NCBI RefSeq assembly: GCF_001640025.1
Contig: NC_031672.1
Span: 3,658,001-3,722,000, forward strand
From: Sugiyamaella lignohabitans
Taxonomy: Eukaryota; Ascomycota; Dipodascomycetes; Dipodascales; Trichomonascaceae
Reading direction: 5' to 3'
DNA: 64,000 bases
In this document: positions 1 through 64,000 of the stretch, piece after piece
Layout: each line of letters starts with the position of its first letter
Position numbering within the stretch: the first letter of the stretch is position 1
Program-made: the position numbers and the translations under genes
The notes under the pieces: generated by a model
Database searches by the model: none
What the model saw: the letters and a program-made list of their open reading frames with translations, nothing else
Told to the model about the DNA's origin: nothing

Positions 1-1446
1 TATTCATGGACCTCGACTCATTCCGGAATTCCTTCTCCGATACATAACATTACGATAAGAAGCGTTTCTGCTTCGTGTGGAGGTGTACCAAAGCTACAAT
101 CTGATAGGGATAGTACTAAGAGCACTACTTTTGGAGAAACCGAGTCGGGAATCGCGTTTCTATATGAAGGACAGCAATCTATAGCGTCGTCTCAAGATGA
201 TGACCGCTATGATCCTGTAAAACATTTGCCGGCGGAAATCGTGGCTCAAGTGTTTCGTAACTTGGATGTAGAATCAATCAACACTTGCCGGCTTCTTTCA
301 CGAACTTGGAAACATGCTGTTGAATCGGACAGTGTGTGGAGACAGAAATTCTATGCCAATGGTTGGGAAGCTACCAGTGATGTCCTTGAACCTGGGTTAT
401 ATTGGGAGCAACTATTCCGGACTCGCTATATATTAGAACAACGATGGCTCAAAGGAGCAGTGTCACCAAAGGTACTTGCTGGTCATGCTGATGGAGTGTA
501 CTGCGTACATATGGACAATGAAAAGATAGTCACCGGATCCCGAGACAGGATGATTAAGATATGGGATCTTGAAACGGGTAAACTGTTGCAGACTCTCGGA
601 GGTGAGGGTCAAAACAACATTGTAAGACGGACAAGAAGAAGCTTACCTTTGAATGAAGCACAAGATAGAGGAGCTGGTGATCATCCTGCTACAATACAGC
701 ATACCGGGTCTATTTTGTGTCTTGCTTTAGATGACAGTATTATGGTGTCAGGATCGAGTGACTCGTCTTGTATCATTTGGCAGTTGCCAAAATTTAAACC
801 TCTGAAACAGGTATACCGTCATTCAGACGGCGTGCTCGACGTGTGTCTAAGCAAGGACTATATTGTTTCATGCTCGAAAGATGCTACCATCTCTATCTGG
901 GATAGAAACGATCCAAATTACACATTGAAATATAGGTTACACGGCCACCGAGGACCGGTCAATGCAATTGATTTACGTGGTGATTATTTATTCAGTGCAA
1001 GTGGAGACGGATTTATCAAGATGTGGAGCGTGTCAACAGGCACATGGATTCGTGATTTTCAAGCCCATTCGAAAGGACTTGCATGTGTTCAAGCGTCAGA
1101 TGATTGCAAAACCATTGTTAGTGGCGGCACTGACAATGTTATTAGACTGTGGGATGTGGAAACAAGCCAGTGTGTGCGCACCCTGACTGGACATAAAGGG
1201 CTCGTGCGGTCCCTATATATCTTGGGTGACAAAATCATATCAGGATCATATGATCAGTCTATTCATATCTGGGATATTAACACTGGCAAGCTACTCACAA
1301 ATCTGAGTGGTTGGCATGGCAGCTGGATATTTAGTGCCAAAGCTGATTGTAAACGCATTGTATCCACATCATTCGGCACCAAACCGGTCATTTTAGATTT
1401 TTCATACGGGCTCGATAAACGGTATCTAAAGTGCATTCAAAAATAG
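1..1446 (+). CDS. F-box/WD40 repeat protein, 5' end cut by window edge
   Basis: The frame is open from the first base and has no convincing ATG before the F-box, so the gene starts left of the window. An F-box (LPAEIVAQVFRNLD, from about codon 75 of the visible part) is followed by about seven WD40 blades, for example GSRDRMIKIWD, GSSDSSCIIWQ, CSKDATISIWD, GGTDNVIRLWD and GSYDQSIHIWD. F-box/WD proteins of the Met30/Cdc4/Pof type are substrate receptors of SCF ubiquitin ligases: the F-box binds Skp1 and the propeller binds phosphorylated substrates. That role is inferred from family. The exact orthologue is unclear. It ends convergently with the chitin synthase gene, 215 nt away. Confidence 0.85.
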   Translation, partial: YSWTSTHSGIPSPIHNITIRSVSASCGGVPKLQSDRDSTKSTTFGETESGIAFLYEGQQSIASSQDDDRYDPVKHLPAEIVAQVFRNLDVESINTCRLLSRTWKHAVESDSVWRQKFYANGWEATSDVLEPGLYWEQLFRTRYILEQRWLKGAVSPKVLAGHADGVYCVHMDNEKIVTGSRDRMIKIWDLETGKLLQTLGGEGQNNIVRRTRRSLPLNEAQDRGAGDHPATIQHTGSILCLALDDSIMVSGSSDSSCIIWQLPKFKPLKQVYRHSDGVLDVCLSKDYIVSCSKDATISIWDRNDPNYTLKYRLHGHRGPVNAIDLRGDYLFSASGDGFIKMWSVSTGTWIRDFQAHSKGLACVQASDDCKTIVSGGTDNVIRLWDVETSQCVRTLTGHKGLVRSLYILGDKIISGSYDQSIHIWDINTGKLLTNLSGWHGSWIFSAKADCKRIVSTSFGTKPVILDFSYGLDKRYLKCIQK

Positions 1447-1475
1447 AGCTGCTGACCATGGTCTAGAGACCCGTC

Positions 1476-1511
1476 TGGGACTTGGCCTAGGACGCTGGGG
1501 TGAAAGTCCCA
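1476..1511 (+). other. 3'-UTR hairpin after the F-box/WD40 gene
   Basis: TGGGACTT at 1476-1483 pairs perfectly with AAGTCCCA at 1504-1511 around a 20-nt loop, 30 nt past the stop codon. It could be a 3'-end or mRNA-stability element. Function unknown. Confidence 0.4.
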
Positions 1512-1661
1512 CTTAATACGAATTAGTATATGACATTATGATTTGTATTTTATTTATTAAACACAATCGGAAGTTGAAGTTTGAAGTTGTAGTAAAATAT
1601 ATTTCAAATATTTGCGAGTCATGAAAAAAGGTATAAAAAAGATGAGAAGAAAATATATGCA

Positions 1662-4600
1662 TTACTTTTGGCCAGTAATAATTGGCTTGCGTCTTCTATT
1701 CATAGTCCTGTTCTTGGTCTCTGAAAGGTATTTCACACCGCTTTGAACAAGGTATGCAGAGGATCCGATGGCTCTAAACAGGGCCAGGCCTGCCACTGAC
1801 CACAGGATGATCTTTAAGTAAACGTTGTTGTTAGTACTATCAAGTCCGAATACCTGGGTCATGATCATTGCAAGTAGTGCGTTGGAAATCATCCAAACGA
1901 GCACAACTCTGGTTCTGACTTCACGGTAGTAATCTTGTTGGACAGTAAGCTGGTTAGCAGGGGCTTCAGGGATTCTCGTACGTTCACGAAGGTTGTGAAG
2001 AGCCTCTTCGTATCCACTATCAATATCAAGTTGCTCAGAGGGCATTTCGATTTCAACGACATCTTTTCCAGCCTCTGTCTTGACAACAGCAGAACCCAAA
2101 TCCATCTTTTGCTCGTTGTCACCCTTTGTACCCCAGGTGACATCATGAGTATTACAGAAGGCGTAGATTTGCAGAGTACAGACATAGCTTGGCAAAAGGA
2201 AGAAGTACTGCAAACTGGAGGTAAAGACGTGCCACGGATCAAAGTAAAGGAATGACATTAGAGCATAAAGTCCATAGGTTGAAGCTAGAGATACGATAAT
2301 GGTGGTAAACACGTTGTTTCCAACAGTCACGCCATCTCCCGAGTTTCTCAGAGTCTCAATGACAAAGTAAAGACCACAGCCGGTTGCGAAAGCAGACACA
2401 ATGGAAAGCAAAATCATGCAGGTCATGAACAGTCCATGAGCACCCTGTGGTCTGTTACCGAGAGACAAAACGAACAAAGCAGCGATGACCGAAATCAAGA
2501 TATACTTGAAGATCAAGAAAATGTACTCAGCACCATTGTTTGGAATAACAACCGGTTGACTACCAGCAAGAGATCCGGCAACGAAGTAAAAGGCTAGGTA
2601 ATAGTTTGCCAACGAAAAAAATGTAAAAATGAGTTGGATGAATTGATATAGAAATTCAACGTGGAGGAAGAACTTTCTTGTAAATGAGTGATCGGTTTTC
2701 CAGACTTGTCTGAAATGGGTCAACGAGTAAATAGCAGCGAAAAGTGCACCATTAAGCCATCTTCTACGTTGCGAAATAAACTCGGGAATTGCATCTGGAA
2801 CATCTGTCTCACCAGTTGCGGCTCGCACATACTTCAAAACCCACTTTTCATCCCTCTTCGCGACCAGTTCCCAACAAAGAATACGATCCTCTGCTAGATA
2901 CATGTTAGAGGTGAAAACGTCAGTGTCGTTTCCATGCAATGTTTCTCCCTTAAAATACGAAGCCAGAGGACCGGTACCATCCTCGTGGTTTCTAAGTGCT
3001 CTGTATCTGTAGGCAGATAAAGCTCCGGGTAATACTGAGATATATCCAAAAGCACTCTCCAAAGGCTTATCGAGAATATTGGACATCTTGTATTCGAAAT
3101 TCTGGGCAGCGACCAGTGGGTTAAACAGGTTGAGACCGCCCTTTCCAGTCATGGCCTTGATCTCACCGCAGGCACCGGCCACATTCGAATCACTATCAAA
3201 AGCCTTCCAGAGGTGGTAAATAGTGTCCCTACCGGGTCTGGTACCCACATCGAGCAGAACGGTGACATTAGGGTTCAAAAGAGGACAGAAAGCATTGAAC
3301 AACCATCTGTGAGAGTTGATCTTCTTCTGGTTCTTTTCCTTCAGACAGAAGAGCATTTGAACGGGAACAATACCCTTTTCAGCACCCTGAAATTTAAGGT
3401 CGTCGTCCAGAGATACTTGGGTGGTATACTCGAAAATGTGTGCCTTGACTTCTTTACCGTTGACAAAGTTCTTGGCAATACCTTCTTGATACACACCCAT
3501 AGCAGCTAATACGTCCAAAACTCTTGGGTTGACCTTTGTACGACCGTCTGATACAATGGAGACGACAATTTTTTTCCAACCGTCTTTACCCCATACTCTA
3601 CTTTTGTGTCTAGAGCAGAGGTGTGCAATGTTTTTCATCACTGCATGCAAAGTTCTTGTGAACGATTCCTCGTCTTCGTTATACATGGTAACACAGATAC
3701 ACAGCTGGATTTCACGCTCGTAAATAGCAGGACGAAGGGTAAATCCAGACTCGGAAAAGTCATCAGGATCCGAAGTACAGGCTGTGTATCTCATGTAGAC
3801 AAACTCATCATTGTCACGTCTAGGAAGGAAACTATACAACTTGGTGGGAACAGGACAATCCAAAATCAAATTACCTCTAACAAGCTTGACCTCCTTTCTA
3901 GACATGGATTTGTGTCTTCTGGGGTGGGCCTTGTCTGGCAATTCGTAATGCTCGGTACTCAGAGTAACCTGACTCGACGTTGTAGATCTGACATCGTCAA
4001 AAGCAGCCTCAACCTCTTCAACAAACCCGTCCTCTGAATCACTATAATCAATTCCGGCTATAGCTCTTCCCCCATGTTCTCTATCGATTTCTTCGTCACT
4101 ATCACTGTCGTCAATAGTAATAACGGACTCAGTGTTGGATGCAATGCTGTTTTGACGACCATATTCATGGTGATGGTGGCTTCCTGCAAGATCAGCTCCA
4201 GCTCCTCCTACAGCTGTGGGCCTAGCAAAACGGCCTGTTCCATAAGGGGCATGGAAATTTGGCTGAGGGGGTAATGGAATTGACGAAGCAGGATAATTTG
4301 CGGTGCCTGGAGATGGAGCTCTTGGTAAAGGAGATCCACTGCTGGCAATTGAAGGACTCTGATCTTTCAAAGGGGATTCTAAACGAGTCCACTCGGCTCT
4401 TCCAGCGCCAAACTGACTAAATCTAGTAGGTGAACCTCTTGGAGTGCCGTGCACAGACGTGCTATCCCGTCGACTACTTCCGTGGTTCGACATGCGACTA
4501 GGAGATCCTGCTGGTGAGCTGTATGGGTTGGCCAGGTCGTCTATATAACTAGTTAGTGACTGATACAATTCACCCGAACTACCTCTTATTCTATCCGACA

Positions 4601-4825
4601 ACTGTGTTGTTTGTGGAGAACCCCGTAATTTCAACCAATGCTCAGAACGACTCAAGACTTACCCAAATAATATTGCTGCCTGTTTGGCGAATAAGCTAAT
4701 GGAGACGGTTGTGTAATGGTTGGTGGAGCAGGAGCCCCACCGGCAGCAGAACTGCCCGGAATTTCTGGCAGATTCCTGGGTGCCGGTGAGCCCCTAGTAG
4801 GGGAAGTTGGTCGATTATTATCCAT
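1662..4825 (-). CDS. Chitin synthase, CHS1/CHS2 type, one intron
   Basis: Membrane glycosyltransferase that polymerises UDP-GlcNAc into chitin. Exon 1 is 4825-4663 (starts [12 protein letters not shown]); exon 2 is 4540-1662; the product is about 1013 aa. The intron (4662-4541, 122 nt) has donor GTAAGT, branch site CTAAC and acceptor TAG, and the phases match (1 then 2 nt). The first 240 or so residues are Pro/Ser-rich and disordered with a short His run. The catalytic core shows the EDR motif ([10 protein letters not shown], about residue 603) and the QRRRW product-site motif (about 645), followed by several hydrophobic segments. Without splicing, exon 2 has no plausible start, so a single-exon model would lose the N-terminus. 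Paralogue assignment within CHS1/CHS2 is not possible by eye. Confidence 0.93.
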
Positions 4826-6752
4826 AGCCAATTGTGAGGTGATGAACAAGAAATTGCAATCTCGTTTCTAGACTTCTCCACAACGACTGAATGGTAGACT
4901 TATATAAAATCACCGACAAGACAAACGAAAAAAAAGAGTTTGACAAGAACGTATAATATGTCTGAGTATTTAGGTTAAGTTCAGCATCTGCTGCACCGCC
5001 GCTATTTATTTGGGGTGTATTTTTCTATGCATTGTTTGTTGTTTTGATCTCTCCTAGTTAGGAGCTGTGCAGGTACACAAAGCAGATCCAAGGCATGATC
5101 GTCCGACGCTAAGCCAGTTGGGCCGAGATGTAAATAGTTCCTGTCAGCGGAGAAAAAGTTCAAAAAATGATATATAAAATACAACCGACTACTATTTCCT
5201 GTTGAATAGTGTTTTGGCCAAGGTTTAAACATGCATAGATTTTGTATTACGGGTATGTGTAATCGCTAGCCATCTACTTTAATCTTGATTTTACTGAGTC
5301 TATTTTGGCACCTGGAAATCACTGATTATGCGGCTTGCATACTATCACAGGTGGTAGGTGCAGGCTATTTTCAGTGGGTCTTGAGTCTATTGGATCCTAA
5401 GAAACCTTGCTGGCTTGTCAGTAGCATGGAATGGACGTTATGAAAACAGCGAGGTTGGTGAAGTCTGTATGGCGCGTATTAATGAGGCGGTAGTTTCCAA
5501 ATTTCTCAGCCATATTAATAAGAGGCTGTGGGTAATATGAGGTGAATGGTTGGTCGGCTGTTCAGTGACGCTATTAGCATGCATGGTATGACACTGGACG
5601 ACTGGTCCAGCAATCTCACGAGCGGGGATGTGATCTTGCCATGCAAGTACCACCTTTTGAAATGGCTGATGATGCCTCAACTTGTGCTGATTCAAGCCAT
5701 CATGCCATCCATGTATGCACGTAGTACCTGCCTCTGACCAGCACTCCACTTCTTGAGAAAATTATAAAAGAACTCTAGTTTGATCTCCTCTACCGAAGAA
5801 TTGACACGACCTGACAGTAACTGGTAAGAATTGACAGCTTATTACCCTGGTACATGTCAATCCAGTTAGAGTTCAAAAGACCGTCCGCTGCAGCTAGACA
5901 TATTTGCCCGTCAACACCTCACAGTAAGCTCATCCGTTTCCTGCGGCCAATCGAAGATTAACTGGCAGCTCCAGCACCTTTGTCTCACCAGACAATGGAC
6001 CTCAGGCCCTGCCAAGTCGTCACACAACTGCCATTGGCCAGTGACCTACCAAATAGACTGCCCGATGCAGTATAGCTGTTATGCAGGGACGCGAGGATCG
6101 GCCAGAATCTGTGCACATCTGTTTACAAATCCCGGCCCCGAGACTTTTCCGACGTTCGCGAGAAGTGCTACGGGACGGGGTCCTGCCTCCGGCAGCTGGG
6201 GCTGCGCCCCAGACCCCCCGGCTCCTCTCCCTTCGCTCGAGTCGGTGCGTACACGGTCCCAGAACGCTCCGCGAAGCGGAGCACAACGGGGTCTGGGGCA
6301 GCGTCCCAGCCGCCTGAGGCCTGTCCCCGTCAATAATGGTTCCGGGAGAGTGGTCGGAGGTGTTTAGACCGGGTTTTGTCCCCAGTCAGTCCTTTAGTAT
6401 CCGTGAGCCGGAACCCTTCCGACCGGAGAGGAAATACGAGTTGAATACGATACCTGGTGACTTTAACTGGGTCAATTGAGCCTCGAAAACTCACTCATGA
6501 GCTTAATTTGCAAAATATTACTTGAATTCGAGTGTTCGAGTGCCTGGAGATACTGCTGAGACTGATCACTTGCATCAGTTCACTTATTCCTATCGATGTG
6601 TATCGTTAAGAGAATATTTCAGTCAGATGTGCGATATTTACGAGATAATTTATTTCGACATGAACGAGCATATTTCCAGACCGCATGAGCTGATTATAAG
6701 AGTTCGTCAGTGGTCCATAGACTTCATAGATACCTCGTTTCGAAACTGTGCC
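4826..6752. other. Divergent intergenic region, chitin synthase / SCO1
   Basis: About 1.9 kb with only short unsupported ORFs (for example a 76-codon ATG ORF at 5002-5232 minus). It contains one diverged copy of the dispersed GC-rich element (6185-6320). No RNA gene was recognised. Confidence 0.6.
6185..6320. repeat. Dispersed GC-rich element, full b-c copy, diverged
   Basis: Left arm starts GCCTCCGGCAGC with a b-type tip; right arm has a GCTCCGCGAAGCGGAGC tip and ends CCGCCTGAGGC. Several arm substitutions suggest an old copy. The centre ACACGGTCCC matches other copies. Confidence 0.85.
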
Positions 6753-7751
6753 ATGTCTCTCACACTTGGCAAAGGCTGTATACCTTGGTTAGGCAACAGA
6801 GTACTTATTACTGGTGCTAGATCTTCTCGTTTAATATCCTCATGTCGACCTCTTCTGAACTCAAGTAAAGTTCCAGGGTCATCGCAGCCAGATCAAACTA
6901 ATCAGACAATCGAATCAAACGAATCCAAAAGTTCTGCTTCTCATATTGCAGATAATGGTACCGCTCGTCATGGATTCGATCCTAAAAAACCTCGAAAACC
7001 TTTGAGCAGAATTGCATTGGGTCAAGAGCCTGGCAAGCAGGGACCTATCTCGTCAGCCAGACAACCTGGTTTCATTAACTGGACTGCGGCTGGTATTTTC
7101 TTGGCTGTTGGCGGTGGTTTGACTTGGTATTTCCAGCGCGAAAAGAAGAGAATTGCTATTCGAAAGGAAGAAGAAGCTAATCAGAGTGTGGGCATGCCGT
7201 CTATTGGCGGTCCTTTCAGTTTGATTGATCAGAACGGCAACAAGTTTACTGATAAAGATATGCTTGGTAAATTTGCTCTGCTGTATTTTGGTTTCTCCAT
7301 GTGTCCAGATATCTGTCCTGAAGAGCTTGAAAACATGTCGAACATCCTCGACGATATCAACAAACCAGGCGAAGAGCACCGTCTACTACCAGTATTCATC
7401 ACCTGTGATCCTAACCGAGATTCACCAGAAGTGCTTAAAGCATATCTAGCAGAGTTCCATCCCGATATCATTGGCCTGACTGGTTCGTACGAAGATATCA
7501 AACAGACCTGTAAAGAGTATCGGGTGTACTTCTCGACACCTCCCGATCTCAAGGCCGGAGACGAGTACCTGGTCGACCACTCGATCTTCTTCTACCTCAT
7601 GGACCCAGAGGGCCGTTTTGTCGAAGCCCTCGGAAAAAACTACACTCCAGAACAAGTCAACGAGCGAATCAAAAGCCACATGGACGCCTGGGTCCCGCAA
7701 TCGCAGCGTGAACAGAAATCCAAGGGTTTCCTCTCCGGCTTGTTCTCCTAA
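6753..7751 (+). CDS. SCO1: Sco1-type mitochondrial copper chaperone
   Basis: Delivers copper to the Cu-A site of cytochrome c oxidase subunit 2 from the inner mitochondrial membrane. The ATG at 6753 gives 332 aa beginning MSLTLGKGC with an Arg/Ser-rich, acid-poor presequence. The frame continues upstream but only to a non-ATG codon. A single transmembrane helix lies at about residues 109-127 and the thioredoxin-like domain faces the intermembrane space. The copper ligands are visible: CPDIC (Cys184, Cys188) and the distal His276 in VDHSIFF. Length and order fit the Sco family. The gene is convergent with the AIM2-like gene, and a repeat element lies between the two stops. Confidence 0.96.
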   Translation: MSLTLGKGCIPWLGNRVLITGARSSRLISSCRPLLNSSKVPGSSQPDQTNQTIESNESKSSASHIADNGTARHGFDPKKPRKPLSRIALGQEPGKQGPISSARQPGFINWTAAGIFLAVGGGLTWYFQREKKRIAIRKEEEANQSVGMPSIGGPFSLIDQNGNKFTDKDMLGKFALLYFGFSMCPDICPEELENMSNILDDINKPGEEHRLLPVFITCDPNRDSPEVLKAYLAEFHPDIIGLTGSYEDIKQTCKEYRVYFSTPPDLKAGDEYLVDHSIFFYLMDPEGRFVEALGKNYTPEQVNERIKSHMDAWVPQSQREQKSKGFLSGLFS

Positions 7752-7806
7752 CTCTCCTGTCATCCACATCTGTATATATTCTCCTCTTTCTTTTAACGGG
7801 CAGCAT

Positions 7807-7941
7807 GCCTCCGGCGGCTGGGGCCCTGCCCCAGACCCTGTAGCTCCTCTCGCTGCGCTCGAGTCGTTCCGTCGACGGTCCCAGTAGCTCCGCGAAGCGG
7901 AGCACAACGGGGTCTGGGGCAGCGCCCCAGCCGCTGGAGGC
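7807..7941. repeat. Dispersed GC-rich element, full b-c copy
   Basis: Lies between the convergent stops of SCO1 (7751) and the AIM2-like gene (7987). Left tip is b-type, right tip GCTCCGCGAAGCGGAGC; the centre contains GTCGACGGTCCCAG. Flanks read CAT/AT at the two ends. Confidence 0.93.
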
Positions 7942-7986
7942 ATTTGTTCCTCATACCAGCTAATAATAAAAGTGTATTTAGTGTAA

Positions 7987-8875
7987 TTAGTTCTTGGGGA
8001 AAGACTGCTTGAACCAGGCGACGGCGTCGCAGAAAGCCTTCTCTTTAGCGAACTTGACAATGGGGTTGGTGATGTCACCACGGACAGCGAATCCGTGCTC
8101 GACGCCAGAGGCCAGGGTCGTGAAATAGGTGGCCTTGATCTCCTTGAGAGTGGCCTCGGTCTGCTTTCTCAACTCTTCGGTGTAGATAGTATCGGTCTCG
8201 GCACCGGCAATGAAGAGAGGTCCCTTGATAGCACGGATCTCGTCGATGGTGACAAACGAGGGGTGGAAAACAGCCACGGCGTGAACCTTCTTCTCGCCGA
8301 GAAGTTGGATGGCATACTTGGCTCCGAAACAGTATCCAACAGCTGTAATGTAGGTAGGAGCGTACTTCTTCACAATCTCTTCGTAGACAGTGTCAATATC
8401 AGGACGGGTCTTCTCAGGAGTGTGGTGAGGCAGCCAGTCCTTGGCAAAGTCGAAAGCTGGTCCGTTCTGTCTGGCAAGAATAGTGTCTCCCTTGAAAATA
8501 TCGGGTAAAACAACCAAGTATCCGGCCTCGGCATACTGGTCAGCCAACAATTGACTGTTGATGAACTCGTGACCAAAAACGTCGGGAAGGAAAAGAAGCA
8601 CGTTCTTGGATGATTGGTCTCCTACAATGTACGAGGCAATTCCGCCAAAGTCGACAGTCTTTCCAGAAGCTTCACCTTCTGTTTCAATTGTTAGTGTTTT
8701 TCTTTTGTGGCAGTCAATTGTTGGGTCGGTGAGTGCCTCCGGCGGCTGGGGCTCTGCCCCAGACCCCGTGGCTCCTGCTTCGCAGGAGATTGCTCGGTCC
8801 GTGAGGGGTCAACGGGGTAAACCTACCATGTCTGAAGCCTTTGGTACAACATTCTCCGGGAGGGTTGGAAGCCAT
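7987..8875 (-). CDS. AIM2: Dienelactone hydrolase family protein (Aim2-like), one intron
   Basis: Alpha/beta hydrolase of the dienelactone hydrolase family; the in vivo substrate of the yeast protein is not settled. Exon 1 is 8875-8827 (MASNPPGECCTKGFRH); exon 2 is 8678-7987; 246 aa. The intron (8826-8679, 148 nt) has donor GTAGGT, branch CTAAC and acceptor CAG with matching phase. It contains one arm of the dispersed repeat. The N-terminal GxCC pattern matches Aim2. The catalytic triad is Cys133 in GYCFGA, an Asp in GAETDTIY, and the His in GVEHGFAVRGD. Exon 2 alone has only a GTG start, which supports the split model. Confidence 0.93.
8735..8788. repeat. Dispersed GC-rich element, single left a-arm, intronic
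   Basis: TGCCTCCGGCGGC, hairpin with loop TCT, GACCCCGTGG, a-type tip. It lies wholly within the AIM2-like intron, between donor and branch site. Confidence 0.93.
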
Positions 8876-10444
8876 TGTTTATTGTGTGATAGATATTATG
8901 CAATTGAGACAGGTGATGAAAGCAATTCAACTCAATGAGTGTGTGTCGGAATAATAGCAATGAAAATTTCACGCTCAGGAACAAGATGGAAGTTTGCCGG
9001 TTTTTATATTTCTACTTGCCATCGGAGATTACGATATATCGAGGAAAATAACGGCAGATCGGCGCTAACTCCGATCGGCCGGCATACGGAAAACGGCCCC
9101 CTGGTTCCTAACCCAAACTAGGGGTAACCCCAGTAAACGGGTATAAACTCACCCATAAACGGCACAGGTTTCTCATATTTGACTGTATCTCACCACAAAG
9201 GGTCCAGAACTTTCTCTCTAGACTTTCTAGGATCAATATTAGAAGCATTGTCAGTTGCATTCAAAGTTTGGATCCGTGAGCCTGGAAATGTTAAATAACT
9301 GAGAATGGAGATATCATTGGATTCATTTAGTCCATTGCCGTTTAACGGAGGTAAAGTGACCAAAAAAATTCTGCTGGGTGTCAAAATCAGTTGAAAAGAG
9401 TACCAAAAGCTCCAGAAATATCACCAAGCATGAGTTCCAGACGGATGGTCCACAAGCGAGCCAGACAACTGTCTATCAGTGGGGTAACTACTTCTTCGGA
9501 TAGCCAGCATGCGGAAATATATGCGATATGACGGGCCAGGATATACGAGTACGAGTTGCAGGGAGTACTCTCAGTTGATTGGATATGAGGTGAGTGCCTT
9601 TGCACAGCCAAACATGTGTTTCGGAGAATACTCCGAAATGTGACACAAGCAGCTATCTGGCGATAAGTAATGAATGTGAATGAAATACTCAATTCTACCC
9701 CAGGTATCTCGATCACATCCAATATTCTGCGACGATTGGACTGGTAGCATCACAGCACCATAGTTGCACAGTAGCAGAATAACAAAATGCTACGGATGAG
9801 CTCTTATATCGTTCTTTAACCAGATCAGAGGTTTGCTGGCTGCAGGACACTGAACTGTCCAATCTTTCAAAATCGCAACTCAAACAGTAGTTGATCAGTG
9901 TCATATCGTCCATGACCCTTGAAGCTAGAAATTTCAGAGCCCATTAATTAATTAACCACAGGGCACGTAGAAGTAACTCCCGCGAAGCGGGAGCTACGGG
10001 GTCTGGGGCAACGCCCCAGCCGCCGGAGGCAATCAGTCCCCGACAGCGTATCCATTTGACAACGATAACAAAGAAGAATTAGAAATTGGTAGATTGAAGA
10101 AAGCTAATTAGTTTATTTAGCGTGAAAAGCGGCGAGATCAAGTCCGCGCGGAGAGTGTAGTCATCAGAAGTCACCTGCAAACAGGGTCCGAACGGCTTGT
10201 TCTATCTTTGACGAGATCGTCGGACTCGTGCATGATCTAGAAAAATTAATTTTGGTAGGTGATGCGATATAGCAACAAATACACAACCAAGTAGCCAGGA
10301 CGAACTGGTTTAACGGTTACGAGAACAAGAGTCACGAGATTCAATTATTTCGAAGTCAGCTCTTTCTCTTATAATTAATTATCCACAAAAAAAAACTATT
10401 TCAGCACTCATTCGATTCGAGGTATCAGGATAATATAGCTCACA
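8876..10444. other. Divergent intergenic region, AIM2-like / YAR1
   Basis: About 1.6 kb without a supported gene; the short minus-strand frames at 9190-9913 show no family signature. It carries one single-arm repeat at 9977-10030. Confidence 0.6.
9977..10030. repeat. Dispersed GC-rich element, single right arm
   Basis: Tip is CTCCCGCGAAGCGGGAG, a variant whose stem changes are compensated on both sides; loop AAC; ends CCGCCGGAGGCA. Confidence 0.9.
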
Positions 10445-10996
10445 ATGGCGTCGACCCCCTTGACCGCAGAACAGATTGACGACCTCATCTTCGATACTCG
10501 TGCTGGCGAACTCGAAGTCGTACAAGAGTTCCTTAATACTCACAGTGGAGAACAACTTCTCCAGGTTAAAGATGAATACAGTTTGGCAACCCCACTTCAC
10601 ATGGCCAGTGGAAATGGACATATCGAGATAGTCAAGCTGCTGCTTGCCAAGTTGTCTGGTGACGAACTCGTCAAGTTTGTCAAAGCAGAAAATGACTCTG
10701 GAAACACGGCTCTTCACTGGGCCTCATTGAACGGACACTTGGAAGTTGTCAAACTGCTGTGTGATGCGGGAAGTGACCCTTTTTCCAAGAACAAAGCTGG
10801 CCATGACTCGTTCTACGAGGCCGAGGTCAACGAGCAAGAAACCGTCATCGACTATCTTTTAGAACGCTATTCTGTTGAGCCAGAAGACGACGATGAGCCT
10901 GAATCGTCTTCTGATGCTGCTGCTTCTGCTGCTACCACTACTACTTCCACAGATGAAGTTGCCAGCAAAGTGGAGAACCTCTCAGTGGGCAATTAA
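10445..10996 (+). CDS. YAR1: Yar1-type ankyrin repeat protein
   Basis: In S. cerevisiae Yar1 is the dedicated chaperone of ribosomal protein Rps3, protecting it until it joins the 40S subunit. The 183-aa product has ankyrin repeats at about residues 37-125, including ATPLHMASGNGHIEIVKLLL and NTALHWASLNGHLEVVKLL. These are followed by the acidic VEPEDDDEPE stretch that also follows the ankyrins in Yar1, then a low-complexity Ala/Thr tail. Length (about 200 aa in S. cerevisiae) and motif order agree. The ATG at 10445 follows an A-rich leader. Confidence 0.95.
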   Translation: MASTPLTAEQIDDLIFDTRAGELEVVQEFLNTHSGEQLLQVKDEYSLATPLHMASGNGHIEIVKLLLAKLSGDELVKFVKAENDSGNTALHWASLNGHLEVVKLLCDAGSDPFSKNKAGHDSFYEAEVNEQETVIDYLLERYSVEPEDDDEPESSSDAAASAATTTTSTDEVASKVENLSVGN

Positions 10997-11221
10997 GACT
11001 GTGCCTGTGATACTGTGCCTCCAGCGACTCTTGTACTCTCTTCGTAACTCACAATACCCGGCACCGACACAAAATATTCCAGAAAACAGGAGACCTATAG
11101 AGGTGGGAGTATCGTGAAGTGTGTGTTGCGACGAGCGGGAAAAACCTGGTGAGCACTTGTGGACAAAACTGCATGTACAAACTAGAGATTAGTTATCCGT
11201 ATTAATTTATTTATCTTATGC

Positions 11222-11940
11222 TTATAAACCTAACGTCTGGTCTACCTGCTTGCGAACGATCTTGTTGAACTGGTCTCTATTTTCACGCCACATCTTGCTG
11301 GCATCGACATTGGCACCACTCTCGTCATTGGGTTCTGCCAGCATACTCATGACACTAATAAGAATCTTCTCGACGCTCTGAATAGGACTCCATCGCTCAG
11401 ACGCCGACTCATACATATTCGGGTCGTCGCCAGGAGCATGCAATATCGAAATACACACGGTACCGTCCTTGAACACTGTTCTTGTTAGACACTGTCGGCT
11501 GAGGGGCCATGCCTCCGGCGGCTGGGGCTGCGCCCCAGACCCCGTGGCTCCTGCTTCGCAGGAGAGTTTGGGCTTTTCTGGGATCTCGAAGAACCGACTC
11601 GAGCGTAGCGAGAGGAGCAGTGGGGTCTGGGGCGCAGCCCCAGCCGCCGGAGGCATGTCCCCCTTCGCGGTGAATACTTACCGTTAGGGTGGAAAATTGG
11701 GCAGGTGAATTTCATGACAGGTGGGCTGAGAGGGTAGTCTTCAGGGAATCTGAGGGTGGCTGGGAAAAGTCCGCCTTCGAAAGGAGTTCCTTCGGGGCCC
11801 TGGATCAGACATTCCCAAAGGAAGAAGTTGTCTTCGTCGACAGGGCCAGCAGAGATTCCATCGGGTGGGTCATTGATGAGCTGTTTGTACTCGGTCATAA
11901 GACGCTTGGCAGCGGTCGAAGTTTTCGCTGTTTTCTTCAT
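11222..11940 (-). CDS. UBC7: Ubiquitin-conjugating enzyme E2, Ubc7 type, one intron
   Basis: E2 of ER-associated degradation, working with Cue1 and the Hrd1/Doa10 ligases. Exon 1 is 11940-11682; exon 2 is 11475-11222; 170 aa. The intron (11681-11476, 206 nt) has GTAAGT, branch CTAAC and CAG, phase 1. It houses a complete dispersed repeat. The fold shows the HPN motif at the exon junction, the catalytic Cys94 in GTVCISILH, and the acidic loop APGDDPN that marks the Ubc7/Cdc34 class. I chose the ATG at 11940 ([14 protein letters not shown]) because it matches the family's start. An in-frame ATG at 12096 would add 52 unrelated residues. Confidence 0.95.
11511..11654. repeat. Dispersed GC-rich element, full a-b copy, intronic
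   Basis: Complete element in the UBC7 intron, filling about 70% of it. a-tip left, b-tip right (GACTCGAGCGTAGCGAG), both hairpin loops TGC/GCA. Flanked by CAT on the left and ATG on the right. Confidence 0.94.
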
Positions 11941-13378
11941 GTTTTCGATATTTCCACTGCTAACAGATCGAATTTGTGCTGTGGGTCCTCGGCTGTGGAG
12001 TAAGCTTAACTGGCTGAGTGTCAGACCTATAACCGTGGTATTGGCTCTCTGTTTCCAGCGTATTAGCATATAATGCTTTAAAGCGTAACTGTTCATTGAG
12101 ACTTGGCTGGGGCCCTCTAAACGTTAAGAACACTGTTGTCAGATGTCTTGATCTGAATTACTTAGAATCATACTATGTACCATTGTGGTAGCGTGCGATA
12201 TGGCGTTTGAGCAAGATTATGGTTGTGTGGCCACTAGTGCCCGGAGAAATGTACGCGGATTAAATATATGTGTTCAACGGTATGCAAGGATGGGCGACAG
12301 AAACTGCGCTATTGAGCCTGATAGCGGTTAGGACGCTGCAACTCAGTAACTACTTATCACCACTGGTTATACCACCAATAATGTCTATTATCTGTTAAAC
12401 AAATAAATCAGTTTGATCCGTTTGTTCATTAACTCTTTCGTCATGTGACTCTTAAGAATATTCTGTACTATCTTGAAGTTTATTTGAGTGGTGAGTGAGC
12501 TTGAGATGAAGTGGCAGTATGTTTTAAGTGTAGTTATTACGTTTGAAGTATGGCGTCAGATAGTCAATTTTCCATTTTTATTAGTCAATTATTAAGTTAA
12601 GGGCTTAGGCGTCATCTTCATCGGTGTAAAACTTTGAGGACACTAGGAACAGCAACTTCGAAAGTCGTTGTACCACCCTTAGTAGTCTGTATGTATTCTG
12701 TATCTTTTGCTCTGTGTGCTCAGTATCTCCTGCTCCCTCTGAAAGAATAACTTTTGTATTCTCCCCTCGTAAATCTCCTGCGAAGCAGGAGCCGTGGGGT
12801 CTGGGGCGCAGCCCCAGCCGCCGGAGGCAGAACTGACTCAACAAATGACACCAGTCCGTAAGAGAGATATATGGATAGTACCCAGACAGTATATACATGA
12901 CATCACAGCGACGCAAATAATTCGCCATAAACTTGCACTTACCGGTTCCGGGAGTTTCAGGACGACTGCACTCGATCTATATATATCTTGCACCTTCCAG
13001 ACTAGACCCAAAATCATCATTTGACAGCGGGTGAAGCTTAAAAGATATAAGCGTAAATGTTTATTTACAGACAGTGCTGCAGATAACCCACGGACCAGCT
13101 ACGATCAGCTGCGGCGGCTTCACGGCACCGGCAACACGTGACTTTTTTTTAGATTTAGACTTCTAAGAAAGGTTTACCTTTGAGGATCTTGCAGAGCGAC
13201 CATATCAATAAGTTTGGAGGCAAGCCCAGCACGAAAGTCGAAGCCGGTCTGATCCAGGAGAACCTCGAAGTGCTGCAAGTGCTGTTGTATGACAGAGAAC
13301 AGTTTATCAGGTCTGTGGAAAGTATCCCCCGACTTACATGCTGTAGATGCCCGACTGTGAATTGACTCACCTAGCCCC
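11941..13378. other. Divergent intergenic region, UBC7 / copper-fist gene
   Basis: 1.4 kb promoter-like region with one single-arm repeat (12775-12828). A 70-codon minus-strand ORF (13386-13174) overlaps the start of the copper-fist gene and matches no family I know. Minus-strand sequence at about 12605-12640 could end a small exon, but no partner exon is visible. Confidence 0.5.
12775..12828. repeat. Dispersed GC-rich element, single right a-arm
   Basis: Tip CTCCTGCGAAGCAGGAG, then CCGTGGGGTC, hairpin with GCA loop, end CCGCCGGAGGCA. Confidence 0.92.
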
Positions 13379-15686
13379 ATGATCATCTACGAGGGCGAGA
13401 AGTACGCATGGTAGGTTCTCCAAACCTGGTTTTTCCTTTGTTTCTCTCGGGTTCAAGAGCTGGGATTTCTGGAGGTCTGCCTCCGGCGGCTGGGGCTCCG
13501 CCCCAGACCCCGCTGCTCCTCTCGCTTCGCTCGAGTCGTTGCGTCGACGGTCCCGAAGTTAGAGGATGTGGTAAAGAGTTGTATTTCTGTGGTCCGCCCA
13601 AAAAAACTCCTGCGAAGCAGGAGCAACGGGGTCTGGGGCAGCGCCCCAGCCGCCGGAGGCGCCGACCCTCCCGCAAACTGTGCCCAGATACTAACAGTGT
13701 CGTAGTCTGCCATGCATTCGGGGCCATCGTTCTTCGACGTGCGAGCACAAGGAGAGGCCGCTGCTGCTGGTTCGGAAGCGTGGAAGGCCTATGAGCTCGG
13801 CCATTGCTCGGGTTGCTATTGTTCCCGAGAATGTCGACAGTGTTAGTGATAGTGGGGACTCGGGTTCGGTAGTTGGAAACTCCGACCAGTTCAGAACAGA
13901 TTTGGGTGCCTTGAGTAGTACTGGTTTGGCTGGCCAGGAAAATGTAAATATCAAACAGGTACCAGCTATGGCATTAGATCGGTTTGGTAATGGCGAGATT
14001 GCAGGATTGGGTGTGCAGGCACAGACCGCCAGTCTGCAGCAAGATCTCACCCAAAGTCCGGTGCATGCTCTGAGACAGACTCCAGATGCCGGTTTTGCAC
14101 AGAATTCTACGTTTATTTTGACTCAGGGGTCATCATTACAGGGCCATATTCATGGCTTTTTACAGGGATCGGATCCCGGGTTGAACTCGTCAAACTCGAG
14201 TATACCCTCTGGATCTATGAATTTTGGGTTGGATAGTACTGGAGTTATGGCTCAAAGCACGACACCGTTAGGACCAACAGGTTCTTATAATGATGCTTCT
14301 CATGTTCAGAGCTCGCTGGGTATGCGTGGTTCGGGTTTGTGGACTACCAGATCTAATGGCAGTCTAGGAAGTTCCGGCAGTTTAGGTAGCGGCTGTGATA
14401 GCAGCTCGAGTTCGGGTTGCGCTAGATGTGGAAACGGAGGTCGGTGCCAGTGTAAGAGTGATAGTTCGGTCATAGTGATTGAACCTGGAAAGCATTATAA
14501 ACAGTTGGTTGACACAAGTGGAGGAACAGTGAGAATAGTCGGTCCTCCAATGAATAATAATGATCTATATGACAAGGGCGATATCAAATCACATACTCTG
14601 TTCAACACAGCTAAAAGAGCTCGTCTTAAAGTGAAAATGAATGCTGCTCGAAGAAGAACTGGAAATACCCCTACTTTAGTCGAGTCGCTAGGTCATGACA
14701 GCACTGGAGGGAGTAACAACAGTGCCAATAACGGCGGTATCCGAGATACCGGCAATAGCAATATCGGTAATGGTGGTTATAATGGTGCTGATGTATCGCC
14801 ATACTACCACAATGGCAGTGGAAATGGCCATGATACCAGTAGTATAAACAGTAACAGTAGTACTGCAGGTGCACAATCAATCAAGTATGAGGAAGAGGAC
14901 GAGCTGGATGAGTCCATGTATACATTTGTTCCAGTTGGAAATGGACTGTACCGAAAAGAACTGAAAAGCAATGTAAATGGAGGACTGAGCAGGTCACGGT
15001 CGAAAACCAGTACGTCTAGTAGCTCGCGAACTCCGCTTTCTTCAGTCAGCTCGTTGGACTCCATGGATCAGGTATTACAGGGTGCGAGAGCGACAAATCA
15101 TGGCGTGAAAACTGACCTGAATCACCGCTTTGACGCTAACCAGGACAGTTTTAACGACGCAAATGAGGTACCGATGGGAAGTTGTTGTGGAAATGGCCAA
15201 ACTGATGAGCCAATTGACAAATCTAGTATGCAGAATAGCACTGATAACGATGCTAGAAAGAACTCGAACTCTGTTGGTACCGAAACCAACTCAAATGCAG
15301 TTGGTGTACTAGGAAACGCTGCCCATACAGAGTATAATCTCGAAAGCACGCGCAATGGACCGCCATTAATTATCGCACCAATGAGTTTTGACGGTGCGAC
15401 ATTCTCGGAAATGGGGTTCACAGAGTCTAATCTCCAAACTTTCAACACCGATTTTAATAGTATCAAACTCGAGCAAGGAGATACAACTGCTCAGGCAGAT
15501 GAAGAAGACGAGATTAACTCGTTAGAAAGGCTGATTGATATGAGCCGTGGCGAGGACGGAGAATCATCCGAGTTCTACGACATTTATTATTCTGCATCAT
15601 GTGTTATTCCCGGTCAATGTGAGTGCGGTGACTCGTGCGCTTGTGCTGGATGTACCACACATGACCCAAACTATCAAAAAAATTGA
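13379..15686 (+). CDS. Copper-fist transcription factor (Mac1/Ace1/Cuf1 family), one intron
   Basis: Copper-responsive DNA-binding regulator. Exon 1 is 13379-13410 (MIIYEGEKYA plus two bases); exon 2 is 13706-15686; 670 aa. The intron (13411-13705) has GTAGGT, branch CTAAC and acceptor TAG. It splits the first zinc-ligand Cys codon and carries a full repeat. Splicing restores a textbook copper fist: C11-x2-C14-x8-C23-x-H25, with CIRGHR and the minor-groove motif RGRP at 36-39. The long middle is Ser/Asn/Gly-rich. Cys clusters occur at about 249-260 (CARCGNGGRCQC) and at 643-663, where CECGDSCACAGCTTH matches the C-x-C-x3-C-x-C-x2-C-x2-H copper-sensing motif of Mac1/Cuf1. That motif favours a regulator of copper uptake over an Ace1-type metallothionein activator, but this is inference. 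Confidence 0.94.
13479..13660. repeat. Dispersed GC-rich element, full b-a copy with enlarged centre, intronic
   Basis: b-tip left, a-tip right, in the intron of the copper-fist gene. The centre begins with the usual GTCGACGGTCCC and then has about 55 extra A/T-richer bases. Loops TCC and AGC. Confidence 0.94.
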
Positions 15687-18600
15687 GTGAGTCAAGAAAA
15701 AGTAAAACTGGAACAGCGGAATCACATGCTCGTATAACTCAAATTCAAAGACTCAGTGGTTCCAAACAACTAGGTTGATGTTTGTTCTGCATTTGTCAGC
15801 TGCTTGTTCACCTGCTGCTTACCGCTGTTCGCAGGATCGTGCTTTTTGGTCAGGTGCACAGTTGGTATTTTCCATCATTCTTTTTAAACTTGAACTAGAG
15901 AATGAATCTTAACTATAACTACAATGTGTATGTTTCATTCATGCACACGGACACCGTTCTCGGTGTCTTGATTCAATGCGAGATACTAGTATCGATTTGG
16001 GAGGAGGCCAGCCAATATGGGGACTTCGCGAGTTCTTTGACACGCCTCCGTTTCGATCAGTTTCTGTCATTGCTGTAAATATTACTTGAACCGTCGATAT
16101 GAAGCCTCTGTTAAAATACTTTGGAAAAACGTTTTGTTCTCGGGCTGCGTTCAAGGCGTGGCCACCACCCCGTGGTTGGTCGGTCCCGTATTGCTATCGA
16201 ATATTTGGTTTGTTATTTTCTTAATATTGTTTCTTTCTCCTTTCTACACTGTACATGATATCAATGGGATTTACGAAGTTTATGCTTGATATATTTTTTA
16301 ATGAATAAATGATTAAGGTTCCTGTATCAGTAGTTTTGGGGGAGGATTATTTGTTGGTAGCTCATGGCGGGACATTTTTTAGTCCCAAGCATTTAAAACC
16401 ATGGCGTGTTTTTGGTCTATTAGTAATGACCCGTCTTTTCAAATTTATTTAATCTTTTTTTCACAGTAATTATACTATATAGTACGACATTAACAGTACA
16501 CGCGAGGCACTGGTCAGACATAGACAAACTAGCCTTAATGTTGCTTTATAATAGATATTTGCCAATATGGGCCGTATCATACAACTGACATGGGCTTGGA
16601 AAATAGAGCTGGGTCGACTCAGGATTGTGTGTCTCTGTGTCAGAGGTCAGGCCATTGGCGCTAAATTACAGTTTGAGAATTAAGGTTTCAAGACCGCATA
16701 TATCAAGCTCGTGCTGAAATGATAGAACGCGTCGTGGAATTAATTATGTACAGACCTTATGGATGGAAAAGCCTTTTTTTAAGGTTTTATTAATTTTGAA
16801 AACCACTTACCGTGCTGTTGGTATCTCGGTGGATGAGGCAATATTCACATCGGATCAGCCCGCTAACTTTGACATGTTGGATGCGATAATTATTTTCGTA
16901 TGTAGACACTAGGTACCAAGCTGATATGCAGGTTTAGCCTGGTCCAGCTGTTTAGCTAGTTTAGCTTATTTAGCTTGTCAAGCTTTACATGAGTTAATAT
17001 CATTAATAGCCTAACAGTTTGTAAAAAAAAAGGTCCTAACAGTCTTGATGAAAAATAAAAATAAAAAAACAACTCTTTAGGTTCCGGAGATCCACCATGG
17101 CACGCTTGTGGGAGCATGGTGTTTTGTTCTCACTAACACACCACGTTCAAATCGCTTGAGCCGACAACTAGCAGAAAGTTAGTTTATAGGAACCATCGAA
17201 GCTATAGTGTTTGTAGGTACATAAACACGATAGTAAGGTGGGGTTGTAGAGCGGGGTGGTGTACTGATTCTAGCAATTGGAGAGCTGCAAGGCTCCAAAA
17301 ACAAGCGAGCCTTGGCCCTGTATAGACCAAGGTTCAATTATTATATCCGAAAGAAGAAGAATAATACCAGCCAATGCCATATTCTTGAAGCTGTATGTTT
17401 GTATCAGGTTGACCAAAGTAGCAGTACAATAGAAAAGTGTCGACACGAAATGCTGTAATGCTCTCCCCATCTATTGACAAATTTAGCCGATTGCGTCCAA
17501 CATGAAACTTGGTTGATCATAGGAGATCCTGGACGATCAGGGAGATCCTGGTAGGTTTTTTTTGGCAGATCATTAAGGGACATTGCAGAAGGAGCTTGAA
17601 TTGGCAACGCGGATTCCCAATCCAGCCATGCACTTCAACGTACATTAAGCCCAAGATTTGCGGTGCTTGCTGCGTTTGGTGCTGCAGGACCAGAATCCGA
17701 CTGGGTCAAGATGGCCAGGGGTTTCGAGGCGTGTTATTGGCAGGGGCTGCCTAAGGATAGGACCCGTTTATGCCTATTTAGTGAGGGGTAATCTGTACCC
17801 CTCGTGTTAGTACCTGTGAAGTCGGCTGTAGTCCTGAGATGATCCTCCCCCTCTCTTTCCATGAGGGATATAATTGAATCGAAATCAAATTTTTTCTCCT
17901 TGGATGGTTGCAGACCCCACGAGAAACTAAACCAGATGGGTCAGAAAAAGGCTATTTAATCAATGAGAGTATTATATTTAGTACATGAAAAATTACAAAA
18001 CACTGACCTCTTCTTATGTGAATGTAGACGGCCAGATAAGTATAGCGGCCTCCTGTGATGGATGTAATCATGTACTGTGGTGCAATGCAAAGGTGCAAAA
18101 TAGCAAAGACCCTGTGTTTTTGCGATTCATTTTGGGCATGATACCTATACCATGTTGCAGTGGCAGGCACACGAGAGTGGAGATATTTACTTGGTGAGAA
18201 CGTGAAGTGGACTAAAAATATGTCATGTAGCTGGGCAATAAGGTCAGAATGTCATGTATTATGTAGCCAGTCCGACTAAGTGAGACATTTTTTCAATTAC
18301 GCTTCGGCATCCACCGTATTACACTATTACATGGGCATAAAAATAGTGCGTATATACATGTGAATAAACGAACCCGTTGAGATCTAAAAATAATATTCTA
18401 TGATATCGATAATACTGGCATCGGCTAAGAATTAACCCAGAAATTGACCCAACTCAATCGCACTTTGAGCACGAGTTAATCAGCCGTCTGCATCCCCTGC
18501 CGAGTTTAATGGTTGATGAAACTTAATAGAAACGGGAAAAAAATTACTCCGATGATCATAATAATAATAATATATCCATAGAAAAGTATAGTGAAAAAAA

Positions 18601-18739
18601 ATAGATCAGCCTCGACTAAGCTGAAATTTATTTGATCATAGTGACACTAGTATAGTACCGTACATAGTGAAAAAGTGCCGTGGGACTTTGGATTCACAGT
18701 ATAAGAGCCGTTCTTAGGATCTGCTGTCACTGTCAAAAG

Positions 18740-18786
18740 CTGCCAGCGGGCCCACGAACATCGGCGGTTGGCCGATAGCCTGGCAG
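18740..18786. other. Nested inverted repeat (double-stem hairpin)
   Basis: CTGCCAG (18740-18746) pairs with CTGGCAG (18780-18786). Inside, ATCGGC (18760-18765) pairs with GCCGAT (18771-18776) around a 5-nt loop. It is GC-rich in an AT-rich setting and unrelated to the dispersed element. Could be a structured RNA or a DNA cruciform. Confidence 0.5.
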
Positions 18787-19230
18787 CCCGGACGTTTTGC
18801 TGTCAAAAAAGCGACCAACCTGATGCCGTGTATGCCAGCCACCTCCTACCAAGCTTGTAACAGAGTGGGTCCTGCTGCTGATTCCTAGCAGTTTGTTTAC
18901 AAGTGATAACCAGAGTTACTATGTACATAATACATACTGTGCTGCAAGGCAGCCTATGACGATCGTCAAAATAGCTGGCACTCGATGCGGGTGCTTTTCT
19001 GCAGGGCTCGACTGGGGTCAACCTGTCTGGAGAGTGGTTTCAGGACCCTTTACCGGCCGTCACGCACATGAGAGTACTTTTTGATGGATCTCAGCTGCCT
19101 ATTGGCTTGTCAAGATGGGGTAACAGGATAACAGGAGATGTACTATGTACGACAGTAACCACCACAACAAACCTCAGCAACGATTGTAACAGAAGCGACA
19201 TACGAGAGTAAGAACAAAATAAAGATTTTT

Positions 19231-19249
19231 AATTATATAATATATAATT
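19231..19249. other. AT-only palindrome
   Basis: AATTATATA, one spacer base, TATATAATT: a perfect 9-bp inverted repeat next to a T-run. Such AT palindromes are found in yeast origins and centromere cores, but also occur by chance. Confidence 0.4.
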
Positions 19250-20988
19250 ATTTTTTGTAATACCACGCTAATAACACAACAGTAGTGTTGAACTAAACCG
19301 GTCCAAACAATTACCTCGAGACCAACTAACTTATTGCGTACACGGGTCTGTGAGGATAAAACAACGCTATACTAACGCAGAGCTATAATTCAGGGAGAGC
19401 TATAGATCAGTCTGGATGATGTCGTCTGCCACGCATGAACACGGCATAGGGGTGAAATATATGGCAGCACCTAACAGGCCACAGCTACCAATCGAACCAT
19501 CGAACAGACGAAACCACCTGATCTGGCATTGATCTGGCACTGATCTGATGGATGGATAAATAGTGGTCAGTGATCTGACAAACCATTTGAGTATTGAGTT
19601 ACATTTCAGAGTAACGTGTAACGAATGCACTGACCCGGATCCGACTGGAGCTCCTGCTGATAACAGTAATGGAGCACAGTCTGGTTTTGGACGTTGATGC
19701 CTCACAGATCACAGCCAATCTTAAGGATGAGCGGAGCCTCAAATCGGTATTGGCATTCAAGCGAAGGGTTTTAGTAGATTGAATCAGAGCCAAGACAACG
19801 CTAATGCCGTGTTTCATATATCCTGGCACTATCTAACGAGATATAGTAATATTTTTTCACCCCTTAAAATTAAACTCATCAAACTAGGCGTTTACGCGGG
19901 CTAAATAATACACTAGTGTACTAATAAACTAGATTTAGGCTAGAACGTAGATTTCCAGGGAGCTAGCTTGATCTGTCGACATAATATAACTTGATCAGAT
20001 AGTAGGGTGACTGTAGGGTGACTGGACTATCAGTTTGTTGATAAACAGATCTACAAGTTAGCGTACCGAGAGAATTTTTTTTTTACTTGTAAAATTCTCT
20101 GATACTTTTACCGCTGAATTTCCAGCACGGTGAAACCTGCCGTTGGATCAACACTAACCCTGTATAAGCGGACCCGCTTATGCTGTGAGCCCATCATTGT
20201 CGGTGGTGGGGACTGTGGGCAACGGTGCACGGACCATCCTGTAAGATGTGGCCAGGACCACAACCTTGCACCAACTTGGCTTTGACAAACCAGCCACAAT
20301 AGTCCGTACCTATTGACCCTATATTTTGACTATAGTCGATTGGAAAAGATAAAAAAAAAATTGACTCGATTTAAACCAGTGTTACATTAAACAGATGGAA
20401 ATAGATTCAATGGTAGAAAGTTTTAGAAACAGTCTGCACTTGAACCAACCCCTCTTTACCGAAAGCCGACCAACCAACGGACTTTGCTACCCAACCAACA
20501 ATGGAAAAACAACTCCTTCCTTCCTTCCCCTCAGATAAATACGACCAAATCTCAGACATACATAAAGCAGAACCCTGTTGACAATTGGAAATAAACTACA
20601 GATGGACACTCACATACCCACGCTGGCCGACCTGGTTGGGAGCAGCGGCAGATCCGTTTTCTGCACAACACACGACAAAAAAGCAAGTCACTAACCGCGA
20701 TGCATAATTCCAGATTTGGACGCGACCGTTGGACTACTGCTACAAAAAGCAACGAGGCCCAACACCACGAAGATCATAGATAAACCTTGCTTGAGAAGAC
20801 GAAACGTTATCTATACAGTAGACGGTGCAATTAGGCTCGGTGCTTACACGACAGCGAAGCATCGGTACCAACCGGGAACTAGCAGAAATGAGTTGGTGAA
20901 ACCTCTGACGTTTACAGACCCTTAAGGTTAACTTGTTTGATACATTGGTGATTTCAGGGCTGTATGGATTAATACCGGGTCCGGAGGT

Positions 20989-21125
20989 GCCTCCGGCGGC
21001 TGGGGCTTCGCCCCAGACCCCGTAGCTCCTGCTTCGCAGGAGATGGCTGGGGCTGTCGGCGGAAACGACTCGAGCGCAGCGAGAGGAGCTGCGGGGTCTG
21101 GGGCGGAGCCCCAGCCGCCGGAGGC
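20989..21125. repeat. Dispersed GC-rich element, full a-b copy
   Basis: a-tip left, b-tip right, loops TCC and GGA, centre GGCTGGGGCTGTCGGCGG (modified). It is preceded by CCGGAGGT, which adds a second partial inverted end at 20981-20988. Confidence 0.93.
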
Positions 21126-21619
21126 CCCATTCCGACCCGCCCGTGTGCGCCGGCTGAAACAAATAACATACGGCGCGCACCGTCGGTCAACGGCACCGGT
21201 ACTGTTGACTTCCTGCTTCCGGTGAAAATTGCGATGGCGGTGATCCTATATCACATCACCGTACCGGCTGTGGTCTGCGGGGTCAGGATGGATTCGCTAC
21301 GACCCTGTCCCCCTCACCTTCACTGATGTTACTCTTCTTGTGCATGACACACGGCTGAGGAGGCCGATCGCAGAACGCTATCCACGCTTGTTTCCTCGCA
21401 AAAAAAAAGCCAATATCATTGCCAGATCAGGCTAGGGTGAAAAAAATATTTCGAGAGTGGTAATTTTTTTTCCTAGAACAGCACAGTAATTTTCATGTCG
21501 AAGTCTGTGAGTGGAATTAATTAGCCTTTGGATAAGCTCCAGACATGAAACCACGCTTATATAGAACAGGGTTTTACATATTAATTAACTGGGCTACGCT
21601 CTCGTATAACTAAGTATTC

Positions 21620-21656
21620 AATGAATGAATATGTGAATGAGTGAATGAATGAATGG
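21620..21656. repeat. (TGAA)n-like microsatellite
   Basis: Imperfect TGAA/TGAG repeats over about 37 nt. Confidence 0.7.
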
Positions 21657-21760
21657 ACAATCTGGCAAGCCGCAGTAGGCACTGCTGGCAGCAGCAGCAA
21701 GTAAATTCCGCTCCAAGTAGGGTTTCTCCACTTTCTAGGGACGCATTCAATACCCATTCA

Positions 21761-21874
21761 GAGGGCCACAGAGGACCACAGAGGACCACACAGGGCCACA
21801 GGGCCACACAGTCCATACAGTGCCACGCAGACCACGCAGAGCCACGCAGAGCCACTCAGAGCCACGCAGAGCCA
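21761..21874. repeat. Minisatellite, 10-nt GCCACRCAGA-like unit
   Basis: About 11 imperfect 10-nt units, first GAGGACCACA/CAGGGCCACA, then GCCACGCAGA and GCCACTCAGA. The unit drifts along the array, as expected for slippage and gene conversion. Confidence 0.75.
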
Positions 21875-22492
21875 ATTCTGCGTTATGGCAGCAGCATCAA
21901 TGTTTTTTTGGCCAGGCCACTCATTGCCTTAAGTTATGGTTTGCAGTGGACTGTTTCCTCCAGTTGGTGAGCGGCCTGGATAACCATGGCAGCCGGACAA
22001 CCGCTTGGGTAGGATTCACCGCGTCACTCAGTGGGTGTTTATGCGTGTGATCTTCATATAAAAGTTACCAACAAAATGTCAATCCGGTTAATAGCGAGTT
22101 GACACGATTGAAAATGCCAGACTGTCAATTCTGGTAGAAGAAAACTTTTCAAGTTTTCAAGTGTGAACTTTTGAATTGAAAGTTGTTAAAGTGTTAGTGA
22201 GGATAGTAGAAATTATTGATTGTAGCGTTGTAGTAGAAGCAGTGGTAGTAGTATTAGCATCAGTAGCAGCAGCGGCAGAGCTGTGGAGCCACAATCGCGG
22301 ATAACGCTGTATGTATCATAAGCTATAAAAACCAACCTCCCAATACATATACAGACGGGCTGGATTCAACAGCACGCTTTCGGGGTGCTGTTGTAGCAGG
22401 CAAGCGGGGGTAGCGATCAGTGGCTATAGTAACAAATCATAGACCTATAGGTTAGAGTGGGAGTGAGATTTGAGGGCTTTGGATAACAGTAA

Positions 22493-22515
22493 CAGCAGCA
22501 GCAGCAGCAGCAGCA
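22493..22515. repeat. CAG trinucleotide tract
   Basis: About seven uninterrupted CAG units, followed to about 22640 by looser GCA/GCR triplets. The frame lacks an ATG and a family match, so I treat it as a non-coding triplet repeat. Confidence 0.7.
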
Positions 22516-23764
22516 CCACAACATTAGCGGTACCAATAGCGGCAGCAGTAGCAGCATCAGCAGCAGGAGCAGTAAAAGCGGCAGCAGCGTCAGCGTCAAC
22601 AGCTATAGCAAGGCCGGCAGCTGCTTCTGCGACTGCGACTCTCTCTAACAGAAACGGCAGGACAACTCGCAGAAGCGACCAGGTAGTACCACCTCGCTAT
22701 TAAGATCACACACAGCACCGAAAATTTCAGCACCACCCGCTTTTAAGTAGGACGACTATGGATCTACTTTGCCGTTTCCAGCAGCATCTTCCGTTTGGCT
22801 GTTTCATAATATCAGTTAACCTCACATAAGCCGCCTGTTCCATATCTTGCGTATTCCATCGTACTCATAATAATCGATACAATAAAAAAATATCATTTAC
22901 GATTCGCTAATTAATCTAGACTTCCGTTAGTAAACTTTGCTGAAAATATATTTAATGGCTTATTATGGCTTATTAAACTACGCCTTGACCAAGAGTGGTC
23001 GGCCGCGCACAAGATTTTTTTGAACTTGACAGCAGAAAGATGTAGCAGCCAAAGGGTGAGACAGGTCCGTCTCAGAGCTCGTTCATTAAGTTCCTACCAC
23101 AACACAGTCGGGGAACAGCGCGCCAGTTTATCCCGCCAACTATAGTTTATTAACTTCTATAGCTATTTCCGTCATTACTTTTTTTTGAAACATTTCAAAG
23201 TTACTTTTTACAGAGTTGAAGCACCCCTAGCATATTTGCTTTTATCGCTCCTTGCAGAATCCCTGGGTAAGGGGGTTGTTTATTTTATCAAGCAGAAGTT
23301 CTAGCGCCAGGGCTTATCTTCCATATTGCCATAGCTATTTCTTTTTTCTGCAGGCCGTTTGATTTGCTTTTTTCTCGACAAAATAAAATCCCACTCCCGT
23401 TCCTATTTGGTTGCAAGAGACGATAAATGATATGATTCTACAACCACTATTATACTTATAAAACTTGTTTTTATATATATATAGAGCATATCCACGGAAC
23501 CAGTTGGAGGTTTTTTAAACTTTGTCGTCAATTGTGAGTTGAAGATATTTATAAGTCATTCGCTCGACCAAGTTTCTATTCGCTCTTTTACTACTATTTC
23601 TCACTTGCACCTGCCTCATCTCATTACACAACTACCACCACATCTCTCATAATAATACCTAGCTTCCACCAATTAATTATTTTTCAGTCTTATCACCAAT
23701 TCGCTAAATTCCACTTTTTATTATTTTCACTTTGTATATTTGACACTCATACTTATTTATCACA

Positions 23765-25477
23765 ATGTCTGCTTATTCGCCAATGCTTACTGTTTCATCT
23801 TTGGGCCGTCATAGTCTATTACTACAAGAGGATGAGTTTTCACTTGAGGCTACTGTAGCTGACCATACTCTGGGTCTTGACTCTTGGCAAGCCACTGGAC
23901 ATCCATTAGTTACTTCTCATCATAGTCTGGCACCAGTTGTGGTCCCCCCCAATTATTCATCTACTACGCCCCCACTTCTCCAAGTATCTGGTGATGACGA
24001 TAGTTTATCGTCATACTCTACTTCACCAGTTACCCCATCATACTCATATGGCCCCAACATTGCTGGACTGCCGCATGACAGTAGTTCGACCCTGGTCAAC
24101 TACTACTACTCTCCTCCACAGGGCCCAATTGGACTAGGAATCGATTTTTCCGAGTCTCCCATTCACTATCAAGAGTCATTGGCCGACTTCTGCCTGGGTG
24201 GCGAGAAGCCCAAATTCAGCAACGACCAATTCTTCTCTTTAACAGACTCTCCTATCAGCATTATATCTACCAGTCCAATGGACACTAGTTTTTGCGATCC
24301 CAAGAGTTTGGAACTGGCTGCTGATCAGATGTCGGCAGAGTCTCAACCTGTTCTGGAAACCAAGGTTCCTGCCGCTGCCACGGTTTCCACTGGTGCTGCT
24401 ACTGCTCCCTCTGGTGCTACTACTACTACTGCTGGTACTGTTGTTACTGCTGGCGAGAGTTCCATCATGGCTACTAGTACCACCTCACTCACTAGCATCG
24501 ACTTCGAGCCTAAAGCCAAGGCTACTCGAAGAAGATCTTCTGCTAAGAAGGATAGAAAGAAGTCCGAGGCTGGCCCTAAAGACAGAAAGAAGTCCGAGAC
24601 TCCTGCTTCTGAGTCCACTACCCCTAGACCAAGAGTTCGCAAGAGAAAGTCAGAACTGTCACTTGATCTGTCAGAAATCGATAATACCACCACCTCCACA
24701 CCCATTGCTACTGCCAGCAAAGACTCTGCCAAGATCCCAGTAAGAGTTGCTGCTCCACCACGAAAGCGCAGAAAGTCCTCGCAACCCGCATCTTCTACTT
24801 CTCACGTTGGTTCCAGTGGTGCTACTATTGTTACCTTCTCAGCAGTCTCTCCCGTAAGCCCACACCTCACTGCTGAGACTCTAGCCAGTCTTCCAGTTGA
24901 TATCGCATCTCCTGGAGCCGAGTCGGATGCCACTATTGAAGAAGAAGACATTCCTTCGCCAATCAACCCCGATGACTTTGAATATGAAGCATCGCTAACA
25001 AAAGACGACAAGTCTCTTAGATCCGACCGCTGTTGTTCCAAAGCCGGTTCCGACCATACACACGCCTCGTCATCAAAATCCGACTCTAAATCACAATCAG
25101 GGTCCACTTCTCTGCCAGTGACAGTCTACCGACGGGGTCGCAAGCCTTCAAACAACGACGATTCGTCGAAACCATTCCTGTGTGAAGATTGCAACCGTAC
25201 ATTCAGAAGACAGGAGCACCTGAAACGTCATTACCGGTCACTTCACACTGGCGAGAAGCCATTTGAGTGTGAAGACTGCGGCAAAAAGTTCTCCAGATCC
25301 GACAATCTGGCACAACACATGCGGATTCACGCCAGACACACTGGATCCACTACCTCCACCACGTCCACTTTAGACGACGACTCGTCTGCCACAGCCAGTG
25401 GAGACGACGAAAACGACACTGATAGCGACAGCGAGCGAGCTGTCAAGACCACCAGCTCTCGCAAAGACCACAAATAG
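23765..25477 (+). CDS. C2H2 zinc-finger transcription factor, Msn2/Msn4 type
   Basis: 570 aa with two tandem C2H2 fingers near the C-terminus: finger 1 at about 471-493 ([22 protein letters not shown]), finger 2 at about 501-521 ([21 protein letters not shown]), linked by TGEKPFE. The R-E-R/R-D-N-type contact residues match Msn2/Msn4, which bind the CCCCT stress-response element. The N-terminal 260 residues are Ser/Thr/Pro-rich. The middle has Lys/Arg-rich segments ([13 protein letters not shown]) like a phosphorylation-regulated nuclear localisation signal. Stress-response function is inferred from the fingers; other two-finger regulators with the same contacts cannot be excluded. The very long leader and promoter fit a regulatory gene. 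Confidence 0.88.
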
Positions 25478-25815
25478 AGCTGTCAGCGTCGTTCCAAAAG
25501 AAAAAAAAAACAGTTTAGATGTTTGCACGCTTCTATTCATGTATATTATATTATATTTAGCATAGTGTTTACTCGGGTTACGAATCTCTTAATTTAATTT
25601 GTTTTATTGTCCACTTCTTCTCTTCTCCTCTCTTCTCACACATCCTGACCCCCTGGCACCCATTCCGGCTACTGACGGGCCGACCACGGCTCTCCACGTA
25701 CCTAGCGGACCAGCCACCGTCTGCACGGTCCCCCAGTACCCACATTCCACACTGACACATACCGCTTCGCCGGTTACCCACGCAGAGGCCACCTGCTGCT
25801 GTACGAGGACCCACT

Positions 25816-26019
25816 GCCTCCGGCGGCTGGGGCTCTGCCCCAGACCCCGTGGCTCCTCTCGCTTCGCTCGAGTCGGTCCGTGGCTACCCCTACCGTGGCC
25901 ACCCCTACCATGAATTGAGTCCGAACGAAAAAAAAACCACCGACCACCACCCCACGAACCGACTCGAGCGAAGCGAGAGGAGCCACGGGGTCTGGGGCAG
26001 AGCCCCAGCCGCCGGAGGC
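25816..26019. repeat. Dispersed GC-rich element, two b-arms facing
   Basis: Left b-arm (loop TCT) and right b-arm (loop AGA) separated by about 85 nt with no canonical centre. The only facing pair with two b-tips, so probably a rearranged copy. Confidence 0.92.
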
Positions 26020-26403
26020 AGACCCCCTCCCCCCAGACACAGCCCGTATTGCACGCCGAAACGGGACACAGGGAATGCTCGTGTGACCGAGTAACATTTC
26101 CGCAGATGAGGCAGGCTGGACCCCCCTGGCGAACGTGCCCTTATCGGTGCGTGCTGATAAGACCCGGCCGTCGGAAACGGCAGGTGGGGTGTCGGTAGCG
26201 CCACAGCTGTCAGCGAGATAGAGCCAGGGAGGGATCGGTTTCTGTGGCTGAACAGTGGAAACAAGGTATTATTCTAATTATTATTTTCCTGCCGAGCATG
26301 TAATGTGATCTATTTGAGTTATTGACCCCAAGAAAGCAACCCGAATGGGAAATAATATATATAAATATCTCAAGTTCTGGACACGCCGGTGGGGGGTGGT
26401 GCT

Positions 26404-26463
26404 GCCTCCGGCGGCTGGGGCTCTGCCCCAGACCCCGTGGCTTCTCTCGCTTCGCTCGAGTCG
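26404..26463. repeat. Dispersed GC-rich element, single left b-arm
   Basis: TGCCTCCGGCGGC, loop TCT, b-tip ending CTCGAGTCG. Confidence 0.92.
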
Positions 26464-27410
26464 GGGGTGGCTGAGGGTGTCAGACAGCGAGAAACGAGCC
26501 GTGTCGATGGGACTGGAGGTCCAGTGAGGACTGGGTTTGCTGGCTGGAGGGAGGCAGCAAGAAATGAGAGGGAATGCTGAGAAGGGAAAGGAATGCACCC
26601 TTTTACGGGACTATGGACGGCTCGCTAGACCAACCAGACCAGTCGAAACCAGCGAAACAGCCCAGAGTGGGAGTTTTGTTGCTGGATCAGGAGCCAGCGG
26701 TTCAGCCATCGGCAGTCGGTCATATGGGGTCAGGCTGACGTAACAGGCCGTAATATCACATGTGCAGTGCGCTATATGTCGGTTGCGGTGCGAATATCGC
26801 ATCATCGCTGTCCTATTTGGGCTTATCCAGGCGCCAATCCAGTTAGAGCTGTGGCTTCTAACAACCCACGCTAACGCTAACAACGCTTCAAACTAACTAC
26901 ACTCAGACTTCCCCTTATCTGACAGACCACCTCCCCACATCCCCACCAGGAACTGCTAGTATCATCTAAGAAAGCAACCACTAACAACCACTAGCAACCG
27001 CTAAGCAACCGCTAGCAGTAATAATGAATTTACTGGATTTAATGGACTTGGCAGTCGGCTTGCTTTGTGCTTATCAGTTGCTAACACACACACTCGCACC
27101 CCACCTTCCCACCCGCACAAACACACGCCCACCACACGCCCACACACACTCTCTATAAACTAAAGCCTGTCACTGTAGATACAGTCGCCATAGCTACAGC
27201 CAACAGCAGAAAGGCACATAAAACACAGCAGCAGCCGCTGAGTGGGCTGGCTACCCCGCTACCCGACCCCTATCTGCTAAACGGCTTTCCGGCATGACCC
27301 CGCGACCAGCGGGCTATCACCGACAGCTGCCCCACCACCCCACCTCTTATCTCACCAACCTCCAACACCCCGTCACGCTCCCCATTTCTACTCCATACCC
27401 CCCCATTCCC

Positions 27411-27546
27411 GACTCGAGCGAAGCGAGAGGAGCCACGGGGTCTGGGGCAGAGCCCCAGCCGCCGGAGGCAGACGGGCCGGGTGGGTGTGCCTCCGGCGGC
27501 TGGGGCTCCGCCCCAGACCCTGGTAGTGCTCCGCTTCGCGAAGCGG
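27411..27546. repeat. Dispersed GC-rich element, two arms back to back
   Basis: A right b-arm (27411-27469) is followed after 19 nt by a left arm (27489-27546) with a diverged tip (GCTCCGCTTCGCGAAGC). The ends that normally face outward face each other here. Confidence 0.9.
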
Positions 27547-28937
27547 TAGCGGCGGGATCGCGACCCCGCCACCGACTGTGCCGCTGTTGTCACATCTGGT
27601 GACACAGGCAGCACGAATGATACTATCGGCCAGATCAGGAAAGGCACCCTTGCCTGTGGCATCATTTACTGCGACCTGATAACACCGGCGGCCCTAACCC
27701 TCATGTGACTACCTCAATATATTGATTGATTATTGTAATAATATATTTTAGGCTCTAGACGCACACGCACCACCACCACCTTCCACCCCGTTTGGTACCG
27801 TTTCGGTTGTTTCCCGTGTGCTTGTTTATTGTTATCGCAGTTGTTGTTGTTGTTGTATCAGCAAGAACCGATTCTGCTACAACAGACTTATATTTTTTTT
27901 TGCTTTCAACCGGTAGGTATCGCCTGTTTATTTTGTTGTTACACCAACACTATCGTCACCACTACTCAAACTGGTAATAGCTGAATCAGGAATCAAGCAG
28001 CCAGGCAGCAGCAGCTTTGGGTCAGCAGTCAAGCCAGTAGTCAAACTAAGCAGGGTCTCAGTCATCCTTTCTCCGTTTCCCGCCGCCGCTGATAGCTACT
28101 ACTACTGGTTATAGGATTTACTGGTACTACTACAGTTGGTAATATTTAATTTGTTAGGTTCTTACAAATCGCATAACATCTTAACTTTCAATCATCTCCT
28201 TCACATACCATACTTTACTTGCCACTACCAGCAGATCGGTAGAAATTAATTACACGGATAACTTCGCTTGTTTGGCCTGTCTGCGACTGCGTGCCATTAG
28301 TTAACTAAGTGAAATCAACTGGTACTTCCGAGTATATATAGAACGCTCGTTTCTCGATATTTTTGCTGTAAAACGGGCACCTGAGTTTACGTGATAGCCG
28401 ACTTAACGCCGATATCTTCAGAATCATCAACATTCGCATCAGCATCACATCGATCGCACATCTCGCATAATCAACCGCTGTTTTCGCTGTCGCCACTATA
28501 CGCGTCAATAGAACTGGAGTCTAGTCTGAGGTTTTTGGTTTGATCTCGACTTGTTTTTCAGCCCTCTTCGACCGGTTCTTGTTTGTCTCTATTGTTTTTA
28601 TTGTTTTATTTGCTGGTTCGATTGTTTTCGCTGGTTACCTTCTGTACTGTGCTCGTGTCTTAAGGTCCCGCTAAGGTGTGTAGCGAGCGATCCTGATTGT
28701 ATTCTACTTTGATAGTAGGATATCTGCAACGAATTAGAACAGATCAGAACAAATTAGAACAGAACAGAAGATTGGTTTTACCGTCTGGTTATTTATTTAT
28801 TGTTGAGAATTTAATTTCATTGAATTAGGGACACATCAATACAGCTGTTTCGTGCCCGCGACTGATTCTCAGTCCACGTCTCATCGCCTTACTGGTTCGC
28901 ATACTAACACACCCCACGTACACTACCGTCACATCTC

Positions 28938-31553
28938 ATGTCCGATGCCAAGTCATCACGCCATCAAGAGCTCAAGGACTATAGAATTGGCAAGGAAATC
29001 GGCAAGGGTAGTTTTGCCACGGTTTATAAAGGTGAACATGTTCCATCAGGTTCGGGCGTAGCCATCAAGGCTGTGTCCCGGGTCAAATTGAGCAAGAAAC
29101 TGCTCGAGAACCTGGAGTCGGAGATTTCAATTCTAAAAACTATGAAGCATCCTCATATTGTGGCACTTCTAGACTATAGACGCACTTCGACTCATTTCTA
29201 CCTCGCCATGGAATACTGTTCTCTGGGTGATTTATCTTATTTTATCCGTGATCGAGAAAAGATTTCCAAGTCTCTACCGCTTGTAGCGTCTCTGTTTCAG
29301 AGATACCCATCTCAACAAGGTCTCCATGAGGATCTGGCAAGGCATTTCCTCAAGCAACTTGCAAGTGCTCTACAGTTTCTCCGACAGAGAGACCTAGTTC
29401 ACCGAGATATCAAGCCTCAAAACTTGCTACTATTACCGCCAAAGAAAAGTAAAAAAGAGGCAGAGGAAGCCGGATATGCTGGTCAATGGGAGCTTCCTGT
29501 GCTGAAATTGGCCGATTTCGGGTTTGCTCGAAGTCTACCAAGCACATCATTGGCGGAAACTTTGTGTGGATCTCCTTTATACATGGCTCCGGAGATTCTC
29601 CGCTACGAGAAATACAATGCTAAAGCCGATTTATGGTCTGTTGGTGCAGTTGTTTATGAGATGGTGATTGGAAAGCCACCTTTCCAGGCCGCTAACCATG
29701 TTGACTTGCTCAAGAAAATTCAACAAGCGGATGATAAAATCGCGTTTCCAAGTTCTAGTAATGCGAGCGAGGAAATCCGGAAATTGATTCGCTCGTTACT
29801 GAAGAAATCACCTACCGAGCGAGTAGGGTTCAGCGAGTTTTTCCAGAATCCAATTCTCCGCGAAGATATACCTACCGAAAACAAACCTTTGGATCAGTCT
29901 AATTTGGACGAGAAGATTTTTATTTCCGAGTATATCGACGGCGTACCAACAGCCACACGGCTTCCAACACCACCATCGGGATCAGAGACTGGTTCTCCTG
30001 CGAAACATGAGTCTGGTAAGGACAATGTAGAGCGTGTGGACCGCACAAACTCTCACTCTCCTAACTACAGTTATGCGACATCACCCGAGGGAACTAACCT
30101 GAATCGACCTCGTGTTAATACAGGATCCAGCCCTGATAAGTACCCTGGACGTGCAGTCGCTAACAATTCAACCCCTTCTCCAAATACATCTTTAATAGTC
30201 GACGACCGGAAATCATACAGATCGAGTAATCCTGGCAGTCAAGAGCACCAGAAACAAGATAACTCAGGATCCAAAGACCGACGTGAGCAGTCACCAACGA
30301 CTACCAATAACCAAGTGGCAATACCCATGAATCGGACTAACGCCGCCTCTGCATCTACTTACTACTCATCATCACGACCATCAGTACGTGACGACAGTCT
30401 CGAACAGGAATATGTGGTGGTAGAAAAGCGAACGGTTGAAGTGAATGCATTTGCTGATGAGGTAGCTTACTCACCAACATCCGCCAAGTTCTCGGTCTCT
30501 CCGATTCGTGCAATCATGCAGAATAACATGCAGAGAGATAGAAGGATGTCCATTGGTTATGGCAGCTCTCCTACCAATGCATTGACAAAAGCTCTTAGTA
30601 TGGCATCTGCTCGTTTGTTCGGCACCAAGGTCGATATTAATGGAACTACAACATCGGTTTCACCACCTCAATTTGCTCAACGGCCCATTCCTTCGACAAT
30701 CGAGGTCGAGGAACGGATCTTGATCAAGGAATTAGAAGCACTAGCAACTAAAGCAAAAGTTGTCAACTTGTTTGCCGAGGTCAAGTATTCACAGTTGCTT
30801 CCTACTGACCCTGAACGGATCTTATCAGAGGATGCTAGCAGGACCACCTCCGACGAGCATCTGCTTAACCTAGACCCTGAGACCTGTACAGTTGTTGCTG
30901 AAGAAGCAATGGTTCTCTACGTCAAGACTCTGTCATTATTATCAAAAGCAATGGAAAAGGCTGCCGGATGGTGGGATGAGAACGATAGTAAAGGAGCCTC
31001 ACTTCAACTGAACGACGTTGTGCAGTGGATTCGTGAAAAGTTCAACGAGTCTCTAGAGAAAGCTGAGTATGCCCAAGATCGTATTGAAGCTTGTCGGAAC
31101 AGCATTGCTGCTAGTGCTAGCCATTCTGACAGAAGGTCGATGGACAAGTCGTCATCGATTACTGCTGAAAAGCTCATTTTCGACCGAGCTCTAGAAATGT
31201 CCAGAGCCGCTGCCGTCAACGAACAAGTGGGTGAGGACCTGGAAGGTTGTGAACTCTCCTATGGAACAGCTGTTTGGATGCTGGAAGCACTCCTGGTCAC
31301 TGACAAACAAGACGAACTACTGGATGACGACGACCGGGCAATTGTCGAAAAGTTCATCGCCAGTATTAGCCATAGATTATCAGTACTACGAACAAGACTA
31401 GAAGCAATTGGCAAAGGAGGCCACGCTCAAACTCCTGCACTACCAATCCACTTCCGACGTCGCACCTCATCTTCATCCTCATCATCCTCACCTAACAAGT
31501 ACGCCTCCAGAGGCCAGATCACCGAGCTGTCATCCCACGCTATTGATGATTAG
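28938..31553 (+). CDS. ATG1: Autophagy-initiating Ser/Thr kinase Atg1
   Basis: Kinase of the Atg1-Atg13-Atg17 complex that starts autophagosome formation. 871 aa. The kinase domain fills about residues 14-310: glycine loop IGKGSFATVYKG (21-32), Lys44 in VAIKAV, HRD at 155-157, DFG at 193-195 and APE in YMAPEIL. The disordered middle contains YVVV (492-495) after acidic/Gln residues, the Atg8-interacting motif known from yeast Atg1. The C-terminal third (about 590-840) is the helical early-autophagy-targeting/MIT region that binds Atg13. Length matches the family (about 900 aa). The preceding long leader may matter for translation control. Confidence 0.97.
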   Translation: MSDAKSSRHQELKDYRIGKEIGKGSFATVYKGEHVPSGSGVAIKAVSRVKLSKKLLENLESEISILKTMKHPHIVALLDYRRTSTHFYLAMEYCSLGDLSYFIRDREKISKSLPLVASLFQRYPSQQGLHEDLARHFLKQLASALQFLRQRDLVHRDIKPQNLLLLPPKKSKKEAEEAGYAGQWELPVLKLADFGFARSLPSTSLAETLCGSPLYMAPEILRYEKYNAKADLWSVGAVVYEMVIGKPPFQAANHVDLLKKIQQADDKIAFPSSSNASEEIRKLIRSLLKKSPTERVGFSEFFQNPILREDIPTENKPLDQSNLDEKIFISEYIDGVPTATRLPTPPSGSETGSPAKHESGKDNVERVDRTNSHSPNYSYATSPEGTNLNRPRVNTGSSPDKYPGRAVANNSTPSPNTSLIVDDRKSYRSSNPGSQEHQKQDNSGSKDRREQSPTTTNNQVAIPMNRTNAASASTYYSSSRPSVRDDSLEQEYVVVEKRTVEVNAFADEVAYSPTSAKFSVSPIRAIMQNNMQRDRRMSIGYGSSPTNALTKALSMASARLFGTKVDINGTTTSVSPPQFAQRPIPSTIEVEERILIKELEALATKAKVVNLFAEVKYSQLLPTDPERILSEDASRTTSDEHLLNLDPETCTVVAEEAMVLYVKTLSLLSKAMEKAAGWWDENDSKGASLQLNDVVQWIREKFNESLEKAEYAQDRIEACRNSIAASASHSDRRSMDKSSSITAEKLIFDRALEMSRAAAVNEQVGEDLEGCELSYGTAVWMLEALLVTDKQDELLDDDDRAIVEKFIASISHRLSVLRTRLEAIGKGGHAQTPALPIHFRRRTSSSSSSSSPNKYASRGQITELSSHAIDD

Positions 31554-31584
31554 ACAACAATGCATCTTATTTAACTAAACGTTT

Positions 31585-31660
31585 ATTATTATTTTATTAT
31601 TATTTTATTATTATTTTTATTATCATTAAATTATTTTATTAAGTTATTATTTTATTAAAC
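31585..31660. repeat. (TTA)n microsatellite in ATG1 3' region
   Basis: Imperfect TTATTATTT units over about 75 nt directly downstream of the stop codon. Confidence 0.7.
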
Positions 31661-31688
31661 CATTGATCAAACCTGGTTGGGGGAGCAT

Positions 31689-31740
31689 GCCTCCGGCGGC
31701 TGGGCTCCGCCCAGACCTGGCTGTGCTCGCTTCGCGAGCT
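31689..31740. repeat. Dispersed GC-rich element, degenerate single left arm
   Basis: GCCTCCGGCGGC is intact but both hairpin strands have lost one G/C (TGGGC-TCC-GCCCA), so the stem is shortened symmetrically. Tip GCTCGCTTCGCGAGC. Confidence 0.85.
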
Positions 31741-32407
31741 GGCTGGGGGGTTGACATTCGCTGTTCGTGAAGTTTTACTTGTTTTATGGAATTATTCGAC
31801 TCGATGGATCTACAGGTCTATGCTCCTCAGGGTGCCTTATCATATCCTGTTCATGCATGGAATCAACGGTGAGATAGCGGTAGGGGTAGAGTGCAGTTAG
31901 CAGACGACCTACTGCCTTGTTGGACCCGCCTCAGTTATCTAATAGGAATGATATACAATCAGCGGTCAAATTGGTTTGTGACTGCAGTGTAATACACTGA
32001 ACTGGATGTCCCAAGCAGGACGGACCCTGAATAACCGTTATGAGGTCTTATTTCCTACTACAGTAGCGATCGCCTACCAAAGAATTTTAAAAAACACCTA
32101 AAATTGTGAAATTCGTCTATAGCTATAGTTCTAGTTTGTAGCTTGCACAAACTCCTAATAAAAATACTAGCAATGAAGTGAGATATCGAGGAGCTCTGTC
32201 TCATTGTGCTATTTCAATGCTATCAACATTTTTTTACGCCGCTCCATCACATACTGTACTTATTTCTTTTTTTTGAAAAATTTTACCGAACCCTTATTTT
32301 TTTTTTTTTTTTTTTTTTTTTGGAATATCATTGCAAGTATAAAAATTATTTCTCTTCCTTCTTCACACTATTCTTGGTGAAATTTACTTCTGAAAAAAAA
32401 CTTAAAA

Positions 32408-33727
32408 ATGGCTAAATCAAAATCTAAGGATAATAAGAAGACTGAAGTCTTAAAAGCTCAAACCAAGGGCTCCAAGGTTGCTAAAGAGGTGAAGAAGGCT
32501 TCTACTTCGAAGCCTTCCAAGACCCCAGTCAAGGAGGAGAAGAAGTCTAAGAAGAAGTCCAAGAAGGAGGAATCCGAGTCCGAGTCTGAATCTGACTCCG
32601 ATTCTGATTCTGATTCTGACTCTGACTCTTCCAGCTCCAGCTCTGATTCTGACTCCAGCTCCAGCTCTGACTCTGACTCTAGCTCGAGCTCTAGCTCCGA
32701 TTCCGATTCAGACTCCGACTCATCTGATTCTGAAGAGGAGAAGGAGGAGAAGAAGGAAGAAAAGAAGGACTCTTCTGACTCTGACTCTAGCTCTGATGAG
32801 GAGGAGGAGAAGAAGGAGGACAAGAAGGACTCTTCTGACTCTGATTCCTCAGACTCTTCAGACTCGTCTGATTCCGACTCTTCTGATGATGAGGAGGAAG
32901 AGAAGTCCACTAAGAGAAAGGCCTCTGATGATGAAGAGGAAGAGGAGAAGCCCACTGAGGTTAAGAAGCAAAAGGTCGAGGAATCTGCCGAGGAGCAAAC
33001 CACTCTCTTTGTCGGTCGTCTTTCTTGGAACATCGATGACGCTTGGCTGTCTGAGGAGTTCCAAAATGCCGAGGGTTTCATCAGCGCTCGTGTCATGACT
33101 GACAGAGCCACTGGCAGATCCAAGGGTTTCGGTTACGCCGACTTCAAGAGCAAGGCTCTTGCTGAGAAGGCTCTTAACGAGTACCAAGGAAAGGAAATCG
33201 ATGGCCGTCCCATCAACCTTGATGTTTCTAACTCAAGACCCCAAACTCCTCAAACCAGAGCTAACAACAGAGCTTCTCAATACGGTGACAAGCCCTCTGC
33301 TCCTTCTGACACTTTGTTTGTCGGTAACTTGTCTTTCGACACTGACCGTGATCAACTTTTCGAGGCCTTTGGCCAACAAGGTAGCGTCATCTCTGTCCGT
33401 ATCCCTACCCACCCTGAGACCGAGCAACCCAAGGGTTTCGGTTACGTTCAATTCGGTTCTGTTGAAGAGGCTCAAACCGCTTTGAACAACCTCCAAGGTG
33501 CTGACATTGCCGGACGTCCTGTTCGTCTTGACTTCTCCACTCCTAGAGATTCTCCTGCTCCTGGTGCCGGTGGTCGTGGTGGTTTCGGTGGCCGTGGTGG
33601 TCGTGGTGGCCGTGGTGGATTCGGTGGCCGTGGCGGTTCTCGTGGCGGTTTCGGTGACCGTGGTGGCAGAGGTGGTTTCAGACCCCGTGGTGCCCCCGAT
33701 TTCCAAGGAAAGAAGACCACTTTCTAA
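32408..33727 (+). CDS. NSR1: Nucleolin-like protein Nsr1
   Basis: Nucleolar protein for pre-rRNA processing and 40S assembly. 439 aa in classic nucleolin order: Lys-rich N-terminus, long alternating Ser/Asp/Glu and Lys blocks (about 50-190), RRM1 (about 198-275, LFVGRLSW), RRM2 (about 300-378, LFVGNLSF), and a Gly/Arg-rich RGG tail (about 384-430). The acidic blocks are encoded by GACTCT/GATTCT hexamer repeats prone to length change. The strongly biased codon use and the upstream T-run suggest high expression. Confidence 0.96.
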   Translation: MAKSKSKDNKKTEVLKAQTKGSKVAKEVKKASTSKPSKTPVKEEKKSKKKSKKEESESESESDSDSDSDSDSDSSSSSSDSDSSSSSDSDSSSSSSSDSDSDSDSSDSEEEKEEKKEEKKDSSDSDSSSDEEEEKKEDKKDSSDSDSSDSSDSSDSDSSDDEEEEKSTKRKASDDEEEEEKPTEVKKQKVEESAEEQTTLFVGRLSWNIDDAWLSEEFQNAEGFISARVMTDRATGRSKGFGYADFKSKALAEKALNEYQGKEIDGRPINLDVSNSRPQTPQTRANNRASQYGDKPSAPSDTLFVGNLSFDTDRDQLFEAFGQQGSVISVRIPTHPETEQPKGFGYVQFGSVEEAQTALNNLQGADIAGRPVRLDFSTPRDSPAPGAGGRGGFGGRGGRGGRGGFGGRGGSRGGFGDRGGRGGFRPRGAPDFQGKKTTF

Positions 33728-33970
33728 ATCAATGGACTATTGTATTCGGGTAATGAACTCTAAACTGGGACTGTCATGTTCCAATTGTATCATTTAAAAG
33801 TATTATATATTGTTTTTGTGTTTCATTTTTTTATTGTTTATTTAATTGTTTCTGCATGTACTCTAGAATTGATGCATTGTTATTATACTACTTCTTGCTT
33901 ACCATGAATCTCAAAGATCCTTGAATCATGTTATCAATGCGTTGGTATCGATGTGAGATCATGAACTGTC

Positions 33971-35962
33971 ATGTTGGCCCACCAAATACGAAAAATTGAT
34001 CAGTGGTCTAGACTTACCGTATATAGAGATCGATTACGGAGAGCTATGGCGTCGAAAACATTTATTTTCAGCTTAATATATTGGTCATGTATCTTTTTCA
34101 GCTTCTCAACTCAGACAAGACTAAACCATCAAGAGAGGTTAACACTCAAAGAGACCGCTGAAAATGGCACCCTAGCTCGAAAGCTCATTCGCATGTATAA
34201 AAATTCCAAGAATGGTGACTACTGTAGAGTATGCAAAAATGGATTAGAGTTGACCAAAAAGGTTTCTTTGAATTCACCAGAATCTATTCCAATATTTCTT
34301 CGCAAAATTTGTGAACATAAGAAGCTGGCTGGAACATCAAGATGTGACTTGAAGTATTATGGTTCCATACAGGGGGAACAGAGTTCCTTTGTGACCCACT
34401 TGATAAACGTACTGACTTTGATGGAACCAAAGGGTCTGGATGGGGAATATTTTTGCCATTACATTCTTCAAGGTTTGTGCGATTTACCCACAACACCGTC
34501 TTACGATCTATCGACATGGTGGCCACCAAAACCAGATTCTGCTAGGATCCCACCAAGATCTGGTAAAACATTTGGAGTCGTCCATCTATCGGATATTCAT
34601 TTGTCTACTGATTATACTGTTGGATCAGAAGGCAATTGTATAGGTATAATGTGCTGCACTCCCAGTTCCATAAGAGATCCAATACAGCAACCTTTTCCAG
34701 CGCCTAAAATGGGATACTATAACTGTGATGCCCCACCAGCTCTTGTTGACGGTTCTCTAGCAGGCCTTTCTAATCTGTACAGAGAAGGAAACCTAGACTA
34801 TGATTTTGCAATCTTCACTGGTGATATGGTTGACCACAACCCAGCATGGATCAGTTATGAACAGAGCCTTTTAGAAGAAGAAAAAGTTATGAACTATTTA
34901 AAGAAATACCTGAACAACACACCTGTCTATGCAGTGCTAGGAAATCATGATAGTTATCCCTTTAGTCAGGTAGCGCAAACCTCATCGGGCTTTGCCGATT
35001 TATTCAGTTTCAACACTGATCTTATGGCAAAGCTTTGGGAAGATAACGAATGGCTCAACCCTGCCACGGCCAAACAGGCGAGAGTACATTATGGAGCTTA
35101 CTCGACCTTAACCAGACAGAACTTGAGAATTATATCTCTCAACTCAAATTTCTGGTATCGATGGAACTTTTATAATTACTGGAACATTGAGAATCCTGAC
35201 ACCTCAGGTACTCTACGATTCCTTGTTGAAGAGCTTATCAGAGCAGAGAACAAGGGAGAAAGAGTTTGGGTGATAGCTCATGTTCCTCCTGGTGGTCTTT
35301 CTGATGAAGCCATGCCAATTGCATCACAATCACTCTACCAAATTTTCCATAGATTTTCTCCCGAGACCATTGCTGGTCTCTTTTTTGGACACACGCATCA
35401 AGATGAGTTCACAGTTTTATATAAACACAATGCGACAGCAAAGGCAATTGAAGATGCCATCAATGTAGCATGGATTGGGCCATCAGTTACTCCACTTTCA
35501 CGATACAACCCTGGCTTCAGATTCTATAAAGTAGACTCTGGGTCGTTTGACATAATGGAAGCATATACATTCAATGCTCCACTGAATGATACATTTGCAG
35601 ATGATAGGGAGTTGGAATGGAAATATGAGTATTCAGCTAGAGAAGAGTACGATGCATACCAGGCATGGCCAAAATCAGAACCACTCAATGCTTCATTTTG
35701 GCATAGAGTAGCAGAAGGAATTAAAAATGATCCGTTAATGTCACAAAAGTACTCGGATAACGCATATCGTCGGTCTCCGTACGCACCCGACTGTACACGG
35801 TCGCATTGCCGTTTTGATAACTACTGCTATACAACAAGTATGTCAACTCAACAGGCATTACAATGTAGACTTGACTATGGGGTTCATTTGCGTAAATTGC
35901 TAACAGGAGGACCAACATATCCTATGCCACGACCAATCCGAGATATCGTCGAGAGGTCTTAG
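33971..35962 (+). CDS. Acid sphingomyelinase-like metallophosphodiesterase, secretory
   Basis: Calcineurin-like phosphodiesterase of the acid sphingomyelinase family, probably secreted or vacuolar. All metal-site motifs are present in order: DIH (about 208-210), GDMVDH, GNHD, AHVPPG and GHTHQD. The Cys-containing segment before the catalytic domain (YCRVCKNGL, CEHKK, TSRC) resembles the saposin-like region of the family. A hydrophobic segment follows the second Met (34046, MASKTFIFSLIYW), so translation may really start there and give a signal peptide. From 33971 it would be an internal anchor. Substrate is inferred from family only. Confidence 0.9.
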   Translation: MLAHQIRKIDQWSRLTVYRDRLRRAMASKTFIFSLIYWSCIFFSFSTQTRLNHQERLTLKETAENGTLARKLIRMYKNSKNGDYCRVCKNGLELTKKVSLNSPESIPIFLRKICEHKKLAGTSRCDLKYYGSIQGEQSSFVTHLINVLTLMEPKGLDGEYFCHYILQGLCDLPTTPSYDLSTWWPPKPDSARIPPRSGKTFGVVHLSDIHLSTDYTVGSEGNCIGIMCCTPSSIRDPIQQPFPAPKMGYYNCDAPPALVDGSLAGLSNLYREGNLDYDFAIFTGDMVDHNPAWISYEQSLLEEEKVMNYLKKYLNNTPVYAVLGNHDSYPFSQVAQTSSGFADLFSFNTDLMAKLWEDNEWLNPATAKQARVHYGAYSTLTRQNLRIISLNSNFWYRWNFYNYWNIENPDTSGTLRFLVEELIRAENKGERVWVIAHVPPGGLSDEAMPIASQSLYQIFHRFSPETIAGLFFGHTHQDEFTVLYKHNATAKAIEDAINVAWIGPSVTPLSRYNPGFRFYKVDSGSFDIMEAYTFNAPLNDTFADDRELEWKYEYSAREEYDAYQAWPKSEPLNASFWHRVAEGIKNDPLMSQKYSDNAYRRSPYAPDCTRSHCRFDNYCYTTSMSTQQALQCRLDYGVHLRKLLTGGPTYPMPRPIRDIVERS

Positions 35963-36013
35963 ATATGATATTTATAAACAAATTCATTACAATAATATTA
36001 ATATATACATATA

Positions 36014-39000
36014 TTACACGTCAATCTTGACTACAAGATCACCACCAATTCTTGCAATCTCTTCGATGATAGCGTCTTTGTTCAGTTCGACAACGTTTGA
36101 CTTGGTTGGAATGGTTGAGAAGTTATGATTGACCTTGAACTTTTGAGGCTGAAGAATCTCTCTCTTCCAGAGACCAGCGATGATCTGTTCTTCACATGTC
36201 TTATCATCTGGTGATCCACTGTAGAATAGAATAAGAGTGTCCTGATATTTCTTGGCGAGATCCTTATAAAACTCAAGACCAATATTAACAGACTTTTCAA
36301 CCAACTCATCCAAGTCTTCGACGGGCCTTGGTAATTGAAGATTCTTATACCCCGCATCGACGTCTCCAGCAGAGGATGGATTCTTGATGTGAATGAGGAT
36401 ATCAAAATCAACCAATGAACTAGTAAACATGAGCGATTGGTCAACATGACCCGATGTCAACATATGATCAACAGCTCTAGCTAAAGCGGTTGTACGGGCA
36501 GCAACAATCTTTCCAACTTCAGAACGGGGAATTTGCTGTGTCCACAGAGTTCCAGTAGGATCGTACTTTGTTCCAATAAACATTGGGGCGAGTGTGAGAG
36601 CTGGATCTTGTGTTCTGTGCTTGGAAAATGCATCAGAGATTTTCTGGTAGAATGGCAATGACATGGCAGTTCCTTCAACAGCGGATAAAGTAGTAGCAAC
36701 GACATCGTCCTTACTAGCATCGGAAGCCTTTTCAGTGTCAAGAACAAGAGGTTCCTCACGCCAGTCCCATGTCGATAAGAACGCTAATACCCGGTAAAAG
36801 GCAGTCACAGCGCTACTAGGAGGAACATAAGGAGACGAATCTAAGAATGGCTTCAGCGCCAATAACTCTACGACCTCGTCGCGAACGTGACTGGCCAAAA
36901 GGTGCGATTTAAACCAAACCTTGAGCATACGAGCAGTAGCAGAATAATAGGGATATCTCAAACTCAAGGTATGGATAACACGATTGTGAGTGGTGACTTC
37001 AGAATACTTTTGCTGATATAGATGGACTGAGGTATTTTGTTGATGTTTTTCCTCATTCAGACGCTGATAGAGCTGCTCATCACGGTCGTTTCTGATTCTG
37101 AACTTGAAGGAGTAGCCTTGAGCGGTCTGAACTTGTAGGAAGCCAACCTCATCAGGACCATTAGGAATGAAATCGTCAGCAGACTCAACACCGACAAGCA
37201 CAACCATGTTCTTTTCCTGCTTTCTCAGCTGGTCGGCTATTTTCAGAAGGAAGGCAGTTTTGGTCTTTTCTAAAGCATTAACATCATCGGGCCATCTACT
37301 GGACGACTCAAACTCGATAATACCCAGGGCTATGCTGTCATCCGAAGTGAAGTCATAGGCACATGGCTCAGAAATGCTGGTATAACGAAGTGACGAAGAT
37401 GCAGGAAGGACAGAGCGAATCCTGAGTGGAAGCTCTGACAAGTTTTGAATGATATTAGCGGTTTGCTGGAATGCTTGGTACTTGATTTGGAAGAGTTGGG
37501 TCGAAATAACCGATCGCTCTTTGTGACCAGGGAATCTAGGTTGAAGAGGTAGGTACTTGAGGATGTTGTCATGGGTATTTTCAATCTCTGAACCCTTAAA
37601 GTGGCGATAAAGAATATACTCAACAATAGAATTGACTACTGGTTTTGTTGGACTGTGCTTCCAAACGACGGATTCCATAATACTACCATCTTGGAATCTT
37701 CTAAGCTCACTTTTTTTGCCCCAGAACTGACGGAACTTCTCAGCAGCACTAGCGTCCTCTGATGGTGGTCCATGAGTAACGAGTTTCTCACATTCCTGGG
37801 GGTCCAAAATAACACCGACAGCTATGGCACTCTCCTCGAACATACCCTTGCGCTTGGATATACTCCACGACGAAGATGAAGCATTAGTCGAGTATAAAGA
37901 GGGAAGAGGAGTAAATACTAACTGTCTTGCACGTGAACCTAAACCAAACTTCAATACTTTGGCCAGCTTCTCAACACAAAAGTGTTGATAAGACCGGTAA
38001 TTGATCCTGTTTAATGGACTGAATATAGTATTGTTGAAATCAGGGAAGGTTACAGTAAAGAAAGCGTCATATCGTAGTTGGGGAACAGTCAGTTTCTCAA
38101 GGAAAATGGCATCAAACCGGTCTTTAACTACATCACTCAACAGGTCACTGGTTACAGCAGCTTCATGACGCAACAGAGAATAACTCCAGGCGGACACCTT
38201 GTAAAATACATTGAGTTTCGAGTCTCTATCAAAGAGAAAAGCAGCAGTACCAGGAACAGGCGACTGAGGAACAAACTGCTTTAAACTCTCCAGCTTTGTA
38301 TTCTGGCCCTTTACGGTAGAGAAAGATAGTCCCAGACGACCAGAAATGTCGTTGTTGGCCAGGAAGGTCAGAGTAGCCTTGAAAAGTTGGTAACTACTAT
38401 AACCGGCCATTAATACCTTTGATGAACCAGATCGATCACCTCCTTGTAAAAGAGCAGCCATTAACAAACACCATTCAAAATGACCGAAACCACCATGTCT
38501 TGGAGACGAGTCGAAACCACGTTGACGGAGCCACAAACGACCCAACTTAGCAGCGTCTTTGAATGCCTCACACTGATGACAAGCTCTGTGAATGAATTCG
38601 AGATATGAAGAATAAGTAGTGTCGGATAATAGTGATGAGTTATACAGCGGAGTGGGTGGCAGCATCTTTGCACTGTTATTATCGGCAGTAGAATCCTGTT
38701 GAAGTCTGACACAGTTTCTTTCTGGTGACAGTTTACGAGATTCAAAAGTGGTGGGAGCAACTCCGAAAACAACATTGATGTTGAATCGTTTGGCAAGTTT
38801 TGAATCAGTGAATGTAAGTCTAATAATAGGTTTTAAAGGGTCGTCATGTTGAAGAGTGTATGAGACATTGACGGGCAGAGACTCGTCAGCCCTGATAATT
38901 GAAGCGATATAAGCGACGTAAAATGCACGTTTGTGGAAGTAACGGTAATTAACATAGTCTTTTTCCTGGAACAAGGAAGAAGGCATAGTAATAAGTAGAT

Positions 39001-39646
39001 CAATGGACACGCCTTCTGGTTGGGTAACAGCAGTTTTAATCGAATAACTACCGACAATATTAATACTTTCTGGATGAGCAATCTTGAACTTGTATTTAAT
39101 GTCAGGAGACGGTTTAGGATCAGGAAACGGGATAGCGAGTTTTTTAGATGAAACGAGCTTAACAGCTTGACCAAGGGACAGTTCCTGCTCCCTTGAAGAA
39201 CTCTGCTGCAGAACATGGTTGAGCTGGAACAAGAACTTATCTAGCGACTGAGTATACTTTTCAGACAGTGCCAATTCAGTGAGCAGCTCATCAATTTGCA
39301 TCTTGAAAATATTGGACTTGAAAAGCTCTGAAGTCTCTCTAGCAATCTGAACATCCTGAGCAGAGATAGACTGCTTGGATTTGGACCGAGTCTGACTAGC
39401 ATCTCCATTTTCTTCCTCGTCATCTTCCTCATCCTCATCCATTTCCTCGTCCTCATCTTCATCTTCCTCACCATCGTCATCCTGATCCTGCTCATCGCTG
39501 TCGAAATCATCTTCTTCCTCAGACAAATCAGCCAGAGATGCAATCACCTTCTGCTTCTTAGCGGGCAACGCAGTCTCAACGGCAGCAGCCTGCCCGACCG
39601 AGCCGTTGGTTTTCTTGGAGAAATCGCCGCTCTTTCTCTTAGCCAT
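36014..39646 (-). CDS. UTP22: SSU processome component Utp22 (Nrap family)
   Basis: Part of the UTP-C/Rrp7 module of the small-subunit processome, needed for 18S rRNA maturation; the fold derives from nucleotidyltransferases without activity. The ATG at 39646 (MAKRKSGDF) gives 1210 aa, close to the yeast 1237. An in-frame ATG at 39793 would add 49 residues unlike the family start. An acidic stretch lies at about residues 47-85. Recognisable Nrap blocks include FGHFEWCLLMAALLQGG and the conserved C-terminus with FSTIPTKSNV. Its stop lies only 51 nt from the stop of the convergent sphingomyelinase-like gene. Confidence 0.95.
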   Translation of the reverse strand: MAKRKSGDFSKKTNGSVGQAAAVETALPAKKQKVIASLADLSEEEDDFDSDEQDQDDDGEEDEDEDEEMDEDEEDDEEENGDASQTRSKSKQSISAQDVQIARETSELFKSNIFKMQIDELLTELALSEKYTQSLDKFLFQLNHVLQQSSSREQELSLGQAVKLVSSKKLAIPFPDPKPSPDIKYKFKIAHPESINIVGSYSIKTAVTQPEGVSIDLLITMPSSLFQEKDYVNYRYFHKRAFYVAYIASIIRADESLPVNVSYTLQHDDPLKPIIRLTFTDSKLAKRFNINVVFGVAPTTFESRKLSPERNCVRLQQDSTADNNSAKMLPPTPLYNSSLLSDTTYSSYLEFIHRACHQCEAFKDAAKLGRLWLRQRGFDSSPRHGGFGHFEWCLLMAALLQGGDRSGSSKVLMAGYSSYQLFKATLTFLANNDISGRLGLSFSTVKGQNTKLESLKQFVPQSPVPGTAAFLFDRDSKLNVFYKVSAWSYSLLRHEAAVTSDLLSDVVKDRFDAIFLEKLTVPQLRYDAFFTVTFPDFNNTIFSPLNRINYRSYQHFCVEKLAKVLKFGLGSRARQLVFTPLPSLYSTNASSSSWSISKRKGMFEESAIAVGVILDPQECEKLVTHGPPSEDASAAEKFRQFWGKKSELRRFQDGSIMESVVWKHSPTKPVVNSIVEYILYRHFKGSEIENTHDNILKYLPLQPRFPGHKERSVISTQLFQIKYQAFQQTANIIQNLSELPLRIRSVLPASSSLRYTSISEPCAYDFTSDDSIALGIIEFESSSRWPDDVNALEKTKTAFLLKIADQLRKQEKNMVVLVGVESADDFIPNGPDEVGFLQVQTAQGYSFKFRIRNDRDEQLYQRLNEEKHQQNTSVHLYQQKYSEVTTHNRVIHTLSLRYPYYSATARMLKVWFKSHLLASHVRDEVVELLALKPFLDSSPYVPPSSAVTAFYRVLAFLSTWDWREEPLVLDTEKASDASKDDVVATTLSAVEGTAMSLPFYQKISDAFSKHRTQDPALTLAPMFIGTKYDPTGTLWTQQIPRSEVGKIVAARTTALARAVDHMLTSGHVDQSLMFTSSLVDFDILIHIKNPSSAGDVDAGYKNLQLPRPVEDLDELVEKSVNIGLEFYKDLAKKYQDTLILFYSGSPDDKTCEEQIIAGLWKREILQPQKFKVNHNFSTIPTKSNVVELNKDAIIEEIARIGGDLVVKIDV

Positions 39647-39903
39647 AATACAAATGCCAAAGCCCTGTAAAAGAAGCTGAATGAATCGTCTCGACCTGGA
39701 CCGAAACCTATCCAAATATTTTTTTTCTACTGCATATGCACCCTCCCTCCCTGATACAGTTTTTTCCACCGACCACCATCCCAGCCGTACCATCCACCAT
39801 CACGTGATCAAAAAATTATCCGGACCCCGAATTCCTGGTCCCTACTCAGTCCCAGGCCCCCATTCCACCCCTCGAAACCACTCCCGGCGACCAGCGGGAA
39901 CCC

Positions 39904-40043
39904 GACTCGAGCGGAGCGAGAGGAGCCACGGGGTCTGGGGCGGAGCCCCAGCCGCCGAGGCACACATGGGGCTGGCGGATCTGCCTCCGGCGGCTGGGGC
40001 TCCGCCCCAGACCCCGTGGCTCCTCTCGCTCCGCTCGAGTCGG
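39904..40043. repeat. Dispersed GC-rich element, two b-arms back to back
   Basis: Right b-arm 39904-39961 (end shortened to CCGCCGAGGC), 21 nt, left b-arm 39983-40043. The two arms are near-perfect reverse complements. It lies in the divergent UTP22/MDM38 promoter region. Confidence 0.92.
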
Positions 40044-40275
40044 GTTCCGGGTGACGGTAGTGAGAGGTTTCGGAGTGGTTGACAGGGATCAAGGGATCAA
40101 GGACGGTTTCGGAGATGGAGGAGCCAGCCTCGGGGGTGCGGTGCGAGAAAGGTGCAGGAACGGCTGGCATGGGATGGCGGGAGGGTGCGAGGCGCATGGA
40201 TGGGGCCCCGAGCGCTGATTTTCAGCCGGAGCAGGAGTTCGCCTCTTACATTAAACGTCGCTTGTCGGAGTTAGA

Positions 40276-41990
40276 ATGTCGGGTGTACAGAGAATGGGTA
40301 TAATTCGACACGGGTTGATTCCTCGGGTCAAAGGTGAGTTCGGTGGTCCTGGTATGGATTGGTATACGGATGAAGGTTTTTTTTTTCAGTCGGATCGTGA
40401 TCCGGACAACGGAAAATCGGATACTAACAGTTGATAGTTGGTCGGGGAATCGTCAGCTTGAGCAGCCGGTCGCTGTCAACTTTGACTGCTGCCGGCGCCA
40501 GATCCGGTCAATTGGCTACTGTGGGTCTCGTTCATACAAATTCCACAAGAAATACGAGTTCGCCATTATTGTTTGTCATTGGCAGACGGTTCCAATCGAC
40601 GGTTCAGAAGGAATCCGTCAAAAAGGACGACAAACCTGCTGCTGCTGCTGCTGCCGCGGCTGTCTCGGGCTCGGGGTCTTCATCCGGTTCGTCGGCCACT
40701 GCTTCATCATCTGATTCAGCAACTGCTTCAAAAACTGGCTCGACTGGCTCGACAACTGGTTCAAGTTCTTCTGGCACTACTGAGACTGCACCAGCCAAAG
40801 TGGAGAAAAAACTCACTATATGGGAAAAAGTCAAGCATGAAGCGCAACATTACTGGGATGGTACTAAACTGCTCGGTTATGAATTCAAAGTGTCGACTAA
40901 ACTGCTTGCTAAAATGGCAGCTGGATATGAGCTGACAAGAAGAGAGAACCGTCAACTGAACAGAACTCTTCAGGATATTATGCGATTAGTTCCATTTTCC
41001 ATGTTCATTCTTGTTCCCTTTGCCGAACTTTTATTGCCATTTGCATTGAAAATCTTCCCCAACTTACTTCCTTCTACTTACGAGTCTGGTAAGGACAAGG
41101 AAGCCAAGACCAAGAAACTCCGGAAAACTCGAGGTGCCGTGTCGCAGTTTTTGCGTCAGACCGTCACTGAAAGTGGAATGGTGTTCCCAGTAGTGGTCAA
41201 CCCCGAGCAAAAAGAGCAGTTTGCCACTTTTTTCAAGCAAGTCAAGTCTAGTGTGCAACAACCATCAAGAGAACTGCTCATTTCAGTAGCAAGATTGTTT
41301 AAAGATGACGTTGTTCTCGATAATTTGTCGCGTCCTCAACTGGTAGCTATGGCCAAATATATCAATATCCATCCGTATGGAACCAGTGTGATGCTTCGGT
41401 ACTCGATTCGTCACAGAATGAGACAGATTAAACAAGACGACCGAGCCATTGACTATGAAGGAGTCGAGTCTCTGTCGGTTCCTGAGCTGCAATCTGCCTG
41501 TGCTTCCAGAGGTATCAAGACCTATGGAATATCACCAGCCAAACTTCGTGACGATCTGACCACATGGTTAGAGCTTAGATTGCACCAGAAAGTGCCCAGT
41601 ACACTTTTGATTCTCAGTTCGGCGTATACTTACGGCGAGCCTGATAACCTTGATTCGTACTATGACGGTATTCAAGCTGTGTTAAGCGCACTTCCTGAAG
41701 AGTTATACCACGAAGCCGAGCTCGAAGTGTCGTCTACATCTGCCACTAACAAGCAACGTCTCGAGGTGTTGAAGGAGCAACAGGAGCTCATTCAGGACGA
41801 AAACGACGAGGAAATGGAGAGCGGCCATGTCATCAAAGTCAGAGACCACCTGAGTATCGAGGACGACGAGCCTGTAGCGGCCGAAGTGCCCAAAGAAAAG
41901 AGCGATGCCGCCACCAACGCTGCCAACGCCGTCAAATCGGCTGCTGCTGCTGCTGGACAGGCCAAAAAAGAAGCCGACAACCGGGACTAG
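40276..41990 (+). CDS. MDM38: Mitochondrial inner-membrane LETM1 protein Mdm38, one intron
   Basis: LETM1-family protein for K+/H+ exchange and ribosome binding at the inner membrane. Exon 1 is 40276-40333 (MSGVQRMGIIRHG); exon 2 is 40438-41990; 536 aa. The intron (40334-40437, 104 nt) has GTGAGT, branch TACTAAC and acceptor TAG. A nearer CAG 3 nt past the branch site is out of frame. The Arg/Ser-rich N-terminus is a presequence; a Ser/Thr/Ala linker follows. The LETM1 core starts LTIWEKVKHEAQHYWDG, with one transmembrane helix at about 203-225 (LVPFSMFILVPFAELLLPF). The C-terminus is Ala/Lys-rich. YLH47 is the paralogue in S. cerevisiae; MDM38 is the better label. Confidence 0.94.
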
Positions 41991-42119
41991 ACGGCCCGTG
42001 CCGGCTTGCACTGTCCTGCCGCTGTAGTCTGCGTGTATAAGATACATTATTTAATTATCCAGTTCATTTTGTACATAAATCATGGTTCATAGCACACACA
42101 TTCTGTGAGGGGGGGACAT

Positions 42120-42256
42120 GCCTCCGGCGGCTGGGGCTCCGCCCCAGACCCTGGTTGCTCCTCTCGCTACGCTCGAGTCGTTCCGTCGACAGTTTCAGCC
42201 ATCTCCTGCGAAGCAGGAGCCACGGGGTCTGGGGCAGAGCCCCAGCCGCCGGAGGC
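42120..42256. repeat. Dispersed GC-rich element, full b-a copy
   Basis: Between the convergent stops of MDM38 and DUT1. b-tip left, a-tip right, centre GTCGACAGTTTCAGCCAT; ends flanked by ACAT and ATGT. Confidence 0.95.
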
Positions 42257-42317
42257 ATGTTCCCCGCCAGCGCGAGTGATTAATTGAATTAAGTAAAGAA
42301 GGTTCATGGGTCGTGAT

Positions 42318-42761
42318 CTAGTTCTTGCCAGTGCTGCCGAACCCGCCAGCGCCTCGTTCGGTTTCGTCGAGAGTTGTGAGGACCTCGACTTCGGTGTTGA
42401 CGATTTTTTCTAGCACCAGTTGAGCGATTCTGTCGCCAGCAGCCACTGTGTAGTCCTCGTTGCTGTGGTTGAACAGCAGAACTCGCACCTCTCCTCTGTA
42501 ATCGGCATCGATAACACCAGCTCCGGTGCTGAGTCCGTGTTTAACAGCCAGTCCACTTCTTGGGGCGACTCGGCCATAAGTGCCAACAGGGACGGCAATG
42601 GCAATATCAGTTTTAACAAGACCTCGGCCTTGGGCTTTAATGACAGCGGCCTCGCTGCTGTAAAGGTCGTATCCAGCAGCCAGAGCGGATCCACGAGTGG
42701 GGGCTTTGGCATTCTCAGACAACAGCTGTACTTTAAGAGTAGGAACTGCGGATTGGGTCAT
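42318..42761 (-). CDS. DUT1: dUTP pyrophosphatase
   Basis: Trimeric dUTPase, dUTP to dUMP plus PPi, keeping uracil out of DNA. The ATG at 42761 gives 147 aa, exactly the S. cerevisiae length; the frame extends upstream only to a non-ATG codon. All five motifs are visible: 1 AAGYDLYS, 2 [10 protein letters not shown], 3 [11 protein letters not shown] (catalytic Asp, stacking Tyr), 4 [12 protein letters not shown], 5 [10 protein letters not shown]. Confidence 0.97.
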
Positions 42762-42954
42762 TATAGAGCGTGTAATGAATCGGATGTGTGAATAGCGAAT
42801 CGTGGAAAAGGTGGTCAAAAAGTGGCATCTTGATCTGGGACGCGTTCCCCCAATTTATAGTTTTTCCGCGTTGCCGCGTCTAAGCGCGACCTTTAATTTA
42901 CCCCCTGCATATGCACCGATATATGTCACTCGAGACGTTGGCGCGGGTGACTAT

Positions 42955-43008
42955 GCCTCCGGCGGCTGGGGCTCCGCCCCAGACCCCGTGGCTCCTGCTT
43001 CGCAGGAG
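42955..43008. repeat. Dispersed GC-rich element, single left a-arm
   Basis: TGCCTCCGGCGGC, loop TCC, a-tip; in the DUT1 upstream region. Confidence 0.93.
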
Positions 43009-45306
43009 CTTTAGAGGGGAATGGTGTCCAGGTGATGGGGATGGCAAACGGACGGCTATTGAGTTGAGAGTGGGGATGGCTGGTCTGTATAGCCAAGTTT
43101 TCTGCACTAGCATCTTCAGCTACTCTCAAATCCGAGTACTATTTTCGGATTATGTAGCCCTAATTTGGCACTCTGAGTCCAACTAGGAAGTCTAGTCAGT
43201 GAGCGTGCTTTTTTTTTTTTCATCCCTTAATTTCTCTGATTTCTGCTCGTGGGAGCGGTGGAATTTGAGTACCTGGTGAGTTGACTAGTGTGATTTTCGT
43301 TATTACCTGGGCGGGGCCCCTCTGCTAACTTATTTATTCCCTCTTTTTGTAATATTACTATTAATTGTTTTATTCTATGTTCAAACTACTAAATCTGTTT
43401 GGCTTTGTCAATATCATACAATTATCTTTAGGTCCGAAGAGCACGTGTTGTATGCTCTGACAGATTCTGGCGGTAGTTTGATTCTATATATTATTTTTCA
43501 CATCGGTTTTCTACTTATAACAATATATATTGATAAATAGGACGTTGTAAAGTCACTAGGTCTATAGTCCTCAATTCATATAGTTTATTTGGCATTGATC
43601 TAAACCTCAATCTAGTGAATAAATGATACTTAAGGCAGAATAATCAACCTTCTGTCTGAATCTGACTGGAGTTCATTGTTGTGAATAGATATGAGAATAA
43701 TATGAGAATATATAATGAGATCCTTAACACCGGGTAACTGTCGATATTGGTATATGCACCCAGGACTTGGTTTGGAGAGTCCAATATATTTAGCCAATTG
43801 GGTTTAGCTCCAGACAAAGTCTTATTATTTCCAGTCTCTAATATTCAATTCTAGCCTCCAAGCTACTACTCTCAGCTATAGGGTGTAGTCTCGAATAAAG
43901 AGCTCAGCTGATGGCCGCCACATTCTGTTGTCCGGGTAACACAGTGATTTGGAAAGCCGAAAACCTTGTGGGAATCGTGAAAATAAGTCGTTTACGATAG
44001 TTCTATGATCTTAAATTTATATAATACCATTAATAAAAGAACAATAATAACAACAACTGGAAATAGCACGACGGCGGCGAAATCTACGTGTGATTTCTGC
44101 CTTCTCAGGCCGGGTAAGTGCTTCGGTTCCTTCTCACTTTCTAAGCTCCCATTTAATTCTCCAAACTGCACATAGGTGACCTTTTCAGCAAGTACCTAAC
44201 AGTATCACAGTTGGGGCTCTTTTTTTAACTCATTAATAGTTGCTTTGAGTTTCCGGTCCACGAAATCAACGCCATTTTTGCACATGAAACATGGAATGTA
44301 ATTTCCATGATACCTAAGGTTGCGTTCTTGAAATATGCATGAGTAGGTGGATATGCAACCCGAATATAAACTCAGGGGGTGACTTAAAGCTCTCTTTACT
44401 ATTTACGAGTGAAGAAAAAATGATGGTTTAAAGGTCGGATGTATTGTGGCATTTTATACCATTTTTGTTAACTACTACTAATATCGTTATTGTATACTGG
44501 CATTTCTGTTAATAAAATAATTATTAAATATTAAATTAATTGACTTCAAATGTTTAATATGCTGTGTGACAGACTGAGCATGGGTTCTGGCCGGTCTACC
44601 TCGTGCTATTGAGGAGAAATCTGGTAATTTACAGAGAAGGAAAAGAACTCATAAAGTACATGAGAGTAAATAGAATGATTGCTCCTTTTAGTTCTGTTGG
44701 CTCTATATCCATATTCTAACTGCACTTCAGCCAAGTTTCCAGTAAAAACTATCTACTCATTTGCTGAGATATATCACTTCTACAGCAAATAAGAGTGCTA
44801 TCGAAACAATTGAAGCCATTGAGGAAATACTGACTACCATCATATATGATCTAGACACTATGAAATACTTCATCCAGGGACTATTCCTACTTCTGTCGAA
44901 ACGAGATACATGATCTAAAGCGGTGTGCACGTCGAACTCCTGCTTTTCGTTCAATTTCCTGATGAGAAGTGTACATAAAGATATGGTGTACATGTGACTT
45001 GAATAGGGCCAGCAGGCATCCTTGTATACATTGTGAGAGAGCAATTACTACCACTGACGCACTCCCGCGATTATTTCCTTTCTAGCGAGGTTATCTCTTC
45101 ATATGATGGAAACATTGCTACCATATTGAAAATATGGTCAAGGCAATGTGCTCTGTTCGTCGAATACAAAGATCCCCTCTAGCTCATATTTTTTACCCTG
45201 AAAAACATAATTGGTCCGGCCAGAAAAGTGCAGCCACAACCACAGCCAGCCCACATACTGTTCATCAAGTTTAGCTCACCCAAGACTTGGTTTCTCTCAC
45301 AGTGCT

Positions 45307-45536
45307 GCCTCCGGCGGCTGGGGCTCCGCCCCAGACCCCGCTACTCCTCTCGCTCCGCTCGAGTCGGGCGCAAGTATCTCCTCAGAAACTCACTTCTCGG
45401 AACCCAGAAACTGTACCTCGCATCATCTGGCGACACCCACACGAGGTATTGGTAACAACCTTGAATTTCACGCCCAGAGTATCTCCTGCGAAGCAGGAGC
45501 CACGGGGTCTGGGGCGGAGCCCCAGCCGCCGGAGGC
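45307..45536. repeat. Dispersed GC-rich element, b-a pair with 115-nt spacer
   Basis: Left b-arm 45307-45367 and right a-arm 45483-45536. The spacer starts with the usual GGCG but then is unrelated sequence, as if something inserted into the centre or two single arms lie close. Confidence 0.92.
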
Positions 45537-46146
45537 ATTATGTCAAGGAAGACTGACAGAACCCCATGTTAGCAGGATGGAGATGTGACGATAATGATGT
45601 CAGAAGCAGAGGCACCGTTATGGCTGTACTCAATTCACAATCCTTGCCCGGGTGTTGAGGTTTGGGCTCGAGTCCTTTATTGTCTCGGTTATTATACACC
45701 GCCAACGCTATTAAAAACGTTATTTGAAGTTTGGATTCCACTGGTGATCTGCCGGTTGGTTTCCGGGTGTGGAAGAGGCCTCGCCCCTGCATAATGGTAT
45801 GCGGCTCGGCATTTTTTTCTGCACGGTGGGTAGTTTAATTGCAGCAGCATTATCGTTGCCTTTTGCTGCCACTATCGACTGACAGACCGGAAGAAAGGAA
45901 ACCCTGTATTTTCCTCACGCCTGATTTGTGTTGGATTTCCGATTTTCAGGTTAGCTATAGGAAATAAGAAGTCAGTTCTGGTATTCAAGAAGTTGCAGAA
46001 ATCTGATTGTCGATTGTGAGAGGCTGGGTTGCTACCGAACACAAAGAAGCAAGTCTGGTAAACCATTACCGAAGTCGAAATTGTTTAGACCCCAGACACC
46101 CAATTCTACTTTTAAACTTTGAATATGAACTAGATTATCCATTGGA

Positions 46147-48240
46147 ATGCCACTCTCCTCAAAAATAATATCTACCCCTCGGTCGCTGCGGCTGTGTCGA
46201 GGGGCTGGTGTGGTGAGCAATCGTGCCATTTGGCAGGCGAAAGATAATAATATTGTACTGTCAGCAGTGACACAGAAAAGATGGCTTCAAACTTTTAATA
46301 GTGTCGGAGGATTTCAGTCAAAAAGTCCATTAAGGTCGAGTCGTTGTAGTCTCGGGTGGCAGGAAGATCACTTGGTGCAACCAACGACCGAATCAGCGTC
46401 AAGGTCAAGCACAAGTCCAATCCAGACTATTTTACTAGGTAAAGGGATTGGTATTACTTTTACATCGAATTCAAAGTATGGGATGGGTAATTTCATAAGG
46501 ACTGGTCTTGGCACAAGGAATTTTCATACAACTTTGGCAAATAGAAAGGAGCCCTCGTCGTCTAAACCGGCAGATAAAAGTGGCGAACAAGATGGTTTGC
46601 AAAATTCTCAAGAAAATGAGAAAAAGATCGAAGAAAATAACCATAACATACGAATGCCGGATATGGTCAGTAAGCACTGGGCTACGAAAGAAGAATTGCT
46701 AGCAACTGCATCAGGTTTGTTCGAGCGAGTCAGGATCCGACTTAAATGGACCCTATTTAGACAAATACGACCATTTAATACAGACGACATCAGTGCATTA
46801 TTTTCGTGGGTCTTAGTGGGTAATATCCTATGGATTTTGCTAGGTACCACGACGTTTTTCTCGCTGGTATTGTTAACAATGAACACAGTTAGTGCTCAAG
46901 ACTACTTTGCTAGATGGGTAGGTAATGTTATTACCAAGGAGACTGGATTGACAGTGGTGTTTGAAAACGCCATTGTCCCTCACTGGAAGGATGGTGTGAT
47001 TTCATTTAGAAAAGTATTTGTGTCGAGACGTCCTGGTGTGCATAAGAAAGTTCAAAAGGGATCTCAAGCAGTGGCAGCAGCTGCTGCCAAAGCCAATCAA
47101 GAAGCCACTAGTGGCTATCCCACTGAACTAGCGACAACTGATTCGACGTTAGATGCAGCGGCTCCAGTTGATGAGGGTAATTACACCCAGTTCGATTTGA
47201 CGATTGATACAGTGTCGGTGACTTTGTCGCTGCGACGATGGATTGATGGTAAAGGTATTCTTAAAGACGTAGAAGTTCGAGGCTTGCGAGGAGTAGTTGA
47301 TAGAAGACATGTCAAGTGGGATCCTGATATGGATCCGAAAAGCTATAAAAACAAGTATAAAAAGGGCGACTTTGAATTGGAAAGTTTTAAAATGGAAGAT
47401 GCTCTTGTGACTCTGTACCAGCCAGGCGGAGTACCACCATTTGAAGTGAGTATATTCAACTGTGACTTGCCGCAATTACGAAAACACTGGCTTTTTTACG
47501 ATATTCTTTCAGCCAATAACATGTCTGGATCGTATGATAACTCCCTATTTACCATTCATCCACGACAAATGAGAGCATATACAGAAGATGAGGGGTCTGA
47601 GAGCCCCTGGAAAACAATCAATAGACTGAGAATTGATAACGTGAATATCAAACATTTAAATCGCGGTATCAGCGGTCCTTTTGGCTGGATTGAGAGCGGA
47701 ACCGTAGACATGCTCGCAGATATAATGCTTCCCACCGATGCTGAAGAGTTCAAGTTGTCTGAGCTGGTACAGGACATTGTAGAAAGATGGGAGGCCAATG
47801 TCAACGCGCGTAATCCAACTGCCGGTGGTGAAATCGTGACGTCGGTTGAGGAAAAGTCGCGACAAAGACAGTTTCATAAGTACGTCATGATTGACTTGAG
47901 AGTGCAATTGAACAACACTCGGGCTGTGGTACCCATGTTCACGTCGGATCTGACGTATATTAATAACGCATTCATCCGACCAATTGTGGCATATATCAAT
48001 TCCAGGGACACATATATTCCGGTGAACTGCCGCATTGTCAAGAAACTAGCCGATTTCGAGGGCAGTTGGACAATTTATGACTCTGAACTGATGGACGACA
48101 TCTCAGCCGAGGTGTACGAAGCATTTGTGAAGAACATTGCCGATGACGAGGCCCGTGCCAGAAGAATGCGCAAAGTCGGGTTTTGGTCGCTACAGTTTGC
48201 AACCCAGCTGTTGCTGCTCGGGCTCGGGATTATTGCTTAA
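46147..48240 (+). CDS. MDM31: Mitochondrial inner-membrane protein Mdm31/Mdm32 family
   Basis: Needed for mitochondrial shape, nucleoid distribution and lipid homeostasis. 697 aa. A long Arg/Ser-rich presequence region precedes the first transmembrane helix (about 216-246, SWVLVGNILWILLGTTTFFS). The conserved family block YFARWVGNVITKETGLTVVFENAIVPHW follows, then a soluble intermembrane-space domain. A C-terminal hydrophobic helix (about 677-697) ends the protein. Mdm31 and Mdm32 are paralogues; the choice of MDM31 is by overall look. It is convergent with SPP2. Confidence 0.92.
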   Translation: MPLSSKIISTPRSLRLCRGAGVVSNRAIWQAKDNNIVLSAVTQKRWLQTFNSVGGFQSKSPLRSSRCSLGWQEDHLVQPTTESASRSSTSPIQTILLGKGIGITFTSNSKYGMGNFIRTGLGTRNFHTTLANRKEPSSSKPADKSGEQDGLQNSQENEKKIEENNHNIRMPDMVSKHWATKEELLATASGLFERVRIRLKWTLFRQIRPFNTDDISALFSWVLVGNILWILLGTTTFFSLVLLTMNTVSAQDYFARWVGNVITKETGLTVVFENAIVPHWKDGVISFRKVFVSRRPGVHKKVQKGSQAVAAAAAKANQEATSGYPTELATTDSTLDAAAPVDEGNYTQFDLTIDTVSVTLSLRRWIDGKGILKDVEVRGLRGVVDRRHVKWDPDMDPKSYKNKYKKGDFELESFKMEDALVTLYQPGGVPPFEVSIFNCDLPQLRKHWLFYDILSANNMSGSYDNSLFTIHPRQMRAYTEDEGSESPWKTINRLRIDNVNIKHLNRGISGPFGWIESGTVDMLADIMLPTDAEEFKLSELVQDIVERWEANVNARNPTAGGEIVTSVEEKSRQRQFHKYVMIDLRVQLNNTRAVVPMFTSDLTYINNAFIRPIVAYINSRDTYIPVNCRIVKKLADFEGSWTIYDSELMDDISAEVYEAFVKNIADDEARARRMRKVGFWSLQFATQLLLLGLGIIA

Positions 48241-48317
48241 TTTATCTATTTATTAACCTTATTGTACATACTAAATTAACATGCATAAAATAAATAATCA
48301 TTTCGTAACCCGTCTTT

Positions 48318-48371
48318 GCCTCCGGCGGCTGGGGCGCTGCCCCAGACCCCGTTGCTCCTGCTTCGCAGGAG
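48318..48371. repeat. Dispersed GC-rich element, single left a-arm
   Basis: Loop GCT, a-tip. Sits in the 155-nt gap between the convergent stops of MDM31 and SPP2, ending 25 nt before the SPP2 stop. Confidence 0.93.
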
Positions 48372-48395
48372 TTCAGGGTATTATGCTGGAATATG

Positions 48396-49745
48396 CTAGC
48401 GGCGATGGCTGTCATATCGAGGGCGAGAACGAGAATCGGAGGTACTGTGTGAGCTGTCACGGTAGGTGGCCCGTTTCTTGGAAGAGCTATCGCTATCATA
48501 GTCAAAACTTCCTCGGCGTTTTGATTCTCCCTTGCGATATTGAGAATCTCTGTCTTCGCGTATTTCCCTATATCTGTCACCATTACCTCTAGTGCGTTTG
48601 TCTCTCTCGCTCTCCTTGTCTCTTGCCCTAGTGCTATCACCTCTATCCCTTTCTCTCTCCCTATCTCTATACCGGTCTCTCGTCCTTTCCTTGTAATCGT
48701 CCCTATACCGATCTCTTCGCGTTTCTCTGTCTTTATCTCTCTCCCTGTCTCTTTCCCTATGGCTTTCCCTGTCTGAACGTCCTATAGTCCTATCTTCATC
48801 CCTTTCTCGTCGTCTGTCCCTACTTTCATCCTTTCTATGATCAGTCTCTCTCCTCGATGTTGGCCTGCTTTTTGATTTGTCGTTATCTCCTTCCTCATCC
48901 TCATTTACAATCTCACCTGTAGCTTTATTGATTTTTACTACTGGCACATAGGTCCTCTCAACTTTGGCTGCTTTCTTAGATGCTCCTGCACCCCAAGATC
49001 CAAGTTCCTCTGTTCCTGAATTAGGGACCTGTTGGGCTCCAAGTCCAAGAAATGCAGGCCTCCTCGTTTCATGCTCGATTGCCCTTTTGTCGTCTTCAGA
49101 TGGACCCTTCCATCCCATGCCTCGTAGCAGGGCAGCACCAAATTCTTCTACAGGTACTCGTTCATATGCAGCTAGATCGGGGGCATCTGGACGTGACGTC
49201 ACATCTTCATAATATGCTTGAGCTTCTGTCAGCAGTGGTGGTTCAATTTCATCCTCATCATCGTCCATGTGGATGTCGCTACTGGCTGTAATGTTGACTC
49301 CAGTTTGAGATTCGCTCGTTTCGTTGTTTTCGGTAATTTCTGGCTCGTTTGGTTTTTCATCTACGGATACTCCTGTTTCCGGTCTTTTGGTAGGAATATT
49401 CAGACCATATTGCATTTTCTCTTCTTGTTCTGGTATGGCTACATTATTGGGCCTTGGCAATCCGTTCACTGTGCCACTGCCAACTCCATGTCGTTTATAT
49501 GCTTGTTCACGCCAATCTCTGTTAGCTACAGGAGCAATAATCAAGTCTTCTTTAGGTGGCTTTTTCTCCAATTTTGGATTTTTTACAGATACACCAGTGG
49601 CATCGACCGATTCAATAATCTGTTTACCAGTATGAGAGGCGTCATCTTCAGAATCAGAATCATGGCCACCGAGACCGACCCTTTTATTTTCTGTTTTCGG
49701 AATACTCCTCGACTTAGTAGCCCCCTTTAAAGTGAACCCTTTCAT
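48396..49745 (-). CDS. SPP2: Spliceosomal G-patch protein Spp2 (GPKOW-like)
   Basis: Activator of the DEAH helicase Prp2 in the first splicing step. 449 aa, much longer than S. cerevisiae Spp2 (185 aa) because of an Arg/Asp/Glu/Ser-rich tail (about residues 290-449). The G-patch-like core YERVPVEEFGAALLRGMGW lies at about 195-212. N-terminal MKGFTLKG and the DWREQAYKRHG segment suit the family. The RD/RE-rich tail resembles splicing factors of intron-richer fungi. Confidence 0.88.
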   Translation of the reverse strand: MKGFTLKGATKSRSIPKTENKRVGLGGHDSDSEDDASHTGKQIIESVDATGVSVKNPKLEKKPPKEDLIIAPVANRDWREQAYKRHGVGSGTVNGLPRPNNVAIPEQEEKMQYGLNIPTKRPETGVSVDEKPNEPEITENNETSESQTGVNITASSDIHMDDDEDEIEPPLLTEAQAYYEDVTSRPDAPDLAAYERVPVEEFGAALLRGMGWKGPSEDDKRAIEHETRRPAFLGLGAQQVPNSGTEELGSWGAGASKKAAKVERTYVPVVKINKATGEIVNEDEEGDNDKSKSRPTSRRETDHRKDESRDRRRERDEDRTIGRSDRESHRERDRERDKDRETRRDRYRDDYKERTRDRYRDRERERDRGDSTRARDKESERDKRTRGNGDRYREIREDRDSQYRKGESKRRGSFDYDSDSSSKKRATYRDSSHSTSDSRSRPRYDSHRR

Positions 49746-50103
49746 TTTGAAAGAGCTTTATAAAGATCACACTGATTTCACTCTCAGAACTAGAGCTATT
49801 GTGATTTTAGTAGTCTCATAGCATGTCGTATTCTCAGGGGGAATTTACATTGATGTCAGCCGTACATGATCTATCTTTAATGTGAGCCAAGCCGTGAAGC
49901 GAGAATAGCAGATGTTGACCTCGATTTTATTCCTAGATTGGCCACTTTCAGAAAAAATTGGAATAAAGATTATAAAAACGAGATAAAGAGTTCGGGATTT
50001 GTGATCCAGGAAAATTTTGCATTTCTGTTTTAAGAATATTTGACTTTTGGATTTTGTTTTGTCATAGGTTACGGTTCCTGTCCGGTTCCGGTTTTGAGCA
50101 TAA
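49746..50103. promoter_or_regulatory. Divergent promoter region SPP2 / MDM33
   Basis: 358 nt between divergent starts. It is one of the few intergenic gaps with no copy of the dispersed element. No specific motif recognised. Confidence 0.5.
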
Positions 50104-51432
50104 ATGAATAGATCAATACTTCAGTTTGGTCTAATTACAAGACTCAATGGGTCAGTAATTAACAATAACAGCATTCTCAGAGTGAAAGTTGGTCCTACAC
50201 TGATACATAGCACCACTGCATATGTTCGTTGGAATAGTTCACAGCGAGATACCTCGGAGCGACCAATCAAATCCGGTTCTCATGGAGGCTCAGTATCCAC
50301 TTCTAACTCTCCACCTGGATCCATATATCATACAACTACAAATAATGGTACAACTGCTGGTACACCTACAAATACAAATACAGGTACAGATAAGACTACT
50401 GTTGTGGATGATAGTTCTACTGCCAAACCAAGAGCTACAAGAACCAACGCGAGTTCAGACTTTACTGACGAGTCAGTTAAGTTGAAGTCTATAAAAAACC
50501 TACCCTCGGAAGAAGATGCTAAAAGATCTGACCTTGCAAAATGGGTTGGAAGTAAAATGGATTCGCTACAAGCGACTATGTTTGCCGCTGGTAGAACACT
50601 CAACGATGTCACTGGTTATAGTTCCATTGAAGCATTGAAACAGTCAATTGAAGATCAGCAAGAAATATTGCGACAGTGTAGAATCCAAGTTCGAACAGCT
50701 AAAGACGAGTATGCAGCAGCAGTAAATCAACGATCCAATTCGCAACGAGAAGTCAACGAGCTCCTACAACGAAAGCATCAATGGTCGAATGACGATTTAC
50801 AGCGGTTCACGGATCTTTATCGCAGTGACCATGAAAATGAGACACGAGTAGCCCAGGCAGCACGAGCTGCAGACGAAGCAGAACGAGTAGTAGAGGATAG
50901 TCAATTAGAGCTGACTCGACTAATAGCTGCTAGATATAGAGAAGAGCAAGTGTGGAGTGATAAAATCAGACGAGCCAGTACCTGGGGTACCTGGGGACTG
51001 ATGGGGTTCAACGTAGTACTCTTCCTTCTAGTTCAACTGGGACTTGAGCCCTGGAAACGAAGACGATTAGTAGGATCTTTTGAGGAGAAAGTGCAAAGTG
51101 CGTTAGTGAAGACTACAGCGTTGCAAGAAGAAAGACTGAAAAATCTCGAAGATATGCTGTTTAGCACTGACCAACCAGGAACCCACCCTATTGTCGAAGC
51201 AGCAGATAGTGATATTCTATCTGATATCCAACAGAACCCAGAACACCAGCACAACACTCCACTCTTAAAGGAAAACGGTTCGCTGACATGGAGCAATTTA
51301 TACACTCGAGTTCAAACGGGCTTTGAACAGTCGCAAGTGATTCCCGTGAACTCTGTGGAATTGGTTTCCACAGCCGGCGTCGGTGCTGTTATAGGTATTC
51401 TAGGCACTCTCGCAGTTCTCGCATTCAAATAA
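50104..51432 (+). CDS. MDM33: Mitochondrial inner-membrane fission protein Mdm33/She9
   Basis: Coiled-coil inner-membrane protein linked to inner-membrane division. 442 aa: presequence, Thr/Ser/Asn-rich linker, the signature LAKWVGSKMDSLQATMF, long coiled coils (about 175-285), a transmembrane helix at about 295-317 (TWGLMGFNVVLFLLVQLGLEPW), and a second hydrophobic helix at the very C-terminus (about 420-442). Both helices and the order match She9/Mdm33. Confidence 0.94.
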   Translation: MNRSILQFGLITRLNGSVINNNSILRVKVGPTLIHSTTAYVRWNSSQRDTSERPIKSGSHGGSVSTSNSPPGSIYHTTTNNGTTAGTPTNTNTGTDKTTVVDDSSTAKPRATRTNASSDFTDESVKLKSIKNLPSEEDAKRSDLAKWVGSKMDSLQATMFAAGRTLNDVTGYSSIEALKQSIEDQQEILRQCRIQVRTAKDEYAAAVNQRSNSQREVNELLQRKHQWSNDDLQRFTDLYRSDHENETRVAQAARAADEAERVVEDSQLELTRLIAARYREEQVWSDKIRRASTWGTWGLMGFNVVLFLLVQLGLEPWKRRRLVGSFEEKVQSALVKTTALQEERLKNLEDMLFSTDQPGTHPIVEAADSDILSDIQQNPEHQHNTPLLKENGSLTWSNLYTRVQTGFEQSQVIPVNSVELVSTAGVGAVIGILGTLAVLAFK

Positions 51433-51832
51433 CAATAATAGAACTTGAAACACACAACATTGATATTTAATATGTATATATAGCTAACAACTGACTAACG
51501 TATGTAATGAACAAAAACACTTATTAAACAGGCATCATCTATCAAAAAAAAAAAAAAAAAACAATAGCATACAAAATAGAACCTCTATAACTACCACCAA
51601 ATCAGCCGATACCGGCGAAATGACATGCATTGACCCAATCTCCGCGGTATTTATAGATTGCCGCACTGGGAGCAGGCCCTGACCATCATCTGCTGGAGCT
51701 GCATAGATCTCAACGACATTCATGCAGACCTAAATAACGTCACGAAGATCGCATCACCATCGAGCAACATCGACTCCCAGACCCCACTCTATTTCCACAG
51801 TCCATGAAACCCCCCACAAACAAACGATCAAA

Positions 51833-52512
51833 ATGCCCGGAATCCGACGAGAAGACCGACGCCAGAGCATCTTCGACTTCCTAGAACTCAGCCGGACCAA
51901 AAAACAGGACGCCCGGTACGTATCCCCCCTCCCCCTTCTCCACCCCAATCCCCACGAAAGCTCCGCGAAGCGGAGCACAACGGGGTCTGGGGCAGCGCCC
52001 CAGCCGCCGGAGGCAACACCTCCACCCCCTACTAACCCCTCACAGAGGTACGTGACACCCCCGCCACTCGACCGGTAACCGCACTAACACCGGAGCAGCC
52101 CAGTACCGCACCTTTGAGGGAGCGTACATTCGAACGGCCATTGGCCAGCTGTCGTTCAGTAAGTGCTAACGGGGTTGTGCCTCCGGCGGCTGGGGCTGCG
52201 CCCCAGACCCCACTGCTCCTCTCGCTTCGCTCGAGTCGGGCGTCGGGCCGGGACTAACGTTTAGGTCTGGTGATTTTGAAACTTTTCAGTGAAGAGTTTG
52301 TGCCTGTGGGCATTATTTTCACGGTGTACAGTCTTCTGGTGATTGTGATCGCGATCTTTCGACAGTCTCGCATCTCGGACTTGTTTCTTCGCAAACACAC
52401 GGCTGTCGCGGGCCACGAACACTATTACAACACCGCTGGAACGACGGTTCTGGCGCTCAGCATCCTCAACGTGTGCTGTTTCTCGGCTCTGTTGTACGCT
52501 CTGGCTCGGTAG
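51833..52512 (+). CDS. Small DUF202-like membrane protein, three exons, first junction uncertain
   Basis: Exon 1 from 51833 (MPGIRREDRRQSIFDFLELS); exon 2 52104-52158 (YRTFEGAYIRTAIGQLSF); exon 3 52265-52512, with two hydrophobic helices (VPVGIIFTVYSLLVIVIAIF and TTVLALSILNVCCFSALLYAL). Intron 2 (GTAAGT, CTAAC, TAG) joins in frame. Exon 1 followed by the strong donor GTACGT (51916) joins exon 2 out of frame. A weak donor GTATCC (51920) or a 4-nt microexon at 52048-52051 would restore it, giving about 129 aa. Both introns contain a repeat arm. The RTxxxx-helix-helix layout resembles DUF202 proteins; function unknown. It may be a recently damaged gene. Confidence 0.65.
51960..52014. repeat. Dispersed GC-rich element, single right c-arm, intronic
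   Basis: GCTCCGCGAAGCGGAGC tip, loop AGC; lies in intron 1 of the DUF202-like gene. Confidence 0.92.
52179..52238. repeat. Dispersed GC-rich element, single left b-arm, intronic
   Basis: Loop TGC, b-tip; makes up more than half of the 106-nt intron 2 of the DUF202-like gene, leaving only 20 nt to the donor and 15 nt to the branch site. Confidence 0.93.
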
Positions 52513-52515
52513 CCT

Positions 52516-52650
52516 GCCTCCGGCGGCTGGGGCGCTGCCCCAGACCCCGTGGCTCCTGCTTCGCAGGAGTTGGCTGGGACCGTGAACTTCCGACTCGAGC
52601 GGAGCGAGAGGAGCCGGGGGGTGTGGGGCGCAGCCCCAGCCGCCGGAGGC
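52516..52650. repeat. Dispersed GC-rich element, full a-b copy
   Basis: Starts 3 nt after the DUF202-like stop and ends 37 nt before the convergent RPT3 stop. a-tip left, b-tip right, centre GGCTGGGACCGTGAAC, loops GCT and GCA. Confidence 0.95.
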
Positions 52651-52687
52651 AGACTCCCCATCCCGTAAGAACTACTGGAGTGTGTAT

Positions 52688-53962
52688 TTATTTATAGAAA
52701 TCGAATTTGTCGACGTCGGAGCCGACCTTGACCTGACTGGAGTAGGCCTCTTCGATATCGGATTGCAGGATCACGTAGCGGTTCTTGCGGACGGCTCGTA
52801 GACCGGCTTCTTGCATGATGGCAGCGATGACGGCGCCAGAAAGCGGGTCGTTACGTACAATGAGCGAGTCGAGATCGACTTCGGGCGCCAGCGACATCTT
52901 AGATGCGATGGTGGTGAAGATGAGTCGTCGTTCACGGCGGTCTCGCAGCGACGGGAACTCGATTTTCCGGTCTAATCGACCAGGTCTCATGAGAGCAGGG
53001 TCTAAAGTATCGGCTCGGTTGGTGGCCATAATCACTTTGACGTTCGACGTTTGGTCGAATCCGTCCATTTGATTCAACAGTTCAAGCAGAATTCTCTGCA
53101 CTTCACGGTCAGCTCCGGTTTGAGCGTCAAACCGTTTGGTTGCAATGGCATCGATTTCATCAATGAAAATAATCGACGGCGAGTTCTCTCGTGCTAGTCG
53201 GAACACGTCTCGCACCATACGGGGTCCTTCTCCCAAATACTTCTGTACGAATTCCGAACCCACTACACGGATAAACGAAGCGGTCGTGCTGTTAGCCACG
53301 GCCTTGACCAGCATGGTCTTACCGGTACCAGGAGGACCATACAGTAACACGCCGCGAGGAGGGTCGATACCGATCTGTTTATAAAGTTCAAACTGAGTCA
53401 AAGGAAGCTCGACCGCTTCACGGATCTCTTGTTTCTGCATATCCAGACCTCCTACATCGGCATATGTGACGTCGGGCTTCTCATCAGCACCGAGCATGGC
53501 AATCGACGAATCGGCCTCTGGAGGTAGAATATCCACTAGAGCATTTGAATGGCGATGAAGAGCCACTGATGACGAAGGTTTTAACAACTCGCGATCTAAA
53601 GTCGACAGAATACGAACCGCATAATTCGATCCAGTGGTCGAAGAAACAATGCCCGTATGCTGGTCAATGGGCTCGAGAAACTGGCCAATGACAAGTGGCA
53701 CCGACTGGATTCGTTTAACTTCTTCTTGGGCACGAACCAATTCCCGTTTCAAATGACGCTGTTCGTCTTTGATATATTCCTCTTGAAGCCCGAGCAACTC
53801 GTATTCTCTTTCAAGCTTTTTTAATGTTCGATACAGATCTTTGTAACCAGACTGAGGCGACGTCGACCCGCTCGACGTCTCCTGCCCGGTGCCAACCGGT
53901 GCTTGAACACTTCTAGCATCGACCACGGTCTTTTGACCGGTCGAGATTCCTAATTCTTCCAT
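52688..53962 (-). CDS. RPT3: 26S proteasome AAA-ATPase subunit Rpt3
   Basis: One of six ATPases of the 19S base that unfold substrates and open the 20S gate. 424 aa: N-terminal coiled coil, then [11 protein letters not shown] of the OB domain, Walker A GPPGTGKT (209-216), Walker B IIFIDEI (264-270), sensor/Arg-finger block [12 protein letters not shown], and the C-terminal HbYX-type tail DFYK that docks into the alpha ring. Nearly colinear with yeast Rpt3. Confidence 0.98.
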
Positions 53963-54512
53963 GATATTTCTATTTATTCGTCTCTTTCTGCTGTTGTTAT
54001 CTGTCAGTTGACGCCACTATCAGCCAGTCAACGACACTCAAAATCAGCACTCGTGTACCTCGAACTTCGTTTGTTCTCGCACTTCTACCAATCCAATCTG
54101 TCCGCAAGCAGTACCAACGGCTCAGATCCAGTAATTGACGCAAAAAACAACCTCAAACAACAAAAAAACGGCTGCAAAATCTCACTTTCTTCTCCTCTGA
54201 CAGGTGTGTGTAATGAACCAACTTCGGTGATGCAGATGCTGCTGCTGATATTTGTAACCCTCTCGACCCTAACCCTACAGGACCCTGGGGGACCCTGGCT
54301 GCCTCCGGCGGCTGGGGCTCTGCCCCAGACCCCGTGGCTCCTGCTTCGCAGGAGTTGCTGGGACCATGGAGCCCGACTCGAGCGTAGCGAGAGGAGCAGC
54401 GGGGTCTGGGGCGGAGCCCCAGCCGCCGGAGGCAGTGCCCCCGCCAGGTGATACCAGGTGATACGAGAGCTTATTAGTATAAATAGACAGAAAAGCAGCG
54501 GGATTGGGGGGA
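53963..54512. other. Intergenic region RPT3 5' side / VWA gene 3' side
   Basis: 550 nt. I saw no exact proteasome element (GGTGGCAAA) in the RPT3 promoter. One full repeat copy lies at 54301-54433. Confidence 0.55.
54301..54433. repeat. Dispersed GC-rich element, full a-b copy
   Basis: a-tip left, b-tip right, centre GCTGGGACCATGGAGCC, loops TCT and GGA; 133 nt, the most compact full copy. Confidence 0.95.
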
Positions 54513-55988
54513 TTATCTGCGGGCAGAGGCCTCGTCTTGGGTGTCGTAGGAGGCGTCGATGGCGCCACAGAGGATTTTGACGATCCAGACGGCGGGGGTG
54601 AGGTCGACGCCGAGTTTGGCCATTTCGTCCTGCTCGACCTCGTAGTTACTGGTACAGTCGACCATGGATCCGACGATGCGGTCGGTGTCGAGGGCAGCTA
54701 GGAAGTCTCGTGCTTTGATGTCGTTGCCGACTTGGCCAAATTGTAGGGCCAGGGAGCCGGGGCCGTAGCGGGTGTTTTGAAGAGCTGATTTGGCGTCGCG
54801 AATGGCGTGTTGAAGAGTTCCGCTGTTCTCACCAGCAGGCTGGCCGTCAGTGATGGTGATTACATGAACAGGTTTGTTCAATTGTCCGCTTCGAGCAGGT
54901 TGGATCACTAGTGGTTCAAGAACTTTCTTTCGTAGATTGGTACCAAGAGGAGTCAGACCCGAGAATTTCACATTTCTCACCAGATCCAGAACCTGTTGCT
55001 CGGTACGCACACCGTTTCCTTGAATATTGTTATTCATGAACCGGATCTCAATACCGTCACTGTCGAATAACGAGGCTGCGAACGCGGTTCGCTGCAGAAT
55101 CAGTTTCAAATCGTCAATACGTTCGCCATTTTCTTCAAAAGCCATGGAACCGGAATCATCGACAAAAATCACAATATCATACAGAGCCAGACGCACCAGA
55201 TCATTAGCCAATTCCAGAGGAATACTCCAATGTTGGGCAATTGTCTGAGCCTGAGTGCTCACTGAAGCAGCCACCTGTTGAAGACGTTGTGGTGGATAGA
55301 ATGCTTCAAGATGGTTTTCTCGAACCGCTGCTTCAAGTAGAGCATAGTAGTTAGCAGATTGACCCTGACCAGCACCTGGTTGTTGAGGTGGTGCTCCATA
55401 TCCACCTGGCTGTTGTTGTGGTGGCTGCTGTCCATAACCACCTGGCTGCTGTTGTTGACCATAACCACCAGGTTGTTGACCGTAACCACCAGGTTGTTGT
55501 TGACCGTAACCACCAGGCTGTTGTTGACCATAACCACCAGGTTGTTGCTGACCATAACCACCAGGTTGTTGTTGGCCATATCCACCAGGAGCAGCACCAG
55601 GAGCACCTGGTCTACCAGGCTGTTGTTGGCCATAACCACCAGGTTGTTGCTGGCCATAACCAGCACTACCTGGAGGAGCACCATAAGCGGGAGGTTGACC
55701 ATAGCCACCAGGCTGCTGTTGTTGTTGCTGGCCATATCCACCTACAGGAGGTCGATTAACACCACCTGGAGCAGGTGGTTGGCCATATCCTGGCTGCTGT
55801 TGTTGTTGAGGCTGGCCATAACCACCAGCTTGAGCCGGTGGTTGACCGTATGGACTCGGCATACCCGCAGTAGCAGGAGCCCCGTAACCCGGAGCACCTC
55901 CAGCAGGAGGAGCACCTGGTCTCGGACCAGTTGCCGGAGCACCGGCAGCTCCGCCACTTGTAGCAGCCAATTTATTAGCGAGACCCAT
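54513..55988 (-). CDS. VWA-domain protein with Gln/Gly/Tyr/Pro-rich N-terminus
   Basis: 491 aa. Residues about 20-215 are low-complexity GGYGQQQP repeats, prion-like in composition. A short helical segment ([12 protein letters not shown]) precedes a von Willebrand A domain from about residue 270, whose metal-site motif DDSGS is intact ([10 protein letters not shown]), with a later ITDGQPAG block. Such cytosolic VWA proteins occur widely in fungi; their function is unknown. The repeats are also repeats at DNA level (55390-55740) and probably vary in number between strains. Confidence 0.88.
55390..55740. repeat. Coding tandem repeat, GGYGQQQP units
   Basis: DNA repeat of CCACCAGGTTGTTGTTGACC-like units inside the VWA gene; encodes the Gln/Gly/Tyr-rich region. 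Confidence 0.8.
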
Positions 55989-56526
55989 TATTCACTTAGT
56001 GTTAGCAAGCAATTGACTGAAATAACCTTAAAAGAATGCAATCGCAATGATATGAAAGTACCAAGGACCAAAAAGAACAAAATCCAATTGAAATTAGTCT
56101 GATACCTCGTAACCAATTGAACCCTGAAATACGGTAGTACTATCACACAAGAACACTATCGACCGACAATGAAGTGAGTAGAACAAGTCAATTGAGCCAG
56201 AAAGAATCAAAAAAACCCGAGAAAACCTGACACCGAAATGAGATTGTGAAGAAACCAAGTTCGTGCCAATACGGGAAAAAATCAATAAAACAAGAACAAT
56301 GCAACTTACGTCCACACATGACAATATATATACCCCATCCCATCCGAAAGAGGACCCAGGCTATCTGCAGCAGCAAGACACTCACGAGGCTGCATTTCCC
56401 CCTCAAACAATGGCGGTCCGCTGCAACGGCCTTTGTGATAGGCCACCCTTACGTTCCCCCGTGTAATGTGACGTCAAACCCATGCACGTCGCTGCAGGGT
56501 GTACCGGTCGAGGAAGGGAGGCACCT

Positions 56527-56660
56527 GCCTCCGGCGGCTGGGGCTCCGCCCCAGACCCCGTAGCTCCTGCTTCGCAGGAGGGGCCGGGACCGTGGACGCC
56601 CGACTCGAGCGAAACGAGAGGAGCCGGGGGGTCTGGGGCGCAGCCCCAGCCGCCGGAGGC
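56527..56660. repeat. Dispersed GC-rich element, full a-b copy
   Basis: a-tip left, b-tip right, centre GGGCCGGGACCGTGGACGCC, loops TCC and GCA; close to the consensus. Confidence 0.95.
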
Positions 56661-56907
56661 AGTCTCCCGGCCCGTGCGGTTCACACGGGCGCAATTGAGC
56701 TTATAAAGGGTACAGTTGGGGTTTAGGGGTGTAAATTGAGTTGATAGGGATCAGACAAGTAGCACAGGGAGTGAGAATCGGCGGGAGTGGAGGGGTGGAG
56801 TGCGCTGACGAGATCTGGTTCATGCAGGTGCGATCGCCCGATCAGCGGGCTATGCTCGCTTCCATGCATGATGCACGCTAACTCTAAGCCACCGGTGCGG
56901 CGGGGCT

Positions 56908-57042
56908 GCCTTCGGCGGCAGGGGCTGCGCCCCAGACCCCGCGGCTCCTCTCGCTGAGCTCGAGTCGGGCGTCCACGGTCCCGGCCATCTCCTGCGGAGC
57001 AGGAGCTACGGGGTCTGGGGCAGAGCCCCAGCCGCCGGAGGC
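56908..57042. repeat. Dispersed GC-rich element, full b-a copy
   Basis: Start diverged to GCCTTCGGCGGCAGGGGC; b-tip diverged (CTGAGCTCGAG); centre GGCGTCCACGGTCCCGGCC is the exact reverse complement of the centre of the neighbouring copy. Confidence 0.93.
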
Positions 57043-57054
57043 AGCACTGAACCC

Positions 57055-57108
57055 CTCCTGCGAAGCAGGAGCCACCGGGTCTGAGGTGGAGCCCTAGCCG
57101 CCGGAGGC
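57055..57108. repeat. Dispersed GC-rich element, degenerate single right a-arm
   Basis: a-tip intact, but the body reads GGGTCTGAGGTGGAGCCCTAG, with several mutations weakening the hairpin. Confidence 0.85.
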
Positions 57109-57460
57109 CCCCCTGGTAGGTCCGTTATAAGAATGAGATGCGATCTGTAGTGAACACGCGTCAAGCGAGATTTAGCCGTCTGTTTAGAATCATGAAGTCA
57201 TGAGTGACTGGCTGCGTGCTGCCAAGTGGACTGTGCTGTGTTTCTAGCAGGTTTGATTTTTTTTGGGTTACAGTCGAGTTTTTTAGTTTTTTTTTTTTGT
57301 CATTTCTGTGAAGTGTTGTGCTAGTATTGAGAAATCAATGGGGAATTGACCCAATTGCAGCGAGAAAGACACACACTTCGACTGGTTATTGAACTGATCT
57401 GGGGCTGGTTGCTAGAGTGCGTGCCTGGTGGATCTGGATCTGGTGATTTCTGTATAGAAC

Positions 57461-60400
57461 ATGTCGGCTGCTCAGACTGCCAGTGAGTCGTCTGCTGAAA
57501 GCAGGGCTGAGGAGTCTCAAGTGGCAGATAACACAGTTTTGGATGCCAATGGCAATGCTCAGGACTCGACGAGTACGCCTGTTGAGGATGGAGAGAACAG
57601 TGATAAGCTGACAACTGCAGAATCAGAGATTGCTGATGAATTGAGGGCAAAACAGCCAGAAAAGAAAGAGGCTGAGAGTGCGGTAGTGGACAAGACTGTT
57701 GATTCACATGCTACAGATGCTCCAGTTGAGAATGCTGGAAGTGAAGTTGTCACCACTACTGAGCCAGCTGAGACGAGTGCTCCATCTACGAGAATTCAAG
57801 CCAGTGTTAGTAACGGCAGTGAAAGCATTGCTAGTAAAAGCAAACCAGAAAGTGTTAATGTTAATATTAACAGTGCTGGTACTTCTAATACCAGCAACGG
57901 TGCTAGAACTGTTCCTGCTGGTGCTACCGCTGGTGGTAGTAGTGGTGCTGCTGGTAGCGGGTCGACGTGGAACTACCTTCGTAGGGCCGTTGCCAATGTG
58001 GAATCTACTCTCGACAAAGTGCTGCAAGAGTCCACTGAGGTCGGAGTGAGGACGTCAACTCCTCCTAGTAACTCCAGTGCCAAGTTGTCGATGCAGGAGC
58101 GTCTGGCAATGGCGGTTGGTCGGTCAGGTTCGGCATCGACTTCGCCTGTAGCGAGTAGTACTACATCAGCTCGCCCTTCTATTGAACGTAGCTCGACCGA
58201 CCGACCAAGAAAAAGTTTAGAAAGTGCCGCATCGTCTGCAGAGGTTCCAACTGTGGCTAATAGTAATGTCGTCGTCGATAATGCATCGAACAATGAATCA
58301 ACTCCATCTTTAAAAACATTACAGCCTAGAACAACGGAGGTGGTTCCACCGTCTTTTGAATTTTGCATACAAATATCCAAGCAATTGCTTGATTTAGTAG
58401 AGAAGCTGTCTGAGCAGGATGCAACTGGTGCTTCTGTCTCTGAAGTACCTGTGACAGAAGGTTCAGATGGTACCGAAGTAGGCGCTGTTAATTCTGCTTC
58501 TGGACAACCTAAAGCGTCTCTAACGGCTATTAAAGAATCTATCAGTCAATTGGCGAGTGATCTCGATAAACAAAGCACTGAGTTACAGAAATTCAACGAG
58601 TTTCAACAGCAGAAATACGAAGTAGTCGAGTCCAAGCTCACATATCTCGCAAAACAAGAGGCCGACAGAGCTAAAAAGGAAAAATCGTCGTCTTCAGGCA
58701 TCGCTAAAACACTGGCAGAAAAAGAGGAGTATATTGCATTAATTTTAGAAGAGGCTCAAATGCTGTCCAAGCAAGAGCTTAAGCACATGAATACCATCAA
58801 AAAGCTGCGTGCCAAAGATCGCGACTTTGACAAGACACTCGATACTGTTAATAAGAGAGCAGAAAAGGCAGAGAGGGAGTTGGCCGACACTAAAGCCAAG
58901 CTAAAAAAGTCACAGGAAACTGAAAGAAGACAGTCTGACAATATTAGAGCATACTCTAAAATGGATTCAGAGCTGGCTAGTCTTCGTCGAGATAAAGAAT
59001 CTGCGACAGCCAAAATCAGCCAACTAGAAAAGACGATAGAACAGCTGACCATTGAAAATGACGCCAATGCATCTCGAGCCAAGGAAGAAGCACTCAACTC
59101 CGCTAATGCCAAACTCGAGAAGCTACAAGCAGAATTAGACGAGACTACTGATCATCTGAATCACCAACTGGATCGTCGAAACGGCGAGATTGAGGCATTA
59201 AAAGTACAGGTTCAGCGAGAAATCGAAAACGCCAATCGACGAGAATCGACTCTGAAGGACGAGATCAAGAGCCTCGAAGCACGAGTCGAACACTACCGAG
59301 CTCTAAGTGAAGATGCCAGTACCGACAGTTCGAAAGATGTCATTCATACCAATTTACTACGGCAAATTGAAGTATTACAATCACAGCATTCAGTAGCAAA
59401 TGAAAGCTGGCATGAAATAGAAGCAAGCCTACTAGGAAAGATATCATCACTGGAGAAAGAACGAGAAGAGTTGCAGAACCAAGAAAAGTATCTCATCAAA
59501 AAACTCAAGACAGTGAATGACAGTTTGAAACGGCAAACTGAAGAAACTGAAGATACTCGCGAGAAAGTCGTTGATTTAGAAGAGTCTCTTTCCAAGACAC
59601 TGAAACAGCTCGAACAAGCAGTTGCTGAAAAGAACGAGGTCAGCCAATCAAGACTAGACTATGAAAAGTCTATTGCCATTGAAAAGGCATCACTCCAAGA
59701 GGAGATCAATCAACTAAAACAAAAGCTTGAAACTGTCAATGAGGAATTAGCTGTTGCCACTGAAGAAGCTGCTAATGCGTCACGACCATTTATCGAACCA
59801 CTTGGTTCACCAACTATCCCTGGATATGCCGGTGCTAACGAGAAGAAACGGTCGGTGAGCAACTCAATTGATATGTTTCTTGCTGGAGGGTCACAAACCA
59901 ACGCTCTTAGCTTGAGTTCACCGTCACCATACTCTCCATCTCCCGATTCACAAATGCGACGAACGTCATCATCCGCACGAATGTTCGGTCCTGGAGGCGG
60001 CAGTAATATCAGTCGATCTGAATCTATTGTCGCTGCTAATAGCAGTGGGTTGGATCTCGCGTCGCTGGATGAGATGGATGACGATTTCTTTGACGACAGC
60101 GCTACACAAGATGGAGGTCCTGGCGCCATCACAGGTGGTGGAGTGGATAACAATTCCATGTATACGACGTCTGGAGGCGGTGGAGGAGGTGGAGTATCGT
60201 TACAATTGGTTGGTAAAATGAACATGACCATCCGCCGACTGGAATCGGATCTCGCCAACAGCCGACAGGATTTAGCTAAAATGTCCAAAGCCAAAGACGA
60301 TGCATACCAAGAAGTGATCCGGCTCATGAAAGAGAACGAGGAGCTCAACACGCTTCGAACCACGACCATCAGTCTCCAAAACCAAGTCCAAGCACTCGAA

Positions 60401-60538
60401 GCACGGGAGCAAACCACTCTCGAAATGCTCGGCGAGAAATCCGAGCTCGTCCAAGAACTGCGAGCCGACGTCGACGACCTCAAAACCATGTACCGCCAAC
60501 AAATCGAGGAGCTAGTCGACCAATTGCATAAAAAGTAA
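57461..60538 (+). CDS. SGM1: Golgi coiled-coil protein Sgm1 (TMF1 family)
   Basis: Golgi-localised coiled-coil tether-like protein binding Rab GTPases (Ypt6 in yeast). 1025 aa: Ser/Thr/Ala-rich N-terminus with the conserved helix TWNYLRRAVANVESTLDKVL (about 168-187), long coiled coils (about 370-790), a Ser/Pro-rich gap, and a C-terminal coiled coil (about 915-1025) ending in the TMF block LRADVDDLKTMYRQQIEEL. The end block is the best family marker. Confidence 0.9.
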   Translation: MSAAQTASESSAESRAEESQVADNTVLDANGNAQDSTSTPVEDGENSDKLTTAESEIADELRAKQPEKKEAESAVVDKTVDSHATDAPVENAGSEVVTTTEPAETSAPSTRIQASVSNGSESIASKSKPESVNVNINSAGTSNTSNGARTVPAGATAGGSSGAAGSGSTWNYLRRAVANVESTLDKVLQESTEVGVRTSTPPSNSSAKLSMQERLAMAVGRSGSASTSPVASSTTSARPSIERSSTDRPRKSLESAASSAEVPTVANSNVVVDNASNNESTPSLKTLQPRTTEVVPPSFEFCIQISKQLLDLVEKLSEQDATGASVSEVPVTEGSDGTEVGAVNSASGQPKASLTAIKESISQLASDLDKQSTELQKFNEFQQQKYEVVESKLTYLAKQEADRAKKEKSSSSGIAKTLAEKEEYIALILEEAQMLSKQELKHMNTIKKLRAKDRDFDKTLDTVNKRAEKAERELADTKAKLKKSQETERRQSDNIRAYSKMDSELASLRRDKESATAKISQLEKTIEQLTIENDANASRAKEEALNSANAKLEKLQAELDETTDHLNHQLDRRNGEIEALKVQVQREIENANRRESTLKDEIKSLEARVEHYRALSEDASTDSSKDVIHTNLLRQIEVLQSQHSVANESWHEIEASLLGKISSLEKEREELQNQEKYLIKKLKTVNDSLKRQTEETEDTREKVVDLEESLSKTLKQLEQAVAEKNEVSQSRLDYEKSIAIEKASLQEEINQLKQKLETVNEELAVATEEAANASRPFIEPLGSPTIPGYAGANEKKRSVSNSIDMFLAGGSQTNALSLSSPSPYSPSPDSQMRRTSSSARMFGPGGGSNISRSESIVAANSSGLDLASLDEMDDDFFDDSATQDGGPGAITGGGVDNNSMYTTSGGGGGGGVSLQLVGKMNMTIRRLESDLANSRQDLAKMSKAKDDAYQEVIRLMKENEELNTLRTTTISLQNQVQALEAREQTTLEMLGEKSELVQELRADVDDLKTMYRQQIEELVDQLHKK

Positions 60539-60573
60539 CCTATTAATAATAGCATTCGCATCCATCGCCTGCT

Positions 60574-60627
60574 GCCTCCGGCGGCTGGGGCTCTGCCCCA
60601 GACCCCGTTGCTCCTGCTTCGCAGGAG
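60574..60627. repeat. Dispersed GC-rich element, single left a-arm
   Basis: Begins 35 nt after the SGM1 stop; loop TCT, a-tip. Confidence 0.93.
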
Positions 60628-60650
60628 ATTCATACGCTCCGAGCACTGAT

Positions 60651-60704
60651 GCCTCCGGCGACTGGGGCGCTGCCCCAGACCCCATGGCTCCTGCTTCGCA
60701 GGAG
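60651..60704. repeat. Dispersed GC-rich element, left a-arm
   Basis: Start GCCTCCGGCGACTGGGGC, loop GCT, a-tip. Direct repeat of the arm at 60574. Confidence 0.92.
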
Positions 60705-60747
60705 TTGTTAGGGGAAAATGGGATATTTCGGGACACGGTTGGACAAA

Positions 60748-60801
60748 CTCCTGCGAAGCAGGAGCCACGGGGTCTGGGGCAGAGCCCCAGCCGCCGGAGG
60801 C
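60748..60801. repeat. Dispersed GC-rich element, right a-arm
   Basis: Faces the arm at 60651, 43 nt away; a-tip, loop AGA. Ends 59 nt before the HPT1 stop. Confidence 0.93.
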
Positions 60802-60859
60802 AGCACCGTCAGTAAAAGTGATTAGGTCTAGAATAATTTATAAGGGGGTGAGGGAGTGG

Positions 60860-61477
60860 TTAGTCGTTGCCCTGTTTGATGGCTTGAGCAGAGTGTTCGA
60901 CGATGTCTTTGGCCTCCCAGGGGTAGGCGATCCAGTAGTCGGGCACGGTTCGGGCAGCGAGGTAGCGGCCGGAATCGAGCATCTCCTTGGGAAGTTGGGC
61001 ACGTTTGGGCTTGTCCTTGTTGTGGAGCACGAAGATGAAGAATTTAGTGACTTCGTCGGTACGGCCGAGTTTCTCGGCTTGTTCTTGCACATCCTTCTCA
61101 AGTTCGGAAAGAGCGTAGTGTAAAGTGGTTCTGGTATCGTCGACTTCGTCAACAATCAACACATTCTTGCCAATCAGGTCGACAGAGTGCTCGGCCATGG
61201 CACCGAAGTCGAGCCATTGAGTACGCACAACCTCGAGACCAGCAGTCTCAACAACAGTATCGGTTCCAAGATCCTCGTAAAGAGACAAACCAATAGCCTG
61301 GATGGGGATGTTTTTGGCGTTCTCCTTCTTCAAGAAAGTTCTCAAGATACGGGCAGGGATAAAACCACCTCCACCAATGGCAATCATCAAATGAGGATTG
61401 AACTCCTTAATCACCTCAGCAGCCTCTTGACACAGCTTGTGAACGTGGTTGTACGAAATATACACTTTCTCGACCAT
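60860..61477 (-). CDS. HPT1: Hypoxanthine-guanine phosphoribosyltransferase
   Basis: Purine salvage: hypoxanthine or guanine plus PRPP to IMP or GMP. The ATG at 61477 (MVEKVYISYNHVH) gives 205 aa, similar to yeast Hpt1 (221 aa); a non-ATG extension upstream is unlike the family. The PRPP loop VLIVDEVDDTRTT is at 106-118; IAIGGGGFIPARILRTFLK at 33-51 and VPDYWIAYPWE near the end match Hpt1. Convergent with SGM1. Confidence 0.96.
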   Translation of the reverse strand: MVEKVYISYNHVHKLCQEAAEVIKEFNPHLMIAIGGGGFIPARILRTFLKKENAKNIPIQAIGLSLYEDLGTDTVVETAGLEVVRTQWLDFGAMAEHSVDLIGKNVLIVDEVDDTRTTLHYALSELEKDVQEQAEKLGRTDEVTKFFIFVLHNKDKPKRAQLPKEMLDSGRYLAARTVPDYWIAYPWEAKDIVEHSAQAIKQGND

Positions 61478-61737
61478 TGTTTTTGAGTTTGTTGTTTGTT
61501 TTGAAATCTTTTGTTTCGGGATACCGCAAACTAAATATGCGCAGTCGAAAAAAGTCCGGATCAATTTCCAGTATTTTTCTTTTTCCAATTTTTTTTTTCA
61601 GCAGCACTTCATCTGTGCCTCTCAGGCAGTGATCGCTTCTCAGCCGTCTGGGTCCCTGGCAGGTGGGTCTCAGGGCCACGAGCGGCTACGGGGCAGAGAT
61701 CTGCTAAGGGGTCTGTTCGGGGGAGGGAGGTCGGGCT

Positions 61738-61879
61738 GCCTCCGGCGGCTGGGGCTCCGCCCCAGACCCTGGTTGCTCCTCTCGCTGCGCTCGAGTCGGT
61801 TCTGGGGGGAGTCAGTGAGACGAGTCTCCTGCGGAGCAGAAGCTACGGGGTCTGGGGCACAGCCATAGCCGCCGGAAGC
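61738..61879. repeat. Dispersed GC-rich element, b-a copy, right arm decayed
   Basis: Left b-arm 61738-61799; right a-arm 61826-61879 with tip CTCCTGCGGAGCAG and body CACAGCCATAGCC, so the hairpin is broken. Confidence 0.9.
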
Positions 61880-61908
61880 AGCGCCCTTTCCCTCACGGTC
61901 CTAGCAAT

Positions 61909-61962
61909 CTCCTGCGAAGCAGGAGCCACGGGGTCTGGGGCGGAGCCCCAGCCGCCGGAGGC
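61909..61962. repeat. Dispersed GC-rich element, single right a-arm
   Basis: Consensus a-arm (loop GGA), in the same direction as the decayed right arm 30 nt upstream. The preceding CACGGTCCTAGCAAT resembles the element centre, so this could be half of a lost full copy. Confidence 0.92.
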
Positions 61963-62159
61963 AGCTCCCGGACCCCAGTCAGGTCCGTAAGGGACCCAGA
62001 ACCCGTTCCAGGGTTCGACTCAGGGGGTATGTACCCTTGCCCGGCGGAGATCAGACCCTGGAGATCGGCGGACCCTGCGTCCTATTTGGGGGTGGATGTC
62101 CCATGCAATATAATATATTTAGCTATACAAATGTCGAGGTACAGAGAGAGGTGAGCGTA

Positions 62160-64000
62160 TTAGCGTCTGGCCCGTCCGTTTGGTTTTTTGGGTTTCGACA
62201 CGAGCTGCTCGATCTCGTCTTCGTCGTCTTCGTCGTCGTCCTCGTCGTCGTCTCCAGCCATGGTTTCGACAGCCTCAAGGTCACTGTAACCCTCGTCATC
62301 GTCTCCCATGATAATGTCCTCTTCGAAGTCGTCTTGAGCAGTGCCGTTAGTGAAAGCAGAGATGTCGTCGACAAGGTCTTCATCGTCGTCATCGGCGTCT
62401 TCGTCGTCATCATTGTCGTCAAAGTCTTCTTCCCCGTTCATGATATATGTACCTTCTTCAACGTATTCGACAGCAGCCTCGTCTTCTTCTTCATTATCGT
62501 CCTCCTCGGCTCTTCTTGATTCAGCAAGCAAGTCGCGTCGGATTTCCATTTGTGAGTTTAGAAGCTCCAGACGTCCTTGAAGTGCAAGTAGTCGAGGAAG
62601 TGTGGTAACACGTTCTGAAACTGTAGAGTGAAGTGACGACAGTGTCTTGAGTAGATTGGGAAGTGTGACGAGATAACCACCATGAGAAATCATGACCCAT
62701 TTAATCCAAATATTCAATTGACCAGCACGAGAGGGTGAACGAGCAAGCTTCTCAGCAAGTCTTTCTAAGAAAGTAACTGCGAGCGAAGAGTCGAGTCTTT
62801 GAACAGAAACTTTGACCATGGTCTCGTCACGGTTCACAAGACACGATTCTAAGAGCGCTCTGTCGTTGGTTCTCAGGGCTTGATTAAGAATAACTGCGAA
62901 TGAACCAGGAGTAGCAAACTCGGCCTTGGGAATTGACTTGGTGGCAGACTTGGCCGATCCGTTCAGTTTCGAGTCGCTGGAGGTGGTATTCAGGGCATCT
63001 AATCTATCAGCCAGAGTTTCCTCATCATCGTCATCCTCATCATCATCGTCATTTTCATCTCCTTCTTTATCACTTTCAAGATTGTGAACGTCCTTTCCAC
63101 TGGTAACAACGGCAGTCGCTTCATTATAAGTAGTAGGAGCAGCTTTATCATTACCTCTAGCAGATTTACCGGTAATATCGTCCAGACCCGGAACTCTTCT
63201 GGCTCTAGTAATCTCAATAAGTCCTGACAAAGGCTTGCCATCCTCGTCTTTCCAACGAACTTGCTCGAAAACTGGTACCGAAGCATTTTCAAGCCAGTTG
63301 AGAGTGATATGATCGTCGTGGAAAACAACTTGACTCACCTTGACAAGCTCTTTTGAAGGGGCTGGTCGAGTAATCTTAATTTGAATCGATGATTTTGTTG
63401 AGTTGGTTAAAGACTTGCCTCTACTGCGTCTACTGTTATTACCAGCAGCAGCAACGGCATTAGTAGCGTCTAATGGGCTAGTGAAAATCTCGACCAGACC
63501 ATCGTCATTGATAGCAGCCAATGCACTGTCATCTTCGTTAAGGGAAATGGATTCCACATCCGATTGTGACACAAGAATGCTACTAGGTTTGTTGCCAGAA
63601 AGAGAAAGAACACTAATGTTACGCTCGTTCTTAGATGAGCACAGGAACAGTTCCTGGTTCGAGCTGGGAAATAGAACATCGGAAACTGGATGAACGAAAC
63701 CTGGGAATGTCTTAATAATAGCTGATTTAGGCAGTTTTGAAGCGGCCGAGCTGGCCAGGTCGACCAGGAAAACATTTGTAGACGCTAATAGCAGTTGCTG
63801 GTCTTCAGGACCAGGATATACCAAGTTCACATCAGGTTCAGATGAAGTAAACGTTCTCAAAAGAGATTTTTTGTTGATATTCCATTCACAGATGGTTCCG
63901 TTAGAGTCACACGACAAAAGCAGTGTGCTCGAGGTAGAAAGACCGGTTATTGGTAAAGAGTGGCCGCCAGTCAGTGTATTGACCACCGAGCCAGTAGCAG
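62160..64000 (-). CDS. UTP5: SSU processome component Utp5 (WDR43 type), 5' end cut by window edge
   Basis: t-UTP/UTP-A subunit for pre-18S processing and rDNA transcription. The frame stays open to the window edge (ATGSVVNTLTGGH and on), so the N-terminus lies outside; the only in-window start would be GTG. The visible part (about 613 codons) has WD40-like blades, an acidic insert, an Utp12-type helical domain (about RLDSSLAVTFLERLAEKL to LLALQGRLELLNSQMEIRR), and a long acidic Asp/Glu tail ending in basic GRARR. Utp5 in yeast is 643 aa. Confidence 0.9.
   Translation of the reverse strand, partial: ATGSVVNTLTGGHSLPITGLSTSSTLLLSCDSNGTICEWNINKKSLLRTFTSSEPDVNLVYPGPEDQQLLLASTNVFLVDLASSAASKLPKSAIIKTFPGFVHPVSDVLFPSSNQELFLCSSKNERNISVLSLSGNKPSSILVSQSDVESISLNEDDSALAAINDDGLVEIFTSPLDATNAVAAAGNNSRRSRGKSLTNSTKSSIQIKITRPAPSKELVKVSQVVFHDDHITLNWLENASVPVFEQVRWKDEDGKPLSGLIEITRARRVPGLDDITGKSARGNDKAAPTTYNEATAVVTSGKDVHNLESDKEGDENDDDDEDDDDEETLADRLDALNTTSSDSKLNGSAKSATKSIPKAEFATPGSFAVILNQALRTNDRALLESCLVNRDETMVKVSVQRLDSSLAVTFLERLAEKLARSPSRAGQLNIWIKWVMISHGGYLVTLPNLLKTLSSLHSTVSERVTTLPRLLALQGRLELLNSQMEIRRDLLAESRRAEEDDNEEEDEAAVEYVEEGTYIMNGEEDFDDNDDDEDADDDDEDLVDDISAFTNGTAQDDFEEDIIMGDDDEGYSDLEAVETMAGDDDEDDDEDDEDEIEQLVSKPKKPNGRARR

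Follow-up and report, generated by a model that had tools for sequence, protein, structure and literature searches.

The nuclear genome of the yeast Sugiyamaella lignohabitans carries thousands of copies of a short, GC-rich near-palindrome whose arm core recurs exactly as a dispersed repeat in some Alphaproteobacteria. Our tentative interpretation (probability about 0.45) is that the copies are mobile DNA elements, short, hairpin-forming and non-autonomous, which make up a nuclear family in this yeast, and that the yeast and bacterial families belong to one horizontally shared superfamily.

A dense repeat family in a yeast nuclear genome

The window, the whole 64-kb stretch analysed here, contains 45 matches to the anchor TGCCTCCGGCGGC at two mismatches or fewer, against a mean of 0.75 and a maximum of three in 100 shuffles. 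Two anchors (11016 and 21669, two mismatches each and lacking the hairpin) were left out of the arm count, leaving 43 arms, which fall into 23 clusters if those less than 300 bp apart are joined. The first-pass annotation had put the arms at about 44 and the sites at about 30; its positions agree with ours to about one base (first anchor at 6184, last base at 61963). It had also proposed building a consensus and searching the whole genome. The majority consensus is 138 bp long; across 15.93 Mb the anchor matches exactly 5,807 times and the full arm exactly 3,480 times, whereas a reversed-pattern control gave no match. All 3,480 arms also satisfy the bacterial-repeat pattern GCCTCCGGCGGC-hairpin-GACCCC. 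The window counts, genome counts and gene context thus bear out its description of dispersed, dense, nuclear near-palindromes. Rfam gave no matches in the window at the gathering score, and no description of a nuclear yeast family of this form was found in openly licensed PMC text, in line with the annotation's statement that none was known.

Anatomy of arms and copies

Each arm is about 60 bp long and consists, in order, of TGCCTCCGGCGGC, a first hairpin, GACCC(C) and a tip region, which in many arms is a hairpin closed by GC-TTC-GC. A standard full copy is two facing arms, forming the 138-bp palindrome of the majority consensus. Arms were also tallied in a 314-kb yeast sample, which is not random and includes several pieces from a dense region, so that its density is overstated; the 202-arm set takes in four arms from five non-yeast loci (L239-L243), without which it comprises 198. 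The sample holds 57 facing pairs shorter than 320 bp, 29 of them 132–141 bp and 35 of them 132–147 bp long, so the inverted arms described earlier are confirmed, while the length of about 135 bp given for them becomes 138 bp in the consensus.

Most standard pairs in the window carry unlike tips. Facing pairs with A and C tips occur at 6184–6321 (138 bp) and 7806–7942 (137 bp). Those with B and A tips, in that order, lie at 11510–11655 (146 bp), 20988–21126 (139 bp), 52515–52651 (137 bp) and 54300–54434 (135 bp), and those with A and B tips at 42119–42257 (139 bp) and, with longer centres, 13478–13661 (184 bp) and 45306–45537 (232 bp). Two A tips face each other at 25815–26020 (206 bp), and at 39873–40072 a plus-strand arm (39982) accompanies a facing inverted match. 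Solo arms with a B tip are found on the plus strand at 8734–8800, 42954–43020 and 48317–48383 (ends approximate) and on the minus strand at 9965–10031, with the compensated stem CTCCCGC-TTC-GCGGGAG, and 12763–12829 (starts approximate); further plus-strand solo arms have an A tip (26403–26469) or a 5-bp hairpin (31688–31754), again with approximate ends. Two arms stand back to back at 27404–27554 (minus then plus) and 51949–52244 (minus with C tip, plus with A tip), the outer limits of both being approximate. Larger groups comprise a five-arm cluster at 56526–57109, with facing pairs at 56526–56661 and 56907–57043, and three-arm clusters at 60573–60802 (all B tips, facing pair 60650–60802) and 61737–61963 (outer pair 227 bp).

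At least three tip types (A, B and C) exist, which the earlier reading had not noticed, and a full copy usually joins two unlike tips (among the 57 facing pairs, AB 32, AC 7, AA 5). The hairpin TGGGGC-nnn-GCCCCA, previously ascribed to all arms, has its 6-bp form in 38 of the 43 window arms; it is shorter in two (6309, 31688) and missing from three (56907, 57097, 61868). Likewise, the block GACCCCGTGG is present, but as one among several variants rather than a feature common to the arms, the counts among 202 arms being 77 for GACCCCGT, 44 for GACCCTGG and 27 for GACCCCGC. Stems vary with pairing kept, both in the first hairpin (TGGGGC in 184 and CGGGC in 9 of 198 arms) and in the tip, where CTCCTGC-TTC-GCAGGAG occurs 48 times, GCTCGC-TTC-GCGAGC 12 times and GCTCCGC-TTC-GCGGAGC six times (n = 198); our base-pair tally of 48 hand-picked hairpins is illustrative and involves no test. 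For the copy at 54300–54434, folding gives z-scores of -11.9 (DNA) and -12.6 (RNA).

Across 35 full-length copies, the match to the consensus is 0.97, 0.89 and 0.95 in the three arm stretches and 0.58 in the centre. Conserved arms around unconserved centres would also be expected if these were old, fixed repeats, homogenised by gene conversion or palindrome-driven recombination and no longer transposing. This reading, which we consider quite unlikely, is favoured by the 3-nt loop, which is alike in 0.56 of the two arms of one copy (n = 52) against 0.34 of other same-locus arm pairs (n = 1,296), and by composite copies and arms that share one hairpin. However, at the next 10 inner positions concordance exceeded a global shuffle significantly yet all but vanished under a within-locus control (8.17 vs 8.04), and homogenisation leaves the seeding of thousands of sites unexplained.

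Position relative to genes

Open reading frames (ORFs) are mostly avoided, with 24 of 198 arms inside ORFs of at least 150 aa where 104 were expected; as far as overlap with such ORFs goes, this is in keeping with the claim that copies have no ORF of their own. One copy, the pair at 11510–11655, takes up 146 of the 206 nt of an intron (11476–11681) in a minus-strand gene resembling a ubiquitin-conjugating enzyme. The family is nuclear: its copies are set within nuclear genes and in the spacers between them, on a contig of 5.9 Mb. Bacterial contamination was rejected on the same grounds, these genes being eukaryotic.

Outside ORFs lie 174 arms, 130 of them flanked by an ORF on each side, and in this density-overstating sample arms reach 2.9 per kb between convergent ORFs against 1.0–1.2 in the three other kinds of position. 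Such a preference could indicate regulatory DNA, that is bidirectional terminators or barriers at gene ends kept by selection and not by mobility. The bacterial outward flank, 79% purine at -12 to -1 (196 arms), likewise forms on the other strand a pyrimidine tract past the hairpin, as in a terminator. Nevertheless, we regard this explanation as very unlikely: the yeast outward flank is G-rich rather than A/T-rich, copies also occupy divergent (31 of 130 arms) and tandem (62 of 130) spacers as well as the intron, and termination does not require a fixed 13-mer at thousands of sites. The likeness between the left and the inverted right flank (6.98 over 57 pairs; 300 shuffles, mean 6.40, largest 6.89) is read as a G-rich flank on both sides or a palindromic target. 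A telomere-repeat origin of the G-rich flank was considered and not seen in the first or last 150 bases of contig-end pieces.

Evidence on movement

If the elements are mobile, their fixed blocks would be read by a mover or copier acting on the single-stranded, folded element, and arms might be copied by an enzyme in trans or by break repair with template switching. No clear target-site duplication was detected around the 35 full-length copies at lengths of 2–9 (p = 0.04 at 5, uncorrected, otherwise 0.38–0.85). A search for Y1 (RAYT-type) transposases found none in the yeast, while matching in five of 14 control genomes; among 14 bacterial genomes, 12 had none, the matches being two in Solidesulfovibrio (one with a stop) and one in genome G009, and no full arm lay within the Y1 loci (L163-L165). 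Helitron replication proteins gave no matches in the yeast, nor in the control genomes, and RVT_1 matched 13 times in the yeast. Recent or ongoing spread, one reading in the first-pass annotation, may have taken place, but three 99%-identical retrotransposon copies, considered as insertion targets, contain no element, which is a mild argument against very recent spread. When the masked 314-kb sample was compared with itself by BLAST, 80 of 95 matches yielded no usable empty site, being mostly chromosome-end repeats and arm remnants. At related bacterial loci, the element is present in some and absent from others; the borders are untidy, which fits a loss as well as a gain.

Bacterial repeats with the same arm core

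The first-pass annotation had described the resemblance to bacterial elements as one of style only. This is not supported, because the yeast arm is identical to bacterial repeats, letter for letter, at 30 fixed positions. Exact arms number 1–267 in 14 Alphaproteobacteria genomes picked for having the arm, against 3,480 in the yeast, and a phylum-wide survey found an exact arm in one of 398 genomes. Among the matches listed (at least 120 in the contig scan), the carriers are Roseococcus and other Acetobacteraceae, Polymorphobacter and other Sphingomonadales, and Solidesulfovibrio with a looser form. The looser grammar, GCCTCCGGCGGC-[variable hairpin]-GACCCC, is repeated in Desulfobacterota too, with chance matches shown by the reversed control (one each in two of 148 genomes; seven in six of 150 genomes). 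In bacteria the first hairpin is free to vary between those two blocks. The bacterial repeats share with the yeast GCCTCCGGCGGC, the hairpin TGGGGC..GCCCCA and GACCCC in the same order, and are also dispersed, in many copies, often as facing pairs and, in aligned cases, intergenic. They differ in loop, tip, centre and flank (purine-rich vs G-rich). No published name for them was found in openly licensed PMC text.

The main rival to shared descent is convergence, in which yeast and bacterial families arose independently, the blocks and a GC hairpin answering one physical or protein need in both, and were amplified separately. In its favour, the common part is limited to the outer 33–36 bases; the loop has 3 nt in yeast, whereas most alphaproteobacterial arms have CC-nnnn-GG; the families also differ in tip, centre and flank; and the carrier bacteria are scattered lineages. 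Nor did a 236-bp yeast copy reveal a vector at E 1e-5 in records of plasmids or phages. A bacterial copy had no match, and a bacterial arm one weak match. At E 10, a 135-bp yeast copy matched 41 plasmid records, each covering at most a third; the yeast arm had six weak matches to phage records, and one exact yeast tip pattern was absent from viral contigs. Even so, convergence seems unlikely to us, as 18 fixed bases around the hairpin in the same order, together with the TGGGGC/GCCCCA stem, exceed chance, and structure alone does not demand those letters. Furthermore, Solidesulfovibrio locus L122 combines a TGGGGC-TTT-GCCCCA stem with the yeast-like order of hairpin, GACCCC, hairpin and GGGGTC.

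The horizontally shared mobile family draws on copy number, anatomy, the scarcity of arms within ORFs, arms better kept than the centre and the arm core shared with bacteria, as well as stem changes with pairing kept and presence/absence at related bacterial loci. Against it stand the lack of a clear target-site duplication and of a yeast Y1, the untidy bacterial borders, the element-free retrotransposon copies, the lack of a usable yeast empty site in the sample, yeast tips and centre not found in bacteria (for the tips, one exact pattern sought in viral contigs), and the bacterial hairpin form TGGGGCC-N4-GGCCCCA, absent from yeast. Under common descent, both families would derive from one superfamily that spread horizontally. 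A more specific version, which we hold with less confidence, is that a gene-less superfamily of two fixed blocks and a freely varying hairpin moved between bacteria and the yeast nucleus and was amplified to thousands of copies through an undescribed recognition system.

Comparison with known elements

Short GC-rich palindromes have been met again and again in mitochondrial, plastid and bacterial DNA, and in many cases no mover is known. MITEs are short, non-coding and of high copy number, with terminal inverted repeats; the yeast elements share these traits, their facing arms being the inverted repeats, but have no clear target-site duplication, are palindromic almost throughout and come with no parent transposon that we could find.

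Bacterial REP/BIME sequences are short extragenic palindromes, often in two inverted copies nearby, with compensated stems (PMC2817692), all traits that recur in the yeast. Of 54 B-tip arms, 26 also have GTAG or GTGG ahead of the tip, although the outer blocks shared with bacteria are not this REP foot. In the yeast, as in 12 of the 14 bacteria surveyed, no RAYT-type transposase was found. The GC clusters of yeast mitochondria, among them GC42, bear a putative target-site duplication (AG) and are short GC-rich palindromes whose units merge and shuffle, with no known mover (PMC4478555); these features are alike, but the present elements are nuclear, longer, two-armed and without a clear target-site duplication. 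In Haematococcus and Stephanosphaera, GC-rich palindromes occupy two unlike organelle genomes of one cell, for which the author suggests horizontal movement (PMC7235400); this likeness, of GC-rich palindromes shared across genomes, is one of description only and concerns organelles.

Judged from sequence, a hairpin element may have crossed kingdoms. One such palindrome family, at thousands of nuclear copies and with an exact core common to bacteria, makes an old puzzle testable, and shared descent, if true, would be a rarity, with non-coding mobile DNA passing between domains of life.

Abundance and context in the yeast genome

The motif singled out by the first-pass annotation lies far beyond chance in the window (bases 3658001–3722000 of contig C1, in a genome of 15.93 Mb in four contigs), with 45 occurrences observed against 0.75 expected, and removal of two hairpin-less anchors (the fixed-block motif) leaves 43 arms in 23 clusters. 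Of ten ORFs tested, nine had Pfam matches, and several of these are characteristic of fungi (chitin synthase, MDM31/32, MDM33). Genome-wide, exact TGCCTCCGGCGGC occurs 2,918 + 2,889 times and the exact arm, GCCTCCGGCGGCTGGGGC-N1..6-GCCCCAGACCCC, 1,754 + 1,726 times, with zero matches to either reversed pattern. As the exact anchor is present in 162 of the 198 arms in a 314 kb sample (the window and a further 25 segments of 10 kb each), we estimate that the genome carries approximately 7,000 arms, amounting to nearly 3% of its length. Their distribution is uneven, with 0 to 16 arms per 10 kb, and their density tracks the GC content of arm-masked DNA (Spearman 0.82, 31 bins), a correlation to which undetected decayed copies could contribute in part.

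ORFs of at least 150 aa contain 24 of the 198 arms, where 104 would be expected, and several of these 24 sit in ORFs below 220 aa that are taken to be spurious. Convergent spacers carry 2.9 arms per kb, compared with 1.0–1.2 in other spacer kinds. One copy makes up 146 of the 206 nt of an intron that has GTAAGT as its donor and AACAG as its acceptor and contains CTAAC; when the exons around it are joined, they encode an uninterrupted protein, presumably, from recognition of the translated sequence, a ubiquitin-conjugating enzyme.

A separate AT-rich, multi-hairpin repeat is common to chromosome ends (L249, L250, L251, L253–L256), occurring at both ends of C1, C3 and C4 and at the start of C2; TTCG or GCTTCGC closes the hairpins of this repeat too, e.g., CAAATTTTAGGCTTCGCCTAAAATTTG. 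The end of C2 is unlike the others and, as this contig stops at a round 4,950,000, it may be cut.

Anatomy of the arm

Within each arm the order is hairpin, GACCC(C), then tip. The hairpin (at least 4 bp) following the fixed block in the 198 sampled arms was TGGGGC in 184, CGGGC in nine and shorter in five. Tip A bears CTCGAGTCG, tip B is CTCCTGC-TTC-GCAGGAG (48 arms by strict count) and tip C is GCTCGC (n = 12) or GCTCCGC (n = 6) with TTC and the complement; GCGAAGC, the loop of the tips, forms a DNA mini-hairpin of unusual stability. Facing pairs numbered 57, of which 29 were 132–141 bp long, and one folded copy forms a long stem. A 138-bp consensus from 35 copies (132–147 bp) gave agreement of 0.97 at positions 1–34, 0.89 at 35–62, 0.58 in the centre (63–82) and 0.95 over the last 34, the last figure being somewhat lowered by indels in the centre. 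Since the arms agree with the consensus better than the centre does, it appears that the arms, rather than the spacer, are kept or copied. Outside each arm bases are G-rich (43–60% G at −13 to −3), and composite forms exist, such as two arms having one hairpin in common (L145) and a slippage-like duplication (L148).

Exact arms in bacteria and viral contigs

Neither motif letters nor topic retrieved a description of the motif within the searchable portion of openly licensed PMC text; literature matches to the letters there, including an engineered Caulobacter gene and a Streptomyces editing paper, gave no description of the repeat. Among viral contigs, 22 stretches matched GCCTCCGGCGGCTGGGGC, and seven (L006, L008, L012, L013, L015, L018, L020; 66–69% GC) held the whole arm, mostly in the form of facing pairs; the overlap between L006 and L020 is 100% identical. 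Together with L219, these IMG/VR viral-classed stretches show mutual homology of roughly 67–83% (L006/L020 100%), carry the repeats between genes and may be prophage or gene-transfer clusters. Separately, 22 arm bases (CTGGGGCTCCGCCCCAGACCCC) gave weak matches, possibly by chance, to phage records MH992176, MH992187 and MT135300 (100% in two honeybee-associated microvirus records, E 0.02; 95.5% in an inovirus, E 0.7), all of them single-stranded DNA viruses by family.

In prokaryotes, at least 120 stretches matched. Titles among the matches listed were Acetobacteraceae, Roseococcus, Sphingomonadales, Polymorphobacter and Alphaproteobacteria, the exceptions being one Deltaproteobacteria MAG and one Solidesulfovibrio. 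The exact arm occurred 1 to 267 times per genome in 14 genomes reached via matching loci (control 0), including 32 times in Roseococcus sp. SDR and 42 times in Polymorphobacter multimanifer DSM 102189. The bacterial repeat is patchy, since an even phylum sample held it in one of 398 genomes, the query genome itself. In front of the bacterial arms (L023–L142) lies a purine-rich tract (purines make up 79% of bases at −12 to −1 versus 56% at −40 to −21, 196 arms), often GAAAAAGG in Acetobacteraceae; read outward, arm and tract resemble an intrinsic terminator.

Mobility and a possible mechanism

Flanks of 185 bacterial element sites yielded 45 comparisons. The element was present at one site in L015 and L018 and absent from L012, L013, L219 and L006/L020; L060 carried the element at another site that was empty in L028, where the remaining spacer also differed. 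Other sites are shared. These comparisons show gain or loss and no clean insertion. In the yeast, three retrotransposon copies at 99% identity all lacked the element and no target-site duplication stood out among yeast copies, both of which count against recent activity. The retrotransposon-like L270, L271 and L246 (C1, C3) are 99.0–99.8% identical over about 4.5 kb and belong to the 13 RVT_1 matches of the genome.

The letters of hairpin 1 change while its pairing and the blocks on both sides stay constant, which suggests that a folded single strand with fixed feet would be recognised, a model put forward for IS200/IS605-like and REP systems (PMC2817692). A search for a Y1 (RAYT-type) transposase found none in the yeast genome and was positive in five of 14 control genomes; it was absent from 12 of 14 bacterial genomes, several being fragmentary MAGs. 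Solidesulfovibrio has both Y1 matches and 180 copies of a looser pattern, so the two could conceivably be tied there. The remaining candidates for the mover would be an enzyme of another kind or repair-based copying.

A wider grammar

Leaving the hairpin free (GCCTCCGGCGGC-N12..28-GACCCC) gave 90 matches in viral contigs; a stem of at least 4 bp closes the gap in 23, 14 of them of TGGGGCC type. Three of 148 Desulfobacterota genomes matched (Solidesulfovibrio with 180; G454 with 29; one hairpin-less single match), the reversed control giving one match in each of two genomes. In the Roseococcus family 16 of 150 genomes matched (G010 41, G603 20, G677 5, and 13 singles, hairpin-like only in G702); the singles are at chance level, as the reversed control gave seven matches in six genomes. 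Stem letters vary by genome (TGGGGC, CGGGGG, CAGGGG, AAGGGG), with pairing kept in 48 hand-chosen examples. One Solidesulfovibrio copy (L122) has the layout of the yeast element, with hairpin, GACCCC, second hairpin and GGGGTC, and chained hairpins also occur in some G603 and G014 copies. In Rhodobacterales, GC hairpins with GGACCCC after them seem to be common, and a weak match to a Roseivivax plasmid (E 0.008) is consistent with this. If so, this grammar may in part have a greater age and a broader distribution than the present data show, which would also lend weight to convergence, the yeast and bacterial families having arisen independently.
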